A DNA stretch of 64,000 nucleotides, from NCBI GenBank assembly GCA_964035545.1, contig OZ037772.1:11039818-11103817 (forward strand). The letters run 5' to 3'. The stretch's first letter is position 1. The number at the start of each line of letters is the position of its first letter. Below the pieces are notes generated by a model. It did no database searches and was not told where the DNA came from. It saw only the letters and a program-made list of their open reading frames with translations. Positions 1 through 64,000 of the stretch are shown here, piece by piece. The translations under genes and the position numbers were made by a program. The DNA comes from Bugula neritina. Taxonomy: Eukaryota; Bryozoa; Gymnolaemata; Cheilostomatida; Bugulidae.

Positions 1-539
1 TAGGTTTCGGTTCATACTTGAATTAAAATATTTTTACTTCAACAATTATTACTAACAGACATGAATTTAGGTTAAAATCGCAGCATGTTTAAATAAAAAA
101 AACTTATTGGGTGTGAAAATTAAATCAATTAAAAGTGTGAAATTTTAAATCAAAATTTGATTCTTTGCAGTCACCTTTTTATAAAACTGTGTTGGCATTT
201 TGTAAAGTTGCATATTTTGTGTACCGCAGTAGGCTTATCTAAAGCTGAGTCATATGTCACTGATACTAGAGTTGTCTGCCTTACCAATACTATATCTGAA
301 CGATAATTAATAGCTATAACTATTGGTACTGTATGCGTGTGTTGATAAAAGTCCACCATTAATGCAAACCATCACAAATAAACAGGTTGGAAATAATGCA
401 CTTATTATATAAATATCCTGATAGTGTATTTATAGTTTTCTTATACTCTATGTGAGTTTTGCATGCACTAAATATATATACAATGTATAGTCTGAGATTG
501 TATTTATATACTCTACGTAGTTTGGGGGTGTGCTTACAG
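1..539. other. Intron (or upstream) sequence before the first visible innexin exon
   Basis: AT-rich sequence ending in a splice acceptor (TGCTTACAG, 531-539). About 40 N-terminal innexin residues are expected before the first visible exon; I do not find them here, so the start of the gene lies left of the window. Nothing else is recognisable. Confidence 0.6.
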
Positions 540-3500
540 CTATCGTAGTGATGATGTCTGGATTTGTTGGAATGAGGGCTTACGTTGGAGAAGCTATAGT
601 CTGCTTTCCTCCCGGAGAATTCACCATCAAGTGGAGAAAGTTCGTCGACAACATGTGCTGGGTATGTCAATGTCAAGGTCAATTTCAAGGTCAACGCTGG
701 ACCCTTCAAGGGGAGATTGTATATTCATCTATATTAGAGCCTACATGCTGACTATCATAATATTTTATTGTGCCTTAATACTCTATACAAAGTATTAAAA
801 TAAACAAAGGTATACATATAATTATTGTCTTTTATCTAAATTGTTTGCTTCCATACAAGACTTTATTTTAAATTATATTATTGAACAGGGATTCTTTATA
901 GATTTAGATTTTACTAAAACATAATACTTGAATATTGCTTCATAGGGCCAAACAGTAGAAAAGCCCAGTATTTGATATTTTTATCATATGTAGAATCTAG
1001 GCTATATATGATAGTGTAGACTGTAGAGTGTAGAGTGTATAAGATATAGAATAGAGCATAGACTGTAGACTAGAGAGTGTAGACCGTAGAGTATAGAGTG
1101 AAAAGTATATATTGTAGAGTATAAAGTGAAGGACATCGTGTGTAGAGTAGAATGTGAATGTAGTGTGTACTTTATGTGAGTAGAGAGTATATAGTGCAGA
1201 GCCTAGAGTATAGAGTATAGAGTGTACATTATAGTGTAAAATGCAAAATGTAAACCATAAAGTGTAAAATGAAGAGTGTAGAGCATAGAGTGCAGAGCAT
1301 AGATTGTAGAGTATAGAATATAGAGTATAAAGTGTAGAGTATAGAATATAGAGTATAAAGTGTAGAGTATAGAATATAAAGTATAAAGTGTAGAGTATAG
1401 AATATAGAGTATAAAGTGTAGAGTATAGAATATAGAGTATAAAGTGTAGAGTATAGAATATAGAGTATAAGGTTTAGAGTGTAGAGTATAGAGTACAAAC
1501 TAGATTATAGATTGTAGAGCAGATTATCTTCACACAGCTAGTATATATTCAACCTTCATATTATTCCTATAGCACTACACAGCTATATATAGAAGTACTT
1601 ACCTATGCAAGTATATTATATACCTAGCTGTTAGCATATAGTCATCTACCATAGCAAAGTATCTACCCTTGTAGACTGTGAACACGTACTACGTGCCCCC
1701 TGACCAAGATATCATACCTGACAAGTCCTTAGTCTTAGATCCAGAAAATGTAGAGCGGTACTCAGAAATGTTACAGTACTATCAGTGGACGCCCCTCATA
1801 CTAATGTTCTGTTCCGTCACATTTGCAATACCTGGTAGGTTGGACTGAGTTCTCCAATTTGAATAAATCATTTTATAGCAGTGGGAATGGCAGTAAAAAC
1901 TATCTGTAAAACATAAATTTAGCTGCAGTTTTTCTGCTTGGATTAGGTTTTTAATTATGATAGCAATAATTATGAGAATTTTAAAATTTGAGCTTTCATC
2001 TCAAGCAATCAATGGGTTATAGTCTGGCAGAACTGGGGATTAGGTTCGCAATGTCGGATAAAGTTTTTTTCTCTTTTGATTATTTATCTTGAGGGTCCAG
2101 GTAGATGTTTCCAGGTGGGTGTGGACCTGCCACCCTTGAGCATTTCGAGAAATCCAAGATGGCCGCCAATTATGGAAAAATCGTAATCTTGTCGGCATAA
2201 AGTCTATATTATGTTGCAAAAACAAAATTTTTTCTGATGATTAAAATAGATGTGCATTTTTAGAATGAATATGTGCCATGCCAGTAAAAAAGGAATCAAA
2301 TTAAAAAGCCAAGAGACATGTTTCTCAGCTCAAAAATCAGAATTGCTTTAATAAAACATCACATATGGTGCAGAAAAATGATACAAGGTTTTTGAATAAC
2401 TGTTTGGACACTGGACAGATATATAAAGAAAAACATTGCTTATTGCTAGTAAATAGAAAGTGAAAAAAAGATACAGATGCAACATATTGCTCAGCTAAAG
2501 TTAAAATTGAACATGTATAATTATAGTTGTACAAATGCGACAAACTTTCGCTCATGTTCATATTAAACACCTTTTTCATTTTTTTCCATCATTAGCATTT
2601 GTTAGAAATGTTAGTTCATTGCAGCACACTCCTGTTACTGCTTCACAAGGGCAGAACTCTGTGCATGGGATAGATGTACTAGAATAGCCATATCGTGTTG
2701 TTTTGCATAATTGTTGGCTTCCACAGGAACATTAATTTAATAAATTTCGGCCATTTTACTTTATTTAGTACACATCAGCAGATTATGATCAAAATTTTTA
2801 AAGTTTGCTTAAAATTCATGAAAACTTTCTATATGGGGTAATATAATTTGCTGATTCTATCTTATGCATAACAAAAATGACTGGAAAGAGGTCCTGCAAC
2901 ATTTAAGCGCGGCGTCATTGTCATACGAGCTAAATATACATTTGTGAATCATCAGGGCCTATATGATATCTTAATGTAATAATAAATTAGAAATAGACAT
3001 AGAAAATCATGCATAATTGGAAAAGCCTTAATTATTCAGTTTTATTTGTTGGAATTTTGATAGTTTGAGGCAAAAATCTATATACAATAGCAGCTGAATT
3101 GTAAAAAATCGCCAAAAGCTAGAGTCGTCGAGTGTACACCAAATTAACTAACATGATCCACTTCATAATACTGTCTGGTGTCAGCACAACATCATTTCCT
3201 ACTCCTTTTGGGAAAAGAGGTTCTATTAAATTCCCTATCACCTACCAATGTTCTAGTGGGTTTAATGCCGCAGTTTCATATGGCTACCTGGAGGTGTGCT
3301 CTGGTGACATTGTCCAATAGCTTCATCTGTAGGAGGCAAAGCACATAAGTTAAAGGCACATTGCAAATAGCATTGCTGACCTTGGTTTTCCAAGCCTGTT
3401 GTCTTGTAGATGTCATGGAGGAGCACTTTGCATAATTGTAGCAACATAGCATAAACTTGGTAGCTTGTATAAATAGTAATCCTGAAAAAAAGCACTAGTG

Positions 3501-6500
3501 TCACCAAATCACACTTTCCTTCTACCAAGACATTTAGTATGACTCCCTTTCCAATATTTTACATTGTTGCCCCTGAGAGGCCATGGGAAGGCAGCAAATT
3601 GTTCAATATAGGGCTTTGTCTCAGACTTTCTCACCCAGTACGCTGTGGTCCAGGATGAGTAGCGGTTTTGCAGGGCACCAAGTGCTATCAGAGAGCGTCA
3701 TCTGATTCTATTGTCAACATCTTAATCTGAGAAGCCACATTTCAGTAGGCCATCCTTCACTGTATCCATTAATCTTTTTGGCCCCCCCTCTCTTTCTCTG
3801 TATCTTCATCTCAGCCACCATTATAATATCTTCCTGTCCATACTATTGAAGAGGTCTTCTCCTCATGTCTATTGCGATAGCTTCTATTTTGGCCTCCTCC
3901 TTTATATTATCATTTGTTACATGGTCTTCCCAATTCATATTGTAAATTTTTCGAAGCATCCTCATCTCAGTTGCATTTATCTGCTTCAATATTGACAAGA
4001 GCAACTGGGTGGCATCATTCTTTGAGTGGGTCATTGCAGAGTTCAATCTTCCGTTTGACAGACTCCCTGTCCTTTGAATGAGATTGGATTCTTGATTGCA
4101 TCTCATCCTTATGAGTAGTGAAAGCATTTATTTCAGGCTCATCCCTGATGTCACTGAGGCCATACTGTATCTTGTTGCATGCAGAAGTGCTGTACACTCA
4201 CACCTTAAAAGTTTCGGATTTAGTAGTGATGCCAATGATTCCCCCTTGCTGTGACCAAATCTCACGAAGGTCACCTCAATGGTCATGTCCGACCAGATGC
4301 CGTCGAGCTGGCCGCGTTTATGATGCTTTGTGTGATTACTAGCCGCGAATTCAATCCTTACATCTTGTGGCATGACCTCCACGCTCTGCAGATAGTGCAG
4401 TTCCTTTTCCATTGCTAAGTGTAAGGCCCAGCCTCATTCTCTAACAGCTATGATGTGGGTGTTGATGGTAAAAATTGGTTCAATAAATCACATGGCCCAC
4501 AGTTTTGCTGTTCTTGAGTTCTCTGCAATCTTAATCAACATCTTTTCAAGCTTCCTCATGCTAGTGATTACACTTTCATCAAGACTAGCTTTAACAGTTC
4601 TCCCACCAATATTCTCAGACTTTGTGCATTCTGGAGAAACTTTTTCTATTTAGCATTTTGGAGAAACCACCAAAAGTAGAATTAACTACTTCTACCAAAT
4701 CACTTTCAGCTATTAGTGTTCCAGTGCACCTAACATAGGTAGGTCATTAAAAGAGGAGAAATTAATAGTAAACGTTAATGAAAAGGGATTGGTATGAAAA
4801 AGGTAGAGAACCACTGTTCTAATAGATGTATTACTTCCCTCAGCATGAAATACATTTTCATTCATAAAAAACTGTTTAAAAATGCTTTTAGAGGAAAATT
4901 CAAATGTGCTGATTGTAGAAATAGTTTTCGAGAGCAAAAGTGTCAATATTTAGATAGATGATGTGTCAATAATAAAGCAATTAAATTATGTTAAGAAGCC
5001 ATGGTGCTGTGTTATTAAGGTTTTTGACCCCTTTTTATAACTTTAAAAAACATAGCTAAAGTTTTAAAATTGAAAATAACTATTAAGTTGGCAGCTCAAC
5101 AAACCTTGTCGATAGGCATGTCAGTTGGAAATAAATTGCTATTTAGCTCATATGGCAATGACATTGCATTTTAAGTTTGCAGAACCCCTTTCAGCTTTAT
5201 TTGGTGGACATATTTGTAATCAGCATATAAAATCACACCATATAGTAAATTTTTATAAAGTTAGAACAAACTGATGCAAAGATGCAAGGAAATTATAAAC
5301 ACGGCAAGGCTAGATTAAACTTGAAAAAATGAATGATTAAGGTTTAGCTTAGTTACCCTTGGGTATCATTTGCCTATTACTCAATAATACATATGATAAA
5401 GGCACATGCATCTTTATTATATTAATTTCTAAAGATTTCAAAGCATTGAAACCTTAAATTTAGCCCCAAAGGGTAGGTACATTTGAATTAGAAAAAATCG
5501 TTTGGTGCCTGGCGGCCATCTTGAATTTCTCAAAATGCTCAAGGGTAAGAAGTCCACACCCACCTAGAAACATTTACCTAGACCCTATATTTGAATAATC
5601 AGAAGAGAAAAAAACTTTATCCGGGAGTGCGAACCTAAGTCAAAAAGTGGCATTTTTCTGCCAGACTATTATCAGAAATTATATGGAAGTGACAATCTAT
5701 GACGAAAACAAATTCTATACAATATCAAAACATATTATATTATAGTATCTTTATATTGTATTATATCCTCAAGTAATATAATAAGTTATATTATAATATT
5801 ATAGTATACATCTATTTATATTTTAAAAAGTAAAAAAAAATTGTTTTGATTAAAATAATAAACAATTAAGGGTTTAATTTTTGATAACTTAAACTTTTTT
5901 TCTTTGCTGTATTCATTTAAAGTTTAGTTTTATAAATCAACTATAAGTAATTATACTTTTGACGCAGCTGATTAAACAATTACACTATAATATATTGTTT
6001 TATAATGCATTCAGCCCGAATCTGGAGCTGGGTAAGCAATAGTGGAGGATACCAGGTGCAGGCAATGGTGCAAGCCACCAAAGGCACCACCAACGTCAAC
6101 CCTGAGACTAGAGACAAAACCGTTAGGTACTTGGTGGCTCAGATGGACAGACTGTTGGGTTACAGACGGCCCCTGGCTAAGAAGGTGAGTAGAAACACAG
6201 TCTAGAGTGTAAACATGACATGTGACTAAGCATGAGTGACAGTTGGTGACAAGTGATCATGCCTGTGACAAGTTGCTGCCATACCTGTGATGGGCTGTTA
6301 CAGGTTGTGAAAGATTGTTGTGCATTTATAATTACTGCTACTGTGGTTTTTAATTGGTTTTTAATTGGTTTTTACATGCTTTTTCAAAAGAATATTGTGC
6401 TACTTTTAATTATTATAGAAACTCATTTTAAATACAAAAAACGCTTTGATTGAAACAAAAACATTTTGAACTTTTGCTAATAGATATTATGTTTTAATGT

Positions 6501-8378
6501 TTTTCAAGAAATTATTGGTTTCATGAAAAACTTGTTTGACAATGTTATGGAAAATACATGAAGCAGCTGATGGTTCTGTGGTGAATTAATATGATACCAT
6601 TCAAATGTATTTTAGGGAATTATTGGCTCGATGAGAAAGCAGGGCAAACCACTTGGAGTTGGTAAAAGATTTGGTAGTTTTCTGTTGCCAATGTACCTGA
6701 TAGTCAAGTTGCTGTATATTGCTAATGCTATTGGACTCATCTTCCTTATGGATAAGTTCCTCGGTGAGTATATCTTTTGTCACTACATCTGCACAGTGGG
6801 GATAGGCTGGTGCTTGCAGGTGTAAAACTGACACACTATACTCTCTAATATAGGCACAACTATTCTAGTAAATTCTATAGCATAAAGAATGTAGTAGTAC
6901 CATGCTAACATATATAATTTTAGCAGCAGACACCTGTTAGTAGCTGTCAATAACATGTCTGACTGCTAAACTTTGTAGGAATTGACTTTGTCAACTATGG
7001 CTCCGATATCGTCAAGAGTGTACAAGACTCGGACTATAAAATGCCGTCCAGGTTTCCCTATGTGACTCTCTGTGACTTCTTCATCAGACGTACGGGACAC
7101 AACGTGCAGAGATATACGATACACTGCGTCCTACCCGCCAACATATTCAATGAGAAGGTGGGCAAAGTTTATGTGATGAATCTTCACTGTATCTTGTGTT
7201 ATCATGCCACACATGCACAGCCTTTTGAATATCTTATTTTGTATATGTTATTTTAACTTCTAGCAGACGAGATGTAACTACCTTGTGGTAAATATAGATT
7301 TCTAGACTTGGAGTTGTCTGTACTTTGACTAATGGCTGTTTTATTCCAGTGTTTTATGTTCCTGTGGTTCTGGTTGGTGTTTGTGGCTGCTGCCAGTACT
7401 ATTGGTCTCATACTCTGGCTGTTTACTGCCTGCTCTGGTGTGAATATGAGCTTCACTAAGAAGTACCTGGGTATCATGGGGCGTCTGGACAACAGTGAGT
7501 AACTCTTCTATTAGTAGACAATGGTAAGTAAGTATTTTATTTTTAAGTAAATATTCTGCTATAGTAGGCAATAGTAAGTTAGTTCTTCTATTAATAGACA
7601 ATATCTAGTAAGTAACTCTTCTGGTAGTGACCATGTTGTAAGCTTTATATCTATTTCACATATAAAATCCAGACAAGTAAATTTAGTCTGCGATATAATA
7701 TAGATACTGATATTTATTATGTATTATATGTCTTTGCACTTAGACTGAGATCAATATTACTTTCTAACAGGAGATCGGGATACTGACCACCTGCTCCACA
7801 GCTTTGTCCATGAATATCTCCGCCAGGATGGCATCTTCTGCATGAGACTGGTTATAAAGAACACCAATGATGCCATAGGTATGTGACATGTTTGTGACTT
7901 GAAAGTGATATGTACTGACAAATAGTGAGATGCTAGTGACATGGTAGTGACATGTAGTGACATCGTAGTGACATGTAGTGACATGCGAAATGGTAGTGAC
8001 ATGTGACAGGGTAGTGACATGTGATGTAATATTGACATGTAGTGACATCGTAGTGACATGTAGTGACATGCGAAATGGTAGTGACATGTGACAGGGTAGT
8101 GACATGTAGTGACATGTGACATGGTAGTGACAGGTAGTTACAGGTGGTGACAAGTAGTGACAGGTAGTGACAGATAGTGACAGGTAGTGACAGATAGTGA
8201 CAGGTAGTGATATGTGATGTGGTAGTAACCAATACACTGTCTACTATGTGCAGGAGGAGAAATCTTTGCTGCCTGTTGGGATCACTTTCTACTCACACGG
8301 AAACCTCCGCCAACGTTTGAGCCGTACTCAAGTCCGACAAAGCTGTTGAGACAAAGTAAGATAGAGCAAGCTCTGTAA
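540..8378 (+). CDS. inx: Innexin (gap-junction channel protein), 5'-truncated by the window
   Basis: Innexins form gap junctions and hemichannels in invertebrate plasma membranes, with four membrane spans and two extracellular loops. Exons read: 540-661, 1675-1834, 6015-6184, 6616-6763, 6979-7157, 7350-7494, 7771-7878 and 8254-8378 (TAA). All junctions keep frame and give 384 residues of the C-terminal part; roughly 40 N-terminal residues are missing to the left. The first exon has GMRAYVGEAIVCF, matching the family signature YVGxPIxC at the end of the first membrane span. Each extracellular loop shows its two expected cysteines (VCF and MCW; TLCDF and IHCVLP). EKTVRY-like DKTVRYLV and the NIFNEKV motif are also family-typical. 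The 4.2 kb intron 1835-6014 holds a transposon. The exon ending at 7494 has a multiplied splice donor. The gene converges on PBX-B. Confidence 0.93.
1012..1500. repeat. 28-bp minisatellite of TAGAGTATA type in an innexin intron
   Basis: Low-complexity array of TAGAGTATA/TAGAATATA words. At about 1300-1480 it becomes regular with a 28-bp period (AGTATAAAGTG recurs every 28 bases, about six units). The same vocabulary recurs at 20837-21280, and on the opposite strand at 56440-56700. Confidence 0.85.
3130..4650 (-). pseudogene. Decayed ORF of a repetitive invertebrate protein family, inside the TIR element
   Basis: Read on the minus strand, frames broken by stops and shifts give, in order: RTAKLWAM and GNWALHLA-like pieces (about 4650-4400), GIWSDMTIE with FGHSKG (about 4300-4230), KDRESVKRKIE..NDPLK (about 4080-4020), a retroelement insertion, then LPPTDEAIGQCHQ and a frame-shifted HLQVAIW-like piece (about 3340-3280). 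From memory, this order of motifs occurs in a large family of uncharacterised, high-copy proteins in marine invertebrate genomes; I could not check this. The middle of the expected protein is missing. It is not a functional gene. Confidence 0.5.
3650..4012 (-). pseudogene. Fragment of a non-LTR retrotransposon reverse-transcriptase C-terminus
   Basis: The minus strand encodes NATEMRMLRKIYNMNWEDHV, followed with frame breaks by MRRRPLQ, MKIQRKRGGPK, MDTVKDGL and RWRSLI-like segments. This is the familiar tail of the polymerase of endonuclease-type non-LTR retrotransposons (AEMRMLRxxxxxxxxD, then RGRPKxRWxD, then DRxRWRxL). It is nested in the older ORF at 3130-4650 and heavily degraded. Confidence 0.7.
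7487..7629 (+). repeat. Innexin exon-f splice donor tandemly multiplied (4 units)
   Basis: The real border is GACAACA|GTGAGTAACTC (donor at 7495). The same block recurs three times downstream, as GACAATG|GTAAGT (7524), GGCAATA|GTAAGT (7574) and GACAATATCTA|GTAAGT (7608), each followed by CTTCTATTAGTA-like sequence. Every copy keeps a consensus-like donor. Reading past the first donor meets an in-frame TAA at once, so the later donors would give truncated products. Confidence 0.85.
7905..8225 (+). repeat. TAGTGACATG / TAGTGACAGG array in the last innexin intron
   Basis: About 30 imperfect 10- to 17-bp units built on GTAGTGACATG, changing to GTAGTGACAGG after about 8130. It begins some 30 bases after the donor ATAG|GTATGTGACATG, which resembles its unit. 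Open frames on the minus strand here are translations of the repeat. Confidence 0.9.
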
Positions 8379-9398
8379 CTTGCATCAGTTACTCATCTAG
8401 CTGCTCATTGGCTGGTTTGAGTCGGCTCAGTTTCTTAGCCTGAGTTCTGAAAGTGACCACCACTTTGACTATCAACATAATGTTAAATGAACATTTCTCT
8501 TACATCTGTTCCATTGAGTGTGCATATTAATAAAATTGCTATATATGTAAGTTATTAATATTCTTTCAATCTTTGCAACTTTCTATCATTTCAATGCAAA
8601 TTTTATTTTATTATGTAGCAGCGAATTTTCTGTTACCATCAGTTTTTCAAGCTAAGCGTATATATATACATTTATACTTGACTTTTCCATATATCAAATA
8701 ATATTGTTTTCCAATGTTGTATTAAAATATATTCAGTGATTATATAATATTCAGTGCAACAATACATTTTTAGTCACAAGAGACTTTACAGCTTTTTGTA
8801 ACAGGCATATGATATGATGAGGTGGTTAGGGATGACATGATCACTATGTTGGTGAAAGCTATCAATAGCTGTAATTCTAAAAGCTATCATGATCCTTTAA
8901 TTCTGGTCCAAATGAAGTGAAATTTTTTATACAAATGATGGTAGTATTATCTGTAAGCCAAGTCTCTGATTATGTAACCAAAGTTTTAACACAAAATCTG
9001 CGGGTTGAAAATGCCACAATAACATAGTATTATAACTTTCATGGGTGAAGGCATGCAAACAATATTTTATTGACTTATTACTAATCTAAAAGCATACATC
9101 ATAGATAATATTAACCAAACAGTTATTGCTTTTCTTTGGTAACAAATTATGGTATCAGTGTATGAGCACACATATTATATCACCAGTGTTACTCTCTTAG
9201 CATTTAATAAAAGACATATGAGGAGTTGCTTAACCCTTCACCATAACTATATTTGAACAATTAAACATTATAACATATATATTCCAATACTACAATAACG
9301 TAAGATAAAAGAAAATACTTGAGTATTTATATTATATGTATGTTACTACGAAACTGTTGTGTAAGAGCATGAATCAATGCCAGGAAATTCCTTGAATG
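8379..9398. other. Convergent intergenic region between innexin and PBX-B
   Basis: Holds the 3' untranslated regions of two converging genes. A likely innexin poly(A) signal AATAAA is at 8529-8534. On the minus strand AATAAA at 9066-9071 could serve PBX-B. Nothing else is recognisable. Confidence 0.5.
8529..8534 (+). terminator. Candidate poly(A) signal of innexin
   Basis: AATAAA about 150 bases after the innexin stop codon. Only the hexamer supports it. Confidence 0.4.
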
Positions 9399-12300
9399 TT
9401 ATTGGATGACTTCTTTCTTGCTAGTCAAATCAGCTGGCTCCACATATTCACCTGGACTAGTGGAACTGTATCGCCCTTCCTCATCAGTTCTCTGTTATAT
9501 AGAGAAAATATATTTATATTTGATTGGTTATCACTTGGAAAGCTAGAAAATTTAGCTGAAACTATAATATTAACAGACAAAGCTGTTTCGAGACATAAAA
9601 TTATCCCCCTTGAAAACTATGTCAAATCATATATGATAAACATTAAGTAGATGAGGATCAAACTATGCGCTTAACTCTAGAAATATTATAGAGTAAAAAT
9701 TTCCAGAATTTTCCACCAGGTTTTCAACTTCCTAAAACACAAAATTCAACACATTGCTAGTTTCAAACTTTATTTAAAGCAATATTAGCATATAGTTTAG
9801 AATTAAGCATTAAGATATTAAATAAAAACTAACATTATGTAAGACATAAAGTTATAATAATATCACTTTATTCTATGAAGTATCAAGTACAACACTCACT
9901 CTCTGCTCAGCCATCAACTGATACATCTCCTGTGGGTTGTATCCTCCAGATGCCTGAGATATTATGTCATGTCTCATTGATGCAGTACAGAGCGCCTCAT
10001 CTGATGCCCCTAAATCAGATGTGAGCTGATATGGTGAACTTAGACCAACATGGGCTTTTATAATAATATGGCTAGTAGCTTAACTAAGTATGCCAAGTGA
10101 ATGAGTCATGTTAATTTTTGAGGTAGAAACTGAAGAATTAAACAAATTTTGCTGCTGCTGATTGCAGTATATAGAAGGTAAACTAGAATTCAAGAAAAAA
10201 AAAGATTTTTATATTTTATTTAAAAAAACATTAGCATCAGCTAAGTTAAAAGTCTATAATTTCTTATACAGTTTGAATTCTGCTGAAAACAAACAAAAAA
10301 TTTTGCTCGCAATTGTCAAATAAAATATAATATATTTTTCACAGTTGCATAGGACACATTGTATGTAGCTATTTGTAGCTGGATTTTGAGATGGGAATAA
10401 ATCCCTAGCTGGAGTTAAGTTAGCATTGAAGCTTTACTTACTAGCAAAGCTTGATAAGTTTACTTTAGAAGTTTAGTTGACAACTTTCAATTTCTTATCG
10501 CATGTATTTAAAGCAGTTCTAAATAACAATTGTTTTTGCTGATTAAGCTGCAATCAATGTAATACACAGTTAAAGGGATAGTTATATTTTTAAACAGTTA
10601 TTAGGAAATTTTTTAATTTTTGAATGTTGAAGATATATTAAAGAACAAACACTGAATCAGCTCACCAGACAAAGACTTAGCACCATAAAATGTTGCCTCA
10701 TTTCTTGCTTTGATCTCATTTTTCTTGTTTCGTATTCTTTTGTTGCCAAACCAGTTAGATACCTGAAGAGATCATTGTATTGCCAAATGTTAAAAGCATT
10801 AGGTATACACTCTAATGTACTAATGGAAATGCATTGCATTGCTAAATATGACCAGAATTAACTTTATACTCATAGACAAAACTAAAATAGTCAACTTTCA
10901 ATTATGTAATACGCATTCATTTATTTTATATCAGTATGTATTATGAAGAAAACGTACACGACTCAACGCAGAAATAATTTCTATATAATTATGTAATCAT
11001 ACTTTGTTGAAAACATTTAATAATGTAAGTAGGTATAGAATATTAGACTATAGTTACTTTTACTTCTGGTTCAGATAATAGGGGAGGGGGACTTATAGAA
11101 AATACCCCACCCTACCTGAGAGACTGAGATGTTACAAGACTTGGCCAGCTCCAGCTTAGCATCCTCTGATGGGTACTGTCTCTGAGCGTTAGAGTAGAAG
11201 TAAGTGTTCAACTTCTCCGTCGCTTGTCTCGAAAAGTTTCGTTTTCTCGGCCTAAAATTCGATAATTTAGAAACAATGCAAAATAGCAATATTTTGCCTT
11301 AACAATTGAAAGTACTTTTATAGCATTGATTTAGATAGTATTACTATAGTCCTTTAATGGTAATAAAAGCAAATAGCGGGAATTTAACCGTGCGTCAAGA
11401 AATTCGTTCCTCAGTCTCATTACAGAGTCACAGGTATCTTTTTTCAACAAGTGCTCAACTTTGGAAAATTCTCCTTCAATTCTGGCAACTTGACTGTCTA
11501 TCTCAGTTTGATTGATTGGTCGGATGGTGCTCTGGCGCGACAGCACTTTGAGGGCGTGGCCAGTAAACTCTGAGCATGCCTGGAAGGTACATCCTGAACT
11601 TAGGAACATTAGCTTTAAGCATCTCCAAAGATTAGAGTAGGTATGCTATTTTAATGTCTATGTAAGCTTTCATGTAATACTTGTATTTGCTTATATTTGT
11701 CACACTATGTTATAGTAAATATATGTACACTCACCTGTTTATAATGTCACATCATGTAGCAATTATGTACACTCACCTGTTCATACTGTCACATTATATA
11801 GTGAATATGTACACTCACCTGTTTATACTTGTCACACTCTTGGTGGTAGATAGTTCTAATCTGCGCCAACTTGTTCTTATATTCAGCATGTTCTAAATAA
11901 TATGTTAAGTCTGTATTGCAAAATATTTCAAGAAATATTGTTATTATCTTATATTACGTTATTCTACATCATATGACTTTCTGTAATTAAGAAATGTTGA
12001 AGTATATATTAATTTTCATTATAATTATTATGAAATATCATACTGCTTTAATTTATATTTTGCCATATTGTATATTATTGTTATATTATATTGTGTTATT
12101 CTACAATATGGTTATTTATCTTATATTATACTACAATATATTGTATTATATTATACTAAACTATACATTTATTATATTTGCTATTCAATTACTGGGGCAT
12201 AGAACTTATAAAACTGAGATGTGAATATCAGGTATTTTAGAAACTGTATGCTATGTACAAGCTCACCATCAAAACCACCTGCTGAGGACGTGTCATGGAA

Positions 12301-12507
12301 GTCAATAGGAGGACCAGTGACACTCTCAGTCTGTAGAATGTTATCTAGTGTACTCAACTTGCTCTCCAGGGGTGTAGCTGAGCTGGTGTCATTTTTCAGG
12401 GGGTTGTCTGATTCTACGGAGATACATATAAATGACTAGTGGACTATAAATAATTAGTTTATATCATATAATATCAGTATAATATTAGTTTATATATATA
12501 TATATAC

Positions 12508-12566
<59 letters not shown>

Positions 12567-12814
12567 TAGATAGATAGATAGATAGATAGTGAAGAGGATA
12601 TTAGATATGTGACTGAGTTAAAAATAGTGGGGAAGAGAAAGAGAGGACGACCCAAACGAAGATGGATGGACACGATAGGAGATAACATGAAGCGGTGGGG
12701 CCTTAAACCAGAGAATGCAGAAGACCGGGAAAGATGGCAGACGCTGATAGAGATTGGAAACCCGCAGACCGGTCACTCGTACAGGACTACGACCGTATAG
12801 GTGTGAAAGGTGTG

Positions 12815-12880
<66 letters not shown>

Positions 12881-12900
12881 ATATATATACATATATATAC

Positions 12901-12996
<96 letters not shown>

Positions 12997-14156
12997 AACC
13001 TACTTCTTTTCTCTTTCATCTCTTTAAAAACCTCATATAGAGCTGATGCCATTCTGTTAGCTTTGAGACTATTCATTCTGAAATTAGTATAAACTATAGT
13101 AATTGATAATACATCAGTTCTATGTGATATCTACAACACAACGGTTTTACATAACACGTAATACAGCTGTTCTCCAAGGAGTTGCGTTATTCTATGAATA
13201 AATTTTCTTTCTCAACATAACTGTTTCAGTATAATATAATATAGCATTGAATGCCATATCGGGCATGCAGATACATTAGAGCTCAGTGGATATTTGAGTT
13301 GTTCATTGCTTTCCACATATGCATTGCCTTGTGGCATAAATAAATAACAAAGTTTCTTAATTATTGTAAAACCTTATAACAAAGTTCTCTTTTATTGCTG
13401 CTAGAGAAAGCATACCAGTTTCTCTTCTACGTTAGTACGCAGAGCTCAAACTGCCATCTTCATGTTAATCAAAGGCCGTGGACTTTTAATTTACTTGGCA
13501 AAAATAGTCTCGTGTGGCGGAGGGCAGAAAAGCGGGCTCTATATGCATTGTGTAAAGATAATGTGTTGATATTAATATATTTTCAAGCATGTTATATGTC
13601 TTGCTAGAGGTTAAAGCGTAATAAACTCTTATTCTACCATGGCACTTATGATTGGGTTTGAAAGCAGCTTGCTTATTTCTACCATTTAAAAATCACCATG
13701 ATCACTAAACATTTATTGCCTCATACTTTCTATTGATATAAAAGAAAAAAATAAAAGACCTTCAAACAGTGAGAGAAATGGAAGCAGCCGTGGTCTAGGG
13801 GTCAGAGCGTTCGCCTAGTAAACACGAGGTCATGGGTTCGAGCCCATACAGAGGCCATTGGTGATGTTAGGAAGCACATCCAGTCATAATTGCTCCTGTG
13901 CCTCATTCAAATAAGTCCTTAACTCGCTTTAACAAAAACCTTTTCCATCAGGGGTTTCTCACAGGTATAGTGACTATAAATTTCCGTGAGTTTTTTCCAG
14001 CTACCCAAACAGGACAAGGCGGAGATAGGTGAGAATTAGTGAGAAAAACAGTGAAAGAAACTTTCAAAGTGAACAAGACTATATGAATACTTACGCTGAA
14101 GTAATATCCTGTGAACTTGAATACTCCATAGTTTTAAATGCGTCTTGAGCATACAT
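9399..14156 (-). CDS. PBX: Divergent PBX/extradenticle TALE homeobox paralogue (PBX-B)
   Basis: PBC-class TALE homeodomain factor, a DNA-binding partner of Hox and Meis proteins in the nucleus. Minus-strand exons in order: 14156-14095, 13077-13004, 12413-12267, 11892-11819, 11579-11389, 11251-11116, 10762-10666, 10009-9900, 9491-9399. They keep frame throughout (327 residues) and use the same intron positions and phases as PBX-A, with identical lengths for exons 2, 4, 5 and 6. The homeodomain has [18 protein letters not shown] and WFGNKRIR. Odd points: exon 1 ([20 protein letters not shown]) replaces the PBC-A helix [18 protein letters not shown] of PBX-A; the TALE loop reads AQRQYP where PBX-A has [14 protein letters not shown] has become RNKKNEIK. 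It looks intact, not a pseudogene, but expression is unknown. Confidence 0.9.
11690..11830 (-). repeat. PBX-B exon-4 splice donor tandemly multiplied (3 units, 42 bp)
   Basis: On the minus strand the exon ends GACAAGTATAAACAG|GTGAGT at 11819. Copies of TATRAACAG|GTGAGTGTACAT recur at 11777 and 11735, with a decayed unit beyond, at a 42-bp period. The arrangement matches the one at PBX-A exon 4. Confidence 0.88.
12492..12590. repeat. (AT)n and (GATA)n microsatellite
   Basis: An (AT)n run followed by six or so GATA units, directly upstream of the retroelement fragment at 12601-12801, in PBX-B intron 2. Confidence 0.95.
12601..12801 (+). pseudogene. Non-LTR retrotransposon 3' end (polymerase C-terminus)
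   Basis: The plus strand encodes [20 protein letters not shown], then [21 protein letters not shown] and GNPQTG. This is the C-terminal signature of endonuclease-type non-LTR polymerases (RGRPKxRWxD ... DRxRW). The fragment is only about 200 bases, sandwiched between (GATA/AT)n and (AT)n tracts in PBX-B intron 2. It suggests a 5'-truncated insertion whose 3' end is a simple repeat. Confidence 0.8.
12816..12992. repeat. Long (AT)n microsatellite with a GTGTGT interruption
   Basis: About 175 bases of AT dinucleotide with a short GT block near 12868 and ATAC interruptions. Tyr-Ile-type open frames here are artefacts of the repeat. It ends about 12 bases before the PBX-B exon 2 donor (13003). 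Confidence 0.95.
13784..13990 (+). mobile_element. tRNA-derived SINE, copy 1
   Basis: Starts GCAGCCGTGGTCTAGGGGT (A box TGGTCTAGGGG) and has GGTTCGAGCCC (B box) about 40 bases on. The head resembles tRNA-Thr(AGU), including CTAGTAAACACGAG at the anticodon-loop position. The body is shared by all five copies: CATCCAGTCATAATTGCTCC, AATAAGTCCTTA, CATCAGGGGTTTCTCACAG, ATAGTGACTATAAA. Lies between the two PBX genes' first exons, in PBX-B intron 1. Confidence 0.85.
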
Positions 14157-14628
14157 TGTGCCAAGTAAGCTGCCTAGCAAATTAGGAAGGTTAAAGATGG
14201 TGCTACAAAATTGTAGTGATGTTTATGAGAACCCAGAGACGTGTTTGTCAACACCAGTCAAGTGCTAGCAAGTGTTGACAATTGCCAGCAGGTGTTGACA
14301 GATAGGCAAAATGAACAATTGAGAGTCTGTCAGCTTGATATCTGATGGATGAAATATATCAACAGATTTACACTTACGAAATATACATATGGTACCAAAG
14401 TACACTTGTATTACACAGGGGGCATATACTCTACCAACATACACACATACTCACATTATACCAGACTATAGTATGGATCAGTATATAGATAGCATGGTAT
14501 AATAATACATGCAGGTATATGGTGATTTTGTATTATATATTACAAGCACACCGTGTACTTGGTATCTTATATAAAGGTGCTATAGCGTATGTTATATTAT
14601 AGTAATCACTTATAGTTATAATATAAAA

Positions 14629-14841
14629 GGAGCAGCCATGGTCTAGAGGTTAGAGTGTTTGGCATAGTAAACACGAAGTCATGGGTTCGAACCCCAACAA
14701 AGGCCATTGGTGATGTTAGGAAGAGAATTCAGTCATAATTGCTCCTGTGCTTCATTTAAATAAGTCCTTAGCCTGATCTAACAAAAACCCCTTTCCATCA
14801 GGGGTTTTCTCACAGGGATAGTGACTATAAACTTCCGTGAG
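14629..14841 (+). mobile_element. tRNA-derived SINE, copy 2
   Basis: Same family as 13784-13990: GCAGCCATGGTCTAGAGGTT head, GGTTCGAACCCC B box, then the shared body CAGTCATAATTGCTCCTGTG, AATAAGTCCTTA and CATCAGGGGTTTTCTCACAG, ending CTTCCGTGAG. Lies upstream of PBX-B. Confidence 0.85.
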
Positions 14842-15861
14842 AGAGTTATAGTTATAATATAACTTGTATTGATTCCTTTTATATACTTATGAGTACAATT
14901 AAAGCATATTGCATATAGTGCTGACAGAGACATAGCTATGGTGTTATTTATGGTATTTCAAGGGAACCTATTTGCTTTATATAGAATTAGGTTAGATATT
15001 TGAATCTGAAGTGAAAGTTAAATTATCTGTAGTGGACCAATTATTAATTTGTCACACTTTAATATACAGCTACTTGCTTTAGTTTTCTATGCGACGAATT
15101 ACCAGATTATTTTTTTAATAAAATTGTCAGTACAAGATGTCTTGCCACATTAAAGCTTGGTATGATGCCAAAATGAATGTATTTTGACCACAGCTACAAG
15201 AAATGCATTAAAATCTAATTACATTGTATTTTAGTATAGAATAATTTTATAAAATATGCATGTAAATAGTATATGGAAACAGGGTTATATAATAGAATTA
15301 GACAATTCATAGTACATTGTAAAATATTATAATAGCATAAAGCACTGTATAAAAACACATCAAAAATGAGTTGCAAATGAAAAGACTTCTACATTCAGGA
15401 CTAGATTTGTCTTCCCCTAATATTCCTAAATTACACAATAGCTTAATTACAAACGTATAATACAAGTTGGTTTCACAAAATAATAGATATCATGAGCTGA
15501 TATCTAAAGGAAGTGGTTTTGGCCAGTAGTAATATAATTAATGATAATAGTAACCCTGCTAAAACTCATCATGAAAACTAAAATTCACAATTTAAAAAAT
15601 ACTCAACAGGTCAAGAAGTATACACTTTTAGTAAATGAGGGCTCGCCAACCAATCAAATCAATGTATTATATGATAAAAATAAATCGACTGTAAAATATG
15701 AAAACACGAAACAAGTTTCCAATGACAACAAGTAACAACTTTCTGGCTATAACTAATGAATTCAAATAACCTAACAGAGTATCCGTTATCGATTCATTTC
15801 TCTTCTATTGGAGAAATTCTAATCCTGCACTTAGTAAATAATAGACGTAGACAAGTGAGTC

Positions 15862-15955
15862 AAAATGTGACAGGTGAGTCACAGTACGACAGGTGAGTCA
15901 CAGTGTGACAGGTGTGTCACAGTGTGACAGGTGTGTCACACTGTGACAGAAGATC
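15862..15955. repeat. 19-bp TGACAGGTGAGTCACAG tandem repeat
   Basis: About five units of GACAGGTGAGTCACAGTGT, just downstream of the PBX-A stop codon. Each unit carries TGACAG, the core half-site of Meis/Prep TALE proteins. Confidence 0.85.
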
Positions 15956-16021
15956 ATCGTAGACTGAGAATTCCTGGATGAGTCAGACCTTTAGTCAAGC
16001 GCTAAGAGCTTATTGGATGAC

Positions 16022-19000
16022 CTATTTCTTGTTAGACAAATCATCTGGCTCTTTATAGATGCCAGGACTGCTGTATCTTCGGACATCCTCAGCTCTCTGT
16101 AACATAAACATAAAGTATAGCTGACAATCAAATTGCTCAACCAATAAAAAACTTGCGTTGAATATTTGATTCGTAGAAAATTATCTGCAGTTATTCATAG
16201 TCAAGGTACACAGAACTATAAATAAAAAGCAATTTCAGCACAAAAAATACATAATTATAAAATAACTATGCTACATAAATCACTATGAATTACCAGAAAA
16301 AATCTTTAAACTTTTTGCTGATCCAAAAGGTTTTATCTATTTAGCTTTTGTGCATTAAAAAGTAAATTTTATAATAAAGAACAGCAAAACAGCCTTTGTA
16401 CTATGAAAAAGGAAAAAAAATTCACTATGCAGACTGGAATGAGTAACTCTCGGGGTTTTCTAATGATACTCAACATATTAAGTGGAAGAAGAGAGATTTA
16501 AGACATTACAATACTATGACAAGGAAACAAAGTTTAGAAAGCAGACGGAGTTTGTTAACCTTTAAACAGTGCATGATGAGACAACTCCAATTTTCAATTA
16601 CATTTTTTAAATGATATTCACCAACTGTAACCAGTTTATTTTATGAAACACACATTTTAACACATGTCAAATGCTTTAAAGCAATTAGCATAAAGTTTAA
16701 AACTTAACTAGTATACTGTTGAAGATCACCAATAAAAACTGGCATTATGTAAGACATAAAGTTATAATAATATCACTTCATTTTATGAAACATCAAATAC
16801 AACACTCACTCTCTGCTCAGCCATCAACTGATACATCTCCTGAGGGTTGTATCCTCCAGCTGCCTGAGATATTATGTGTCTCATTGACGCTGTTGAGTTC
16901 TGAATGTTAGCAGCTACCTGATCAGCGGGGAACGCCCCCTCAGACGCCCCCAAACCAGACATGAACTGCCCAGGAGAAGTAAGGTTAGGAGCATTCATGG
17001 AATACGCTACAAAATACCAACATATTCTCAAGTTATAGAAAACTATACTTCAATGAACTAATAATAATTAGTAAATATTCTAAATATATTAAATTTCAAA
17101 AAATTAAAGTTAATGACTGACTGAGTGCCTATTTTGTTCCAATCTAGCTATTTTTCTTTTAAAATATTATTTTATATAAACTTATAACTATGTCATTAAA
17201 GTAAAAACTATAATTTAAAATAAATTCACAGCTCTCAAAGTATACAATTGAATTACAAACCAATCGGATCAGAAGATGATAAAATAAACAATCTAAAGAA
17301 AGTGTACAGATGCTGAAGGATGTGCAGAATGTAGGCTAAATGTCCCATACTTACGGGGCACTCTAGACGCCTCTCTCCCAGCTGCTTTAGCCGCATACAT
17401 GTTAGCTTCCTCTTGCGCTTTACCGATATTTTTCTTATATCGGATTCTCTTGTTACCGAACCAATTGGAAACCTGCGTCAGACATACATTGTAACTAATC
17501 AAGTATAACATACACATTATATACAATAATTTATGTGATATATATATATAATACAGCATACAGACAGACTACAAGCTACACCACACTATTTTGAAGTTGC
17601 CCGCTTACCTGAGAGACTGAGATATTACACGATTTAGCCAACTCCTCTTTGGCCTCCTCCGAAGGGTAGGGATTGTTGATGTGAGAATAAAAGTATTCAT
17701 TTAGTCTTTCAGTCGCCTGCTTCGTAAAGTTCCTTCTTTTTCGTCTACAAACATGTCACGGCATTTGAAAGAAATGTGACTGGTAAAAGAAACACTAAAC
17801 AACAGATACACTTTACACAAATTAAACAATACAGGAAGTAGAGAGCAGACAGGAAGTAGCGCGTAGACAGGAAGTAAAAAGGAAGTAGAGAGGACAAATC
17901 CAAACCTAGCATCAAGGAACCGGCTCCTTAGGATCATGACAGCCTCACACGTACTCTGCTTTAATTGCATTTCAATGGACGAGAAATTCTTTTTGATAAT
18001 CATAACCATGCGTTCCATCTCGGTCTTGGCGACGGGTCGGGTACGTCCCTGCTCCCGCAACAGTTGGGTCACATGACTAGTGAACTCTGAACATGCCTGA
18101 AACACAAACACACATAACTTTGGTAAAGAAATCCTTGCTTATTTACTTTAATTGTAACCACGTAGCCAATATAAAGTTTCTGCAGTTTATCCTTTACCAT
18201 AATGTTATAGAAAATACTTGCAACTTGATCAACATTTTCATCCAATTTGCAAATAAATTCATATTTGTCACACTGTGTAGTGAATATGTACACTCACCTG
18301 TTCATACTGTGACACTATATAGTAAATATGTACTCACCTGTTCATACTGTGACACTATATAGTAAATATGTACTCACCTGTTCATGCTGCGACACTATAT
18401 AGTAAATATGTACTCACCTGTTCATACTGTCACACTATATAGTAAATATGTACACACTCACCTGTTCATACTTGTCAAACTCTTGATGGTAAATAGTTCT
18501 AATCTGCGCCAACTTGTTCTTATAATCAGCATGTTCTAAAGTGTAATTATTCAGCATTATTAAAACACATTAAAAATTAACAATTTTAAAATGAAATGTC
18601 CATGTGTCGCCACTGCTTGATAAGGTGACACGATCATCTACAGCAGGGCCAATTCCAGACACCAACATGAAAGTAGAACTCAACCATGCTATGCTATGGA
18701 AAGCTACCAAACCCTTATAATCATTATATAAAACAATATTGAAATACAGTTGAAATACTATTCACTTAGGACAAATGATAATTTAAAGTTGTTTTACTAT
18801 GAAAGAGAGAAAAAATGAGGGGATAACTACGAAATAAAAGAACAGATTTACAAAAATTAAAGTGTTGTAAATATTGTACTTGTTTATTACCAATAATGAA
18901 CATGTAAACAGTGACTTACACTACTATACTGTACATCCATGTAAACATTGACCTACACTGTTGTACTGTACATCCATGTAAATAGTGACCTACTAAAAAC

Positions 19001-22000
19001 CCACCAATAGCATTCTCTGACTGGTTAGAGCCACCATTATCAGGGCCCGTAACTCCTTCAGCCTGCAGCATGTTATTCAGTCTAATTAGTTGAGAGTCTG
19101 GAGTATCGTCTGGTTGTTGGTTCCGGCTGTCTAGACCTGAATATATATTATATTATATTATATTATATTGTATTGTATTATATTGTATTATATTATATTG
19201 TATTATATTATATTACATCGTATTGTATTATACTGTATTATATTATATTGTATTGTATTATATTATGTTATATTGTACTACCTAGTGTAATAAAAAGTAC
19301 AGTATGCACAGCAATATAATACAATTAACAGTAATATGGTAATATATTGTGATATATATATATTGATATATTCTATGTGTATACATTATATATACAGTAA
19401 TGTAGCTTCATGTATAGTACGAGTAATATAATATTACATAGAATATTACTACAATTCTATGTATAGTAATATAATATTGCATAATACAGTAAGATCGTGT
19501 TATGTACAGTAATATACTATGAGACAGGAATTTAAGATAGACTAAGGACTATAAACTGAAACATGGGAACATGGGTTGGCAAGTGTTGAACAGAAAGCAC
19601 TGGTTAGGAAACTCTGGTTAGGAAAAGTGCGCCATCACATATTAACTTTCCTTTTGCCTATAAGAGTCTACATAACTCATCAGTTCAGCTTGACTTAAAA
19701 TAGATGAAATATAATTACGAAATGCAAATAATTAAAAGTTAAAAGAGGCATGGCCCACAGGAATGTGAATTAATTATGCGAGAAGTTGTCACAGGTGTGA
19801 TGTGTCACTGATGGGTTGACAAGCTGTCACAGGTGGGTTAGAGTTGACAGTCAACCCTAGTAGTGGCACTGCAGGGCGAGTGTCAGAATAAATTCAGTGG
19901 TTAGTGGAGAGGGAGAGAGAGTAAGTAGACAAAAATAAGCAAAGTAAGGATAGACTGAATTAAAAGGTATCTGGTATAGAGTCAGCATATAGAAGTAGAG
20001 TCAGCATATAGAAGTAGAGTCAGCATATAGAAGTAGAGTCAGCATATAGAAGTAGAGTCAGCATATAGAAGTAGAGTCAGCATATAGAAGTAGAGTCAGC
20101 ATATAGAAGTAGAGTCAGCATATAGAAGTAGAGTCAGCATATAGAAGTAGAGTCAGCATATAGAAGTAGAGTCAGCATATAGAAGTAGAGTCAGCATATA
20201 GAAGTAGAGTCAGCATATAGAAGTAGAGTCAGCATATAGAAGTAGAGTCAGCATATAGAAATAGAGTCAGCATATAGAAGTAGAGTCAGCAAGCTGGAGT
20301 CAGCATATAGAAGTAGAGTCAGCAAGCTGAAGTCAGCAGCTATAACCAGTTAACCAGATACTATTGATTCATATTAACCACCAGACAGCAAGAGTAAGAC
20401 AAGCAACTGTCAAACATATCAGTTATAATTAGTGCATATCAACTTGCCAATTACAGATAGTAGCCAATTAGGCTAGCGTTTAGTTGGTTTCAGTGTTTAG
20501 GGGGTTTAATATGTCACAGTATATACACTAACTACATACAAGTACACACAGTATATACACTTACTACATACAAATACACACAGTATATACACTTACTACA
20601 TATATAAATACACACAGTATATAAAACAGATACATACAGAGCATGTACACACTGTTTCCACACATAATATATGCACACTGTTTACAAAGTATGTAAATAT
20701 AATTTGCAATCAACATTTGGAATGCGTGGTTTGCTATTAATCACACTGGAGACATTAAGATACTGAATACTTTCTTTTCTGAGCTGTCACTGATTTAGTT
20801 GAGATTCCAAATATTTTCAGCCTCAAATAGAATATGAATAATGAGTGTAGAGTAGAATATAGAGTGAAAGATGTAGAGTAGAATTAATAAAATAGAGTGT
20901 AGAGTATGGGGTATAGAATAGAGAGCATAGAGTAGAAATTGTAGAATAAAGTGTAGAATAGAGTGTAGGGTGTAGCATAGAAAGTTTAGAATAAAGAATA
21001 TAGTGAGAATAGTGAGAGTAGAATAAAGAAAAGAAAATAGAGTATAGAAAGTACAGAGTAGAGTGTAAAATAAAGAGTATAGTGAGAATAGAATGTAGAA
21101 TATAGTATAGAGTATATAGTTTAGAATATAGAGTATAGAGTAAAGTGTAGAATAGAGAGAAGAGTATAGAGTATACATATAGAGTATAGTGTAGAATAGA
21201 GAGAAGAGTATAGAGTATATATATAGAGAGTAGAGTGTAGAATAAAGTATAGAGAGTGCAGAATAGAAAGTGTGGAGAGAAGAGCATGTGGGAAGAAATA
21301 GCACACTTGACTGCGTATCATCTCCCAAGACTGGCATATCAGTTACTACTAACCCAAGACTAATGTGTGAATTATTCAGGTTTTGACAGGAGGAGATTGA
21401 TGGGTAAATGAGAATGAAGTTGTAGCTGGTAACAGTAGTTGAGAGGAGCTAGTAGTGGGTAGTTACTAGTAGTAGTTAATAGGTAGTTGGTAGTTACTAG
21501 TAGTAGTTAGTAGATAGTTGGTGGTTACTAGTAGTAGTTAGTAGGTAGTTGGTAGTTACTAGTAGTAGTTAGTCGTGATAGTTGGTGGTTAACAGTTGGT
21601 GAGTAATAGTTGGTGGCTGGTGGAAAACTACTGGTGGGTAAGAATTGGTGGGTAACAGTTGGTAGTTACTGCTTACTAGTAGAAGTTAGTAGGTAGTTGA
21701 TAGGTAAGAATTGGTGGGTGATAAGTAGGCAGGTGGTGAAAAGTATCAGAAAGTCTATGTCCAGAGGAACTCTAAGCACAAATTACCTGTCTTCTCTTTT
21801 ATTTCTCTCAGCACCTGGTACAGAGCTGGCTTCATTCGGTGAGCATTCAGGGTGTGCTTCCTGAAAGGAACATATCTAGCATCAACACACACATCTCTAC
21901 ACATCTCTCGTGTAATAAACTTCACAGAGCAATTGCGTTTCAGATTTAGAAATTGCCACATACTCATAAACATAAATATGTCAACATAATACAAACTTTT

Positions 22001-23223
22001 GCAGAATTTGTTTCTTTAAAAGGGCAAATATAAAAAGCAGCTGTGTTAAACCAGAGTGGTTAGGTGCAGAATTTTGTAGCATGTGATGTTGTCCGACTAT
22101 AAAATAAAGCCTAAATTCCTAACTAAAGAATATAAACTCAAGCTAAACCAAGATTTACATCTTTGCACTAAAAGTTTATTCTTTAGTAAACTAGCAGCAA
22201 TATGCTCTCTGTTTATCTTTTTTCATATGTCATTGGTATGACCTTTGACCCTTTAACCCAGTAACAGCTGGAATAACAATAAACCTAATAAACAGTGAAA
22301 ACATTAAAAACTAATGAATGGTTATATTTAATGAGTTACACTGTTAAAGGGCAAGACATTCAATTTATGCTGGGATATAACTTATTTAGAAACCTTTTCT
22401 TACAGTAGATTTCCAAAATGAACTTGAATATTAACCTAGAAACTTAGATCAGCTTAACTGAACAGTTTAGTTGAATCTTTGTCTATATTAAGAACTTATA
22501 AACTATAACAGCTATCAGGTCCTTTTGACTTAGAACTAAGGAGTTTGAACAGCTGCTTGCCCCTGGGCTTATACCATTGATTGGTTTTATTATAAAGAAA
22601 CAACAACTCAAAAGCCAAGGCTTAGATTAGTTAAAAAAGTTGAAACTACAAAAATATTCTTTATTCTACCCAATAGATTAGGGAGTTTAAATTTCGTTGT
22701 TAGTTAACACAAAGTGGGTTACTCAAACTGATTAGTGTAACTATTGGGCCAAGTCAGTAGGTAAACACTTTGTATATAGACTAGCAACAGCTGAGTCACG
22801 CTGAGTTATGCTGGATCATTACTTATTATGCTGGGTTATGTTGAGTTATATACATTGCTAGTAGTTATAGAAAGTTAGTACTCATAATTAAGTAATTAAC
22901 TGAAAGAAACCCAGTTGTCAAATTGAGTAACTCATTTACCATTAATTACGTAGGAGCACTGTGATTACTATCATCCTAATCGCAATACTTTGTAACTTCA
23001 TGATTTTGATTATTACTATAACTAATAAGCCATAATTATCAGTAGTTTTTTTCTTTTAACACATAGCCTGAGGCTATATTTTTTCTACAAACCTAGCCTG
23101 TGCTTCATCCAGACTTTGATCAGTGATGGTCATGATTTGCTGCAATATTTGACCGATTTCTTGCTGTCGTCCATCTTGAGATTCATCAAATCCTCCAGCA
23201 TATGTAGTCTGAGGTTGAGTCAT
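16022..23223 (-). CDS. PBX: PBX/extradenticle TALE homeobox transcription factor (PBX-A)
   Basis: Canonical PBC-class homeoprotein; partners Hox and Meis proteins on DNA. Minus-strand exons: 23223-23093, 21860-21787, 19136-19005, 18535-18462, 18096-17906, 17744-17609, 17472-17355, 17006-16810, 16096-16022. All phases agree (375 residues, shorter than the 430 or so of vertebrate PBX1, mainly in the tail). PBC-A starts with [19 protein letters not shown] and [19 protein letters not shown] has [28 protein letters not shown] and RSRFLDAR. The homeodomain (about residues 201-263) has [20 protein letters not shown], the TALE three-residue insertion, and [15 protein letters not shown]. The start follows [12 protein letters not shown] with no upstream in-frame alternative examined. 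Intron 2 (19137-21786) is packed with satellite arrays. Exon 4 has a multiplied donor. Confidence 0.96.
18262..18470 (-). repeat. PBX-A exon-4 splice donor tandemly multiplied (5 units, 40 bp)
   Basis: On the minus strand the exon ends GACAAGTATGAACAG|GTGAGT (last base 18462). The block TATGAACAG|GTGAGT, then ACATATTTACTATATAGTG, recurs with corresponding bases at 18418, 18378, 18338 and 18298, an exact 40-bp spacing after the first 44. Every copy keeps a perfect exon-end plus donor. Reading past the real donor gives an in-frame stop (TAG of ATATAG). Confidence 0.92.
18896..18996 (-). repeat. 41-bp tandem repeat next to the PBX-A exon-3 donor
   Basis: On the minus strand, just after the donor at 19004, GTAGGTCAMTRTTTACATGG and GATGTACAGTA recur about every 41 bases, three units. 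Each starts with a donor-like GTAGGT or GTAAGT. Confidence 0.7.
19141..19280. repeat. (TATTA / TATTG)n microsatellite at the PBX-A exon-3 acceptor
   Basis: About 140 bases of ATATT/GTATT pentamers beginning immediately upstream (in transcript sense) of exon 3. Confidence 0.9.
19975..20335. repeat. Near-perfect 19-bp satellite, ~18 copies
   Basis: GAGTCAGCATATAGAAGTA repeats head to tail with almost no divergence; only the last few units (after about 20260) carry changes or deletions. It lies in PBX-A intron 2. Such homogeneity suggests recent expansion and probable length polymorphism. Confidence 0.97.
20515..20625. repeat. ~32-bp repeat CACAGTATATACACTTACTA
   Basis: About four units of CACACAGTATATACACTTAC plus TACATACAAATA in PBX-A intron 2. 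Confidence 0.85.
20837..21280. repeat. TAGAGTATA-type minisatellite in PBX-A intron 2
   Basis: Irregular array of GTGTAGAATAGA / GTAGAGTATA words, 445 bases, same vocabulary and strand as 1012-1500. Contains two direct copies of GAGAGAAGAGTATAGAGTAT near 21155 and 21200. Minus-strand Leu/Tyr/Ser-rich frames over it are artefacts. Confidence 0.9.
21425..21720. repeat. GTAGTTAGTAGGTAGTTGGT array
   Basis: Imperfect 30- to 33-bp repeats of TAGTTACTAGTAGTAGTTAG and TAGGTAGTTGG about 70 bases from PBX-A exon 2, in intron 2. Confidence 0.85.
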
Positions 23224-26200
23224 TGTGATTTCGATTTATGTTCAACACTAATCAATCTTACCTCATTGAACTGAAATATTAAAAATCACAAGGTTACAAA
23301 ATTAAACTTAATTTAAATTGAGCAACAACAAAAAATTTATCTGCTTAAAATTGCTAAAGAATCAGTTGAATTTCCTTACCATACATCCCTTGACATTAAA
23401 ATAGCTTTGAATTACACTTTAGTTATTTTTACACAACTACATGACTATTTTTTGTAACATCATAGTTACTAGATTATTAACCATGTTCATGTTGATTGTC
23501 ATAATCGAAACAATCAATTAGTTATTAGACTTACTCTTAGAGCTATCAGCTATCTAATCGCTGTGAGTTTCACTGTTAGTGCAACTTGTATTGCTATCCA
23601 ATGACCATTGACTTTGACATTTAGTTTTACTTTGACTTTCAGTCATTAGTATTGACTGTTACTATAACTATTGGTGCTGGTGTTTAGAGATAATATTTGT
23701 AATTGTTATCCTACCAAGACTAACTCTAAGTGACCAAGTCTAACTCTAACTCTAACATTAATAGTAATATTTAACTTTATAGTTGACAAAACAAGTTGAT
23801 GCTATGCCAAAATTTACACTAAATTATTACTTTTTAAGTTATATTTATTTCATTATTACAATAACTATAAGAATTAATATTATAACTTAAAATTTATAAG
23901 TTGTAACTATGGTTATACTTATACAAATAAAATCTTAGCAAAATAAAAACCTTATCGATTGTATACTAATGTAATATGAGTTTACCTTGTTTCAATTAAG
24001 AATAAAAAATTAACAGTGGTTTTGCACCACCACCACCTTTCAGAAGTTGCACCCTGTTGCTTAGTTAGACTTGGTAATACTAATAGTATTAGGTAATTAC
24101 TTACTACTAGTAGTATAGCAGGTTCTAATATCCCTTTAGTATTAAAACATTTGTCGGGATAAAACGATATTTAAGAAGGCGAGAGAACAAAGTTTTTCTG
24201 TTATTGTATAGCGATCAGCTCACAAAGTAAGACAACCTCTAATTATTAAAAACCGTAACTCTCTCCCGTTGCGGAGTTGTTAGTCGTTGCACTCTGTTCT
24301 GTAATAATGAGGAGACAAACCCTGAAACAGCTGCTGTACACAGATTGAGTAATGAATTATATTATTTATACCAAACGAGCGCTTACATCACTGATGCATG
24401 AATTATATCTTTTTAAAAATAAGTTTGATTTAATTACAAAAAAGTCTAAGCACACAATGGTAGAGGAAACATTAATGTGAAAACACCATCATTTGTGCGT
24501 ATAGCAACAGAAATTTGCCTAGATCCATTAACATTTTCAACCAACAAACTATTGCACAAAACCAGAACTTTAGGTATTGCAAGATTGTTATATGCAGCAA
24601 ATTTGAAACTACTACTACTATTTTGGTTGCGATATCTTTTTATGCTGGTAATTGCAAGTATACGTGCAGTAAAATTGCCCCTATATTAGTTGGTGACAGA
24701 TCCTTTTGATAATATTTTTGTATGCCCATGCCATAAACACCATGCTATAAACACATCGTTCTTTGATTACTAGAAGTCTTATTAGTATTAGCTGTAAAAT
24801 AGTATATCAGTATAAGTAACGAATGAATCTTCAATATTATTATTCGATGAAAAAGTGTTTTGTCACGTGACTTTCTTTAACGCCCACTTGTAGCAAATTT
24901 CCGGTAATCTACATAAGTTGTAAATGAAAATCAAATCAACTAACAATATTGTGAAAATGAAAATTCGAATATCAATATGCTAAACTTTATTTCTGGGTTT
25001 GAAGTAATGCAAATCTAAATAACTAAGTAATATTAAAGTTAATGATGTTAGTAGCAGTAATGTAACAGACTTTTACTTGCTAATAGTAATACTAATAGTA
25101 ATTATTATTATGTTATACCACAGGCACAGGCATATGAATAATTTTATATACTTTAGTTTTATAATTTTAGTTCAACTTTAAGTTTTACTTTTACTTTTGT
25201 AAATTTACTTTTTCAGTTTTTGAGTTTTAAATAACATATAAAATCAATTACAAAATAATTAAATTGGTAATTACTAATTGATACTTACATACTCATAGTC
25301 TGTCATATGTTAAACTTAATGTTGATGTAATATCAATATCAATATGAATATAAATCAAATTGAGATTGAGATTATCATTATTATTATTATTATTATAATT
25401 ATACTTATCGTTACACTTATACTTAGTTTTGTAGTATTTCTTCATATTGATGAGTATTAATTTTAAATTTAACCATAATTATAATCACATCTTTATGATT
25501 ATGAGAGTAAATGAAATACTAATAGTAATAGTAATACTAATAGTAATAGTAATACTAATAATTACTGTCTAATAGTAATAGTATTAGTATTATTCAAATA
25601 TTATCATTATTATTATAAAAATATCATCATTATAGTAATAGATATCATTGTGATTGTCAAAATTACAGTGATAATCTTTATCATAATAATAATCATAATG
25701 ATAATGATGATATTCTTATAATGTTAATGGTAATGCGGATATCTAAATAATACTAATACTAATAGTAATACTATTATTAGTAAGCCTGAAAATAATATGG
25801 TAGTAGATTATATTAATTAGATCTATTTTTATTGAATAGTGATAATTTTGATAGTGGTATTTTGATGATAGTTAGACTGGCCATAAATGTAACAATATTT
25901 AGTACTAGTAGTGATTAATCAAAAATTCAGTTTCACTTAATTGCATAATCAAGTTAACATCAAAGTTTAAATATATTAAAAAGAATAAGTTGAACCTGAA
26001 CTAAAATTCTGGAACTTCAGTTTGAAGTTTAGCCAAGTGACAGTTGAAGTAAAATAATAAAGCGTTATATCAAAGTTAAAATGATTGTACTTATTTATGT
26101 AAAATAAGTAAAAAACATTACTTTCTTGCAATTTCAATTAGCTTTTTTAATTATTTTTTCAATTCGATTTCTAAGTAGTTTTTACAGATGTGATTAGTAT

Positions 26201-26367
26201 GATGTATGACACAATGGCTGGTATCGTATTGCTGTAGCTAGTGGTCAAAATCTGGAGAAAATAGTAGGGGTACTGCAAAACTTCCCTAACTTTGATTTCT
26301 GGCTGTAACTGTACTTCCTTGTTGTAATATGCTTTACAGTACAAAGAGATTTGGTCAGCAGTTGACA
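23224..26367. other. Divergent intergenic region between PBX-A and FKBP15
   Basis: 3.1 kb that should hold both promoters. No clear TATA or initiator can be assigned. From about 25360 to 25770 it is cryptically simple (ATTATTATT, AATACTAATAGTAATAG, ATCATTATTATT). Overlapping open frames at 24477-24709 show no family features. Confidence 0.5.
25370..25770. repeat. Cryptically simple TAATAGTAATACTAA region upstream of FKBP15
   Basis: Scrambled trinucleotide and hexanucleotide words (AATAGT, AATACT, ATTATC) rather than a clean tandem array. Similar stretches lie upstream of the genes at 52100 and 62223. Confidence 0.7.
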
Positions 26368-29300
26368 ATGTTTTCTGGATTAGATGACGATGACGATGAC
26401 TTTTCCCTTGGCAAACCTATAAAGTCTGCTTTCAGGTCAGTGAAATCAGCTCAACCATATCAGAATAAAAACTTTTGTTTTATTGCTCAATGATAGCATA
26501 ATTATTTTTAAAATTAACTAGTTACTAAAATTGTTTGTTTGTATATCATTGTATATAATTAGGGAGTCTGGGCTAGGAAGTATTTCAATAATAATTTAAA
26601 TACTTTTTGTCTCATTATAGAGAGTTGATGCATGTTAAGTGCATGTTGTACTATACATCCATATAATATGGCTAATGTTGGGATATCTAATAATGTTAAT
26701 ATGTAAAATGCTGATTTCATATAATTTAATAAAGCTGCTGTATAATGGAATAAATATAGCAATGCTAATATAAATTTATTACTAGATATGTTGTTAATAG
26801 TTCTTATGTTTATTAAAAAGTAAAAGTTTTCAATTATAATTGTAACATAGCTAGTAGGATTAGAACTGCTACAATCTCAGTGTAACAACTGGGTTATCTC
26901 CTTATATTAAATATAGCAGCAATGAAGGATCCAACTTGGCTAGTCTGTTTGGAGGAGGAGCGTCTAACAACCCCTCGCAGTCTCTGACATACACAGCCCC
27001 AAAACAACCACGCAAGAACACCATCACATCTGCAGGTACTTTGCTTGTATTACTTTAAATAGAGATACTGAGTAGTTGTGTCTTACATGTCTTACATTAG
27101 ACTATGGTGAATCTCACGTCAATTGGGAGTTGTCTCACCAGTTCCTTATTAAATATAATGGGTATAAACTTGCATTTCTCTGACTCACTACTGAATAGAA
27201 TTTTTTTCATTTTATATGTATATAGTTTATTTAATTCATGGCTTTATTTTCTAGAATTTTCTACAATATTTTGCAGTTTCCATGAGATCCTTTCAGATTA
27301 AAAATTACATTCTTTCTGCATTTATTGACTGTAAAATATTTTTTCTGTTACTCATATGTGTTGAATTGTTTCAAGATGATGGAAAGAAGAAAGGTGCTGC
27401 CGTTGCATCCACCGTGCTGCAAGCGGCAGCGGTGCACTGCTACAAGCTGATTGGTGGACAGTACGAGAACGTGGGGAAAGTTGGTGCAGCTCTCCTAGGA
27501 GCTGGACAGTCATCTGCAGAGGTGTGTTTAGATCTGATTCATAGCATATAGTATGCTATCCTCACCTATTTCTCTATTGTCCTGTTTGGGTAGCCGGTTA
27601 TGTTATCTAATATATATTATGTATAATAATATATTTATAACATATATTACTACTCACATTGCATCTTATAGTAATTTATATTATATAGTATATAATATAT
27701 ATTAATATTATTATTAGTATTAATATAGATTTATAATATATGTATAATAACATTATTATGGCATAAATTTTATTAGGAACTGTAGACTGGAATGATTATG
27801 ATGTCCTTTTCTATCTACTTCCTTTATTCAGGCAGAGTTTGCGATAATGAGTTTTGCAAATTTAATCTTTCGTAGTTTTCATGCATTTTATATTATTCCA
27901 CAGTATAATATAATAATACATATCATATTACTCCACTGTATAATATAATAATATATTTCATATTACTCTACAGTATAATATAATAATATATTTCATGTTA
28001 CTTTACAGTATAATATAATAATATATTTCATATTACAGTATAGAATACTGCTGTACGTGACCCAGCAGAAACCCGTTGCTAATGCCACTGTAGCAAAAGG
28101 TTTCAAGTTTGAAGTCCTGCCCAGCCGATACGCCAGGTTCTACGACGATTCACAAACACTCTACAGCATCGTCTTTGACAAACAGGAAGTGCTGGACAAG
28201 TTCTCTAAGCAGGTGCTCTAAAGCCTCTCTCTGATACTCAATTTCCTGTATTTCATAGCTATCATTGTATAACATCTCAAGAATGTTTATAATATAACGT
28301 ATTCAATGGCTAGAGTTACCAAAATTTGAATACTTAGCATATTATACATTATATATTCAACTAGACTCATTAAATACTTAGCATGTGTTCCTACAGGTTC
28401 TGTTGGCCGTTAGTCATGTCTCCCACCCTTTAGCTGAAGTTCTCATCCAAGATATGCAAATTGGGGAGGGCAGTGATACACTGCAAGATGGTGACGCGGC
28501 TGAATTAAAGTACACAGGCTGGTTATTGTCTGCTGGCCAACTTACACAGGTATAGAATTGTCCTCTCCTTTTATGCTGTTTCCAGTAACATTACTCAGTT
28601 GTCTCTTTGTGCTTATCAAGTCTTTATGTTCTGAGCCTGCTGCTGCCATATTTTCTATGTCAGTGTTGAAGAATCCCTGACACACTTCATTTAGGCAGTA
28701 TTAAAGTATTTACATATATCTTAGCTATTATCTACATACTGAGGGTTGTATGCTCAAACAATTTCGTTGTTTATACGACCACAGACCTCAGAGCCGACTG
28801 AAAACATCATCAGCAAACAATCAGAAGTCCCAAATTAATTCAGAACATGTTTACACAAAATTTATTATATAAAACAATATTGTTTAAACATACAACCCTC
28901 AAAGAGTCTGTAGATGATAGCTAAGATATATATGAATATTTTAATACTGCATAAATTAAGTGGGTCAGGCTCGTCATATTGATTGAAGTTGATTTGTACA
29001 ACTACTGGTTGTAGGTGATAGATAGCAACATGGACAAGAATAAGACATTTGCTCTGAGGTTAGGTAAAGGGAAAGTAATCAAAGGATGGGAACAAGGTAA
29101 GTTTAATCTTTCTCTATTGTGGTATTTAAGTTGTCTCCCCTGATGTGACATCCTTTTTAAATTTTATTGTAATGCATGTTCTGTGATAGTATATCATATT
29201 GTGGTATTATGATACTATAATATATTATAATCTATAATATGATATTATAACATATATTATTATATTATGATTCTATAACATTGTATTATAATTCTATATT

Positions 29301-32300
29301 ATAGTATTATAATATCCTAATATGATATTATATTACTGTAATATAATTCAAGGAAAGGGAGAAAGAAAAGTACTATAATATAGTGTGTTTTAGGACAAAT
29401 AATTTTACAACAGACATTCTGACACATTTTAGTATTAGTAGAGTTTTTAATTCACTGTTTTGTTTGAGAGAGGGTGGGTTTGAGTCTGCCTCACTGTTGA
29501 TAACTTGTTTATAGGAATTGTTGGTATGAAGGCTCAAGGTCGACGACTGATAGCCATACCTCCCCACTTGGGTTACGGGGAGCAGGGTGTTCCCCAGCGC
29601 GTCCCGTCTAATGCTACCCTGATGTTTGAGGTTAACCTTCTAAGGGTGAGTCATATCTTTCTCTCTGAGTCATGTGACCAGTCCTTGGCATAGCCTTCAA
29701 TGTTAACCTCAACCAATGGGATTGAAAGCATGTCCGGTGTTTTTCTGAATATTAGAAACAAGCTTGTAATGCAATAAAACTCACTCAGGTTTATAGTCAC
29801 TATTCCTGTGAGAAACCTCTGATGGAAAGAGTTTTTAAATAGGGCTAAGGACTTATTCAGGTGGGGCACAGGAGCAATTATAACTGGATGCTCTTCCTAA
29901 CATCACCAGTGGTCTTTACTGGGAATCGAACCCATGACCTCGTGTTTACTAAGCTAACACTCTAACCCCTAGACCACGGCGGCTCCCTTACAGTCTTCTG
30001 TAGTAAATAAATTTCATAAATAATAAAATAGGAAGCTGCAGAATAACAGACATTCTAAAGCTCAGTTCCTAGCTTTATGATACTTTTCTTAGCCTAATTT
30101 CTCTGTTCTATAATGAGCAGATGAAGAAAGAGGCAGCACCAGCCCCACCCCAACCCACACTACCTCCTGTACCTCAGTCTGAGATGACTGCTGAACCCCC
30201 CTCCTTATCTCTGCCTCCCGTTGAAGCTGCTGTCCCAACTGCTGCCCACAGTGCTGACTCTGCTCACAGTCTCCCAGTGCCAGATGCCGGCAGTGTGAGA
30301 GAGAGAACTCGCTCTGTGAACGAACAGCTGGAGGTGAGTGACCAGAAGCTTCTAGAATGTTGTGACTCATGGCCAGCAGTTCCAAACTGAGAAACTCAGT
30401 TAATAGGGCAGGTCGATCGCCGTGTCCTGCAGTTTGCTGCTGCATATTACTAACCTCTTCTATACTTTGTGATTTGAAGATGCATCTAACTGCAGCTTGA
30501 TATTCTTTCTTTAATAATTATACTTGACAAATGTTACTCATAATTACATAATATAAATGTTCTCTCTAGGGTTTCTGTTGGAATATAATAAGAATATGTC
30601 ATTATTTGTAGCTTTCAGGTATTATGTAAACTAGTAGCAGGTTAGTTTCCAGTATGAATTGTTCATGTATACTTTACAGCACACTTCAACCGACAGCTCT
30701 CTGAAGAATAGGATGGCTAAACTAGGCACAGCTATGCTGCCGATGCCCGCTTTCAACTCTCAACTCTCCGCTGACACAGTGCAAGAGGTAAGGACTGGAG
30801 CTGTTACAGTTTTACAGTTAACAGTTTTACTAGACTAGTTAACAGTTGTACTAAATTAGTTAACAGTTGTACTAAATTAGTTAACAGTTGGACTAGACTA
30901 GGTAACAGTTCTACTACTTTAGCTGAATCACCTACTTTCTACTGACACTCGTTTCATGAGGTGACGGATTTCGTCCTTTGACAGCTGTAGCGTTAGTTTA
31001 TGTTAGAGTTTTAGTTTGCTGTTGCCAAAACAGTATTTTTGAGATCATTTCGGAAGGTTTAGTGAACGCAACATCATTATTAAATTATTAATTTGCAAAT
31101 GGTTATATTTTTAACAGCAGCTGCAAAAGTTCTTAGTCCAAATTTGTTATAAAGGCTATGTTTTTATATCAACATTTACATCAAATTTGTTTTTCAATAC
31201 ATTGACATTTAGTTTTATACCTGTTTGCAGTTGCTGATAGTTTAGTTGCTGAACTAACAAACTTTGAACTCTAGCTAATCTCCATGATGTCTAGAGTAGT
31301 ATCATTATCCCCATATAGTGAAAGTAGTGAACAGCTCATCTCTGAAATATTTTCTAGAAGCAAGAGTTATCTCCCCAGAAACAGCACAGAGCTCCAAATA
31401 CTCAACCTACTGCCCAGACAGAACAATCTTCACATTATATTAACCAATCACAGCATCCAACTCAAAACCTCAGCCAACCGCAGCCTCTCAAACAAGTTCC
31501 AATTCAAAGTGCATTCCAGGTCAGCAGCTACAGGATTTGTCACCCCCTTGTTTTAGTAAACTGTTGGTTTTGTGTTAAACATAGAGGCAGGGAAGAGAAA
31601 TTATCTTCTCATGAGATAGTGAATGCAGAAATATACTAAATTGAATGTATTGCTGCAGACTTAATGTAACTTAGTCATATTTATAGCAATTTGAATTCAT
31701 GTTACTAGATGTTGTGTAATTTATTTTAATTAATTTTCAATAGAGGTTTCCTGACACTATCAATTATGCGCGACTCTTATGCAATATATTTCTAAAAGAC
31801 AAAAATAATAAAAAGCCTCACACTATGTGGTGAAATACATTTTCTATATTTATGATAAAATATACTTTGTAAGTTTTGAACTATAAACAACTGCTATCTC
31901 CCAGAACACATTTAAGTTACTTTTGAATAAAAAAATATTTTTGTTTCACGCTGGTTGAAAATTGCATGTATTTTCTTATTACCATCTCTCAAGCCAAAGT
32001 CCTTATGAAGTTTTGAACTACTCTGACAGATAGAAATATGACATGATATTTCAATGTTATAAGCTATTTTCTCTTCTCTCCACTAACATTATAAATTATA
32101 TCATATTCATATGTTATTAATACTGCATATGTGAAAGTTTTAGAGTTATCCTCTCTCTGTATCTTTCAGCCAATCAGCAGTTCCCATCGACCCTCGCCCT
32201 CTCCTTCTCCGAGCATGGTATTTGGCAACCTAGCAGCGCGCCAACAAATGGCGACACCTGATTCGCTGCAGCAGCAGATGTATTGGCAGCAGGTGATGCA

Positions 32301-35300
32301 ACAGCAACTTCTTCAACAGCAACAGCAGCTGCTGTCCCAGCACTCTGCAACCCCTCAGATGTGGGGTCAGAGCCCCCTAGCAGGTAGGTTTACAGATTGT
32401 ATCTCACAAAGTGTAGTAACATCTGTATAAGCAGAAAAGATGAAAAGCTTTTTCAAATGTTTGTGTTGTACCACTTTTTTAATTGTATGTTTTGGAGTGG
32501 AATTTCTAAACATTCAAACTTTCAAGAAACAGTTACTAATGAGTAAAAGCTGAGTGTTTCCAAATGAAATTGAATTTGTTCTGACATTTTTATTAAATTA
32601 GGTTGCTAGCATTGTTTCAGCGGAAATATTACATTTAGTCACGTTGATTAATGTATTATCTAATCTATAATTGAGTTATTTTTAGTAATCTTCAAACGCT
32701 TTAAATTATTTATTTTATATATCAAATGCCATGTTGGCCCTCAAAAATTTAAATTAAACTTCAAAGATTTTCTGAGTGAAATGAATATTTACAGTTTAAC
32801 TCTAAGTTACAGAAAACGTTTAGTAGACCACACTTATCTTACCTTGCTGTTAGCAGGTATGAATCAGCCAATGGCATCGGCTCCAAGCAGAGGTCCAATG
32901 TCTGCAGATACTGGAACAGCGGACAACTCCCATACGTCTGGGGAAATCACTAGAAAACTGGACAACATATCGCAGCAGGTAAAACTGGCTGTACTCAAGG
33001 ATCTTACATTGTTATAAGTTCATTAAAATGCACTTTGTATGTGCAAGAGCTATGTGTTGAATGTCGGGATAAAAGCTATGCAGCCTTTTTAACTTGTTAG
33101 TTTGATGATAGATCACATTACTTAACTTAGTACACACGCGATATCTCTAGTTTTAACTATTTTTCACAATTTAACTGCCAATGTATATGGATTTCTGACC
33201 TAAATTAATAAATATTATAAACAAATACAACTAGGTACCCAGCCAGGTAGCTATTTTTTGATTTTGTTTAATTTTCTATGTTTTTCATAACTTTTTAGGG
33301 AATTGGGATATACGGACCGTAATGAAAAACTAAATATGACAATGATGTTGTGCTTTACTGTTACAGGACCCCCCTCCCAGCCTTTTTTGCTATGCATAGT
33401 TAGAATCAGCGCATAAAATAACCTTACACAGTTCATTTTCATGAACTTTGGTTTGTGGCCCTACCTTGCTAATGTGTACCAAATGCAGTAAAATAACCCA
33501 TATATAACATCATTCTCTACGTCAGATTGAACGACTACAGACGACTCCAAACAATATTCCCACTATAGAGACAAGAGTTCTGTTAGAGAATCTAACCAGA
33601 ATAATAAAAGACAGCGAGAGACTCAAGACGGAAATAACAGAGAAGTCTAAGAAGATAGAAGAGCAGAATGTGAAGATATCCAGTTTATTAGAAGACAATC
33701 AAAGGTGGGAGGTTATGTTTGACGTGTTACTATTCAGCTGTAATTCTAGGCCGTGTTGCTAGGTAAATGTGTGTTACCATTCAGCTGTAATACTAGAAGC
33801 TGTTAAATTGAAGTAATGCACTTATATGAATCTAGTGTAATATGAGACAGCTTCACAAATATATATTCTGTACCTAATTAGCTGTCTGTATCTCACATGA
33901 AACGAGAAACAGTAAAACTGGAATTTCACAAATTTAGGTTTGGTTTCTAAAACACATAACTTTTGGTTCGAACGTTTGAGTTTCGTATCTAATACACACA
34001 GGCGAACTCAGAACAAGCTTCAATCACACAAAATTTTCTCACTCGCCTACCTTTCTTTTAACGAACTATGTGCAGTATTCAATATTCAGGTTTATACTGT
34101 ATTCAGTACTCAGGTTTATACTGTACTCAGGTTTATACTGTATTCAGTACTCAGGGTTATACTGTATTCAGTACTCAGGTTTATACTGTACTCAGGTTTA
34201 TACTGTATTCAGTACTCAGGTTTATACTGTATCTAGTACACAGGGTTATGCTTTATTCATAGGCATGTAGAACAAAGTAACAACATTCTGGAACAGAGGA
34301 ATGACTCATACAAGCATACAGCCAATCAGAGTCAGAGTAAAATACTACAGTTAGAGGAGGAGAAGGTAGGCAATATTACTGTAGCTAATAGGGAGGAGGG
34401 GTAGCATCCCTCTGTGACTGATCTATAACAGTTCTAAGTCTACACTCTCTATCTTTTAGTATTTATTAATCTTTCTTTTAGATTTTTATATTAGTGAAGT
34501 TGTCTTCTCCTCAAGTTGCATTTTGGTGAAAGTTAAAGCTCTGCATATAAATATTACTTTCTATCAGCCTTCTCTATTTGCAGTTTCTTTAAATATGTTT
34601 CAGCAAGCATTTAGGTGTCTTTGAGTTGTAATTTTCAAATAGAATAATTTCTCAGAAATTACGTTGCAGTATATTTTAAAGCTGTATTTCAGTAGTTATG
34701 TCCCCTGATCAGGGCAGAGTTTGTTTCAAGTCATGTTAATATTCAGAGACAGTTAAATCAAGTAATGACTTGACTGACAAGTTTTTGTTAGAGTACTACT
34801 TGGTATAGTCAAGTTGAATGCACTATAAGTTAGTTACGTAAATATCTATTAATCTATGTGGTTATGACTAATGAGAGTTGTCCTTTCAATAGATGTTTAG
34901 TAATACTAGAGTTATCCTCTTTCTAGAATGAGTTGAGCAGTAAATTGAGTACAGTAATGTCTCAACTTACATCGGCACAGTTGGCAGTATCTGAACTGAG
35001 GAAAACTGAAATAGAGCTCAGGGATGAAGTCACCAGCCTAGCAGGTTAGCTTGTTTCTGCTCTTGTGAAGGAGGAAGGAAAATGTTTTGTTTGGAATTAT
35101 TTGCTTGTTTAGCATAAAATGGTAAATCTGAATCTTTTTCCTCATAAACAGAAGTTGTTAGTAACGGCTCTAAACTATTGGCTATTGAGAGAGTTGCTAT
35201 AGTAACATCGGATAGCATTTGGCAGGAGAAATATATGCAGTAACAATTATTCTAGCAGCTCAGTTATTTATTCTGTTGGTACAAATTCATGTGAACATAT

Positions 35301-38300
35301 GGAAATAGTTCCAATCTGGACGCAGTGCATATTGAAGTAGGAGAAAAACAGCACCATAAGTAGCCTTGACCTTGTAGCTACTTTCTCAGACTATATAACA
35401 TTGCGTAGTGGTGAATAAATGGCAGACAACCCTGACTTAAGATGTTGACTTGTAACTACACTTTATTCTAAATGTGTTGCAGTATCTCTATTCCTAATTC
35501 TCAGCTATTCTGTCTGTCTGTCTGCTCTACCAGCTGCTCTTTATCGTTTCACCATCTTGTTTTATTCTCCAATAGACTCAGAAGTGTTAACCAATCATAT
35601 CTTGCGTTACAAATGTCCGCTTCCATACCAGTTTTTCTTTTTAGTAGTCCTTTTAAACTGAAGCGTTTGACTACTGGTTATCTAAATAGATTTACTGTAT
35701 CTACTTGGTGTACACTCTCTACTGCATAACCTACTAGCATATACCTAGCAGCGGGCAAGTAGCAGCTGTCTTACAGGTTTATCTTAGAACTCCACGTTTT
35801 CTAATTATATTGTTTAGTAATTGATTTATGACAACACCTGGTATGCTTAGCTAATCTTACACTTTACTAATTACTTTCTACGCAAGTATAAACCCTTCTA
35901 TTTGATTAGCAGCGATAGTTTACATGCACAGAACGTTAGTGATCATCACCATGGTAACAATACCTCATCGCAAGCTACTAACACTGTGGTAACTATAGTA
36001 ACAGGTTTAAGACATGAACTAGTTTTAGCTGAAGATTTGTCTACCCGTGTATCCTATGCTGGACTCGGTGAAACTTCTTCTGCCTTTCAAACTTAAATTA
36101 TACTTGAATTAAATAGACTAGCATAATATAAAGTCACTTTGAAGCTGATTGAAAAAATAACAGCCATGGTCTAGTGGATTTGTAAGCACAAGGCCTGTGG
36201 TTTAAATTCTCGTAAAGGTGGTGTTAGGAAGAGCATCCAGTCATAATTGCTCCTGTGTCACACATGAATAAGTCCTTAGCCCGATTTAAAAAGCCCTTTC
36301 AATCAGGGGTTTCTCACAGGGATAGTGACTATTAACTTGCGTGGGTTTTAAAGCCGAGTAGAAATAACCTTTGCATACAGATTAGATCTTGTAAAGCAGA
36401 AAGCAGGCCCTGACTCAGAGTTCAGACTATGTAATCGGTTGCTATGACCTCTACTAACACATTGTAATATATACTACTACAAACATTACTCTACTGTATA
36501 CGTATCATATTATACTCCTGATAGCCATCACCACTGTGCTATGGGAATAATAGAGATGTTATCAGTGCATGTACCATGCATGACACACCTACACCTATAT
36601 GCCATAGTCTTAGAGTCAGTTATAAGAGTTGGCATGATATAGTCTGTTGTAATTTTATCTCTCTGTGTAGTATTTTAGTAAAATTCCTAGTTGCCAAACA
36701 TGAGGTGGAATTTTCTCCTCTTAGGACTTAGGCTATGCTGTCACTAACTAAATGTGTTGTGTTACTATGAAACTTGAGGCTGTAGACTTAATATCACAAT
36801 AACACTTCTAACCTAATATAATTTTACATGATGTAGTGCATTAAAACACAATGCAGTTTAAAGTAATGTATTGCAATTTAAAGTAATGTATGGCAATTTA
36901 AAGTGATGTATTGCATTTTAAAGTTACTTTAAAATACATTAAAGTAAACACAATACATTGTTTTAAATTTTAGAGTAATGTATTGTGATTCAAAAAGATG
37001 TAATGTAGTATGAAGTAATGTAATTTAAAGTAATGCATTGTAATTCAAAGTAATGTATTGTAATTCAAAGTAATAGCCATGTTACAAGACAGATGCTACC
37101 TATTATGTATGCATGGTTGATTAGCTGGAACTCTTAATGTAACCATCCTATACAGCGCATCCTACACAACGCCCACAACATTCTGTTTCATAAAGTAGAG
37201 TAACTTGATGCAGTGCATGCTTAGTTTGAGTTTGTTCAGTGTGCTGTGAATATTTGGTAGTATCAGGTTTAGAAATACTACTTGTAAGCTGTTGGCTCTT
37301 CTAACACTAGTCTAGTACTTGATAGACCTGAGTAATCTGTAGGTGGGTATAGATCAACTGTATGTATATTTATATTATAATTTATTATAATATATTATAA
37401 TGTATTATAATATATTATAATATTATTATTATTATCCGGTATTAGGATTGGTGGTGTACTATGCTTTAGAATTTAGATAAATTGTGTGTGAATTTATATT
37501 AAATTTATTATTATAAATTACCGCATTATAATATAAAATAGTATATATTATGTTATAATGAACTGTATTATATTATATAATAACCTATTGTTGGGTGTTA
37601 GAATTGGTAGTGTGCTATGCTTTAGATTTATATTGTTTTATAATTATGTTACATTGTAATATATTATACTATAATACGTTATATTATTCTAATTAAGTCT
37701 TGAGGGATTCCTGGTCTCTCTGTTTGATGTAATTTTTGTTGAAATATTTAATCTTTGGACATTTTAGTAAACTAAAACTAATATATTGAAGTTGTTTTCT
37801 TTGCAAAACTTCATATAAACTTTTGGTTCAACTTTTTGAAGATAAGTGTAGGTGTTGTTTGCCATTGTTTGTCAACAGTTGGTTTCACTCGTCACAACCT
37901 CCATCAAATGGTTTGTCTTTACCAATTATTAGCAGTAGATTTTAAAAAAATATTAATAGTAAGTTGGGTTAAGGTAAAGCAACATCTCTGTTACCACTTC
38001 TATGCTGTTGAAAATTTATGCTTCCAAAAGAATATAATTCGTGATAGTAATGCAATATATATGCACATATGTGCAGAATTGGATCATAATTTGACAAAGA
38101 AGTTAGCATAATAGTTTAGGAACTGATAAAAGCGGTACTTTTGAAAACTGTGGTGACTGTCAATAAATTGACTCTTAACCACAGACCATAGAGGGCAAAG
38201 TTTAACTAATCATTTATATTATAGTTTATACTATGGATTAAAATATATTCAGCTTTAAAACAAGGTGTGCTGTTGCTATATACATTCAACTGTATGGTAT

Positions 38301-41300
38301 TTTATTCATATTTTAGTTTTATAACTCATTTTGATAAAATTTGTATTTATTTTCAGCTTCCGCATCTTAAAAATAAGATGAAGTTTTGAAGTACTATATA
38401 ATTATTATAATTATTGTACAACTTCTCTCTACTTCTCCCTTGCCAACTTGTGTTATTTCTTTTTAAACTCTACAATTAATAGTTGCATTGATTACATAAC
38501 ATTTTATCAGTGACACCATCACCTCACACTAACTCATGTTTGGCCAGTAATCAGTAGTGAGTGCATCTAATATATATACCTGGTTGTAGTTCTTATACAC
38601 TTACCCCTGCCTTCCTTTTCAAAAGGTTATCCGCAGGAGTTCGTTTTACTTTATTTTATTTTTTTAATTTTAAATAACGTCAACTAAACTACTCATTCCA
38701 AAAAGAGCTTTAAAAGTATCCTCTTGCATCTATTGACTCCTACATTGCGTAATACTCGACACTCCCCCCTCTTAGCTGCTTTACGCTGTCTACACTCCTG
38801 TGGGTGTTGGCTGACTCATCGCCAGGAACTGACTAGTCTACCACACACAGTGCCATTAGATCTGCGACCACCCAAGCTGAAGGCCACACACTGTGGATTA
38901 TTACAAGACAGACAGACCACACAGATACATGCAAACTACCAACTACCTGCACACACCTGATACAATTCCTCCTTATGTAGGGCACTGCTATGTTCTCACA
39001 TGTCACTAGAGCTACCACCACACGTCGCACACCAAACTATGGTTCAGTATCTCTCTACTCTTCAACTGATTCACTTCTTCGTATACTGAGATTCAACTTC
39101 TTTGGTGTATTGGAGGGGGTTGCAGTAGCCTCCATTATAGAAGTCATGGATGCCCGACCTCACTCTAAACTTCCTTTGACTCTGCGTTTCAAACTTCGAG
39201 TTTTACTCAGGGATAAGGATATTCGGACAGGTTGGTTTCAGGGTATTGAGGCGACTCATTCTGTTGATAGTTTCGACTTTTCTACCTCACAGTTCAAGAG
39301 ATCTGCTTTGCCTCGTCTCGTTTGCCATGAATATTTTACTTTTAAGTTTCCCATCATTTCAGGAGTCGTTTCCCCTTTACTTGTATTGTAACCAATGAAT
39401 TTACCTTTATAATTATGATCATTTCTTAACTCTTTAACAAAGTATTACATTGCAGTTTTCTAAATATATTTTCAAAGAACAGTTCTTTGGCATAAATGCT
39501 GCAACATTATTATATATATTATACATAGGAAACTGTATTTCAAATGCATATATTGGTAACCAATTGATTCTTGGTAATAAGTGTTCAAAACATAAATGTA
39601 ATAATTATAACGTTATACTGTAAGTAATTCCTTCATCAAATGAATGCACCAGTTAGGTTCAAAGGAGTACTATTCTGCTTAGCCTGAGTTCTTAATATTT
39701 GTTCTTAGAGCACAAGTATATACATCACAGACAAGATGCAAAACTCTGCAACACAACCTTTATTTACTAAGCTATACAGAACTAATGTATTAGTGATTAC
39801 AGAGGATGTTGGAAAAATGTGCAAAATTTCATCTATTCACTAAGCTATACAGTATTCTGTGTATTAGTCGTTACAGTGGATGTTAGATGCTGCTGTTGTG
39901 AAATATATCAGTGGATCAGTGTGGATTGTATGCTCTATATACTTACTTACATACATAAGGGTCATTTTACTTAATTTAGTACACACTATATGTATATCTC
40001 TAGTTTTTACTTTTTTCACAGTTTAGCAGCTAGTGTAAATAGTTTCTTGCATTAAACTGATAAAATATTAACAAATACAGCTGAATAAATGAGGTTTTCT
40101 AATTTTGCTTGATTTTCTATATTTTTCCCTAATTTTTTAGTAAATTTACTAAAAAATTCAAGCGAAATTAGAAGAAAACCTTGCTTATTCAGCTGTATTT
40201 GTTAATATTTTATCGTTTTAATGGAAGAAACCATATACACATTACCGGCTAAACTGAAAAATAGCTAAAAATTAGAGATATAATGTGTCCTAAATTAAGT
40301 AAAGTTACTCTTATAGTAGTGTGACTAATGATAGTTAGTAGGGATAATATCTCTGGTAACATTGCCGTGTTTTGTTCACAGAGAAGAACGTAGAGGTGCG
40401 AACCACCACTGAGACTCTAAAGACAGAGAGGAGTAAAAGGAGAGAGACTGAGAGTAAACTTAGCTCCTTGGAAGAGGAGGTGACGGAGCTGCGAGACACA
40501 ATCTCTAATCTAAATAAGGTACTCGGGCTATGTTCTTCTGCACTACTCTTGTAATGCTCTGTTATGTAATCATAGCTGTACTCTATTTGCTGTGTGAATA
40601 GAGTTGAGTATCTAGAGTCTAAGCGTAGCTAGGAGATTATAGGTTATTCCATATTTGAGTATTTTTTCTGATCAACGGGGTTGTTAAACCGAAAACATAA
40701 TGGAAGACTTCTAGTTCAAAGAGGTTTCTTGGACCATACTTTTAATGGATGGGCGGTGCCTGCATGTGTGTGGGCGTGTGTTTTTTCTGTGGGTGTGTCA
40801 TGTAACATAAAAGTCATTAACTTGGATTCGATTCATCAACTTTGCAAAAATCAAAATACTTTTTTAACAAATTGAAATTAACTTAAATTGCTTTAATTTC
40901 CTAATAGACTTATAGCTTCATTCAAACATTCTTGAGTTTATGACCTCATTAATGCCTGGAAGCTGTGGAACGGGCCAATGAGCAGCCACTTACAAACCAT
41001 ACCTCAACCTCCCACATTCTAGACTAATGTAGCAGAGGTGTCAACTGTACTTTAGAGGTCTTTGTTCTGTAGACTTTAGCCGAGAGAAAGCAAAGATTTC
41101 TAGAAGAGAGAGAGCAAGCTAAGCAGGAGCTGGCAGAAGTGCAGTCTCAGCACAGCAAGGAGTTATCTGCCCTTAAGAATCGCTACCAGGAGAGGCACCA
41201 CACCGAGTCCAACCAAAGGGTTAGTTTATATCACTATGAATTACAAAGTCCTGCGAGTTACATTACTGCGAGTTACATCACTGCGAGTTACAACTGCCAG

Positions 41301-44300
41301 TGTAGTGCTCTGGGAATGTTGTGTGTTTCCTTTAGCCCGAAGTAGCGTTGGAAAATGTTCAATGCTCTTCTTAATGAAATTTCTACACCTGTATACACCA
41401 CCTGGATATAATACAAGCTTTTGATCTGACATATCTATTGTTTATGTAGTTCCAAAATGTGCTTAGTTTTGCCCACCAATTCACCCTTGTCTAGTTATTT
41501 TATCATGTGCTTAGAATTTAGGGCTATACAGTTTGTTAAAGTTGTTGTACTGAACAGTTAGAAGATCACTACACTGTGGCATCCTATATCTTACTCTCAA
41601 GTAATTGTGGCAGAATACTTTTTCTCAAATAACTTTGCGAGTTATTATCTAATGTTTGCTATATTCACAAATAATAACTATTGTGCCATGATACAGATTT
41701 AAAATATGATATATTTATGCAAACTGCACATGAGTAAGTAGAACAACAAATAGTTTTTGAAATACAGCTCAGTACTTTGATGAAATTTCGTAAGAAATGG
41801 TGTAACTGTAATAGCTAGTATGCCAGCTGCTGCCAGTTTTACTAGAACTTGTTATAGATGGCAGCGCACAGTGAATATACAGGTTCTGGTGTTAAAGCTG
41901 TACTGTATGTATGCTTAAAGAACCAATTGATGATTCCTAGGTAACGGAGTTGGAAGAGGAACTGGAAATAAAGTGGAAATCCAAGATGGCGGATGCATTG
42001 TCTGCTGCAAATAAAGAGAAGGATAAGTTAGTAGGTGAAGTGAGAGAAGAAAAGGAAGTTATTAAGAGTCAAGCATTGAAGTTGAAGGAAAAAGTAATTA
42101 CTTCCTTATTATTCATTTCTCAATTTAAATGAAAATACTTTTAAATTTAATTGTGTTGAGAAATTGGAGTGAAAAGTAACTATTTTGATGTGAATGAATT
42201 TACTAGAGACACTGTATGGTTGGTTGCTATGTTTAGCTTGTGGCACTGAAAGAATTGTATGACGAGAAGTTAGAGGAGCTTCAGTCAAGTCAGGAGGAGG
42301 TGGAGGACCTCTCGCAGTGGAAAGAGAAGGTGGGTTGGACTCCAGGCTAATCATTTTCATTACAAGAAATTTTAAAGTTTTTTTTTGCTTTTTGTTTTTT
42401 TTGTACTGTTTGATGCTCTGAGTTATTATATAATGTATTTTATATTATTTGAAGCCCGAGTTATTATATAATGTAGTTTATATTGTTTGATGCTCTGAGT
42501 TATTATATAATGTAGTTTGAGAAGCTGAAAGAATATACAAAGTCGATGAAGGAGAACTATGATGGGGAAGTGGACGAGTTGGAAGAAATGATAACAAATA
42601 TAAAGCAGAAGGTAAGATATCATTCTCTCGCTCAGTTACTCTCTATTTTAATCACTCACTCACTCACTCACTCACTTACTCACTTACTCACTCACTCACT
42701 CACTCACTTACTCACTCACTCACTCACTTACTTACTTACTCACTCACTCACTCACTCACTTACTCACTCACTTACTCACTCACTCACTCACTCACTCACT
42801 CACTTACTCACTCACTCACTCACGTAGTCAAGCAGTCTCATTCACACAGGAATTTACTTTTCAATTGTGAAATTATTTTGCAGTTAATATTTGCTTGTTT
42901 GCTCATCATGAGTTAGATACTAACTTTTACCAAGTCAATAGACTATTAAAATAGTTGGCGTTTAAATTACAGAAAAGTAGAATCATTTATTCATAAACCT
43001 GAATGGTTAGAGCAGGTATATCAGGTCATAGCTGCTTTAAATTAAACTTGAAATTTGTGTCACCCTTTATTTAGAAATGTGCATACAGTCACCATTAACC
43101 ACTTGCTACATTGTGCCCCTGCTTACTTTAACTTGGTAGATTAGTCTCTTCGTGAAACGTGGCCAAGAAAATTTATTTATCAGGACGTTTGAATAAAATA
43201 AAAAAATGTTCGTCAATTTTCCGGGGTTATATCTTCTATATCTGCCTGGTTAATTTTTTCATCTGTGATTGAAAAGCAAAAAATTTGATAAGGTGATATG
43301 CATGTGTCTTAGAATCTATTCCTAATACTATAATCTTATTGGTTGAAGTTTATATATAAACAACCTTGTTCACATGTACGCATGTGTTTATGTTGTAGAC
43401 TAGAGTCGTCTTCTCTACTTTATCTGGATTATTTGATTCGAATGAAAACTACAGAGGCGCTGACGTCTGCAAGGCCATTAGTGCTACAATCAAGGTTTGT
43501 ACTTTTATTATACCATACGGAGTTGTTCACTCGATAAAAGCTCTGTAGTTTTCCATATTCATATAATATTATCTAGCCTATCTGACAAAAAATATCCAAA
43601 TTGTTTTGAAGTAATCCACTCTTTAGATAGCTAATTTTTTAAAACTATACTTTAATATCATGCTGGAAAAACTAGGTAAAAGTTTCTGTTCTCTACTGTG
43701 CATTTAAAACCTGTTGTGTGGTCCTGTAAATAGTTTGTTCATGGCATGAGAGTTGTCTTCTATCTATGAACTTAAACGATGGCCATAGGTTTGCTAGTCT
43801 TAATAAAGGCCTTTACCTTAGTAGTTTTATATACATTAAATAACTATGTTTATAAGTAAGTTATATGTAGATACATAGCTAGACGTAGAATGATTTATAT
43901 TATATTATGTTCCCATAGTATGCATTAAAGTGGGTATACACTTTACTCATTATCCTGGTAAAAATGTCATCTTATATTTTACATTCTTGAATGGTTGTTT
44001 TTTCTGCCAATAAAGTTATAAATTACAGGCTGATATTTGCTAGCAATCAAAATTTTGTTCAACTACTGCAGCTGGGTTCTTGAATATTCAACTGTGGTAT
44101 GTATTGTATTGGTAGGGACAAAAAGCACCATCTTTTCAGCCACTACAGTCACAGGTGGTAGAGGACAAAGTGTCTACTAAAACAGAAGTCCTAGCACAAC
44201 CGGAGGTTGCTTACAAACTGGGAGAAAATGGTATAGAAAATGTACCAAAAGAATCGGAGGTGGATCCAGAAGTTGCTCATAAATTGGGGGACAAAGGTAT

Positions 44301-45450
44301 AGAAAATGTACCAAAAGAATCAAAAGTTGATCCAGAGGTAGCTCACAAATTGGGGGACAAGGGTATAGAAAATGTACCTAAAGAATCAAAAGTTGATCCA
44401 GAAGTTGCTCATAAATTGGGGGATAAGGGTATAGAGAATGTACCAAAAGAATCAAAAGTTGATCCAGAGGTAGCTCATAAATTGGGGGATAAGGGTATAG
44501 AAAATGTACCTAAAGAATCAAAAGTGGACCCAGAAGTTGCATACAAATTGGGGGATAAGGGTATAGAAAATGTACCAAAAGAAGCAGAAGTGGATCCAGA
44601 GGTTGCTCACAAATTGGGGGACAATGGTATAGAGAATCTACCAAAAGAAGCAAAAGTGGATCCAGAGGTAGCTCACAAATTGGGGGACAAAGGTATAGAG
44701 AATGTACCAAAAGAATCAAAAGTTGATCCAGAGGTTGCTCACAAATTGGGGGATAAGGGTATAGAGAATCTACCAAAGGAAGCAAAAGTTGATCCAGAGG
44801 TTGCTCACAAATTGGGGGATAAGGGTATAGAAAATGTACCTAAAGAATCAAAAGTGGATCCAGAGGTTGCTCACAAATTGGGGGATAACGGTATAGAAAA
44901 TGTACCTAAAGAATCAAAAGTGGATCCAGAGGTTGCTCACAAATTGGGGGATAAGGGTATAGAAAATGTACCTAAAGAATCAAAAGTTGATCCAGAGGTA
45001 GCTCACAAATTGGGGGATAAGGGTATAGAAAATGTACCTAAAGAATCAAAAGTGGACCCAGAAGTTGCTCACAAATTGGGGGATAACGGTATAGAAAATG
45101 TACCAAAGGAAGCAAAAGTTGATCCAGAGGTAGCTCACAAATTGGGGGATAAGGGTATAGAAAATGTACCGAAAGAATCAAAAGTGGATCCAGAAGTTGC
45201 CCACAAACTGGGAGAAGACAGCAACAAAGGTGATTCACATGCATCAAGCAATACAAACCAACAAAGCGACCAGAAGGTTGGGGCTGGAGAAAAAGATGCC
45301 AAAAAGAATGATCTCTTTGGTTCAGATTCTGAAGATGAGTTTGTGAAAGATCTTACAACCCCTAAGTCACCACAGGAAGCAGTAGTTAAAGAAACTCCGC
45401 CCCCTCTTTTTGGAGATGACGATGAGGAAGATTTGGATTGGCTGTCCTAA
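26368..45450 (+). CDS. FKBP15: FKBP15 / WAFL: FKBP-domain coiled-coil endosomal protein
   Basis: FKBP15 links endosomes, the WASH complex and actin. Exons: 26368-26435, 26920-27035, 27376-27521, 28039-28212, 28397-28549, 29015-29096, 29515-29645, 30121-30333, 30680-30787, 31358-31519, 32170-32383, 32857-32978, 33526-33704, 34263-34365, 34927-35044, 40382-40518, 41073-41219, 41941-42093, 42237-42329, 42516-42611, 43399-43494, 44116-45450. All phases agree: 1381 residues (human about 1219). Start is [15 protein letters not shown]1-like region (about 65-168) precedes an FKBP domain (about 190-290) with [21 protein letters not shown] and LMFEVNLL, keeping most FKBP pocket aromatics. Pro/Gln-rich linkers and a long coiled coil (about 520-905) follow. 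The last exon holds a 22-residue repeat array, absent from human, and the conserved acidic tail [17 protein letters not shown]. Confidence 0.94.
27893..28038 (+). repeat. FKBP15 exon-4 acceptor embedded in a 35-bp tandem repeat
   Basis: TTACWCYACAGTATAATATA units end in AG (or its mutated TG) at 27903, 27938, 27973, 28008 and the true acceptor 28038, spacings 35, 35, 35 and 30. The real border ATTACAG|TATAGAATACTG is thus the last unit; upstream units keep ACAG|TATA. Confidence 0.88.
28676..28969. mobile_element. ~294-bp MITE-like inverted-repeat element in FKBP15 intron 5
   Basis: The left arm begins CCTGACACACTTCATTTA; the reverse complement of the right end begins CCTGACCCACTTAATTTA. Arms of roughly 110 bases share GCAGTATTAAA, ATATATCTTAGCTAT, ATCTACA and GAGGGTTGTATG. 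No coding capacity and no clear target duplication. Confidence 0.8.
29779..29986 (-). mobile_element. tRNA-derived SINE, copy 3
   Basis: Minus-strand copy of the family: GGAGCCGCCGTGGTCTAGGG head, GGTTCGATTCCC B box, then GAGCATCCAGTTATAATTGC and CTCACAGGAATAGTGACTAT. Inserted in FKBP15 intron 7, antisense to the gene. Confidence 0.85.
30795..30915. repeat. ~23-bp TAGTTAACAGTTGTACTAAAT repeat after the FKBP15 exon-9 donor
   Basis: About five units of ACTARATTAGTTAACAGTTG immediately downstream of the donor at 30788. The unit itself does not include the donor. Confidence 0.8.
33111..33300 (+). mobile_element. Single-arm copy of the 39957 palindromic element
   Basis: Matches the left arm of 39957-40313: TTACTTAACTTAGTACACAC, ATATCTCTAGTTTT, AACAAATACAACT, TTTAATTTTCTATGTTTTTC. 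In FKBP15 intron 12. A terminal-like AGTAAAATAACCCAT follows at about 33488, so a decayed full copy is possible. Confidence 0.65.
34070..34262 (+). repeat. FKBP15 exon-14 acceptor embedded in a 24-bp repeat
   Basis: About seven units of ACTCAGGTTTATACTGTATTCAGT fragments (24-bp period, some shortened). The last, diverged unit CAGGGTTATGCTTTATTCATAG ends exactly at the real acceptor before GCATGTAGAACAAAG. Upstream units keep TATTCAG|TA. Confidence 0.78.
36159..36344 (+). mobile_element. tRNA-derived SINE, copy 4 (deleted head)
   Basis: Begins AACAGCCATGGTCTAGTGG but lacks part of the tRNA-like head and has a decayed B box (GGTTTAAATTC). The body is typical: AAGAGCATCCAGTCATAATT, AATAAGTCCTTAGC, AATCAGGGGTTTCTCACAGG. 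Confidence 0.8.
36838..37080. repeat. ~20-bp AAAGTAATGTATTGCAATTT repeat
   Basis: About ten imperfect units of AAAGTAATGTATTGYAATTT in FKBP15 intron 15. Confidence 0.8.
39957..40313. mobile_element. 357-bp near-perfect palindromic (fold-back) element
   Basis: The two halves are reverse complements about a centre near 40143 (AATTTTTTAGTAAATTTACT). Left-arm words TACTTAATTTAGTACACA, ATCTCTAGTTTTTA, AACAAATACAGCTGAATAA and GGTTTTCTAATTTTGCTTG all recur inverted on the right. No coding capacity. Partial copies lie at 33111-33300 and 59449-59636, so it is a dispersed family. Confidence 0.88.
42408..42515 (+). repeat. FKBP15 exon-20 acceptor in a 39-bp triplicated block
   Basis: TTGATGCTCTGAGTTATTAT plus ATAATGTAGTTT appears three times. 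AG ends fall at 42437 (mutated to TA), 42476 and the real acceptor 42515, exactly 39 bases apart. The border ATAATGTAG|TTTGAG is therefore duplicated with its exon-like TTT. Confidence 0.9.
42655..42825. repeat. (ACTC/ACTT)n microsatellite
   Basis: About 42 tetramers in FKBP15 intron 20. The Ser-Leu-Thr-His frame that runs on from exon 20 is a translation of this repeat past the donor at 42612. Confidence 0.95.
44207..45212 (+). repeat. 66-bp in-frame coding minisatellite in the last FKBP15 exon
   Basis: About 15 complete units plus a partial one. Each encodes 22 residues: [11 protein letters not shown] followed by [11 protein letters not shown]. Variation is confined to a few positions (K/N after GD, V/L after EN, S/A after KE, H/Y). 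Many unit-to-unit changes are synonymous (GAGGTA/GAAGTT, GGTATAGAAAAT/GGTATAGAGAAT), a sign of selection on the protein. Roughly residues 968-1303, hydrophilic, between the coiled coil and the acidic tail. Confidence 0.95.
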
Positions 45451-46550
45451 ACGTCTGGTTTTTATTCTCTTACTTCATACTTACCTTTAGTCACACAAGC
45501 TGTGTATAACTGACTCAGGTCCTGATAGACACAACAATTGTTGATAGCTCTTAGATAGGGCATTGCACGGAAATACACTGAAGTTTTTCTAATTTTTTTA
45601 GCACATTACACACTACTATACATGTATTTATATGGAAAGCAAGTTTGTGCTAAAGGCATATGCTTAACTAGTAACTTAACTTCTTTAGCACTGTTGCTAA
45701 CATTCCTAAAGTAAACTAGGTTTTTGATCATGCATTTTCGCAATAAATACAAATACAAGAAAATCTTTTCTGGTGCTAAAGCTTGTAATTTATATTAAAA
45801 TTACACATTGTCCTTTTTGACTTAATATTGCTTAACTATATTTGTAATTTAAAAATGACACTATTATATAAACTATTTTTATGCAAATAAACTAACATTT
45901 CTAATAATAATTGGCAATGCTTGCTTATAATTTATGATTTTTAGAGAGAATAAGAATTAGATCAAATAAGGAATGTTTGAATGATGTATAATACAAAGCA
46001 AGTCTCAGCAAAACAATGTTGAAAATTTAATTACATAAAACTAGAGCTAGAAGGCAAATAATATGTAGACTTTTATCTAGTATATCAGTAGCCGCATTCA
46101 TTGTTCAGTATCCAGAACTATGCTGTAATAATAGTATTTCTCTTACATCTATTTTAACGGAACTTCCAGAAGCTGGGAAAATGTCTCATTGCCAGACCTA
46201 ATTAAATTTCTCCTAATCTCCTAAAGCTTTCTGCTGTACTGCTTGTTAATTAGGTTATCTAAAAAAGTTGCCAACTATGTTCAGTACACCATTGTTTAGT
46301 TTTACCGCCATAAACCAGCTTTAATATTAAGAATGAGGCGTAGACAAGATTAGTTGTATATCCTAGTCATTAGAGCATAGGATGCAAAGTTATTTCATTA
46401 TAACATGCAGTTCCAGTACCATCTAATCTCCCTCTATGTTTAAACCAGACAGAGCGCTGAACAATCTTATTTTTACTGAATATATTTCATTATATGAAAA
46501 CATAAAACAGGAAACAATGTATAAAATCTATAACACATTACGAGTAGACA
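45451..46550. other. Convergent intergenic region between FKBP15 and UCHL5
   Basis: 3' untranslated regions of two converging genes. AATAAA at 45742-45747 is a candidate FKBP15 poly(A) signal. Nothing else recognised. Confidence 0.5.
45742..45747 (+). terminator. Candidate poly(A) signal of FKBP15
   Basis: AATAAA about 290 bases after the stop codon; hexamer evidence only. Confidence 0.35.
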
Positions 46551-47598
46551 TCAAGCAGCTGTTTTCCTCTTTTTAGCTTTCTGTCTTTCTTCAGTTTTTT
46601 CTTTAGCCTGAAAGAGTATTAAACTGTAGAAAATAACCAATCACATGACACGAGAGAATATCAAACTGTACAAAGTAACCAATCGGATGACATGAGAGAA
46701 TAGCAAACTGTTCATAATCAGTAACCCAACATCCTTGCAAAATCTTTGTGCAGGTGAAGCAGTAAATCTATGCACACACAGCCGTGGCATTATAATACTA
46801 GTAGATCATTTACAGACATAGTGTTGAGAATTAAAAGACTGATGTCTACTGCAGATTGCAGTGAATAAACAATGTTTACTGCAGATTACTACTAACCTCG
46901 GCCACAATATCTACCAGCTTTCCTTCAGATGCTAAAGTTTTGAGTAACTCGACGATGAAAGGCAGATAGTTGTGCCTCCTTCTGATGTTCTCAGTCTATA
47001 AAGTATCGTAGACTACTCAAAATGTGTGAGATAAACAGACAATGAACTTCAAATCTTCATCATGAAGCTTACAATTTATAAAATCTTGACAAGAAGCAAA
47101 TGAACATTGAACCCAGGTTTACACAACAAAAACACTCTCAAACACAGCAGGTATAGTTCAGCAGTTTGAGAAGTTACAACAGAAAAAAGAGGGCTGCAGT
47201 AACTGTGAACACTGAATCACTGTTTACTCTGACAATGTGAGTCTCCACGTACCTTAAACTTTTCACGCTTGGCTCTCTCGGCGCTCACTGTGTCGAGAAG
47301 TTCTTTTACTTCCTCACTCTCATCAGTCATTCCCGCCTACGAGCATCCAATGTAAATGTTAGAGTACATTACAAGACGATATGATATCATGATATATCAT
47401 ATCCAGCAGGTGTGAGCTTACTAGATTCTAGGACTGCTACTATTACTACCAGTATTACTACTAGTACTAGTAGTAGTACTGGTAGTAGTAGTACTACTAC
47501 TAGTAGCACTACAATTGCTACTGCTACTACTATGACTACTACTGCTGCTGCTGCTGCTACTAGTACTGCCACTACTACCACTACCACTACCACTACCA

Positions 47599-47662
<64 letters not shown>

Positions 47663-49826
47663 CACTAGAGTATCAAACAAAATAATCATAAAAACAAAAT
47701 CTCAAAACACTAACTTCTTTCAAAAGATCAATCTTGCGTTGAGCTTGCACTATTTGATCTGTGATGATAGCCATGAGGTTGAAGTGGATCTCATCTGCGG
47801 CATATCTGCTGATTCGCTGTTCAATCACCGGTTTACCTACGCTTGTCCAATTACCTGCGATAAGATGAAATGAATAATTTATACCTGTTATCAGAATTTA
47901 TACCTGTTATTAGACTATATTATATTGTTACTTACTATATAAACATGTATGTTACTTACTGTTGGGTGGTATTGGCCCGTGGTCTATCGGACCTTCTTGG
48001 AGTCCATCCAGTTCATAAAGTCGGCCATTTATTGGCAAGTAGCCAACAAAATGAAACACGTCATCATCTTTCTGAGCCAACTTCTGGTCAAACTCAAACA
48101 ACTGCTGCCTGTGAATAGATGTCATCATGCTTTGTTTTAGTAACCTGAGTAACAAACACTCTAACTACACTATACTTTACTACTCCTGTACTACCACACT
48201 ATATTACTCATAGCATTACTATGTGTCACAGTTCCAATCTTGTAGTAGCAGACTAACAGATCTAACAGTTAGTTATAAGGAACTTATGTCAATTTAATGT
48301 GAATATATTATATTATACAATATAAATATAATATACTATATAACATAAATATGATATAATGTAAAATACAATATAATTCAATTCTGCAGGTGGAAATTTA
48401 TAAATATAACATGAATATAATGTCAAATATAATATAATGGGATTCATCAGGTTGAATATAAATGATGGAATTGGATAGACGCATTGGTATATACTAGTAA
48501 TCTAGTATAACCTGCTATTCATAAAGAAGATAAGAATACCTGGCGAAGGTGTTGTGTACTGATCGGATGTGCTGGGAGTTACTGATAGACAAACCCTTCA
48601 TCTGAGGGTCAAAAGACATGGTGAAGTCTTTGAGTTCTGTGAGACTAGAGCCCAGCTTTACATCATCGTGATCTACGTTAGCCAGGATGTTGATGATGGC
48701 TTGTGTGGCGCAGGCGTTGTTAATCACCTGCGAATATATACAGCAGTAAAGACATGTTATATTACATGAGAATATATTCATGAATAAATATATTCCAATT
48801 ATTATACTATCAAAAAAAGTATATATAGGAATAAATATATATTATACTATATTACACAAACACAAAATCATAATATACAGAAATAACTGTATGTTACATA
48901 AAGAATATATATAAGAATAAATCTAGATACTAGTCAAGTCTATCTAAAGTCAAGCAATAGGGTATGTAGCATCCCATGGTTTAACTAGTCAAACTACATA
49001 AAGTAAAGCTTTCACTCTAGAGCTATGCCATTACAATGGTGCTGTTACGTGATTATTTGATTGTGCATGTAACATGAATAAAGTATAGTGAGTTAGCTAA
49101 TAATGCCTTACCTGTTTGGCAAAATATATATGGTCACCTGAACCATCGGTTACAACTTTCCCATCTCTCTGAACATCTGGATTCCATTTAAATAGAAATA
49201 TCAGACCATGAACAGGCCTAAAATAAACTTTAAGTTTATAAAATTGACTACTAGGGGCATATCATAACTACTAAAATATTAATGGTGTCATGCAACCCAA
49301 AAATACTTGGTTCTCAACTACCTTCATCACATTTTTCTAAGTTAATAACGTGAGACTGAAATAAAATTGGTACTCTTTATAAATAACAGACTCTAAGCAT
49401 AAATATGGAATACATTGATAAAATGAGAATTAATAATTTATCAAAAGCACTTTTCATTATTTAGTCTTCAGCTTACACCTAACAGTATTCAGTTTGCACT
49501 TCAAAGAGACAAGTTTACACGTTGTTTTTAGCAAGCACATCAAATCCGCTCACCCTAAACTAGAAAGCAATTCTTCATCGAGGGACCATATCTCTTCAAC
49601 TTGGGCTCCTTCAACACCTGGAAAATGAACAAAATTAATTCTGCACGTTTTGCTTAATGAAAATAAAACTTAATATTTACTTGTTTTACCTAACAGAATT
49701 TCTTACACTTGGAAGATTATTTGTATTAATAATATAATAATAGAAAAATAATTTACCAAACTTTTTGATCAATTCAGTGAAAACTCCAGGGTCACTTTCA
49801 ATAAGGCACCAGTCTCCTGCACTCAT
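46551..49826 (-). CDS. UCHL5: Ubiquitin C-terminal hydrolase UCHL5 (UCH37)
   Basis: Cysteine deubiquitinase that trims ubiquitin chains on the 19S proteasome and also belongs to INO80. Minus-strand exons: 49826-49757, 49617-49554, 49217-49112, 48727-48540, 48108-47960, 47854-47715, 47336-47253, 46995-46897, 46607-46551. Phases agree; 318 residues against 329 in human. Starts [20 protein letters not shown]. Catalytic residues all present: oxyanion Gln80 and nucleophile Cys86 ([12 protein letters not shown]), His162 (DVFHFVGY), Asp177 (RLYELDGL), each two positions earlier than human. The C-terminal DEUBAD/ULD part has [20 protein letters not shown] and a basic Lys-rich end (KAKKRKTAA), which matches the Rpn13-binding tail of the family. 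Introns hold an (ACT)n tract and a repeat at the last acceptor. Divergent from the gene at 52100. Confidence 0.96.
46612..46725 (-). repeat. ~48-bp repeat at the UCHL5 last-exon acceptor
   Basis: On the minus strand ACAGTTTGATATTCTCTCRTG plus TCATGTGATTGGTTA-like sequence occurs twice, then a third partial unit ACAGTTTAATACTCTTTCAG supplies the acceptor tract. Only the last copy ends in AG. Confidence 0.65.
47433..47668. repeat. (ACT)n / (ACC)n trinucleotide microsatellite in UCHL5 intron 6
   Basis: About 235 bases of ACT with AGT, TGC and CAC variants. Long poly-Thr (+) and poly-Val (-) frames across it are repeat translations, not genes. Confidence 0.97.
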
Positions 49827-49894
49827 ACTTGTGATTTATAAATTTTAATTATATTTATTTTTATAATCAAAACAACTATCAATACGAATATTGG

Positions 49895-50474
49895 AACTAG
49901 TTGGGTGACTAGTCAATATTCCGAAGGCCCATTGCTCCGAAGGTCCATTGTTCCGAAGGTCCATTAGTCCGAAAATTAGTATATACACGGGATAGTTGAG
50001 GACATTCTCACTGAGAATATTGTAAACTTCACTCACAATTTAGTTTGAGTTCTTGCTATATAATTTTCATGTGGGTGGCATGCGTGTTGCCTACTTGGGA
50101 TTGTTTAGCCTGAGATTACACTATGACCAATAAGCAGCTGCCTCACCATCTATCAACATAATTATGCTTACATTATTAATTACAGGCTGACAGGCTAGTA
50201 AATAGCTTGCTGTGTACTTTGTTTATAGAGCAGCCATAATTGGGGCAGCTGCGTATCGGTCATAGTGTAATCTCAGGCTAAACAATCCCAAGTAGGCAAC
50301 ACGCATGCCACCCACATGAAAATTATATAGCAAGAACTCAAACTAAATTGTGAGTGAAATTTACAATATTCTCAGTGAGAATGTCCTCAACTATCCCGTG
50401 TATATACTAATTTTCGGACTAATGGACCTTCGGAGCAATGGGCCTTCGGAATATTGCTCCGTCCCCACTAGTTG
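49895..50474. mobile_element. 580-bp fold-back element with ~240-bp inverted arms
   Basis: Left arm about 49895-50137, right arm about 50237-50474, near-perfect reverse complements around a 100-base spacer. Shared words: CAATATTCCGAAGGCCCATT, ATATACACGGGATAGTTGAG, CATTCTCACTGAGAATATTG, CATGTGGGTGGCATGCGTG, GCCTGAGATTACACTATGAC. Both ends carry AACTAGT. Near the left end a 16-bp unit TCCGAAGGTCCATTGT is repeated three times, with one unit fewer in the right arm. No coding capacity; starts 68 bases upstream of the UCHL5 start codon. Confidence 0.92.
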
Positions 50475-51219
50475 AAATAATAATGAATAATAAAGATAAC
50501 TGCTTTTACTATTAGTATCAATTAATTTTGTTAGCAATACTAACAGTAATAGTAATACTAATAGTAATAGTAATAGTAAATCCCTAAATCAGTAAATGTA
50601 ATACTCAGTCTTGTACTTATAGTTATACTGCCACAACAAAGAATTTTGTAAAAATGGCTTTAATTTTTCAATCTCAATCTGTCCCAACAATGATTGTAGT
50701 CAGAAAACGTGAATGTCAATCAAATATATGTTGTAACTTGGGTAAAACAACCAAACTTGTTTGGCTAAACTTTAATTTCAATTTGACTAAATTAATTATT
50801 TCAAAACAGTGTAGACTTCCGAAAATTAGCGTTTATAGTTGAATCATTTATTAAATTTAAAAATACTTTCCAATTGGTTCAAGTGTTTTAATATATGTTG
50901 CATAGAGTAGGTTTTTATACAACAAAAAAGATTTGACTTGACTCGCTGACTTAAAATAAATAGCTTCCAATTCCGTCTCTAAAAACATCTTAGCCTATAG
51001 GCTTAACTGAAAAGAATTACTTAGCATAACTATCTATAAACAGCTCCGAGTTGGGGATATCTCAGTGCAGTAGTTTGAGGTTCTCGAGTTCTCGAGTTTA
51101 CATCCCCCAAACCTGAAATCACCAAACTATTACACCCATTAACCTCCAACTTGTAGCTGCTTGTAGAACAATTTTATGTTTGCAGGATAAGTGAAGTTAA
51201 AATTATATGTTATCAATAT

Positions 51220-51860
51220 TTATATTATGTTTTATATTATTATTATCATTGTTTATTACAGTTTCTGTGCCTGATTATAGCAAGTGGTTGTCGTCTACAT
51301 TATGTTTTATTTTATTTTGATTATTATTGCAAAAGTTATTCCTTTTCAATTTTAAAATAAATATGAAAAGTTAAAATTAATTTATTTATTATTTATTTAT
51401 TATGATTTGTTAATTTATGATTATCATTATAATTATGATTACCGATTACGATTATCATAATGTCAATGATTATGGGAATTAGTATTGCTGTATTAGTGTA
51501 TTGGTTATGCTGTTGCTTATAACTTATAAGTCATAATCATTAATGTAAATGATAATTTAAATTATAGTGAATATGATCATCATAATGATGATAAATATTA
51601 AATATGATGATCATTGACATTATGATAATGACAATGATAATGATTATCATCGTATTTAAATTGAGGATAATCACAATCTAAACAGTAAGTTCAACATTAA
51701 CCTTTAAGTTTAACTTCAAGTGTAAGTGATAGCCAGTAAAACTAAAAGTAAATGTAACAAACTAACACTAACAGTAATGAATAATGAATTTACAATCATA
51801 ATGATATTCATATTGATTTTCATATTATCGTTATGATTATCATTACGGTTATTGATGAAT
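51220..51860. repeat. Cryptically simple GATTATCATTATAAT region
   Basis: Irregular words such as ATGATTATCAT, GATAATGATTATC and TAACACTAACAGTAATG without a fixed period, upstream of the gene at 52100. Confidence 0.65.
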
Positions 51861-52099
51861 ATTAACAATAGTTAAGACTTAGGTTTTTCTTTTGCAGCAA
51901 ACCATGGAAAGATATTTAACTTAATCTTATTAATAATATTTTAAATAACAATTTGTAAATTGTCATTCCTTATTAGAAGCATAAGCTCATTAAATTAGTA
52001 TTTATAATAGAGATAATCCTAATGTAAAACGATTGGTAAGTCTGTAGATATTTAAGCTGGCACTTGAATTCTCTAGATACTGAAGCTAAGCTAACTAGA

Positions 52100-55000
52100 A
52101 TGTCTGGAAACTCTGAGCTTAGACAGCTTCTTCAGAGAGAAAGATTTGCGGAAGAGGTTAGTTAACAGTGCAACTGCTAGACTTGACTTTGACATGTTAT
52201 GTTGTGACGCTGGAGCTATAGTTTCCTTAAGTTTTCAGGCATTGCTGGGATGGAAAAAAAGAGTTCTTCATAACATGATTTGTCTCTAGAAATATTGTCG
52301 TTTTAGTCTAAATGTTTACTGTTCAGATAATTCTTTCTTCACAGTTAAAGAGTTAAAAGTTTTCATTTTTAGCTTTTTTGTAAGCAAAGAGAAATTCACA
52401 AAGATAAAAATTAAATTTTTTTACACTCTCAAAAACTTTTGTAATACTACGAGTAACTCATAAAGTATTAGCTATATTCCATGAAGATCCAATCATCTAT
52501 ATACAAGATGTTTATAACTGTGCAAGACACTACTTCAATTGAGCCTTGAAACACAAATATGTAAATTTTTGTTTTAAAAATAGTCAGACTATTTTAGTAA
52601 TTAGAAAAGTGAAGTTAGTTTCACTTCTATTGTTACGGAACCTGTTATATGTCTGATGTTGGCGTTTTAAGCTCTGTTGTAACTAGCAGTAGCCAAGTCC
52701 TAGGATACAAAGCGCTTTTTATACATACTAAAGTTGATTAGTTATTCTCCAAGGTATAGCCTGACAGTTACAAGTTCTGTGGCCCTTTTTACTTGTTTCT
52801 GATTGCGGTGAGACATCTCTGTGGACTGTAAGCTAATTCTGTGTTTGTAGCCTATGAACTTGTATACTGTTTGTAGCCTGATAAAGATGGGTTCAGTGGG
52901 GACCCAGCTCAGTCTCACATAACTGATGTACAAGACCCGGGGCAATATCAACAGCAACTCCCTAACTCTTCCACGCATTCCAAGTTTGATGATAGTTACA
53001 CAGTCACTTCCTCTTTTCCTGCAGACGGCAAGAATGTTCCGGACCTGTCGGAGTTCTCTAACTCCTCATCTAATAATATGCAATGTGAGTTTTCATACTA
53101 ATAAACCCTTTTTAGAGATCCGCGATATTTCTTTTACAATTAGGAGTTGTGTCCTCCCGATGTGACTAGGTTGAACCTACTAAAAATATCCAATGTGAGT
53201 TTTCATACCAAATATTTATTTATTCCTACTCCTTAATAAATAATTTCAATTTGAGAAGACATGAAATTAGTTTCTGCTGAACTTCAACCTATTTTTTTCT
53301 CCTCAATGTGAGGTTTATTCATTTTACTTGAAAATATTGCAAATTTTGGTTGTCAACCACAAGACTCGAATTTGGCTTGAAGCTAATAGTAAGCTACTTG
53401 TTGTTCATGTGCAATGTTCAGATTTCTGGTTAACTAGAGTTACACGCTTGTATAAAGTTAATTGTACCACAATGAATTGCCTTTAATTTCTATTAATCTT
53501 TCTACTCTGGATTACTGTCAGCTAAATGATTAAATGAAATGGATGTTGCACCAGTAATCTTGTAGTGGATGGCATTATCTTTTGTTAAATTATTTCTCTC
53601 TGTGTTTTGGAAGAGGCTGATACTATATTTTACAAAAACGTGAGAATGGCACCAGGTTTTGTGGTGATTCAAATTATAATTTATTTTCTAAGTCAGCTCC
53701 TCAATGTGGATTTTTAAGATTTACTTGAAAGACTAAATCACTACTTGATATCTAGTAATCTTACTGAACACACATTGACCATATCAGCGAGAATACATAA
53801 AGACTAATTGTTTCAGCCCTAGATTACATAAAGACTAACTGTTTCAGCCCTAGCTGGATTGGATATGCTCTCTAACCTGGACAACACATCTTGGCTGTCT
53901 TCCTCGATGGGTGATGACTTTGACCTTGGTGTGGCAGCGTTAGTGCAGGCTGCCGATCAGTTTCCTTTCTCCAACCTCAACATGGATGAGTTCACTGAGC
54001 AGGTGTTACAGTCGGAGGTTGATGGCCAGGTATACATGTATATACTGTAGAGTGTAGATATACTGTATATACTGTAGAGTGTAGATATACTGTAGAGTGT
54101 AGATATGTGTTGTATGTGCTCTATGTGTATAAACATGTACTGTAGGCTACTGTTAGTGTGTATTTCTATATGTATGCATTGTCAACCCTGACAGATGCTT
54201 GCCTCTCTCTATACATGTGTTCTGTAAATATATAAATGTGTGTGTGTACTTCATATGCACTTTATGTGTATATATATATTTACTGTATGTGTATAAATAT
54301 GTACTGTAGGTATATATAATATGTACTGTAGGTGCATATAATATGTACTGTCAGTGTGTATTACTCTGTTATATCTCTATACAGGAAGTCAGCAGTTGGG
54401 CAGAGCAGACTTTATTAGACGAGTTCTCTCAGTCTAAGTCCGTACCATCCCAGTCTGGTGATGCTAAATTCGCTGGCTATGGTAGGACATAGTAATATCT
54501 TCTCTTCGTTTGAAAGTCCTTCTATTTTGTTTTGTAAAGATTTTTGACCACTTCAGAATTACCACCATTTATTTCTTGTAAATATCAATAAATTTCTCAT
54601 GAAAAGCGTTATTTGAACACATTACATAAGGTTCGGTGAAATTGTATATATATGAGTGCATTGGCAACATAAATTTCATAAGAGAGGATGTAAAAGGTGT
54701 TACATGAATTTGCTGTGTGGGGTGAGGTGATTCCATTTTAGGCATTTTTGTCTTTCTACATCACATGATATGTTTTCATGGTGCGCAGAACGTTATGCGG
54801 GTTACAATCATTAGGTTTTCAGTTTTATATTCATGTATGAGATTTGTGAGTGGTCTTCGGCCATTAAACAGTGTCATGGTCTCCCCCTCCCCCTTATTCT
54901 CCTATAAATGACACATTGCTATCTCCTGCATGTTGTGTGATTCAATATTGGTAGGAAGTGGCTATTCGGAGTTGTCTCAACCGAAGTCTAGCTGTTGCCC

Positions 55001-58000
55001 TCTCAGTAGCAACTCTTGTAAAGTAGGGGTGGGTATGTTGCCAACCTGCACCTCTGTAGCCTGTACCAGCAGTACACTTCGGTCTACAGTGAGTATTTCT
55101 ATCTAACCAATAGCTGGCTAATGTAAAACTTCTTTTAAAAAACATGTAAAAGACACAACATGCACTTTGAACTGCACGCAGCTCTGTAAATGCTTTTAGG
55201 AATTAAGTTTTTATGCAGTTTTCGCCGTCAAACACCCGACTGTGGTTTGAAAAACTGCTGGGTCTTTTAGCTTTAGTAGGTTTATGAGAGCTAAACGGAG
55301 CAGCCGTGGTCTAGGGGTTAGAGCACTGGCTTAGTAAACACGAGATCATGGGTTCGAACCCCAGTAAAGGTCATTGGTGGTGTTAGGAAGAGCATCCAGT
55401 CACATCTGAATAAGTTCTTAGCCTGCTTTAAAAACCTTTCCATTAGAGGTTTTCTCACAGGGATAGTGACTAAAAACTTGCATGAGTTTTATTGAGAACT
55501 AAGTAAATACCATGTGCTATCATTATAAGGTGTTTAAGTCAAGTTGTATATACGCTCCATTGATTTCCAATATGCATCACACTGAGCTGTAAGAGATCAG
55601 CTGTCCTTGCTCCACATACACTGCAAAACTTATTACCTTAAATCTCACTGTAATCACAGCATTAGAGTAGCTAATTAGCTAATTATAACGTAGGTTGTAG
55701 GTCATAGGTTTAGGACTTGAAACTAGCTCTAATAACTATGAATCCACTGTGTAAATGACTGGTAACACTCTACCACTGGCCCTTCCAGTTTTTCTAATAA
55801 AAATGCTGGGAGTAAAGAAAAAATACAGTTTATCCATCACATTTAAAAATAATTATGAAACCTTTACGTTACTGACTGCACCAAAGTTTTGAGTTTTATT
55901 TTATTATCCTGACAGTCTATAATTTTATCTTCTGAACTTTTATATGTGTTTGACTGTAGGTGAGTGTGTTGTCAAAATTGTGAGCTAGTTGAAAGTTGTT
56001 TATTAGTTTTATGATTAATCAGTTTATTTGACTGTCATTTTTTTCTATTTTCTCTGTTTTACCTATTATTTTTCACGAAACTTGTAATAGTTGGCAGGAC
56101 TAGCATTATTTTGTCTCTTTTCAAACTAAAGAAAGAAAGGATAAAATTAAGTTTTACATATCTAGGTCTTTTGAAAAAAAAACTTAATGTTTTTAGCTCT
56201 CCATTTTTAGTGGAGTTTAAAATGCAGAATCATAAAAACTAGAAAAGGTTTAGTCAACAATAACAAAAAGTTTTGGGTTCTAATAATGTTGTAATTGCTA
56301 TGCAAACATACCACAAATAAATGTACAGTTTGAAAATAACTTGAAAGAAAATTGATTATTTTGGAAGAGTGAATTTCTAATTATCACTCTGAATATATAT
56401 TATAATAAAATATCATATGTTTACTTGTCTCACATGTCTTTATTCTCTATATTCTACACTCTATATTCTACACTCTATATTCTACACTCTATACTTTATA
56501 CTCTATATTCTATAGGTTATACTTTATACTCTATACTCTCTATTCTATAGTTTATACTTTATATTCTATACTTTATACTCTATATTCTCTATTCTATAGT
56601 TTATACTTTATATTCTATACTTTATACTCTATATTCTGCATTTTATGCTCTGTATTCTACACTCTATATTATACACTATACTTTATGCTCTACATTATGT
56701 ACTTTATTCTTTTCTGCTGTGCTTTTAGTTTCACCCTGCTAGTGGCTGGAACCATTTCTACCAAGTAATTGCTATTTAGTGCAGTAACGGAGAAATTGTT
56801 CAGTCCAAGTTCTTTAGTTGTTCCTATGATTTTTGGTTGGGAGTGGGGATTAAATATTAAGATAGAGGACACAACTTTTCCAATGTTTTTCATTTAGAAC
56901 ACAGACCTAAATTTCTCTGTTCCTGCCCTACTTTGTAATTGTTAACTCAAAGTGTTATTTTGCTTTATGGTGAATGTTGTGGTAAACTTTAATGCATTTA
57001 AATATATTTTGTAAATGCTGCTATGAATTATAGCATATATATGCTGTGAATTTTGGTGTAAATTATAGTATATATTGTGACTATAAACTCTACTATATAT
57101 TGTAAATGTTGTTGTAATACAAGATGCCCAACTTGAGGTCATGTGTAATTTCGAAGGCCTTGTTTTCTGGTTTCCGGAATATTTTCCAACTTCCCATCTT
57201 TGTGTGTTGACTTTATCTTGTTGGTCTGTTAAGGGTATGACTAACCATTTATAAAGATTTCTGCATTGGCACTTTTTACAAACTTTTTTACAGGTTCAAA
57301 ATTATTTCACAATCTAAGAAAGGAATGAGCCATTTGTTCTTACATGATTTTACCTCATTGTTTAAACACGTACGCGCTCACACACACAGTTGCTCAGACA
57401 ATACATGTACGTGAATTTAATATTCAGAGTTGTCACTTTGACGATTTAGCACATGTTCTTATATTCTCCTTCTGCAGTCTCTGATAGAGCCTCCCTACCC
57501 ATCTATACAGACTAAGTATCTGAGAACTCAGTCTATGCCCGGTGCACTTGACGAGCCGTCTGACAGACCCCCCAGTCATTACAATGCACATCCCCTGCAG
57601 GTCCTCGGTCTACCTTCACATCCCACAGACAAGATGGCGCATTCACAGTCAGTTCATCTCAACTTTAGCCTGTGTACCATGTTATTCCTCTTAGAGTTTC
57701 TAGTACCTCTACTATACTTTATATTATAATATATAATGCTAGTTGTGAATTGTATGCCTTACACTGGATATAAGCAATATCTGCAAGTGGTGGAGTAACC
57801 CCCTAACTTTCTAGAGCACTCCTAGGGTCAACACTACTTTGAGCTAAAATAGTGAAAGCAAAGTGTTGAAATGTAATTAATTAGCCGAAATGATGGTTGA
57901 AACATCAGTGAAAATATTTAATAATTTTATTCTGTGTTGTCAGTTTTACCACAAGATATTTTGGACAAACACTAAGCTTTCACTTCCTGTTGAAAGTATT

Positions 58001-59865
58001 TTCAAAGCCTGGCTATAAATATATGCAGTCTTGTTTACAGTTTGACTTTTAAGATATAATATCATCACCATGGTGATATGTAAATTTAGCCAACATTTCT
58101 ATTGTCTTCGTATATAGACACAAGTTGCAGGCTAAATTAGTACTTATGAAGCAGAACTAGTGGTAGGTTTACATGATGAGCTCTGAATCTTATACTGCTG
58201 CTGCCGCTGTTGTAGCGAGAAGTATGGCGCTCCTGGCAGCGGCTCTCAACCGGTCTCCCCGTTACACACCACCAGCCGGGCCGCTCCCGCCTCTCACCAG
58301 AACCAGTTCTATCAAACCTTTCCCTACAGCTCTGATTGGACAACTTCATCTCACCGTATGCCAGGTGCAGTCATGCGTGACAATATGTTTTTTCACCTAT
58401 TCCACTTTGTCCTGTTTAGGCAGCAATATGTTATATCTCAGGATAATTTAACTTACCTCATGTACTCAAGTGTATGTCACAGTGATTGAGTTTCCATCAC
58501 ATTTGTGGATTTCACCCACTTGAATCTGCTGTAACCATTTACTACTATGATCACATCATCCACTGTCTTCCAACTCTATCTTCTTCTCTACAAGCTTGAA
58601 TGTTCTATTTTCTTCCATAGACGACCAGTTGGCCTACTCTAAGGGTGAGATGAACTCATATCTGAACACGCCGAGTCAGGCAGCGCAATCACCGTACGTC
58701 CAGCAATCTCACTACTCATTAGACTCTCAGCTGCTGCATATGGCACCTGGCAGGCCGAGTGTACCGACATCATGGTCCGGCACCCCATCGTCTAGTCATG
58801 CCAGCCTGCTGCAAGCACAGCTTGCTCTGCAGAGTCAGCCCAGGCAGCAGACGCAGCTGACTTCACACGGCAGCGGGTCGGGCAGCGGGTTCTCCATGCA
58901 AGATCAGCGAGTCATGTCTCCCAACTTCTCGCCTGGTCTGCAGACGTCAACAGCTGGTGGTTTTCCCAACTCTTATGGCTCAAGAAACAGAGTTTACGAG
59001 ACTTCCTCGGCTGTACCTAGCCCTTCTGGAAGTACGTCTGAAACCAACCGGAGAAAGAATACAGAGAAAGCTCTGAAGTGAGTTTAAGTGTTGAAATCAT
59101 CTTGTCTTATCGAGATTATAATATGTAGAGTTTCGCAATGAACTTGTTTCTGGTGTTTTCAACAATCTCCCATCAACGCTAATGGTGCCGTTTTCATAAT
59201 AAACCGAGACAGTTTTGTGTTGACCCCATGCTATCATTTCAACTCTCTGAATAACTGCTACACCTGAATATTATTTATTCATGCATTTTCAGTTTATTGT
59301 TGTTTTTTCATTATAACAGCCGCAATTTGCTTTCATATGCACCGGTATATTTTGTTTTTAGAGCTATGATGCCCTCTACTGTTACTGACTAATTTTACAA
59401 AACCTATTCTCTACATGTACCTATCTATTTCAGAAAATCATCACGCCCACACACCCAAATTACTAAAAAAATTAGGATAAAACATATGAAATCAAGCAAA
59501 ATTAGAAAAAAAAACCTTCAGCTGTATTTGTTAATATTTTATCCGTTTAATGCAAGAAACTATATTCATTAGGTGCTAAACTGTGAAGAATAGCTAAAAT
59601 CTAGAGATATAGTGTAAATTAAGTAAAATAACCCATGTGATCAAACTCAAAATGTTATGTCTTCAAGGAGTCAACTTGCATATATAAGTAGTGGTGTAAT
59701 TTTCTGCTTGTATTCTCTGTCTCTATCTGTAGAGACTGCGGGCTGTATGATGCCGTGGTACTCACCAAGAAGCTGATCAACCAGGAGCAGGAGATTCAGA
59801 AACAGATGGCCGAGTTTAGACAGCAGGTGACTGAGTTTATGGGACAGTTGAAGGTGACTCAGTAG
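52100..59865 (+). CDS. Unrecognised Ser/Gln/Pro-rich protein with C-terminal coiled coil
   Basis: Nine exons: 52100-52156, 52877-53084, 53848-54029, 54385-54481, 54955-55088, 57478-57647, 58216-58364, 58621-59077, 59733-59865. All phases agree: 528 residues. I do not recognise the family. Visible: a short N-terminal helix (ELRQLLQRERFAEE); an acidic-hydrophobic stretch with DMLSNLDNTSWLSSS and NMDEFTEQVL, of the kind seen in activation domains; LRTQSMP (about 241-247), which fits a 14-3-3 type RxxSxP site; long Ser/Gln/Pro-rich low-complexity sequence encoded mainly by exon 8; and a basic-then-helical C-terminus (NRRKNTEKALKDCGLYDA, then NQEQEIQKQMAEFRQQV) likely to form a coiled coil. This suggests a nuclear coregulator, but that is inference. 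Splice sites of exons 2 and 3 are duplicated. Confidence 0.78.
53081..53210 (+). repeat. Duplicated exon-2 donor block
   Basis: CAATGTGAGTTTTCATAC occurs at the real donor (exon ends 53084) and again at 53191, preceded by similar AATATSC. The distance is 110 bases, so this is a spaced duplication rather than a clean tandem. Confidence 0.7.
53785..53853 (+). repeat. Duplicated exon-3 acceptor (31-bp tandem)
   Basis: ATACATAAAGACTAAYTGTT plus TCAGCCCTAG is present twice; TTTCAG ends at 53816 and at the real acceptor 53847, 31 bases apart. Within the real site, CAG and a second AG six bases on (CCCTAG) are both in frame and would differ by two residues. Confidence 0.88.
54035..54370. repeat. 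TATACTGTAGAGTGTAGA / ATGTACTGTAGGTGTATA repeats
   Basis: Almost the whole of intron 3 of the gene at 52100 consists of degenerate 18- to 25-bp repeats beginning directly after the donor GCCAG|GTATAC. Confidence 0.75.
55297..55486 (+). mobile_element. tRNA-derived SINE, copy 5
   Basis: GGAGCAGCCGTGGTCTAGGG head with A box, TTAGTAAACACGAGATC, GGTTCGAACCCC B box, then AAGAGCATCCAGTCACATC (internal deletion) and TTTTCTCACAGGGATAGTG. In intron 5 of the gene at 52100. Confidence 0.85.
56440..56700. repeat. ATACTTTATACTCTATATTC minisatellite (inverse of 1012-1500)
   Basis: Irregular array of TATACTCTATATTCTA / ACTTTATACTCTA words, the reverse complement of the TAGAGTATA vocabulary at 1012-1500 and 20837-21280. 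In intron 5 of the gene at 52100. Confidence 0.88.
59449..59636 (-). mobile_element. Single-arm copy of the 39957 palindromic element
   Basis: Matches the right arm of 39957-40313: AATCAAGCAAAATTAGAA, AGCTGTATTTGTTAATATTT, ATCCGTTTAATG, CTAGAGATATAGTG and AATTAAGTAAAATAACCCA. Lies in the last intron of the gene at 52100. Confidence 0.75.
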
Positions 59866-62222
59866 ATGTACTACTAGACAGTCGAAATACTACTGGATAG
59901 GTGGAAGTGGTGCAGTAGAAGTGTTACTACTCGAAAGGTGGGAGTGACTTGGTAAAAGTATTACTGGAAAGGAGGTTATGGCTCACTAGAAGTACTACTA
60001 GGAGGGTCAAAATGATTCAGAGAATGTATTAATTACTAAAAGGTGAAGGACATGTATTAGATGTATTGCTAGAAAGGTGAAGGACCCTTAGAAAGTGTAC
60101 CACTAAAATTATGTTAAGTTATATTCCTAAGGGATGTATGTAAACATTGTTTTATAATGAGTTATTGAATTATGTGGTATTCTACAAGTATTGTATATAA
60201 ACATTTTCAATTATATAGTGCATTGCTGAATTAATGTGATATTCTACGAAAATTTGATTTCTTTTGTAAAAAGACAAAAGTAAAATTGGTAAAATGTTTC
60301 CTGTCATGATACATCTAAAATATAATAGAGTTATCCACTCTTTTATATTTTAGTGTTTTCAGAAAAAGACGCAGGAGAAATTATTGCTCTGCTATCAATA
60401 TCTCACCTGTATGTATTGTAGCTGTGGTTTTTCATTTAACTAATACAAAAATAAACACATGCAACTATGATTGGTGAATGATGAAAATGCCCATGAAACT
60501 GCTGGTTATAGCAGTACTCAATACAAACATATATGATAAAAATTCAAACTATTATTATTTTCATCAAGCCTAAGAACTGGGCCACTAGTACTTCTATTAG
60601 TTGGCTACAGATAAAGCGGTCCCGCTGTAACCTTTCTGCTGTTTAGGCTAGATTTAATAGTTACAGTCTATGATATTAAGTAGTTATTACAATAGAATTC
60701 CTAGTTCGGCTCTAAAGTGGGATATCAACTCTGAACTTTGTCTTGAAGTCAGTAGAGCTAGTTCAGGAGCTATATGACACAGCTATCTTCCATTGGCATT
60801 CTTTATTTCATAAAAAATAAAAATACTGCATTGCATTATTTTGATAATAAAGAGTTATCCTCTCAATTGACTTGTGTAAATTTTAGTTACAATTAATTGT
60901 CGACTCTGGTGGCAATTAAATACTATAGTTTATAGTTTAAGTGAGAACTTATATCTTGATATCTGAAATCATATTTTTAAAGCTACTTAACATTAGACTT
61001 TAGTAACACTTATTATTCCAGTTGTATGATTTCTGCTGACTTAGTTTTCGATTTGTGCCGGAAGTTTATTTTACGAGCGGACTGCTGAAGAAAGTCACGT
61101 GGCTCTCCACATTCACATTGATTGAGTTTAAAATGGGAATCAACATGAACACCGATTCAGAACATCAACATGACAATGACACTGAAATTTTTATATCTTT
61201 CGAAAGAGTTTATGCCTTAACCACTTTATTAACTTTTTATGTTGACTATAGAATGCACTGCATTTTCATTTGCAAGCGCAATAGTTATTAGTTAAGAGTA
61301 AGATTCAGATTGAAAGAATGGCATGCGCACCGATACTCATAGTCATACTCATAGTGATACTGATAGTGAATAAATATCATGAAATTGAATGTGATGGTGG
61401 TACTCATGCTCATAGTCACCCTGATGTTGATAGTCATACTCATAGTGATAATCATGATACTGATAGTTCTAAGTCTTCAAGTTCAATTTTTATTTTAGCT
61501 TTTAACTTTAAGTGATACTCATACTGATACTCATACTGTCACTGATAGTGATAGCATTAGTAATACTAATACACTTACAGTAAATGTAATAGTCAAACTC
61601 AATGTAATAGTGTATACTAAAAGTAAAACTAAATGAATGAAAGTAAAGAAATAAAAATAAAACTGTAAAGTTGGACAATAATTTTAAATATTGAGCTTAT
61701 GTTAATGTTATTACTATTACTATAAGTATAAAAATTACTGTTTGTATAGATATTAATTCATCATAGTGATATAAATGATTATTCCTATATGATATATTCA
61801 TATTGACTTACAATCAGACTCATTCTTATCAGTTATCTAGCTCAAGTTTTGCGCTGGGTTTCATCAGTCTGAGTCTGAAATTTCTTGTTAAACCAGTTAG
61901 TTACTCTACATACCTGACTCAATAAGTAGTGACCTGTTCAGTACAAGTTGGCCCTATACCTGGTATCCATATTCATAGTGAGAGTTATAGTCAGCATCAC
62001 TAATGACTTCAAAACTGTTATAATGATTTTAATATTATTGATGCAAATGTAACAGCTATGGTGTTTTGTTTTTTCCTTCAAGTATACCTATTTAAATATC
62101 ACTATTGTTGTGAGTAATTATTTCTAGTTTACTTTCAGTTCAATCTGAAGCTTTTCTTACCTGAGACACTAGCTGTACCCTGACAGTGTTACCACAAGAA
62201 CTCAACGCTTAGGCGGCAAAAT
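59866..62222. other. Intergenic region upstream of cytidine deaminase
   Basis: Starts with diverged GAAAGGTGRARG repeats (59880-60100) in the 3' untranslated region of the preceding gene; candidate poly(A) signal AATAAA at 60450-60455. From about 61330 to 61990 it is cryptically simple. Open frames at 61055-61515 reflect this and show no family features. Confidence 0.5.
61330..61990. repeat. Cryptically simple ACTCATAGTGATACTGATAG region
   Basis: Irregular 6-bp words (ACTCAT, AGTGAT, ACTGAT, AGTAAT) upstream of CDA; similar in style to 25370-25770 and 51220-51860. Confidence 0.65.
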
Positions 62223-64000
62223 ATGGAATCCGCCAGTTCAAAAAAGAACAAAAAGCTCACAGGTATAACTGTAACACCTCTGCTCTGAGGCATAAGGGGC
62301 TAAAGTCAACTCTTGGAGTTAATAGATCAGTGTGTGCCGTATACCTGTGTTTTGGTTTGAAAACTTCTCTGCTGATTTATACTTCTTGCTGGCATAGGTT
62401 TATGGGCCATAAATTAATTGGAGAACTGGTGAATGCGTGTAATAAAGTGTTTTAGGGATGAAAAGCAGATAGCATATCCATGATCTATCTCCGCCTGTTT
62501 TGTTGTTTGTTTCATACTTGTGACATTAATGATTTAAGCTTCATCAAGTGTTTCAAACCTTAAAACTGAAGCAACTGTCGAGAATCTTGTAATTTTTTGC
62601 TATTTTTAAAGTAGTTATTTGTTACAGTTGAACTTTTCTAATTTAAAAGTTTATTTTGAATGCTTTCCAGTTTTGTAAAAACAATTACATCAAGTAGCCT
62701 GGGTGAGTATACAACAGATACAGCGTACTGGTGGGTACCATTTGCAGTGAGAATTGAACTAAACATGTTATTATCTCAATAGTAGGTATTATTTTTGCAA
62801 TATTCTATTATCCGTGAGTTACTATTTAATTCCTGTGATACTCCGTAGATCATGTGATGAATACTCTAGATATCTTACAGACGATCAACTGAAAGAGCTG
62901 ATTGACAAAGCTATGGGTATGAGAGAGAAGGCCTACTGTCCCTACAGCAAGTTTAGAGTTGGTGCAGCTCTTCTTACCCATAACAATCGCTTCTACACAG
63001 GTGAAGGGTTGTTATGAAGTACACTTGTAGCAGCCTTGTGGTATGAGTTGTAGTTGGTAAGGGTGTAATTAGTAAGGGGGTGTAGTTAGTAAAAGGATGT
63101 TGTTAGTAGGGGGTGTGGTTAGTAGGGGGTGTAGTTAGTAAGGGGTGTAGTTAGTAGGGGGTGTAGTCAGTAGGGGGCGTAATTAGTAAGGGGTGTAGTT
63201 AGTATGGGCTGTAGTTAGTAAGGGGTGTAGTTAGTAGAGGTGTAGTTGTTTGCATTAGGTTGGGGGATTAGTTTAGTCATTTTCTTCAGACCTTGATCAC
63301 TCACTGTGTATAAAGACTTGATTCAAAAGAGTTGGTTAAGTATGACGATGAAATGAAATTCCTTTACTCCAGGCTGCAACGTGGAGAATGCCTCTTACGG
63401 ACTGACTGTGTGTGCGGAGAGAGTTGCTATATACAACGCTGTTGCCGGGGGAGACACTGGAATCTCTGCTATGGCTGTGTGCTGGTGTGTACCTCTACAA
63501 TGTCATACTTAGCTTGATCATGATATAGCTCTGCAATGTCATACCTTGGTGTACCTTCACAATGTCATACCCAGCATACTCATGGTGCATCTCTGCAATG
63601 TAATGCCTATGGTGTATCTCTGCAATGTTACACTTAGCATACTCATGTACTCTGCTCACGCTGTGTTGTCTGGAATATTTCAGTGATATCAAAGGGAAGT
63701 TCCAAGGACCATGTGGAGCCTGTAGACAGGTCCTGGTGGAGGTAAGTATCTTGGCTTATTCTGCTGAATAATTTGCCCTTTTATTTATTTCAAAGGGCTT
63801 CAAAGCTGGAAAGTAGGTTGTTAGTTTTCATGTGGAATACAGATCTGTTAATGGCAATGTTTATGTCCAAACATCTATAATACATCTAAACTGTTGTAAC
63901 CTTTCATGGAGAATACATAGCGTATGTATAGATATGACAATGTTTAGTCTCCAAATCTGTAACACGTCTAGAGTTTTACCTCTGCTTGCAGTTTGGGGAG
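62223..64000 (+). CDS. CDA: Cytidine deaminase, 3'-truncated by the window
   Basis: Zinc enzyme of pyrimidine salvage that converts cytidine and deoxycytidine to uridine and deoxyuridine, normally a cytosolic tetramer. Exons: 62223-62262, 62881-63000, 63373-63484, 63684-63741, 63992 to the window edge; all phases agree (113 residues seen, of about 145 usual). MESASSKKNKKLT leads into DDQLKELIDKA, then AYCPYSKFRVGAALL, the substrate-binding N-terminal part. GLTVCAERVA supplies zinc ligand Cys67 and catalytic Glu69. GPCGACRQVL supplies Cys101 and Cys104. These equal Cys65, Glu67, Cys99 and Cys102 of human CDA. The second exon was started at 62881 (TTACAG|AC) because only this acceptor restores frame with exon 1. 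The exon 3 donor is repeated in the intron. Confidence 0.95.
63060..63250. repeat. 16-bp GTAGTTAGTAAGGGGT repeat in CDA intron 2
   Basis: About eleven units of GTAGTTAGTARGGGGT, G-rich on the plus strand; GGGGG runs at several units. Confidence 0.92.
63478..63645 (+). repeat. CDA exon-3 donor multiplied in the intron (4 units)
   Basis: The real border TGCTG|GTGTGTACCTCTACAATGT is followed by three related blocks: TTGGTGTACCTTCACAATGT, ATGGTGCATCTCTGCAATGT and ATGGTGTATCTCTGCAATGT, spaced roughly 30-60 bases, with CATACTTAGC / CATACCCAGC between them. Each block begins at a (T)G|GTG resembling the donor. Confidence 0.72.

Follow-up and report, generated by a model that had tools for sequence, protein, structure and literature searches.

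This study revealed that short tandem arrays carrying copies of a splice donor and anchored on the ends of coding exons form a genome-wide class, present in what looks like several hundred places. We consider it probable, if well short of certain, that these arrays are minisatellites of the mirage type, in which a duplication across the donor junction would have expanded into the intron while the outermost donor continued to define the exon. A sequence-only reading of the window (the whole stretch analyzed, 64 kb) had proposed that blocks containing splice sites are copied into the adjoining introns; for donors, this proposal was confirmed and extended far beyond the window by a genome-wide excess of triple arrays and by the exon-anchored arrays described below.

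The clearest cases in the window were the exon-4 donors of both PBX genes, in which the repeat spans the exon-intron boundary and the unit holds exon sequence (Table 1); both arrays had been named by the sequence-only reading and were borne out. The PBX-B unit consists of the exon end, the donor, and the intron start, and the outermost of its copies contains the donor of exon 4 itself. Approximately 18 nt of the exon end were carried in the units of the PBX exon-4 arrays. The presence of splice signals in the copies was independent of motif choice in these arrays, whereas it was set by the search motif in the genome-wide counts. The two arrays were rejected as independent events; judging from the sequence, they probably represent one event, a single patch common to the paralogues.

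Table 1. Arrays, copies, and exons at splice sites in the window.
Feature	Positions	Strand	Remarks
Array after innexin exon f (exon ends 7878)	7883..8226	+	GTGACATG-type; starts at intron base 5
PBX-A exon 4 donor array	11718..11836	-	CAG|GTGAGT in three copies; array homologous with that of PBX-B
PBX-A exon 4	11819..11892	-	69/74 nt identical to PBX-B exon 4; donor at 11819
PBX-B exon 4 donor array	18258..18472	-	Five CAG|GTGAGT copies ~40 nt apart
PBX-B exon 4	18462..18535	-	PBC domain; donor at 18462
37-nt array	18901..18993	-	Array start lies 11 nt inside the intron; preceding PBX exon ends at 19005
35-nt array before FKBP15 exon at 28039	27885..28036	+	Covers 4/9 nt of acceptor window
Array upstream of FKBP15 exon at 34263	34075..34259	+	TTCAG units; 3/9 nt
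38-39-nt array across acceptor of FKBP15 exon at 42516	42400..42518	+	9/9 nt; units with TTTGA-like exon start
42-nt array near acceptor (46607) of last UCHL5 exon (exon 9)	46613..46718	-	TTTNTACAG-type units; weak case
Displaced copy of donor block of exon ending at 53084	53183..53206	+	Single; 22/24 nt
31-nt duplication across acceptor of exon at 53848, gene at 52100	53790..53853	+	9/9 nt
Array adjoining donor at 54029	54031..54106	+	Donor content weak
62-nt array adjoining donor of CDA exon 3 (exon ends 63484)	63487..63647	+	Repeats G|GTGTA

When joined at the outer donor, PBX exons 4 and 5 matched the PBC domain without gaps (86 residues to 86 positions), and the exons of a myosin locus (L033) gave 75 to 75 residues aligned with Myosin-10. 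The caspase and IP3-receptor exons matched their homologues up to the last or next-to-last residue. From this continuity of the proteins, we infer that the outermost donor is probably used. The statement that the real site is the outermost was usually correct, but in 6 of the 22 exon-anchored arrays (L031, L034, L036, L040, L049, and L050) the first copy was outscored, by a small or moderate margin, by a site close to it, and the outermost position is therefore not secure for every single array.

Triple arrays were counted over the whole 216-Mb genome, with the reversed motif as the control. GGTRAGT yielded 5,227 triples compared with 508 for its reverse (single sites, 53,824 and 42,165), and CAGGTRAGT yielded 1,106 compared with 10 (single sites, 6,654 and 1,700). 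The share of sites heading a triple was 9.7% versus 1.2% for GGTRAGT and 16.6% versus 0.6% for CAGGTRAGT, a per-site excess of 8- to 28-fold over the reversed motif; in three sampled blocks, 0.5-1.2% of positions headed a triple of any 9-mer. The mutant GGARAGT produced 455 triples and its reverse 998, both being raw triple counts and not per-site values. The suggested symmetry of donors and acceptors was overstated, as far as this test goes: the one acceptor-like motif tested, TTTTCAG, showed no matching genome-wide excess of triples (54 versus 40), and this motif occurs in only 6 of 241 modelled acceptors. Extrapolation from the matches listed put the perfect CAGGTRAGT arrays at approximately 100-200 and the GGTRAGT arrays at perhaps 680, and by a rough estimate perhaps 2-4% of strong GGTRAGT donors have an array. 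The CA share of the GGTRAGT matches (1,106/5,227, 21%) was about that of ordinary donors (0.43 x 0.52). Among 242 donors, the weaker core GGTATGT was present in 11, compared with 26 for GGTRAGT.

Exon anchoring was scored in 29 fetched arrays (19 CAGGTRAGT and 10 further GGTRAGT arrays), the criterion being that the first copy attain a coding-exon score of 8. This score was reached by 22 of the 29, where 6.3 were expected (P 7e-10), comprising 13 of the 19 CAGGTRAGT and 9 of the 10 GGTRAGT arrays. Among 1,059 other donor-like sites the proportion was 21.6%, and among 240 modelled donors it was 95.4%, a figure that is circular because the same model found them. The exon 3' end common to the inner copies had a median length of 12.5 nt, with P<0.05 for 16 of these 22 arrays; the tandem duplications were mostly 15-45 nt in length. 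The exon-derived half of the unit differed at 4.2% versus 9.6% at first, and at 3.9% versus 6.0% when gaps and the outermost unit were left out (P 0.005 by Fisher's test and 0.08 by a sign test), which is no more than suggestive of conservation. The inner GT was changed in 2 of 406 cases in exon-anchored arrays and in 11 of 196 in unanchored arrays. One unanchored array, L029, appears to be the source of most of those 11 changes. The rarity of changed inner GT in the anchored arrays could also mean selection on the inner copies.

According to the mirage-type reading, a short tandem duplication would cross the exon-donor junction and then grow into the intron. The extra copies would end up intronic and, because the outermost donor would still define the exon, they would be harmless; the protein would stay the same while the array grows, shrinks, and homogenises. 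Any contraction in register would again place a donor directly behind the exon end, and we propose that the arrays may for this reason be unusually persistent. Neutral tolerance alone does not explain a donor excess of approximately 8-fold or more over generic sites, because intron interiors should be tolerant too.

A functional explanation, that the extra intronic donors recruit U1 snRNP and strengthen exon recognition or protect the transcript, so that selection keeps the arrays, appears to us rather doubtful. The excess for the donor core and its absence for the GT-to-GA mutant agree with it, as do the retention of inner GT in exon-anchored arrays and the lower divergence of the core columns relative to the flanks (one of the 19 arrays, L038, lacked a usable TRF row for this comparison); however, the arrays were sampled for three perfect cores, which by itself lowers core divergence. 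Moreover, the GT columns changed as often as the other core columns when the 19 CAGGTRAGT arrays were pooled (11 changes in two GT columns versus 29 in the other seven), and the clustering of CAGGTRAGT arrays toward the C1 ends, with 13 of 16 within 5 Mb among the matches listed, fits a mutational cause. We are similarly hesitant about the wider proposition that in several hundred exon-anchored, donor-specific arrays the inner donors are preserved, either because selection acts on them or because they are homogenised from a selected outermost copy, and that batteries of U1 sites are general at intron 5' ends.

Chance capture, in which minisatellites common in the genome include a border by accident, is improbable as a general explanation and drew its support from overlap statistics. 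Tandem-repeat coverage was 11% in the window and approximately 3% in two other blocks. Under random placement in introns, with an earlier, uncurated exon set, 7 of 113 window borders were touched versus 3.0 expected (P 0.023), and with this set the other 250 kb sampled showed no excess of touched borders (C1, 2/349 versus 4.2; C2, 1/42 versus 0.5). The check attached to the sequence-only reading, that arrays should cover borders more often than interior positions, gave a negative result: coverage at borders was lower than in intron interiors in the sample (window, 10/134 versus 17-23 of 122-134; C1, 2/306 versus 11-17 of 280-306; C2, 1/43 versus 1-3 of 41-43). In addition, copies of 24-nt border blocks were rarer than interior ones, and 0 of 184 C1 donors had one at 17/24 nt; the block test stands as evidence that such copies are rare at generic donors beyond the window. 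Both results count against the mirage-type reading, but low border coverage was dropped as a refutation of anchoring. We think that coverage is a misleading measure, because an array starting at a border covers the interior as well, and that edge counts and per-site motif counts are preferable. Downstream of donors, the initial 20 nt of the intron held 12 array edges versus 3.1 expected (P 9e-5), and 5 versus 2.0 when the window was excluded (P 0.05). The per-site excess over the reversed motif and the exon anchoring of most fetched arrays make chance capture hard to keep for donors; for the acceptor cases in the window, it is the likeliest explanation.

The tandem-duplication model of intron gain, in which the arrays are nascent introns and successive copies give the GT and the AG, is very improbable. 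CAG precedes GT at the ends of CAGGTRAGT units, so that each could act as acceptor and donor, and in L033, L035, and L037 the next exon appears by eye to start at a distance of only approximately 60-80 nt from the final copy of the donor. However, the TRF arrays of the two PBX genes end 138 and 161 nt short of exon 5 and therefore do not supply the acceptor; in neither do the GT and AG of one intron both come from duplicate copies. The use of inner copies as alternative donors, which would lengthen the protein by peptide units, is the least credible explanation: 7 of 13 units shift the frame, and domain continuity favours the outer donor. In its favour, unit length was a multiple of 3 in 6 of the 13, and the first extension was free of stops in 9 of 13; the 6 of 13 give no sign of coding maintenance.

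Arrays of this general kind have precedents. Turri et al. (1995) reportedly described a minisatellite in human IFI6 (6-16) that gives multiple splice donors; judged by its title, it resembles the arrays here in having the donor inside the unit, at a single locus. The original account of the mirage in amphioxus Adh is said to have appeared in Nucleic Acids Res. in 2002. In the available parts of two later papers, mirages are minisatellite-like tandem duplications across exon-intron boundaries of amphioxus Adh3, the globins BflGb6 and BflGb9, and troponin C, with splice signals in the copies and regular splicing reported as undisturbed; similar imperfect duplications are given for lancelet PGBD5 (PMC3087553, PMC3902484). 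As far as these parts go, the arrays here share with mirages a tandem repeat over the boundary, exon sequence in the unit, and splice signals in the copies, and the earlier expectation that such a phenomenon would be new was overstated, its kind being already described. Mirages as described there are known gene by gene, in few genes and at both borders, whereas the arrays here are a larger, genome-wide, and donor-biased version. In human segmental duplications, internal tandem repeats at exon-intron boundaries alter introns, as recent paralogue changes able to form novel introns, and the text examined contains no donor-specific class (PMC2812944). The potato RdRp gene has, in the portion of the source available, a tandem duplication over an intron-exon boundary that carries splice signals; unlike the arrays here, it was a single event that made a new intron (PMC4974935). 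Among the matches listed, in which subscription journals are thinly covered, no genome-wide report of donor-anchored arrays was found besides the cited papers. Hundreds of natural arrays of near-identical competing donors in one genome would provide a ready-made experiment on 5' splice site choice and on how introns lengthen without harm to the protein, and mirages would turn from a gene-by-gene curiosity into a quantitative subject that includes the question of whether donors attract duplications or simply tolerate them.

At the level of individual window borders, TRF arrays touched 10 of 134 curated modelled borders, or 11 of 135 with UCHL5 exon 9 added; an acceptor was counted as touched when the array reached the -3..+6 window (9 nt). 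The sequence-only reading had put the figure at some ten in about 95. For the exon model, 4 of 39 training seeds mismatched the window and were dropped, and exons under the score and gene-size cut-offs were dropped from the curated set (C1, 167 to 155; C2, 22 to 22). The general claim of copied splice-site blocks in the window is supported by the PBX donors, but several other named borders are weak. Arrays do lie within 1-5 nt of the donors of innexin exon f and CDA exon 3, as claimed, but their donor-like content is poor, and no exon sequence was seen in the innexin unit; the donor at 54029 is likewise weak. The supposed tandem donor array at 53084 proved to be one copy displaced by 86 nt. 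The acceptor arrays of FKBP15 and the gene at 52100 were verified, with the overlaps listed in Table 1. UCHL5 exon 9 had been put forward as a weaker case, a fair description of an array that stops approximately 5 nt from the acceptor.

Donor arrays, in which the exon end and splice donor are copied in tandem into the adjoining intron, were surveyed by motif across the genome (215.8 Mb, 295 contigs). Three CAGGTRAGT motifs in a row (gaps 9-39) occurred 1,106 times, compared with 10 for the reversed motif, and single sites numbered 6,654 and 1,700, respectively. GGTRAGT triples (gaps 11-41) numbered 5,227 versus 508 reversed, and single sites 53,824 versus 42,165; for the mutant core GGARAGT (455 triples) and its reverse (998), triples alone were counted. 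Because triple matches overlap inside arrays and are not independent, site-level P values are not meaningful. The complete contig C1 held 16 CAGGTRAGT arrays in 85 matches, which extrapolates to approximately 100 arrays when scaled by length, or 200 when scaled by matches; the 13 GGTRAGT arrays among the first 100 matches listed extrapolate by matches to approximately 680. Acceptor-like TTTTCAG triples showed little excess genome-wide (54 versus 40), an acceptor test that stands on one motif, since TTTTCAG occurs in only 6 of the 241 modelled acceptors.

A simple splice-aware gene finder was trained on the window exons. The sampled arrays were the 19 CAGGTRAGT arrays that come earliest in genome order (on C1 and a second contig, C2), plus 10 more GGTRAGT arrays lying within 2.5 Mb of the start of C1; these are not a random sample, because the CAGGTRAGT arrays on C1 crowd toward the contig ends (13/16 within 5 Mb, P 1.5e-5). 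The results revealed an exon score of at least 8 at the first copy in 13 of the 19 CAGGTRAGT and 9 of the 10 GGTRAGT arrays, whereas the rate at other donor-like sites was 21.6% (n = 1,059). By this score, seven of the 29 arrays were unanchored. In 6 of the 22 anchored arrays, a neighbouring site outscored the first copy, mostly by little; in the 10-array GGTRAGT set, this comparison was limited to outer candidates. Ten peptides from the CAGGTRAGT set yielded Pfam matches at E <0.001 to SH3, myosin tail, MCM OB and PFK, the latter two falling short of the cut-off set by Pfam itself, whereas the other six had no match at that level; one of nine GGTRAGT-set peptides matched (caspase). The IP3-receptor and caspase exons match solved structures, and the exon at locus L054, which we take to be monocarboxylate-transporter-like, had no Pfam match. 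The array exons are credible, though verified only in part.

Joining PBX exons 4 and 5 at the outermost donor gave an unbroken PBC domain, and the myosin exons of array locus L033, joined likewise, aligned 75 to 75 residues with Myosin-10, which supports the outermost donor as the site that would be used in both. Array units shared an exon end of median 12.5 nt (P<0.05 in 16/22). Unit length was a multiple of 3 in 6/13 arrays, and the first extension past the outer donor hit a stop in 4/13. Divergence was 4.7% in donor columns versus 8.6% in others, a difference partly due to the choice of arrays with intact cores. The GT was changed in 2/406 cells of exon-anchored arrays versus 11/196 of unanchored ones, and it was not specially protected when the 19 CAGGTRAGT arrays were pooled. 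The inner copies may be recent, may be homogenised from an outer copy that is under selection, or may themselves be under selection. At another array, L029, several units read GGAGAGT, and the GT is thus lost in part of the array.

In the paralogous genes PBX-A and PBX-B, exon 4 is followed by three and five copies of CAG/GTGAGT, respectively; the outermost copy is the donor of the exon itself, and the units repeat the end of exon 4. This exon is identical at 69/74 nt between the paralogues, with synonymous differences in 2/21 shared-residue codons, compared with 18/30, 17/31 and 11/21 in exons 5-7. The array intron aligned between paralogues better than shuffles, whereas three other PBX introns did not. 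Exon 4 and the array therefore look like one patch common to both genes via gene conversion, and for this reason the two arrays were counted as one event. A second near-identical pair (9821-9967 and 16731-16877, 138/147 nt) suggests patchy gene conversion between the PBX genes. A separate 19-nt array at 15850-15949, with CAGGTGAGT copies on the plus strand, antisense to the PBX genes, lies at no PBX splice site in the gene model.

Pfam backed both PBX genes, the FKBP-domain gene, UCHL5 (peptidase C12), CDA and innexin in the window, and matched neither two peptides of the gene at 52100 nor one innexin exon. The curated window set comprised 69 exons and 134 borders, ten of which were reached by TRF arrays. 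Positions -3 to +6 were fully covered at four (both PBX donors, 42516 and 53848); at the other six, the overlap was only 2-5 nt.

Window splice borders and tandem arrays
Feature	Position	Remark
Touched donors	661, 7878, 11819, 18462, 54029, 63484	TRF versus curated borders
Touched acceptors	28039, 34263, 42516, 53848	TRF versus curated borders
UCHL5 exon-9 acceptor	46607	outside the 134-border set; 42-nt array stops ~5 nt before acceptor

The sequence-only reading had suggested testing whether arrays overlap borders more often than shuffled intron positions. Arrays touched 7/113 intron-flanking borders in the window versus 3.0 expected under random placement (P 0.023), an excess seen there alone: blocks sampled outside it gave 2/349 versus 4.2 (C1) and 1/42 versus 0.5 (C2). 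Array coverage was lower at borders than inside introns, and border-block copies were rarer than interior-block copies. These findings argue against arrays being enriched at borders in general. Array edges gave another picture: 12 lay within the 20 intron bases that follow a donor, versus 3.1 expected from interior density. Seven of the 12 belonged to the window, and beyond it donor-side edges numbered 5 versus 2.0 (P 0.05). At acceptors the clustering was milder, with 8 edges inside the first 20 bases (1.66 per kb). Tandem repeats of period at least 8 occupy 11% of the window, compared with approximately 3% in the other two blocks sampled.

The donor arrays of Bugula neritina fit with the mirages of amphioxus, minisatellite-like duplications of intron-exon boundaries known from the genes for Adh3, globins and troponin C and reported to leave splicing undisturbed (PMC3087553, PMC3902484). 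Beyond these, the present arrays add scale, a donor bias measured against controls, anchoring on exons in arrays picked without regard to them, and the patch common to both PBX genes. Elsewhere in the window, the last FKBP15 exon (44203-45212) carries approximately 15 in-frame copies of a 66-bp repeat, a unit of 22 protein letters.
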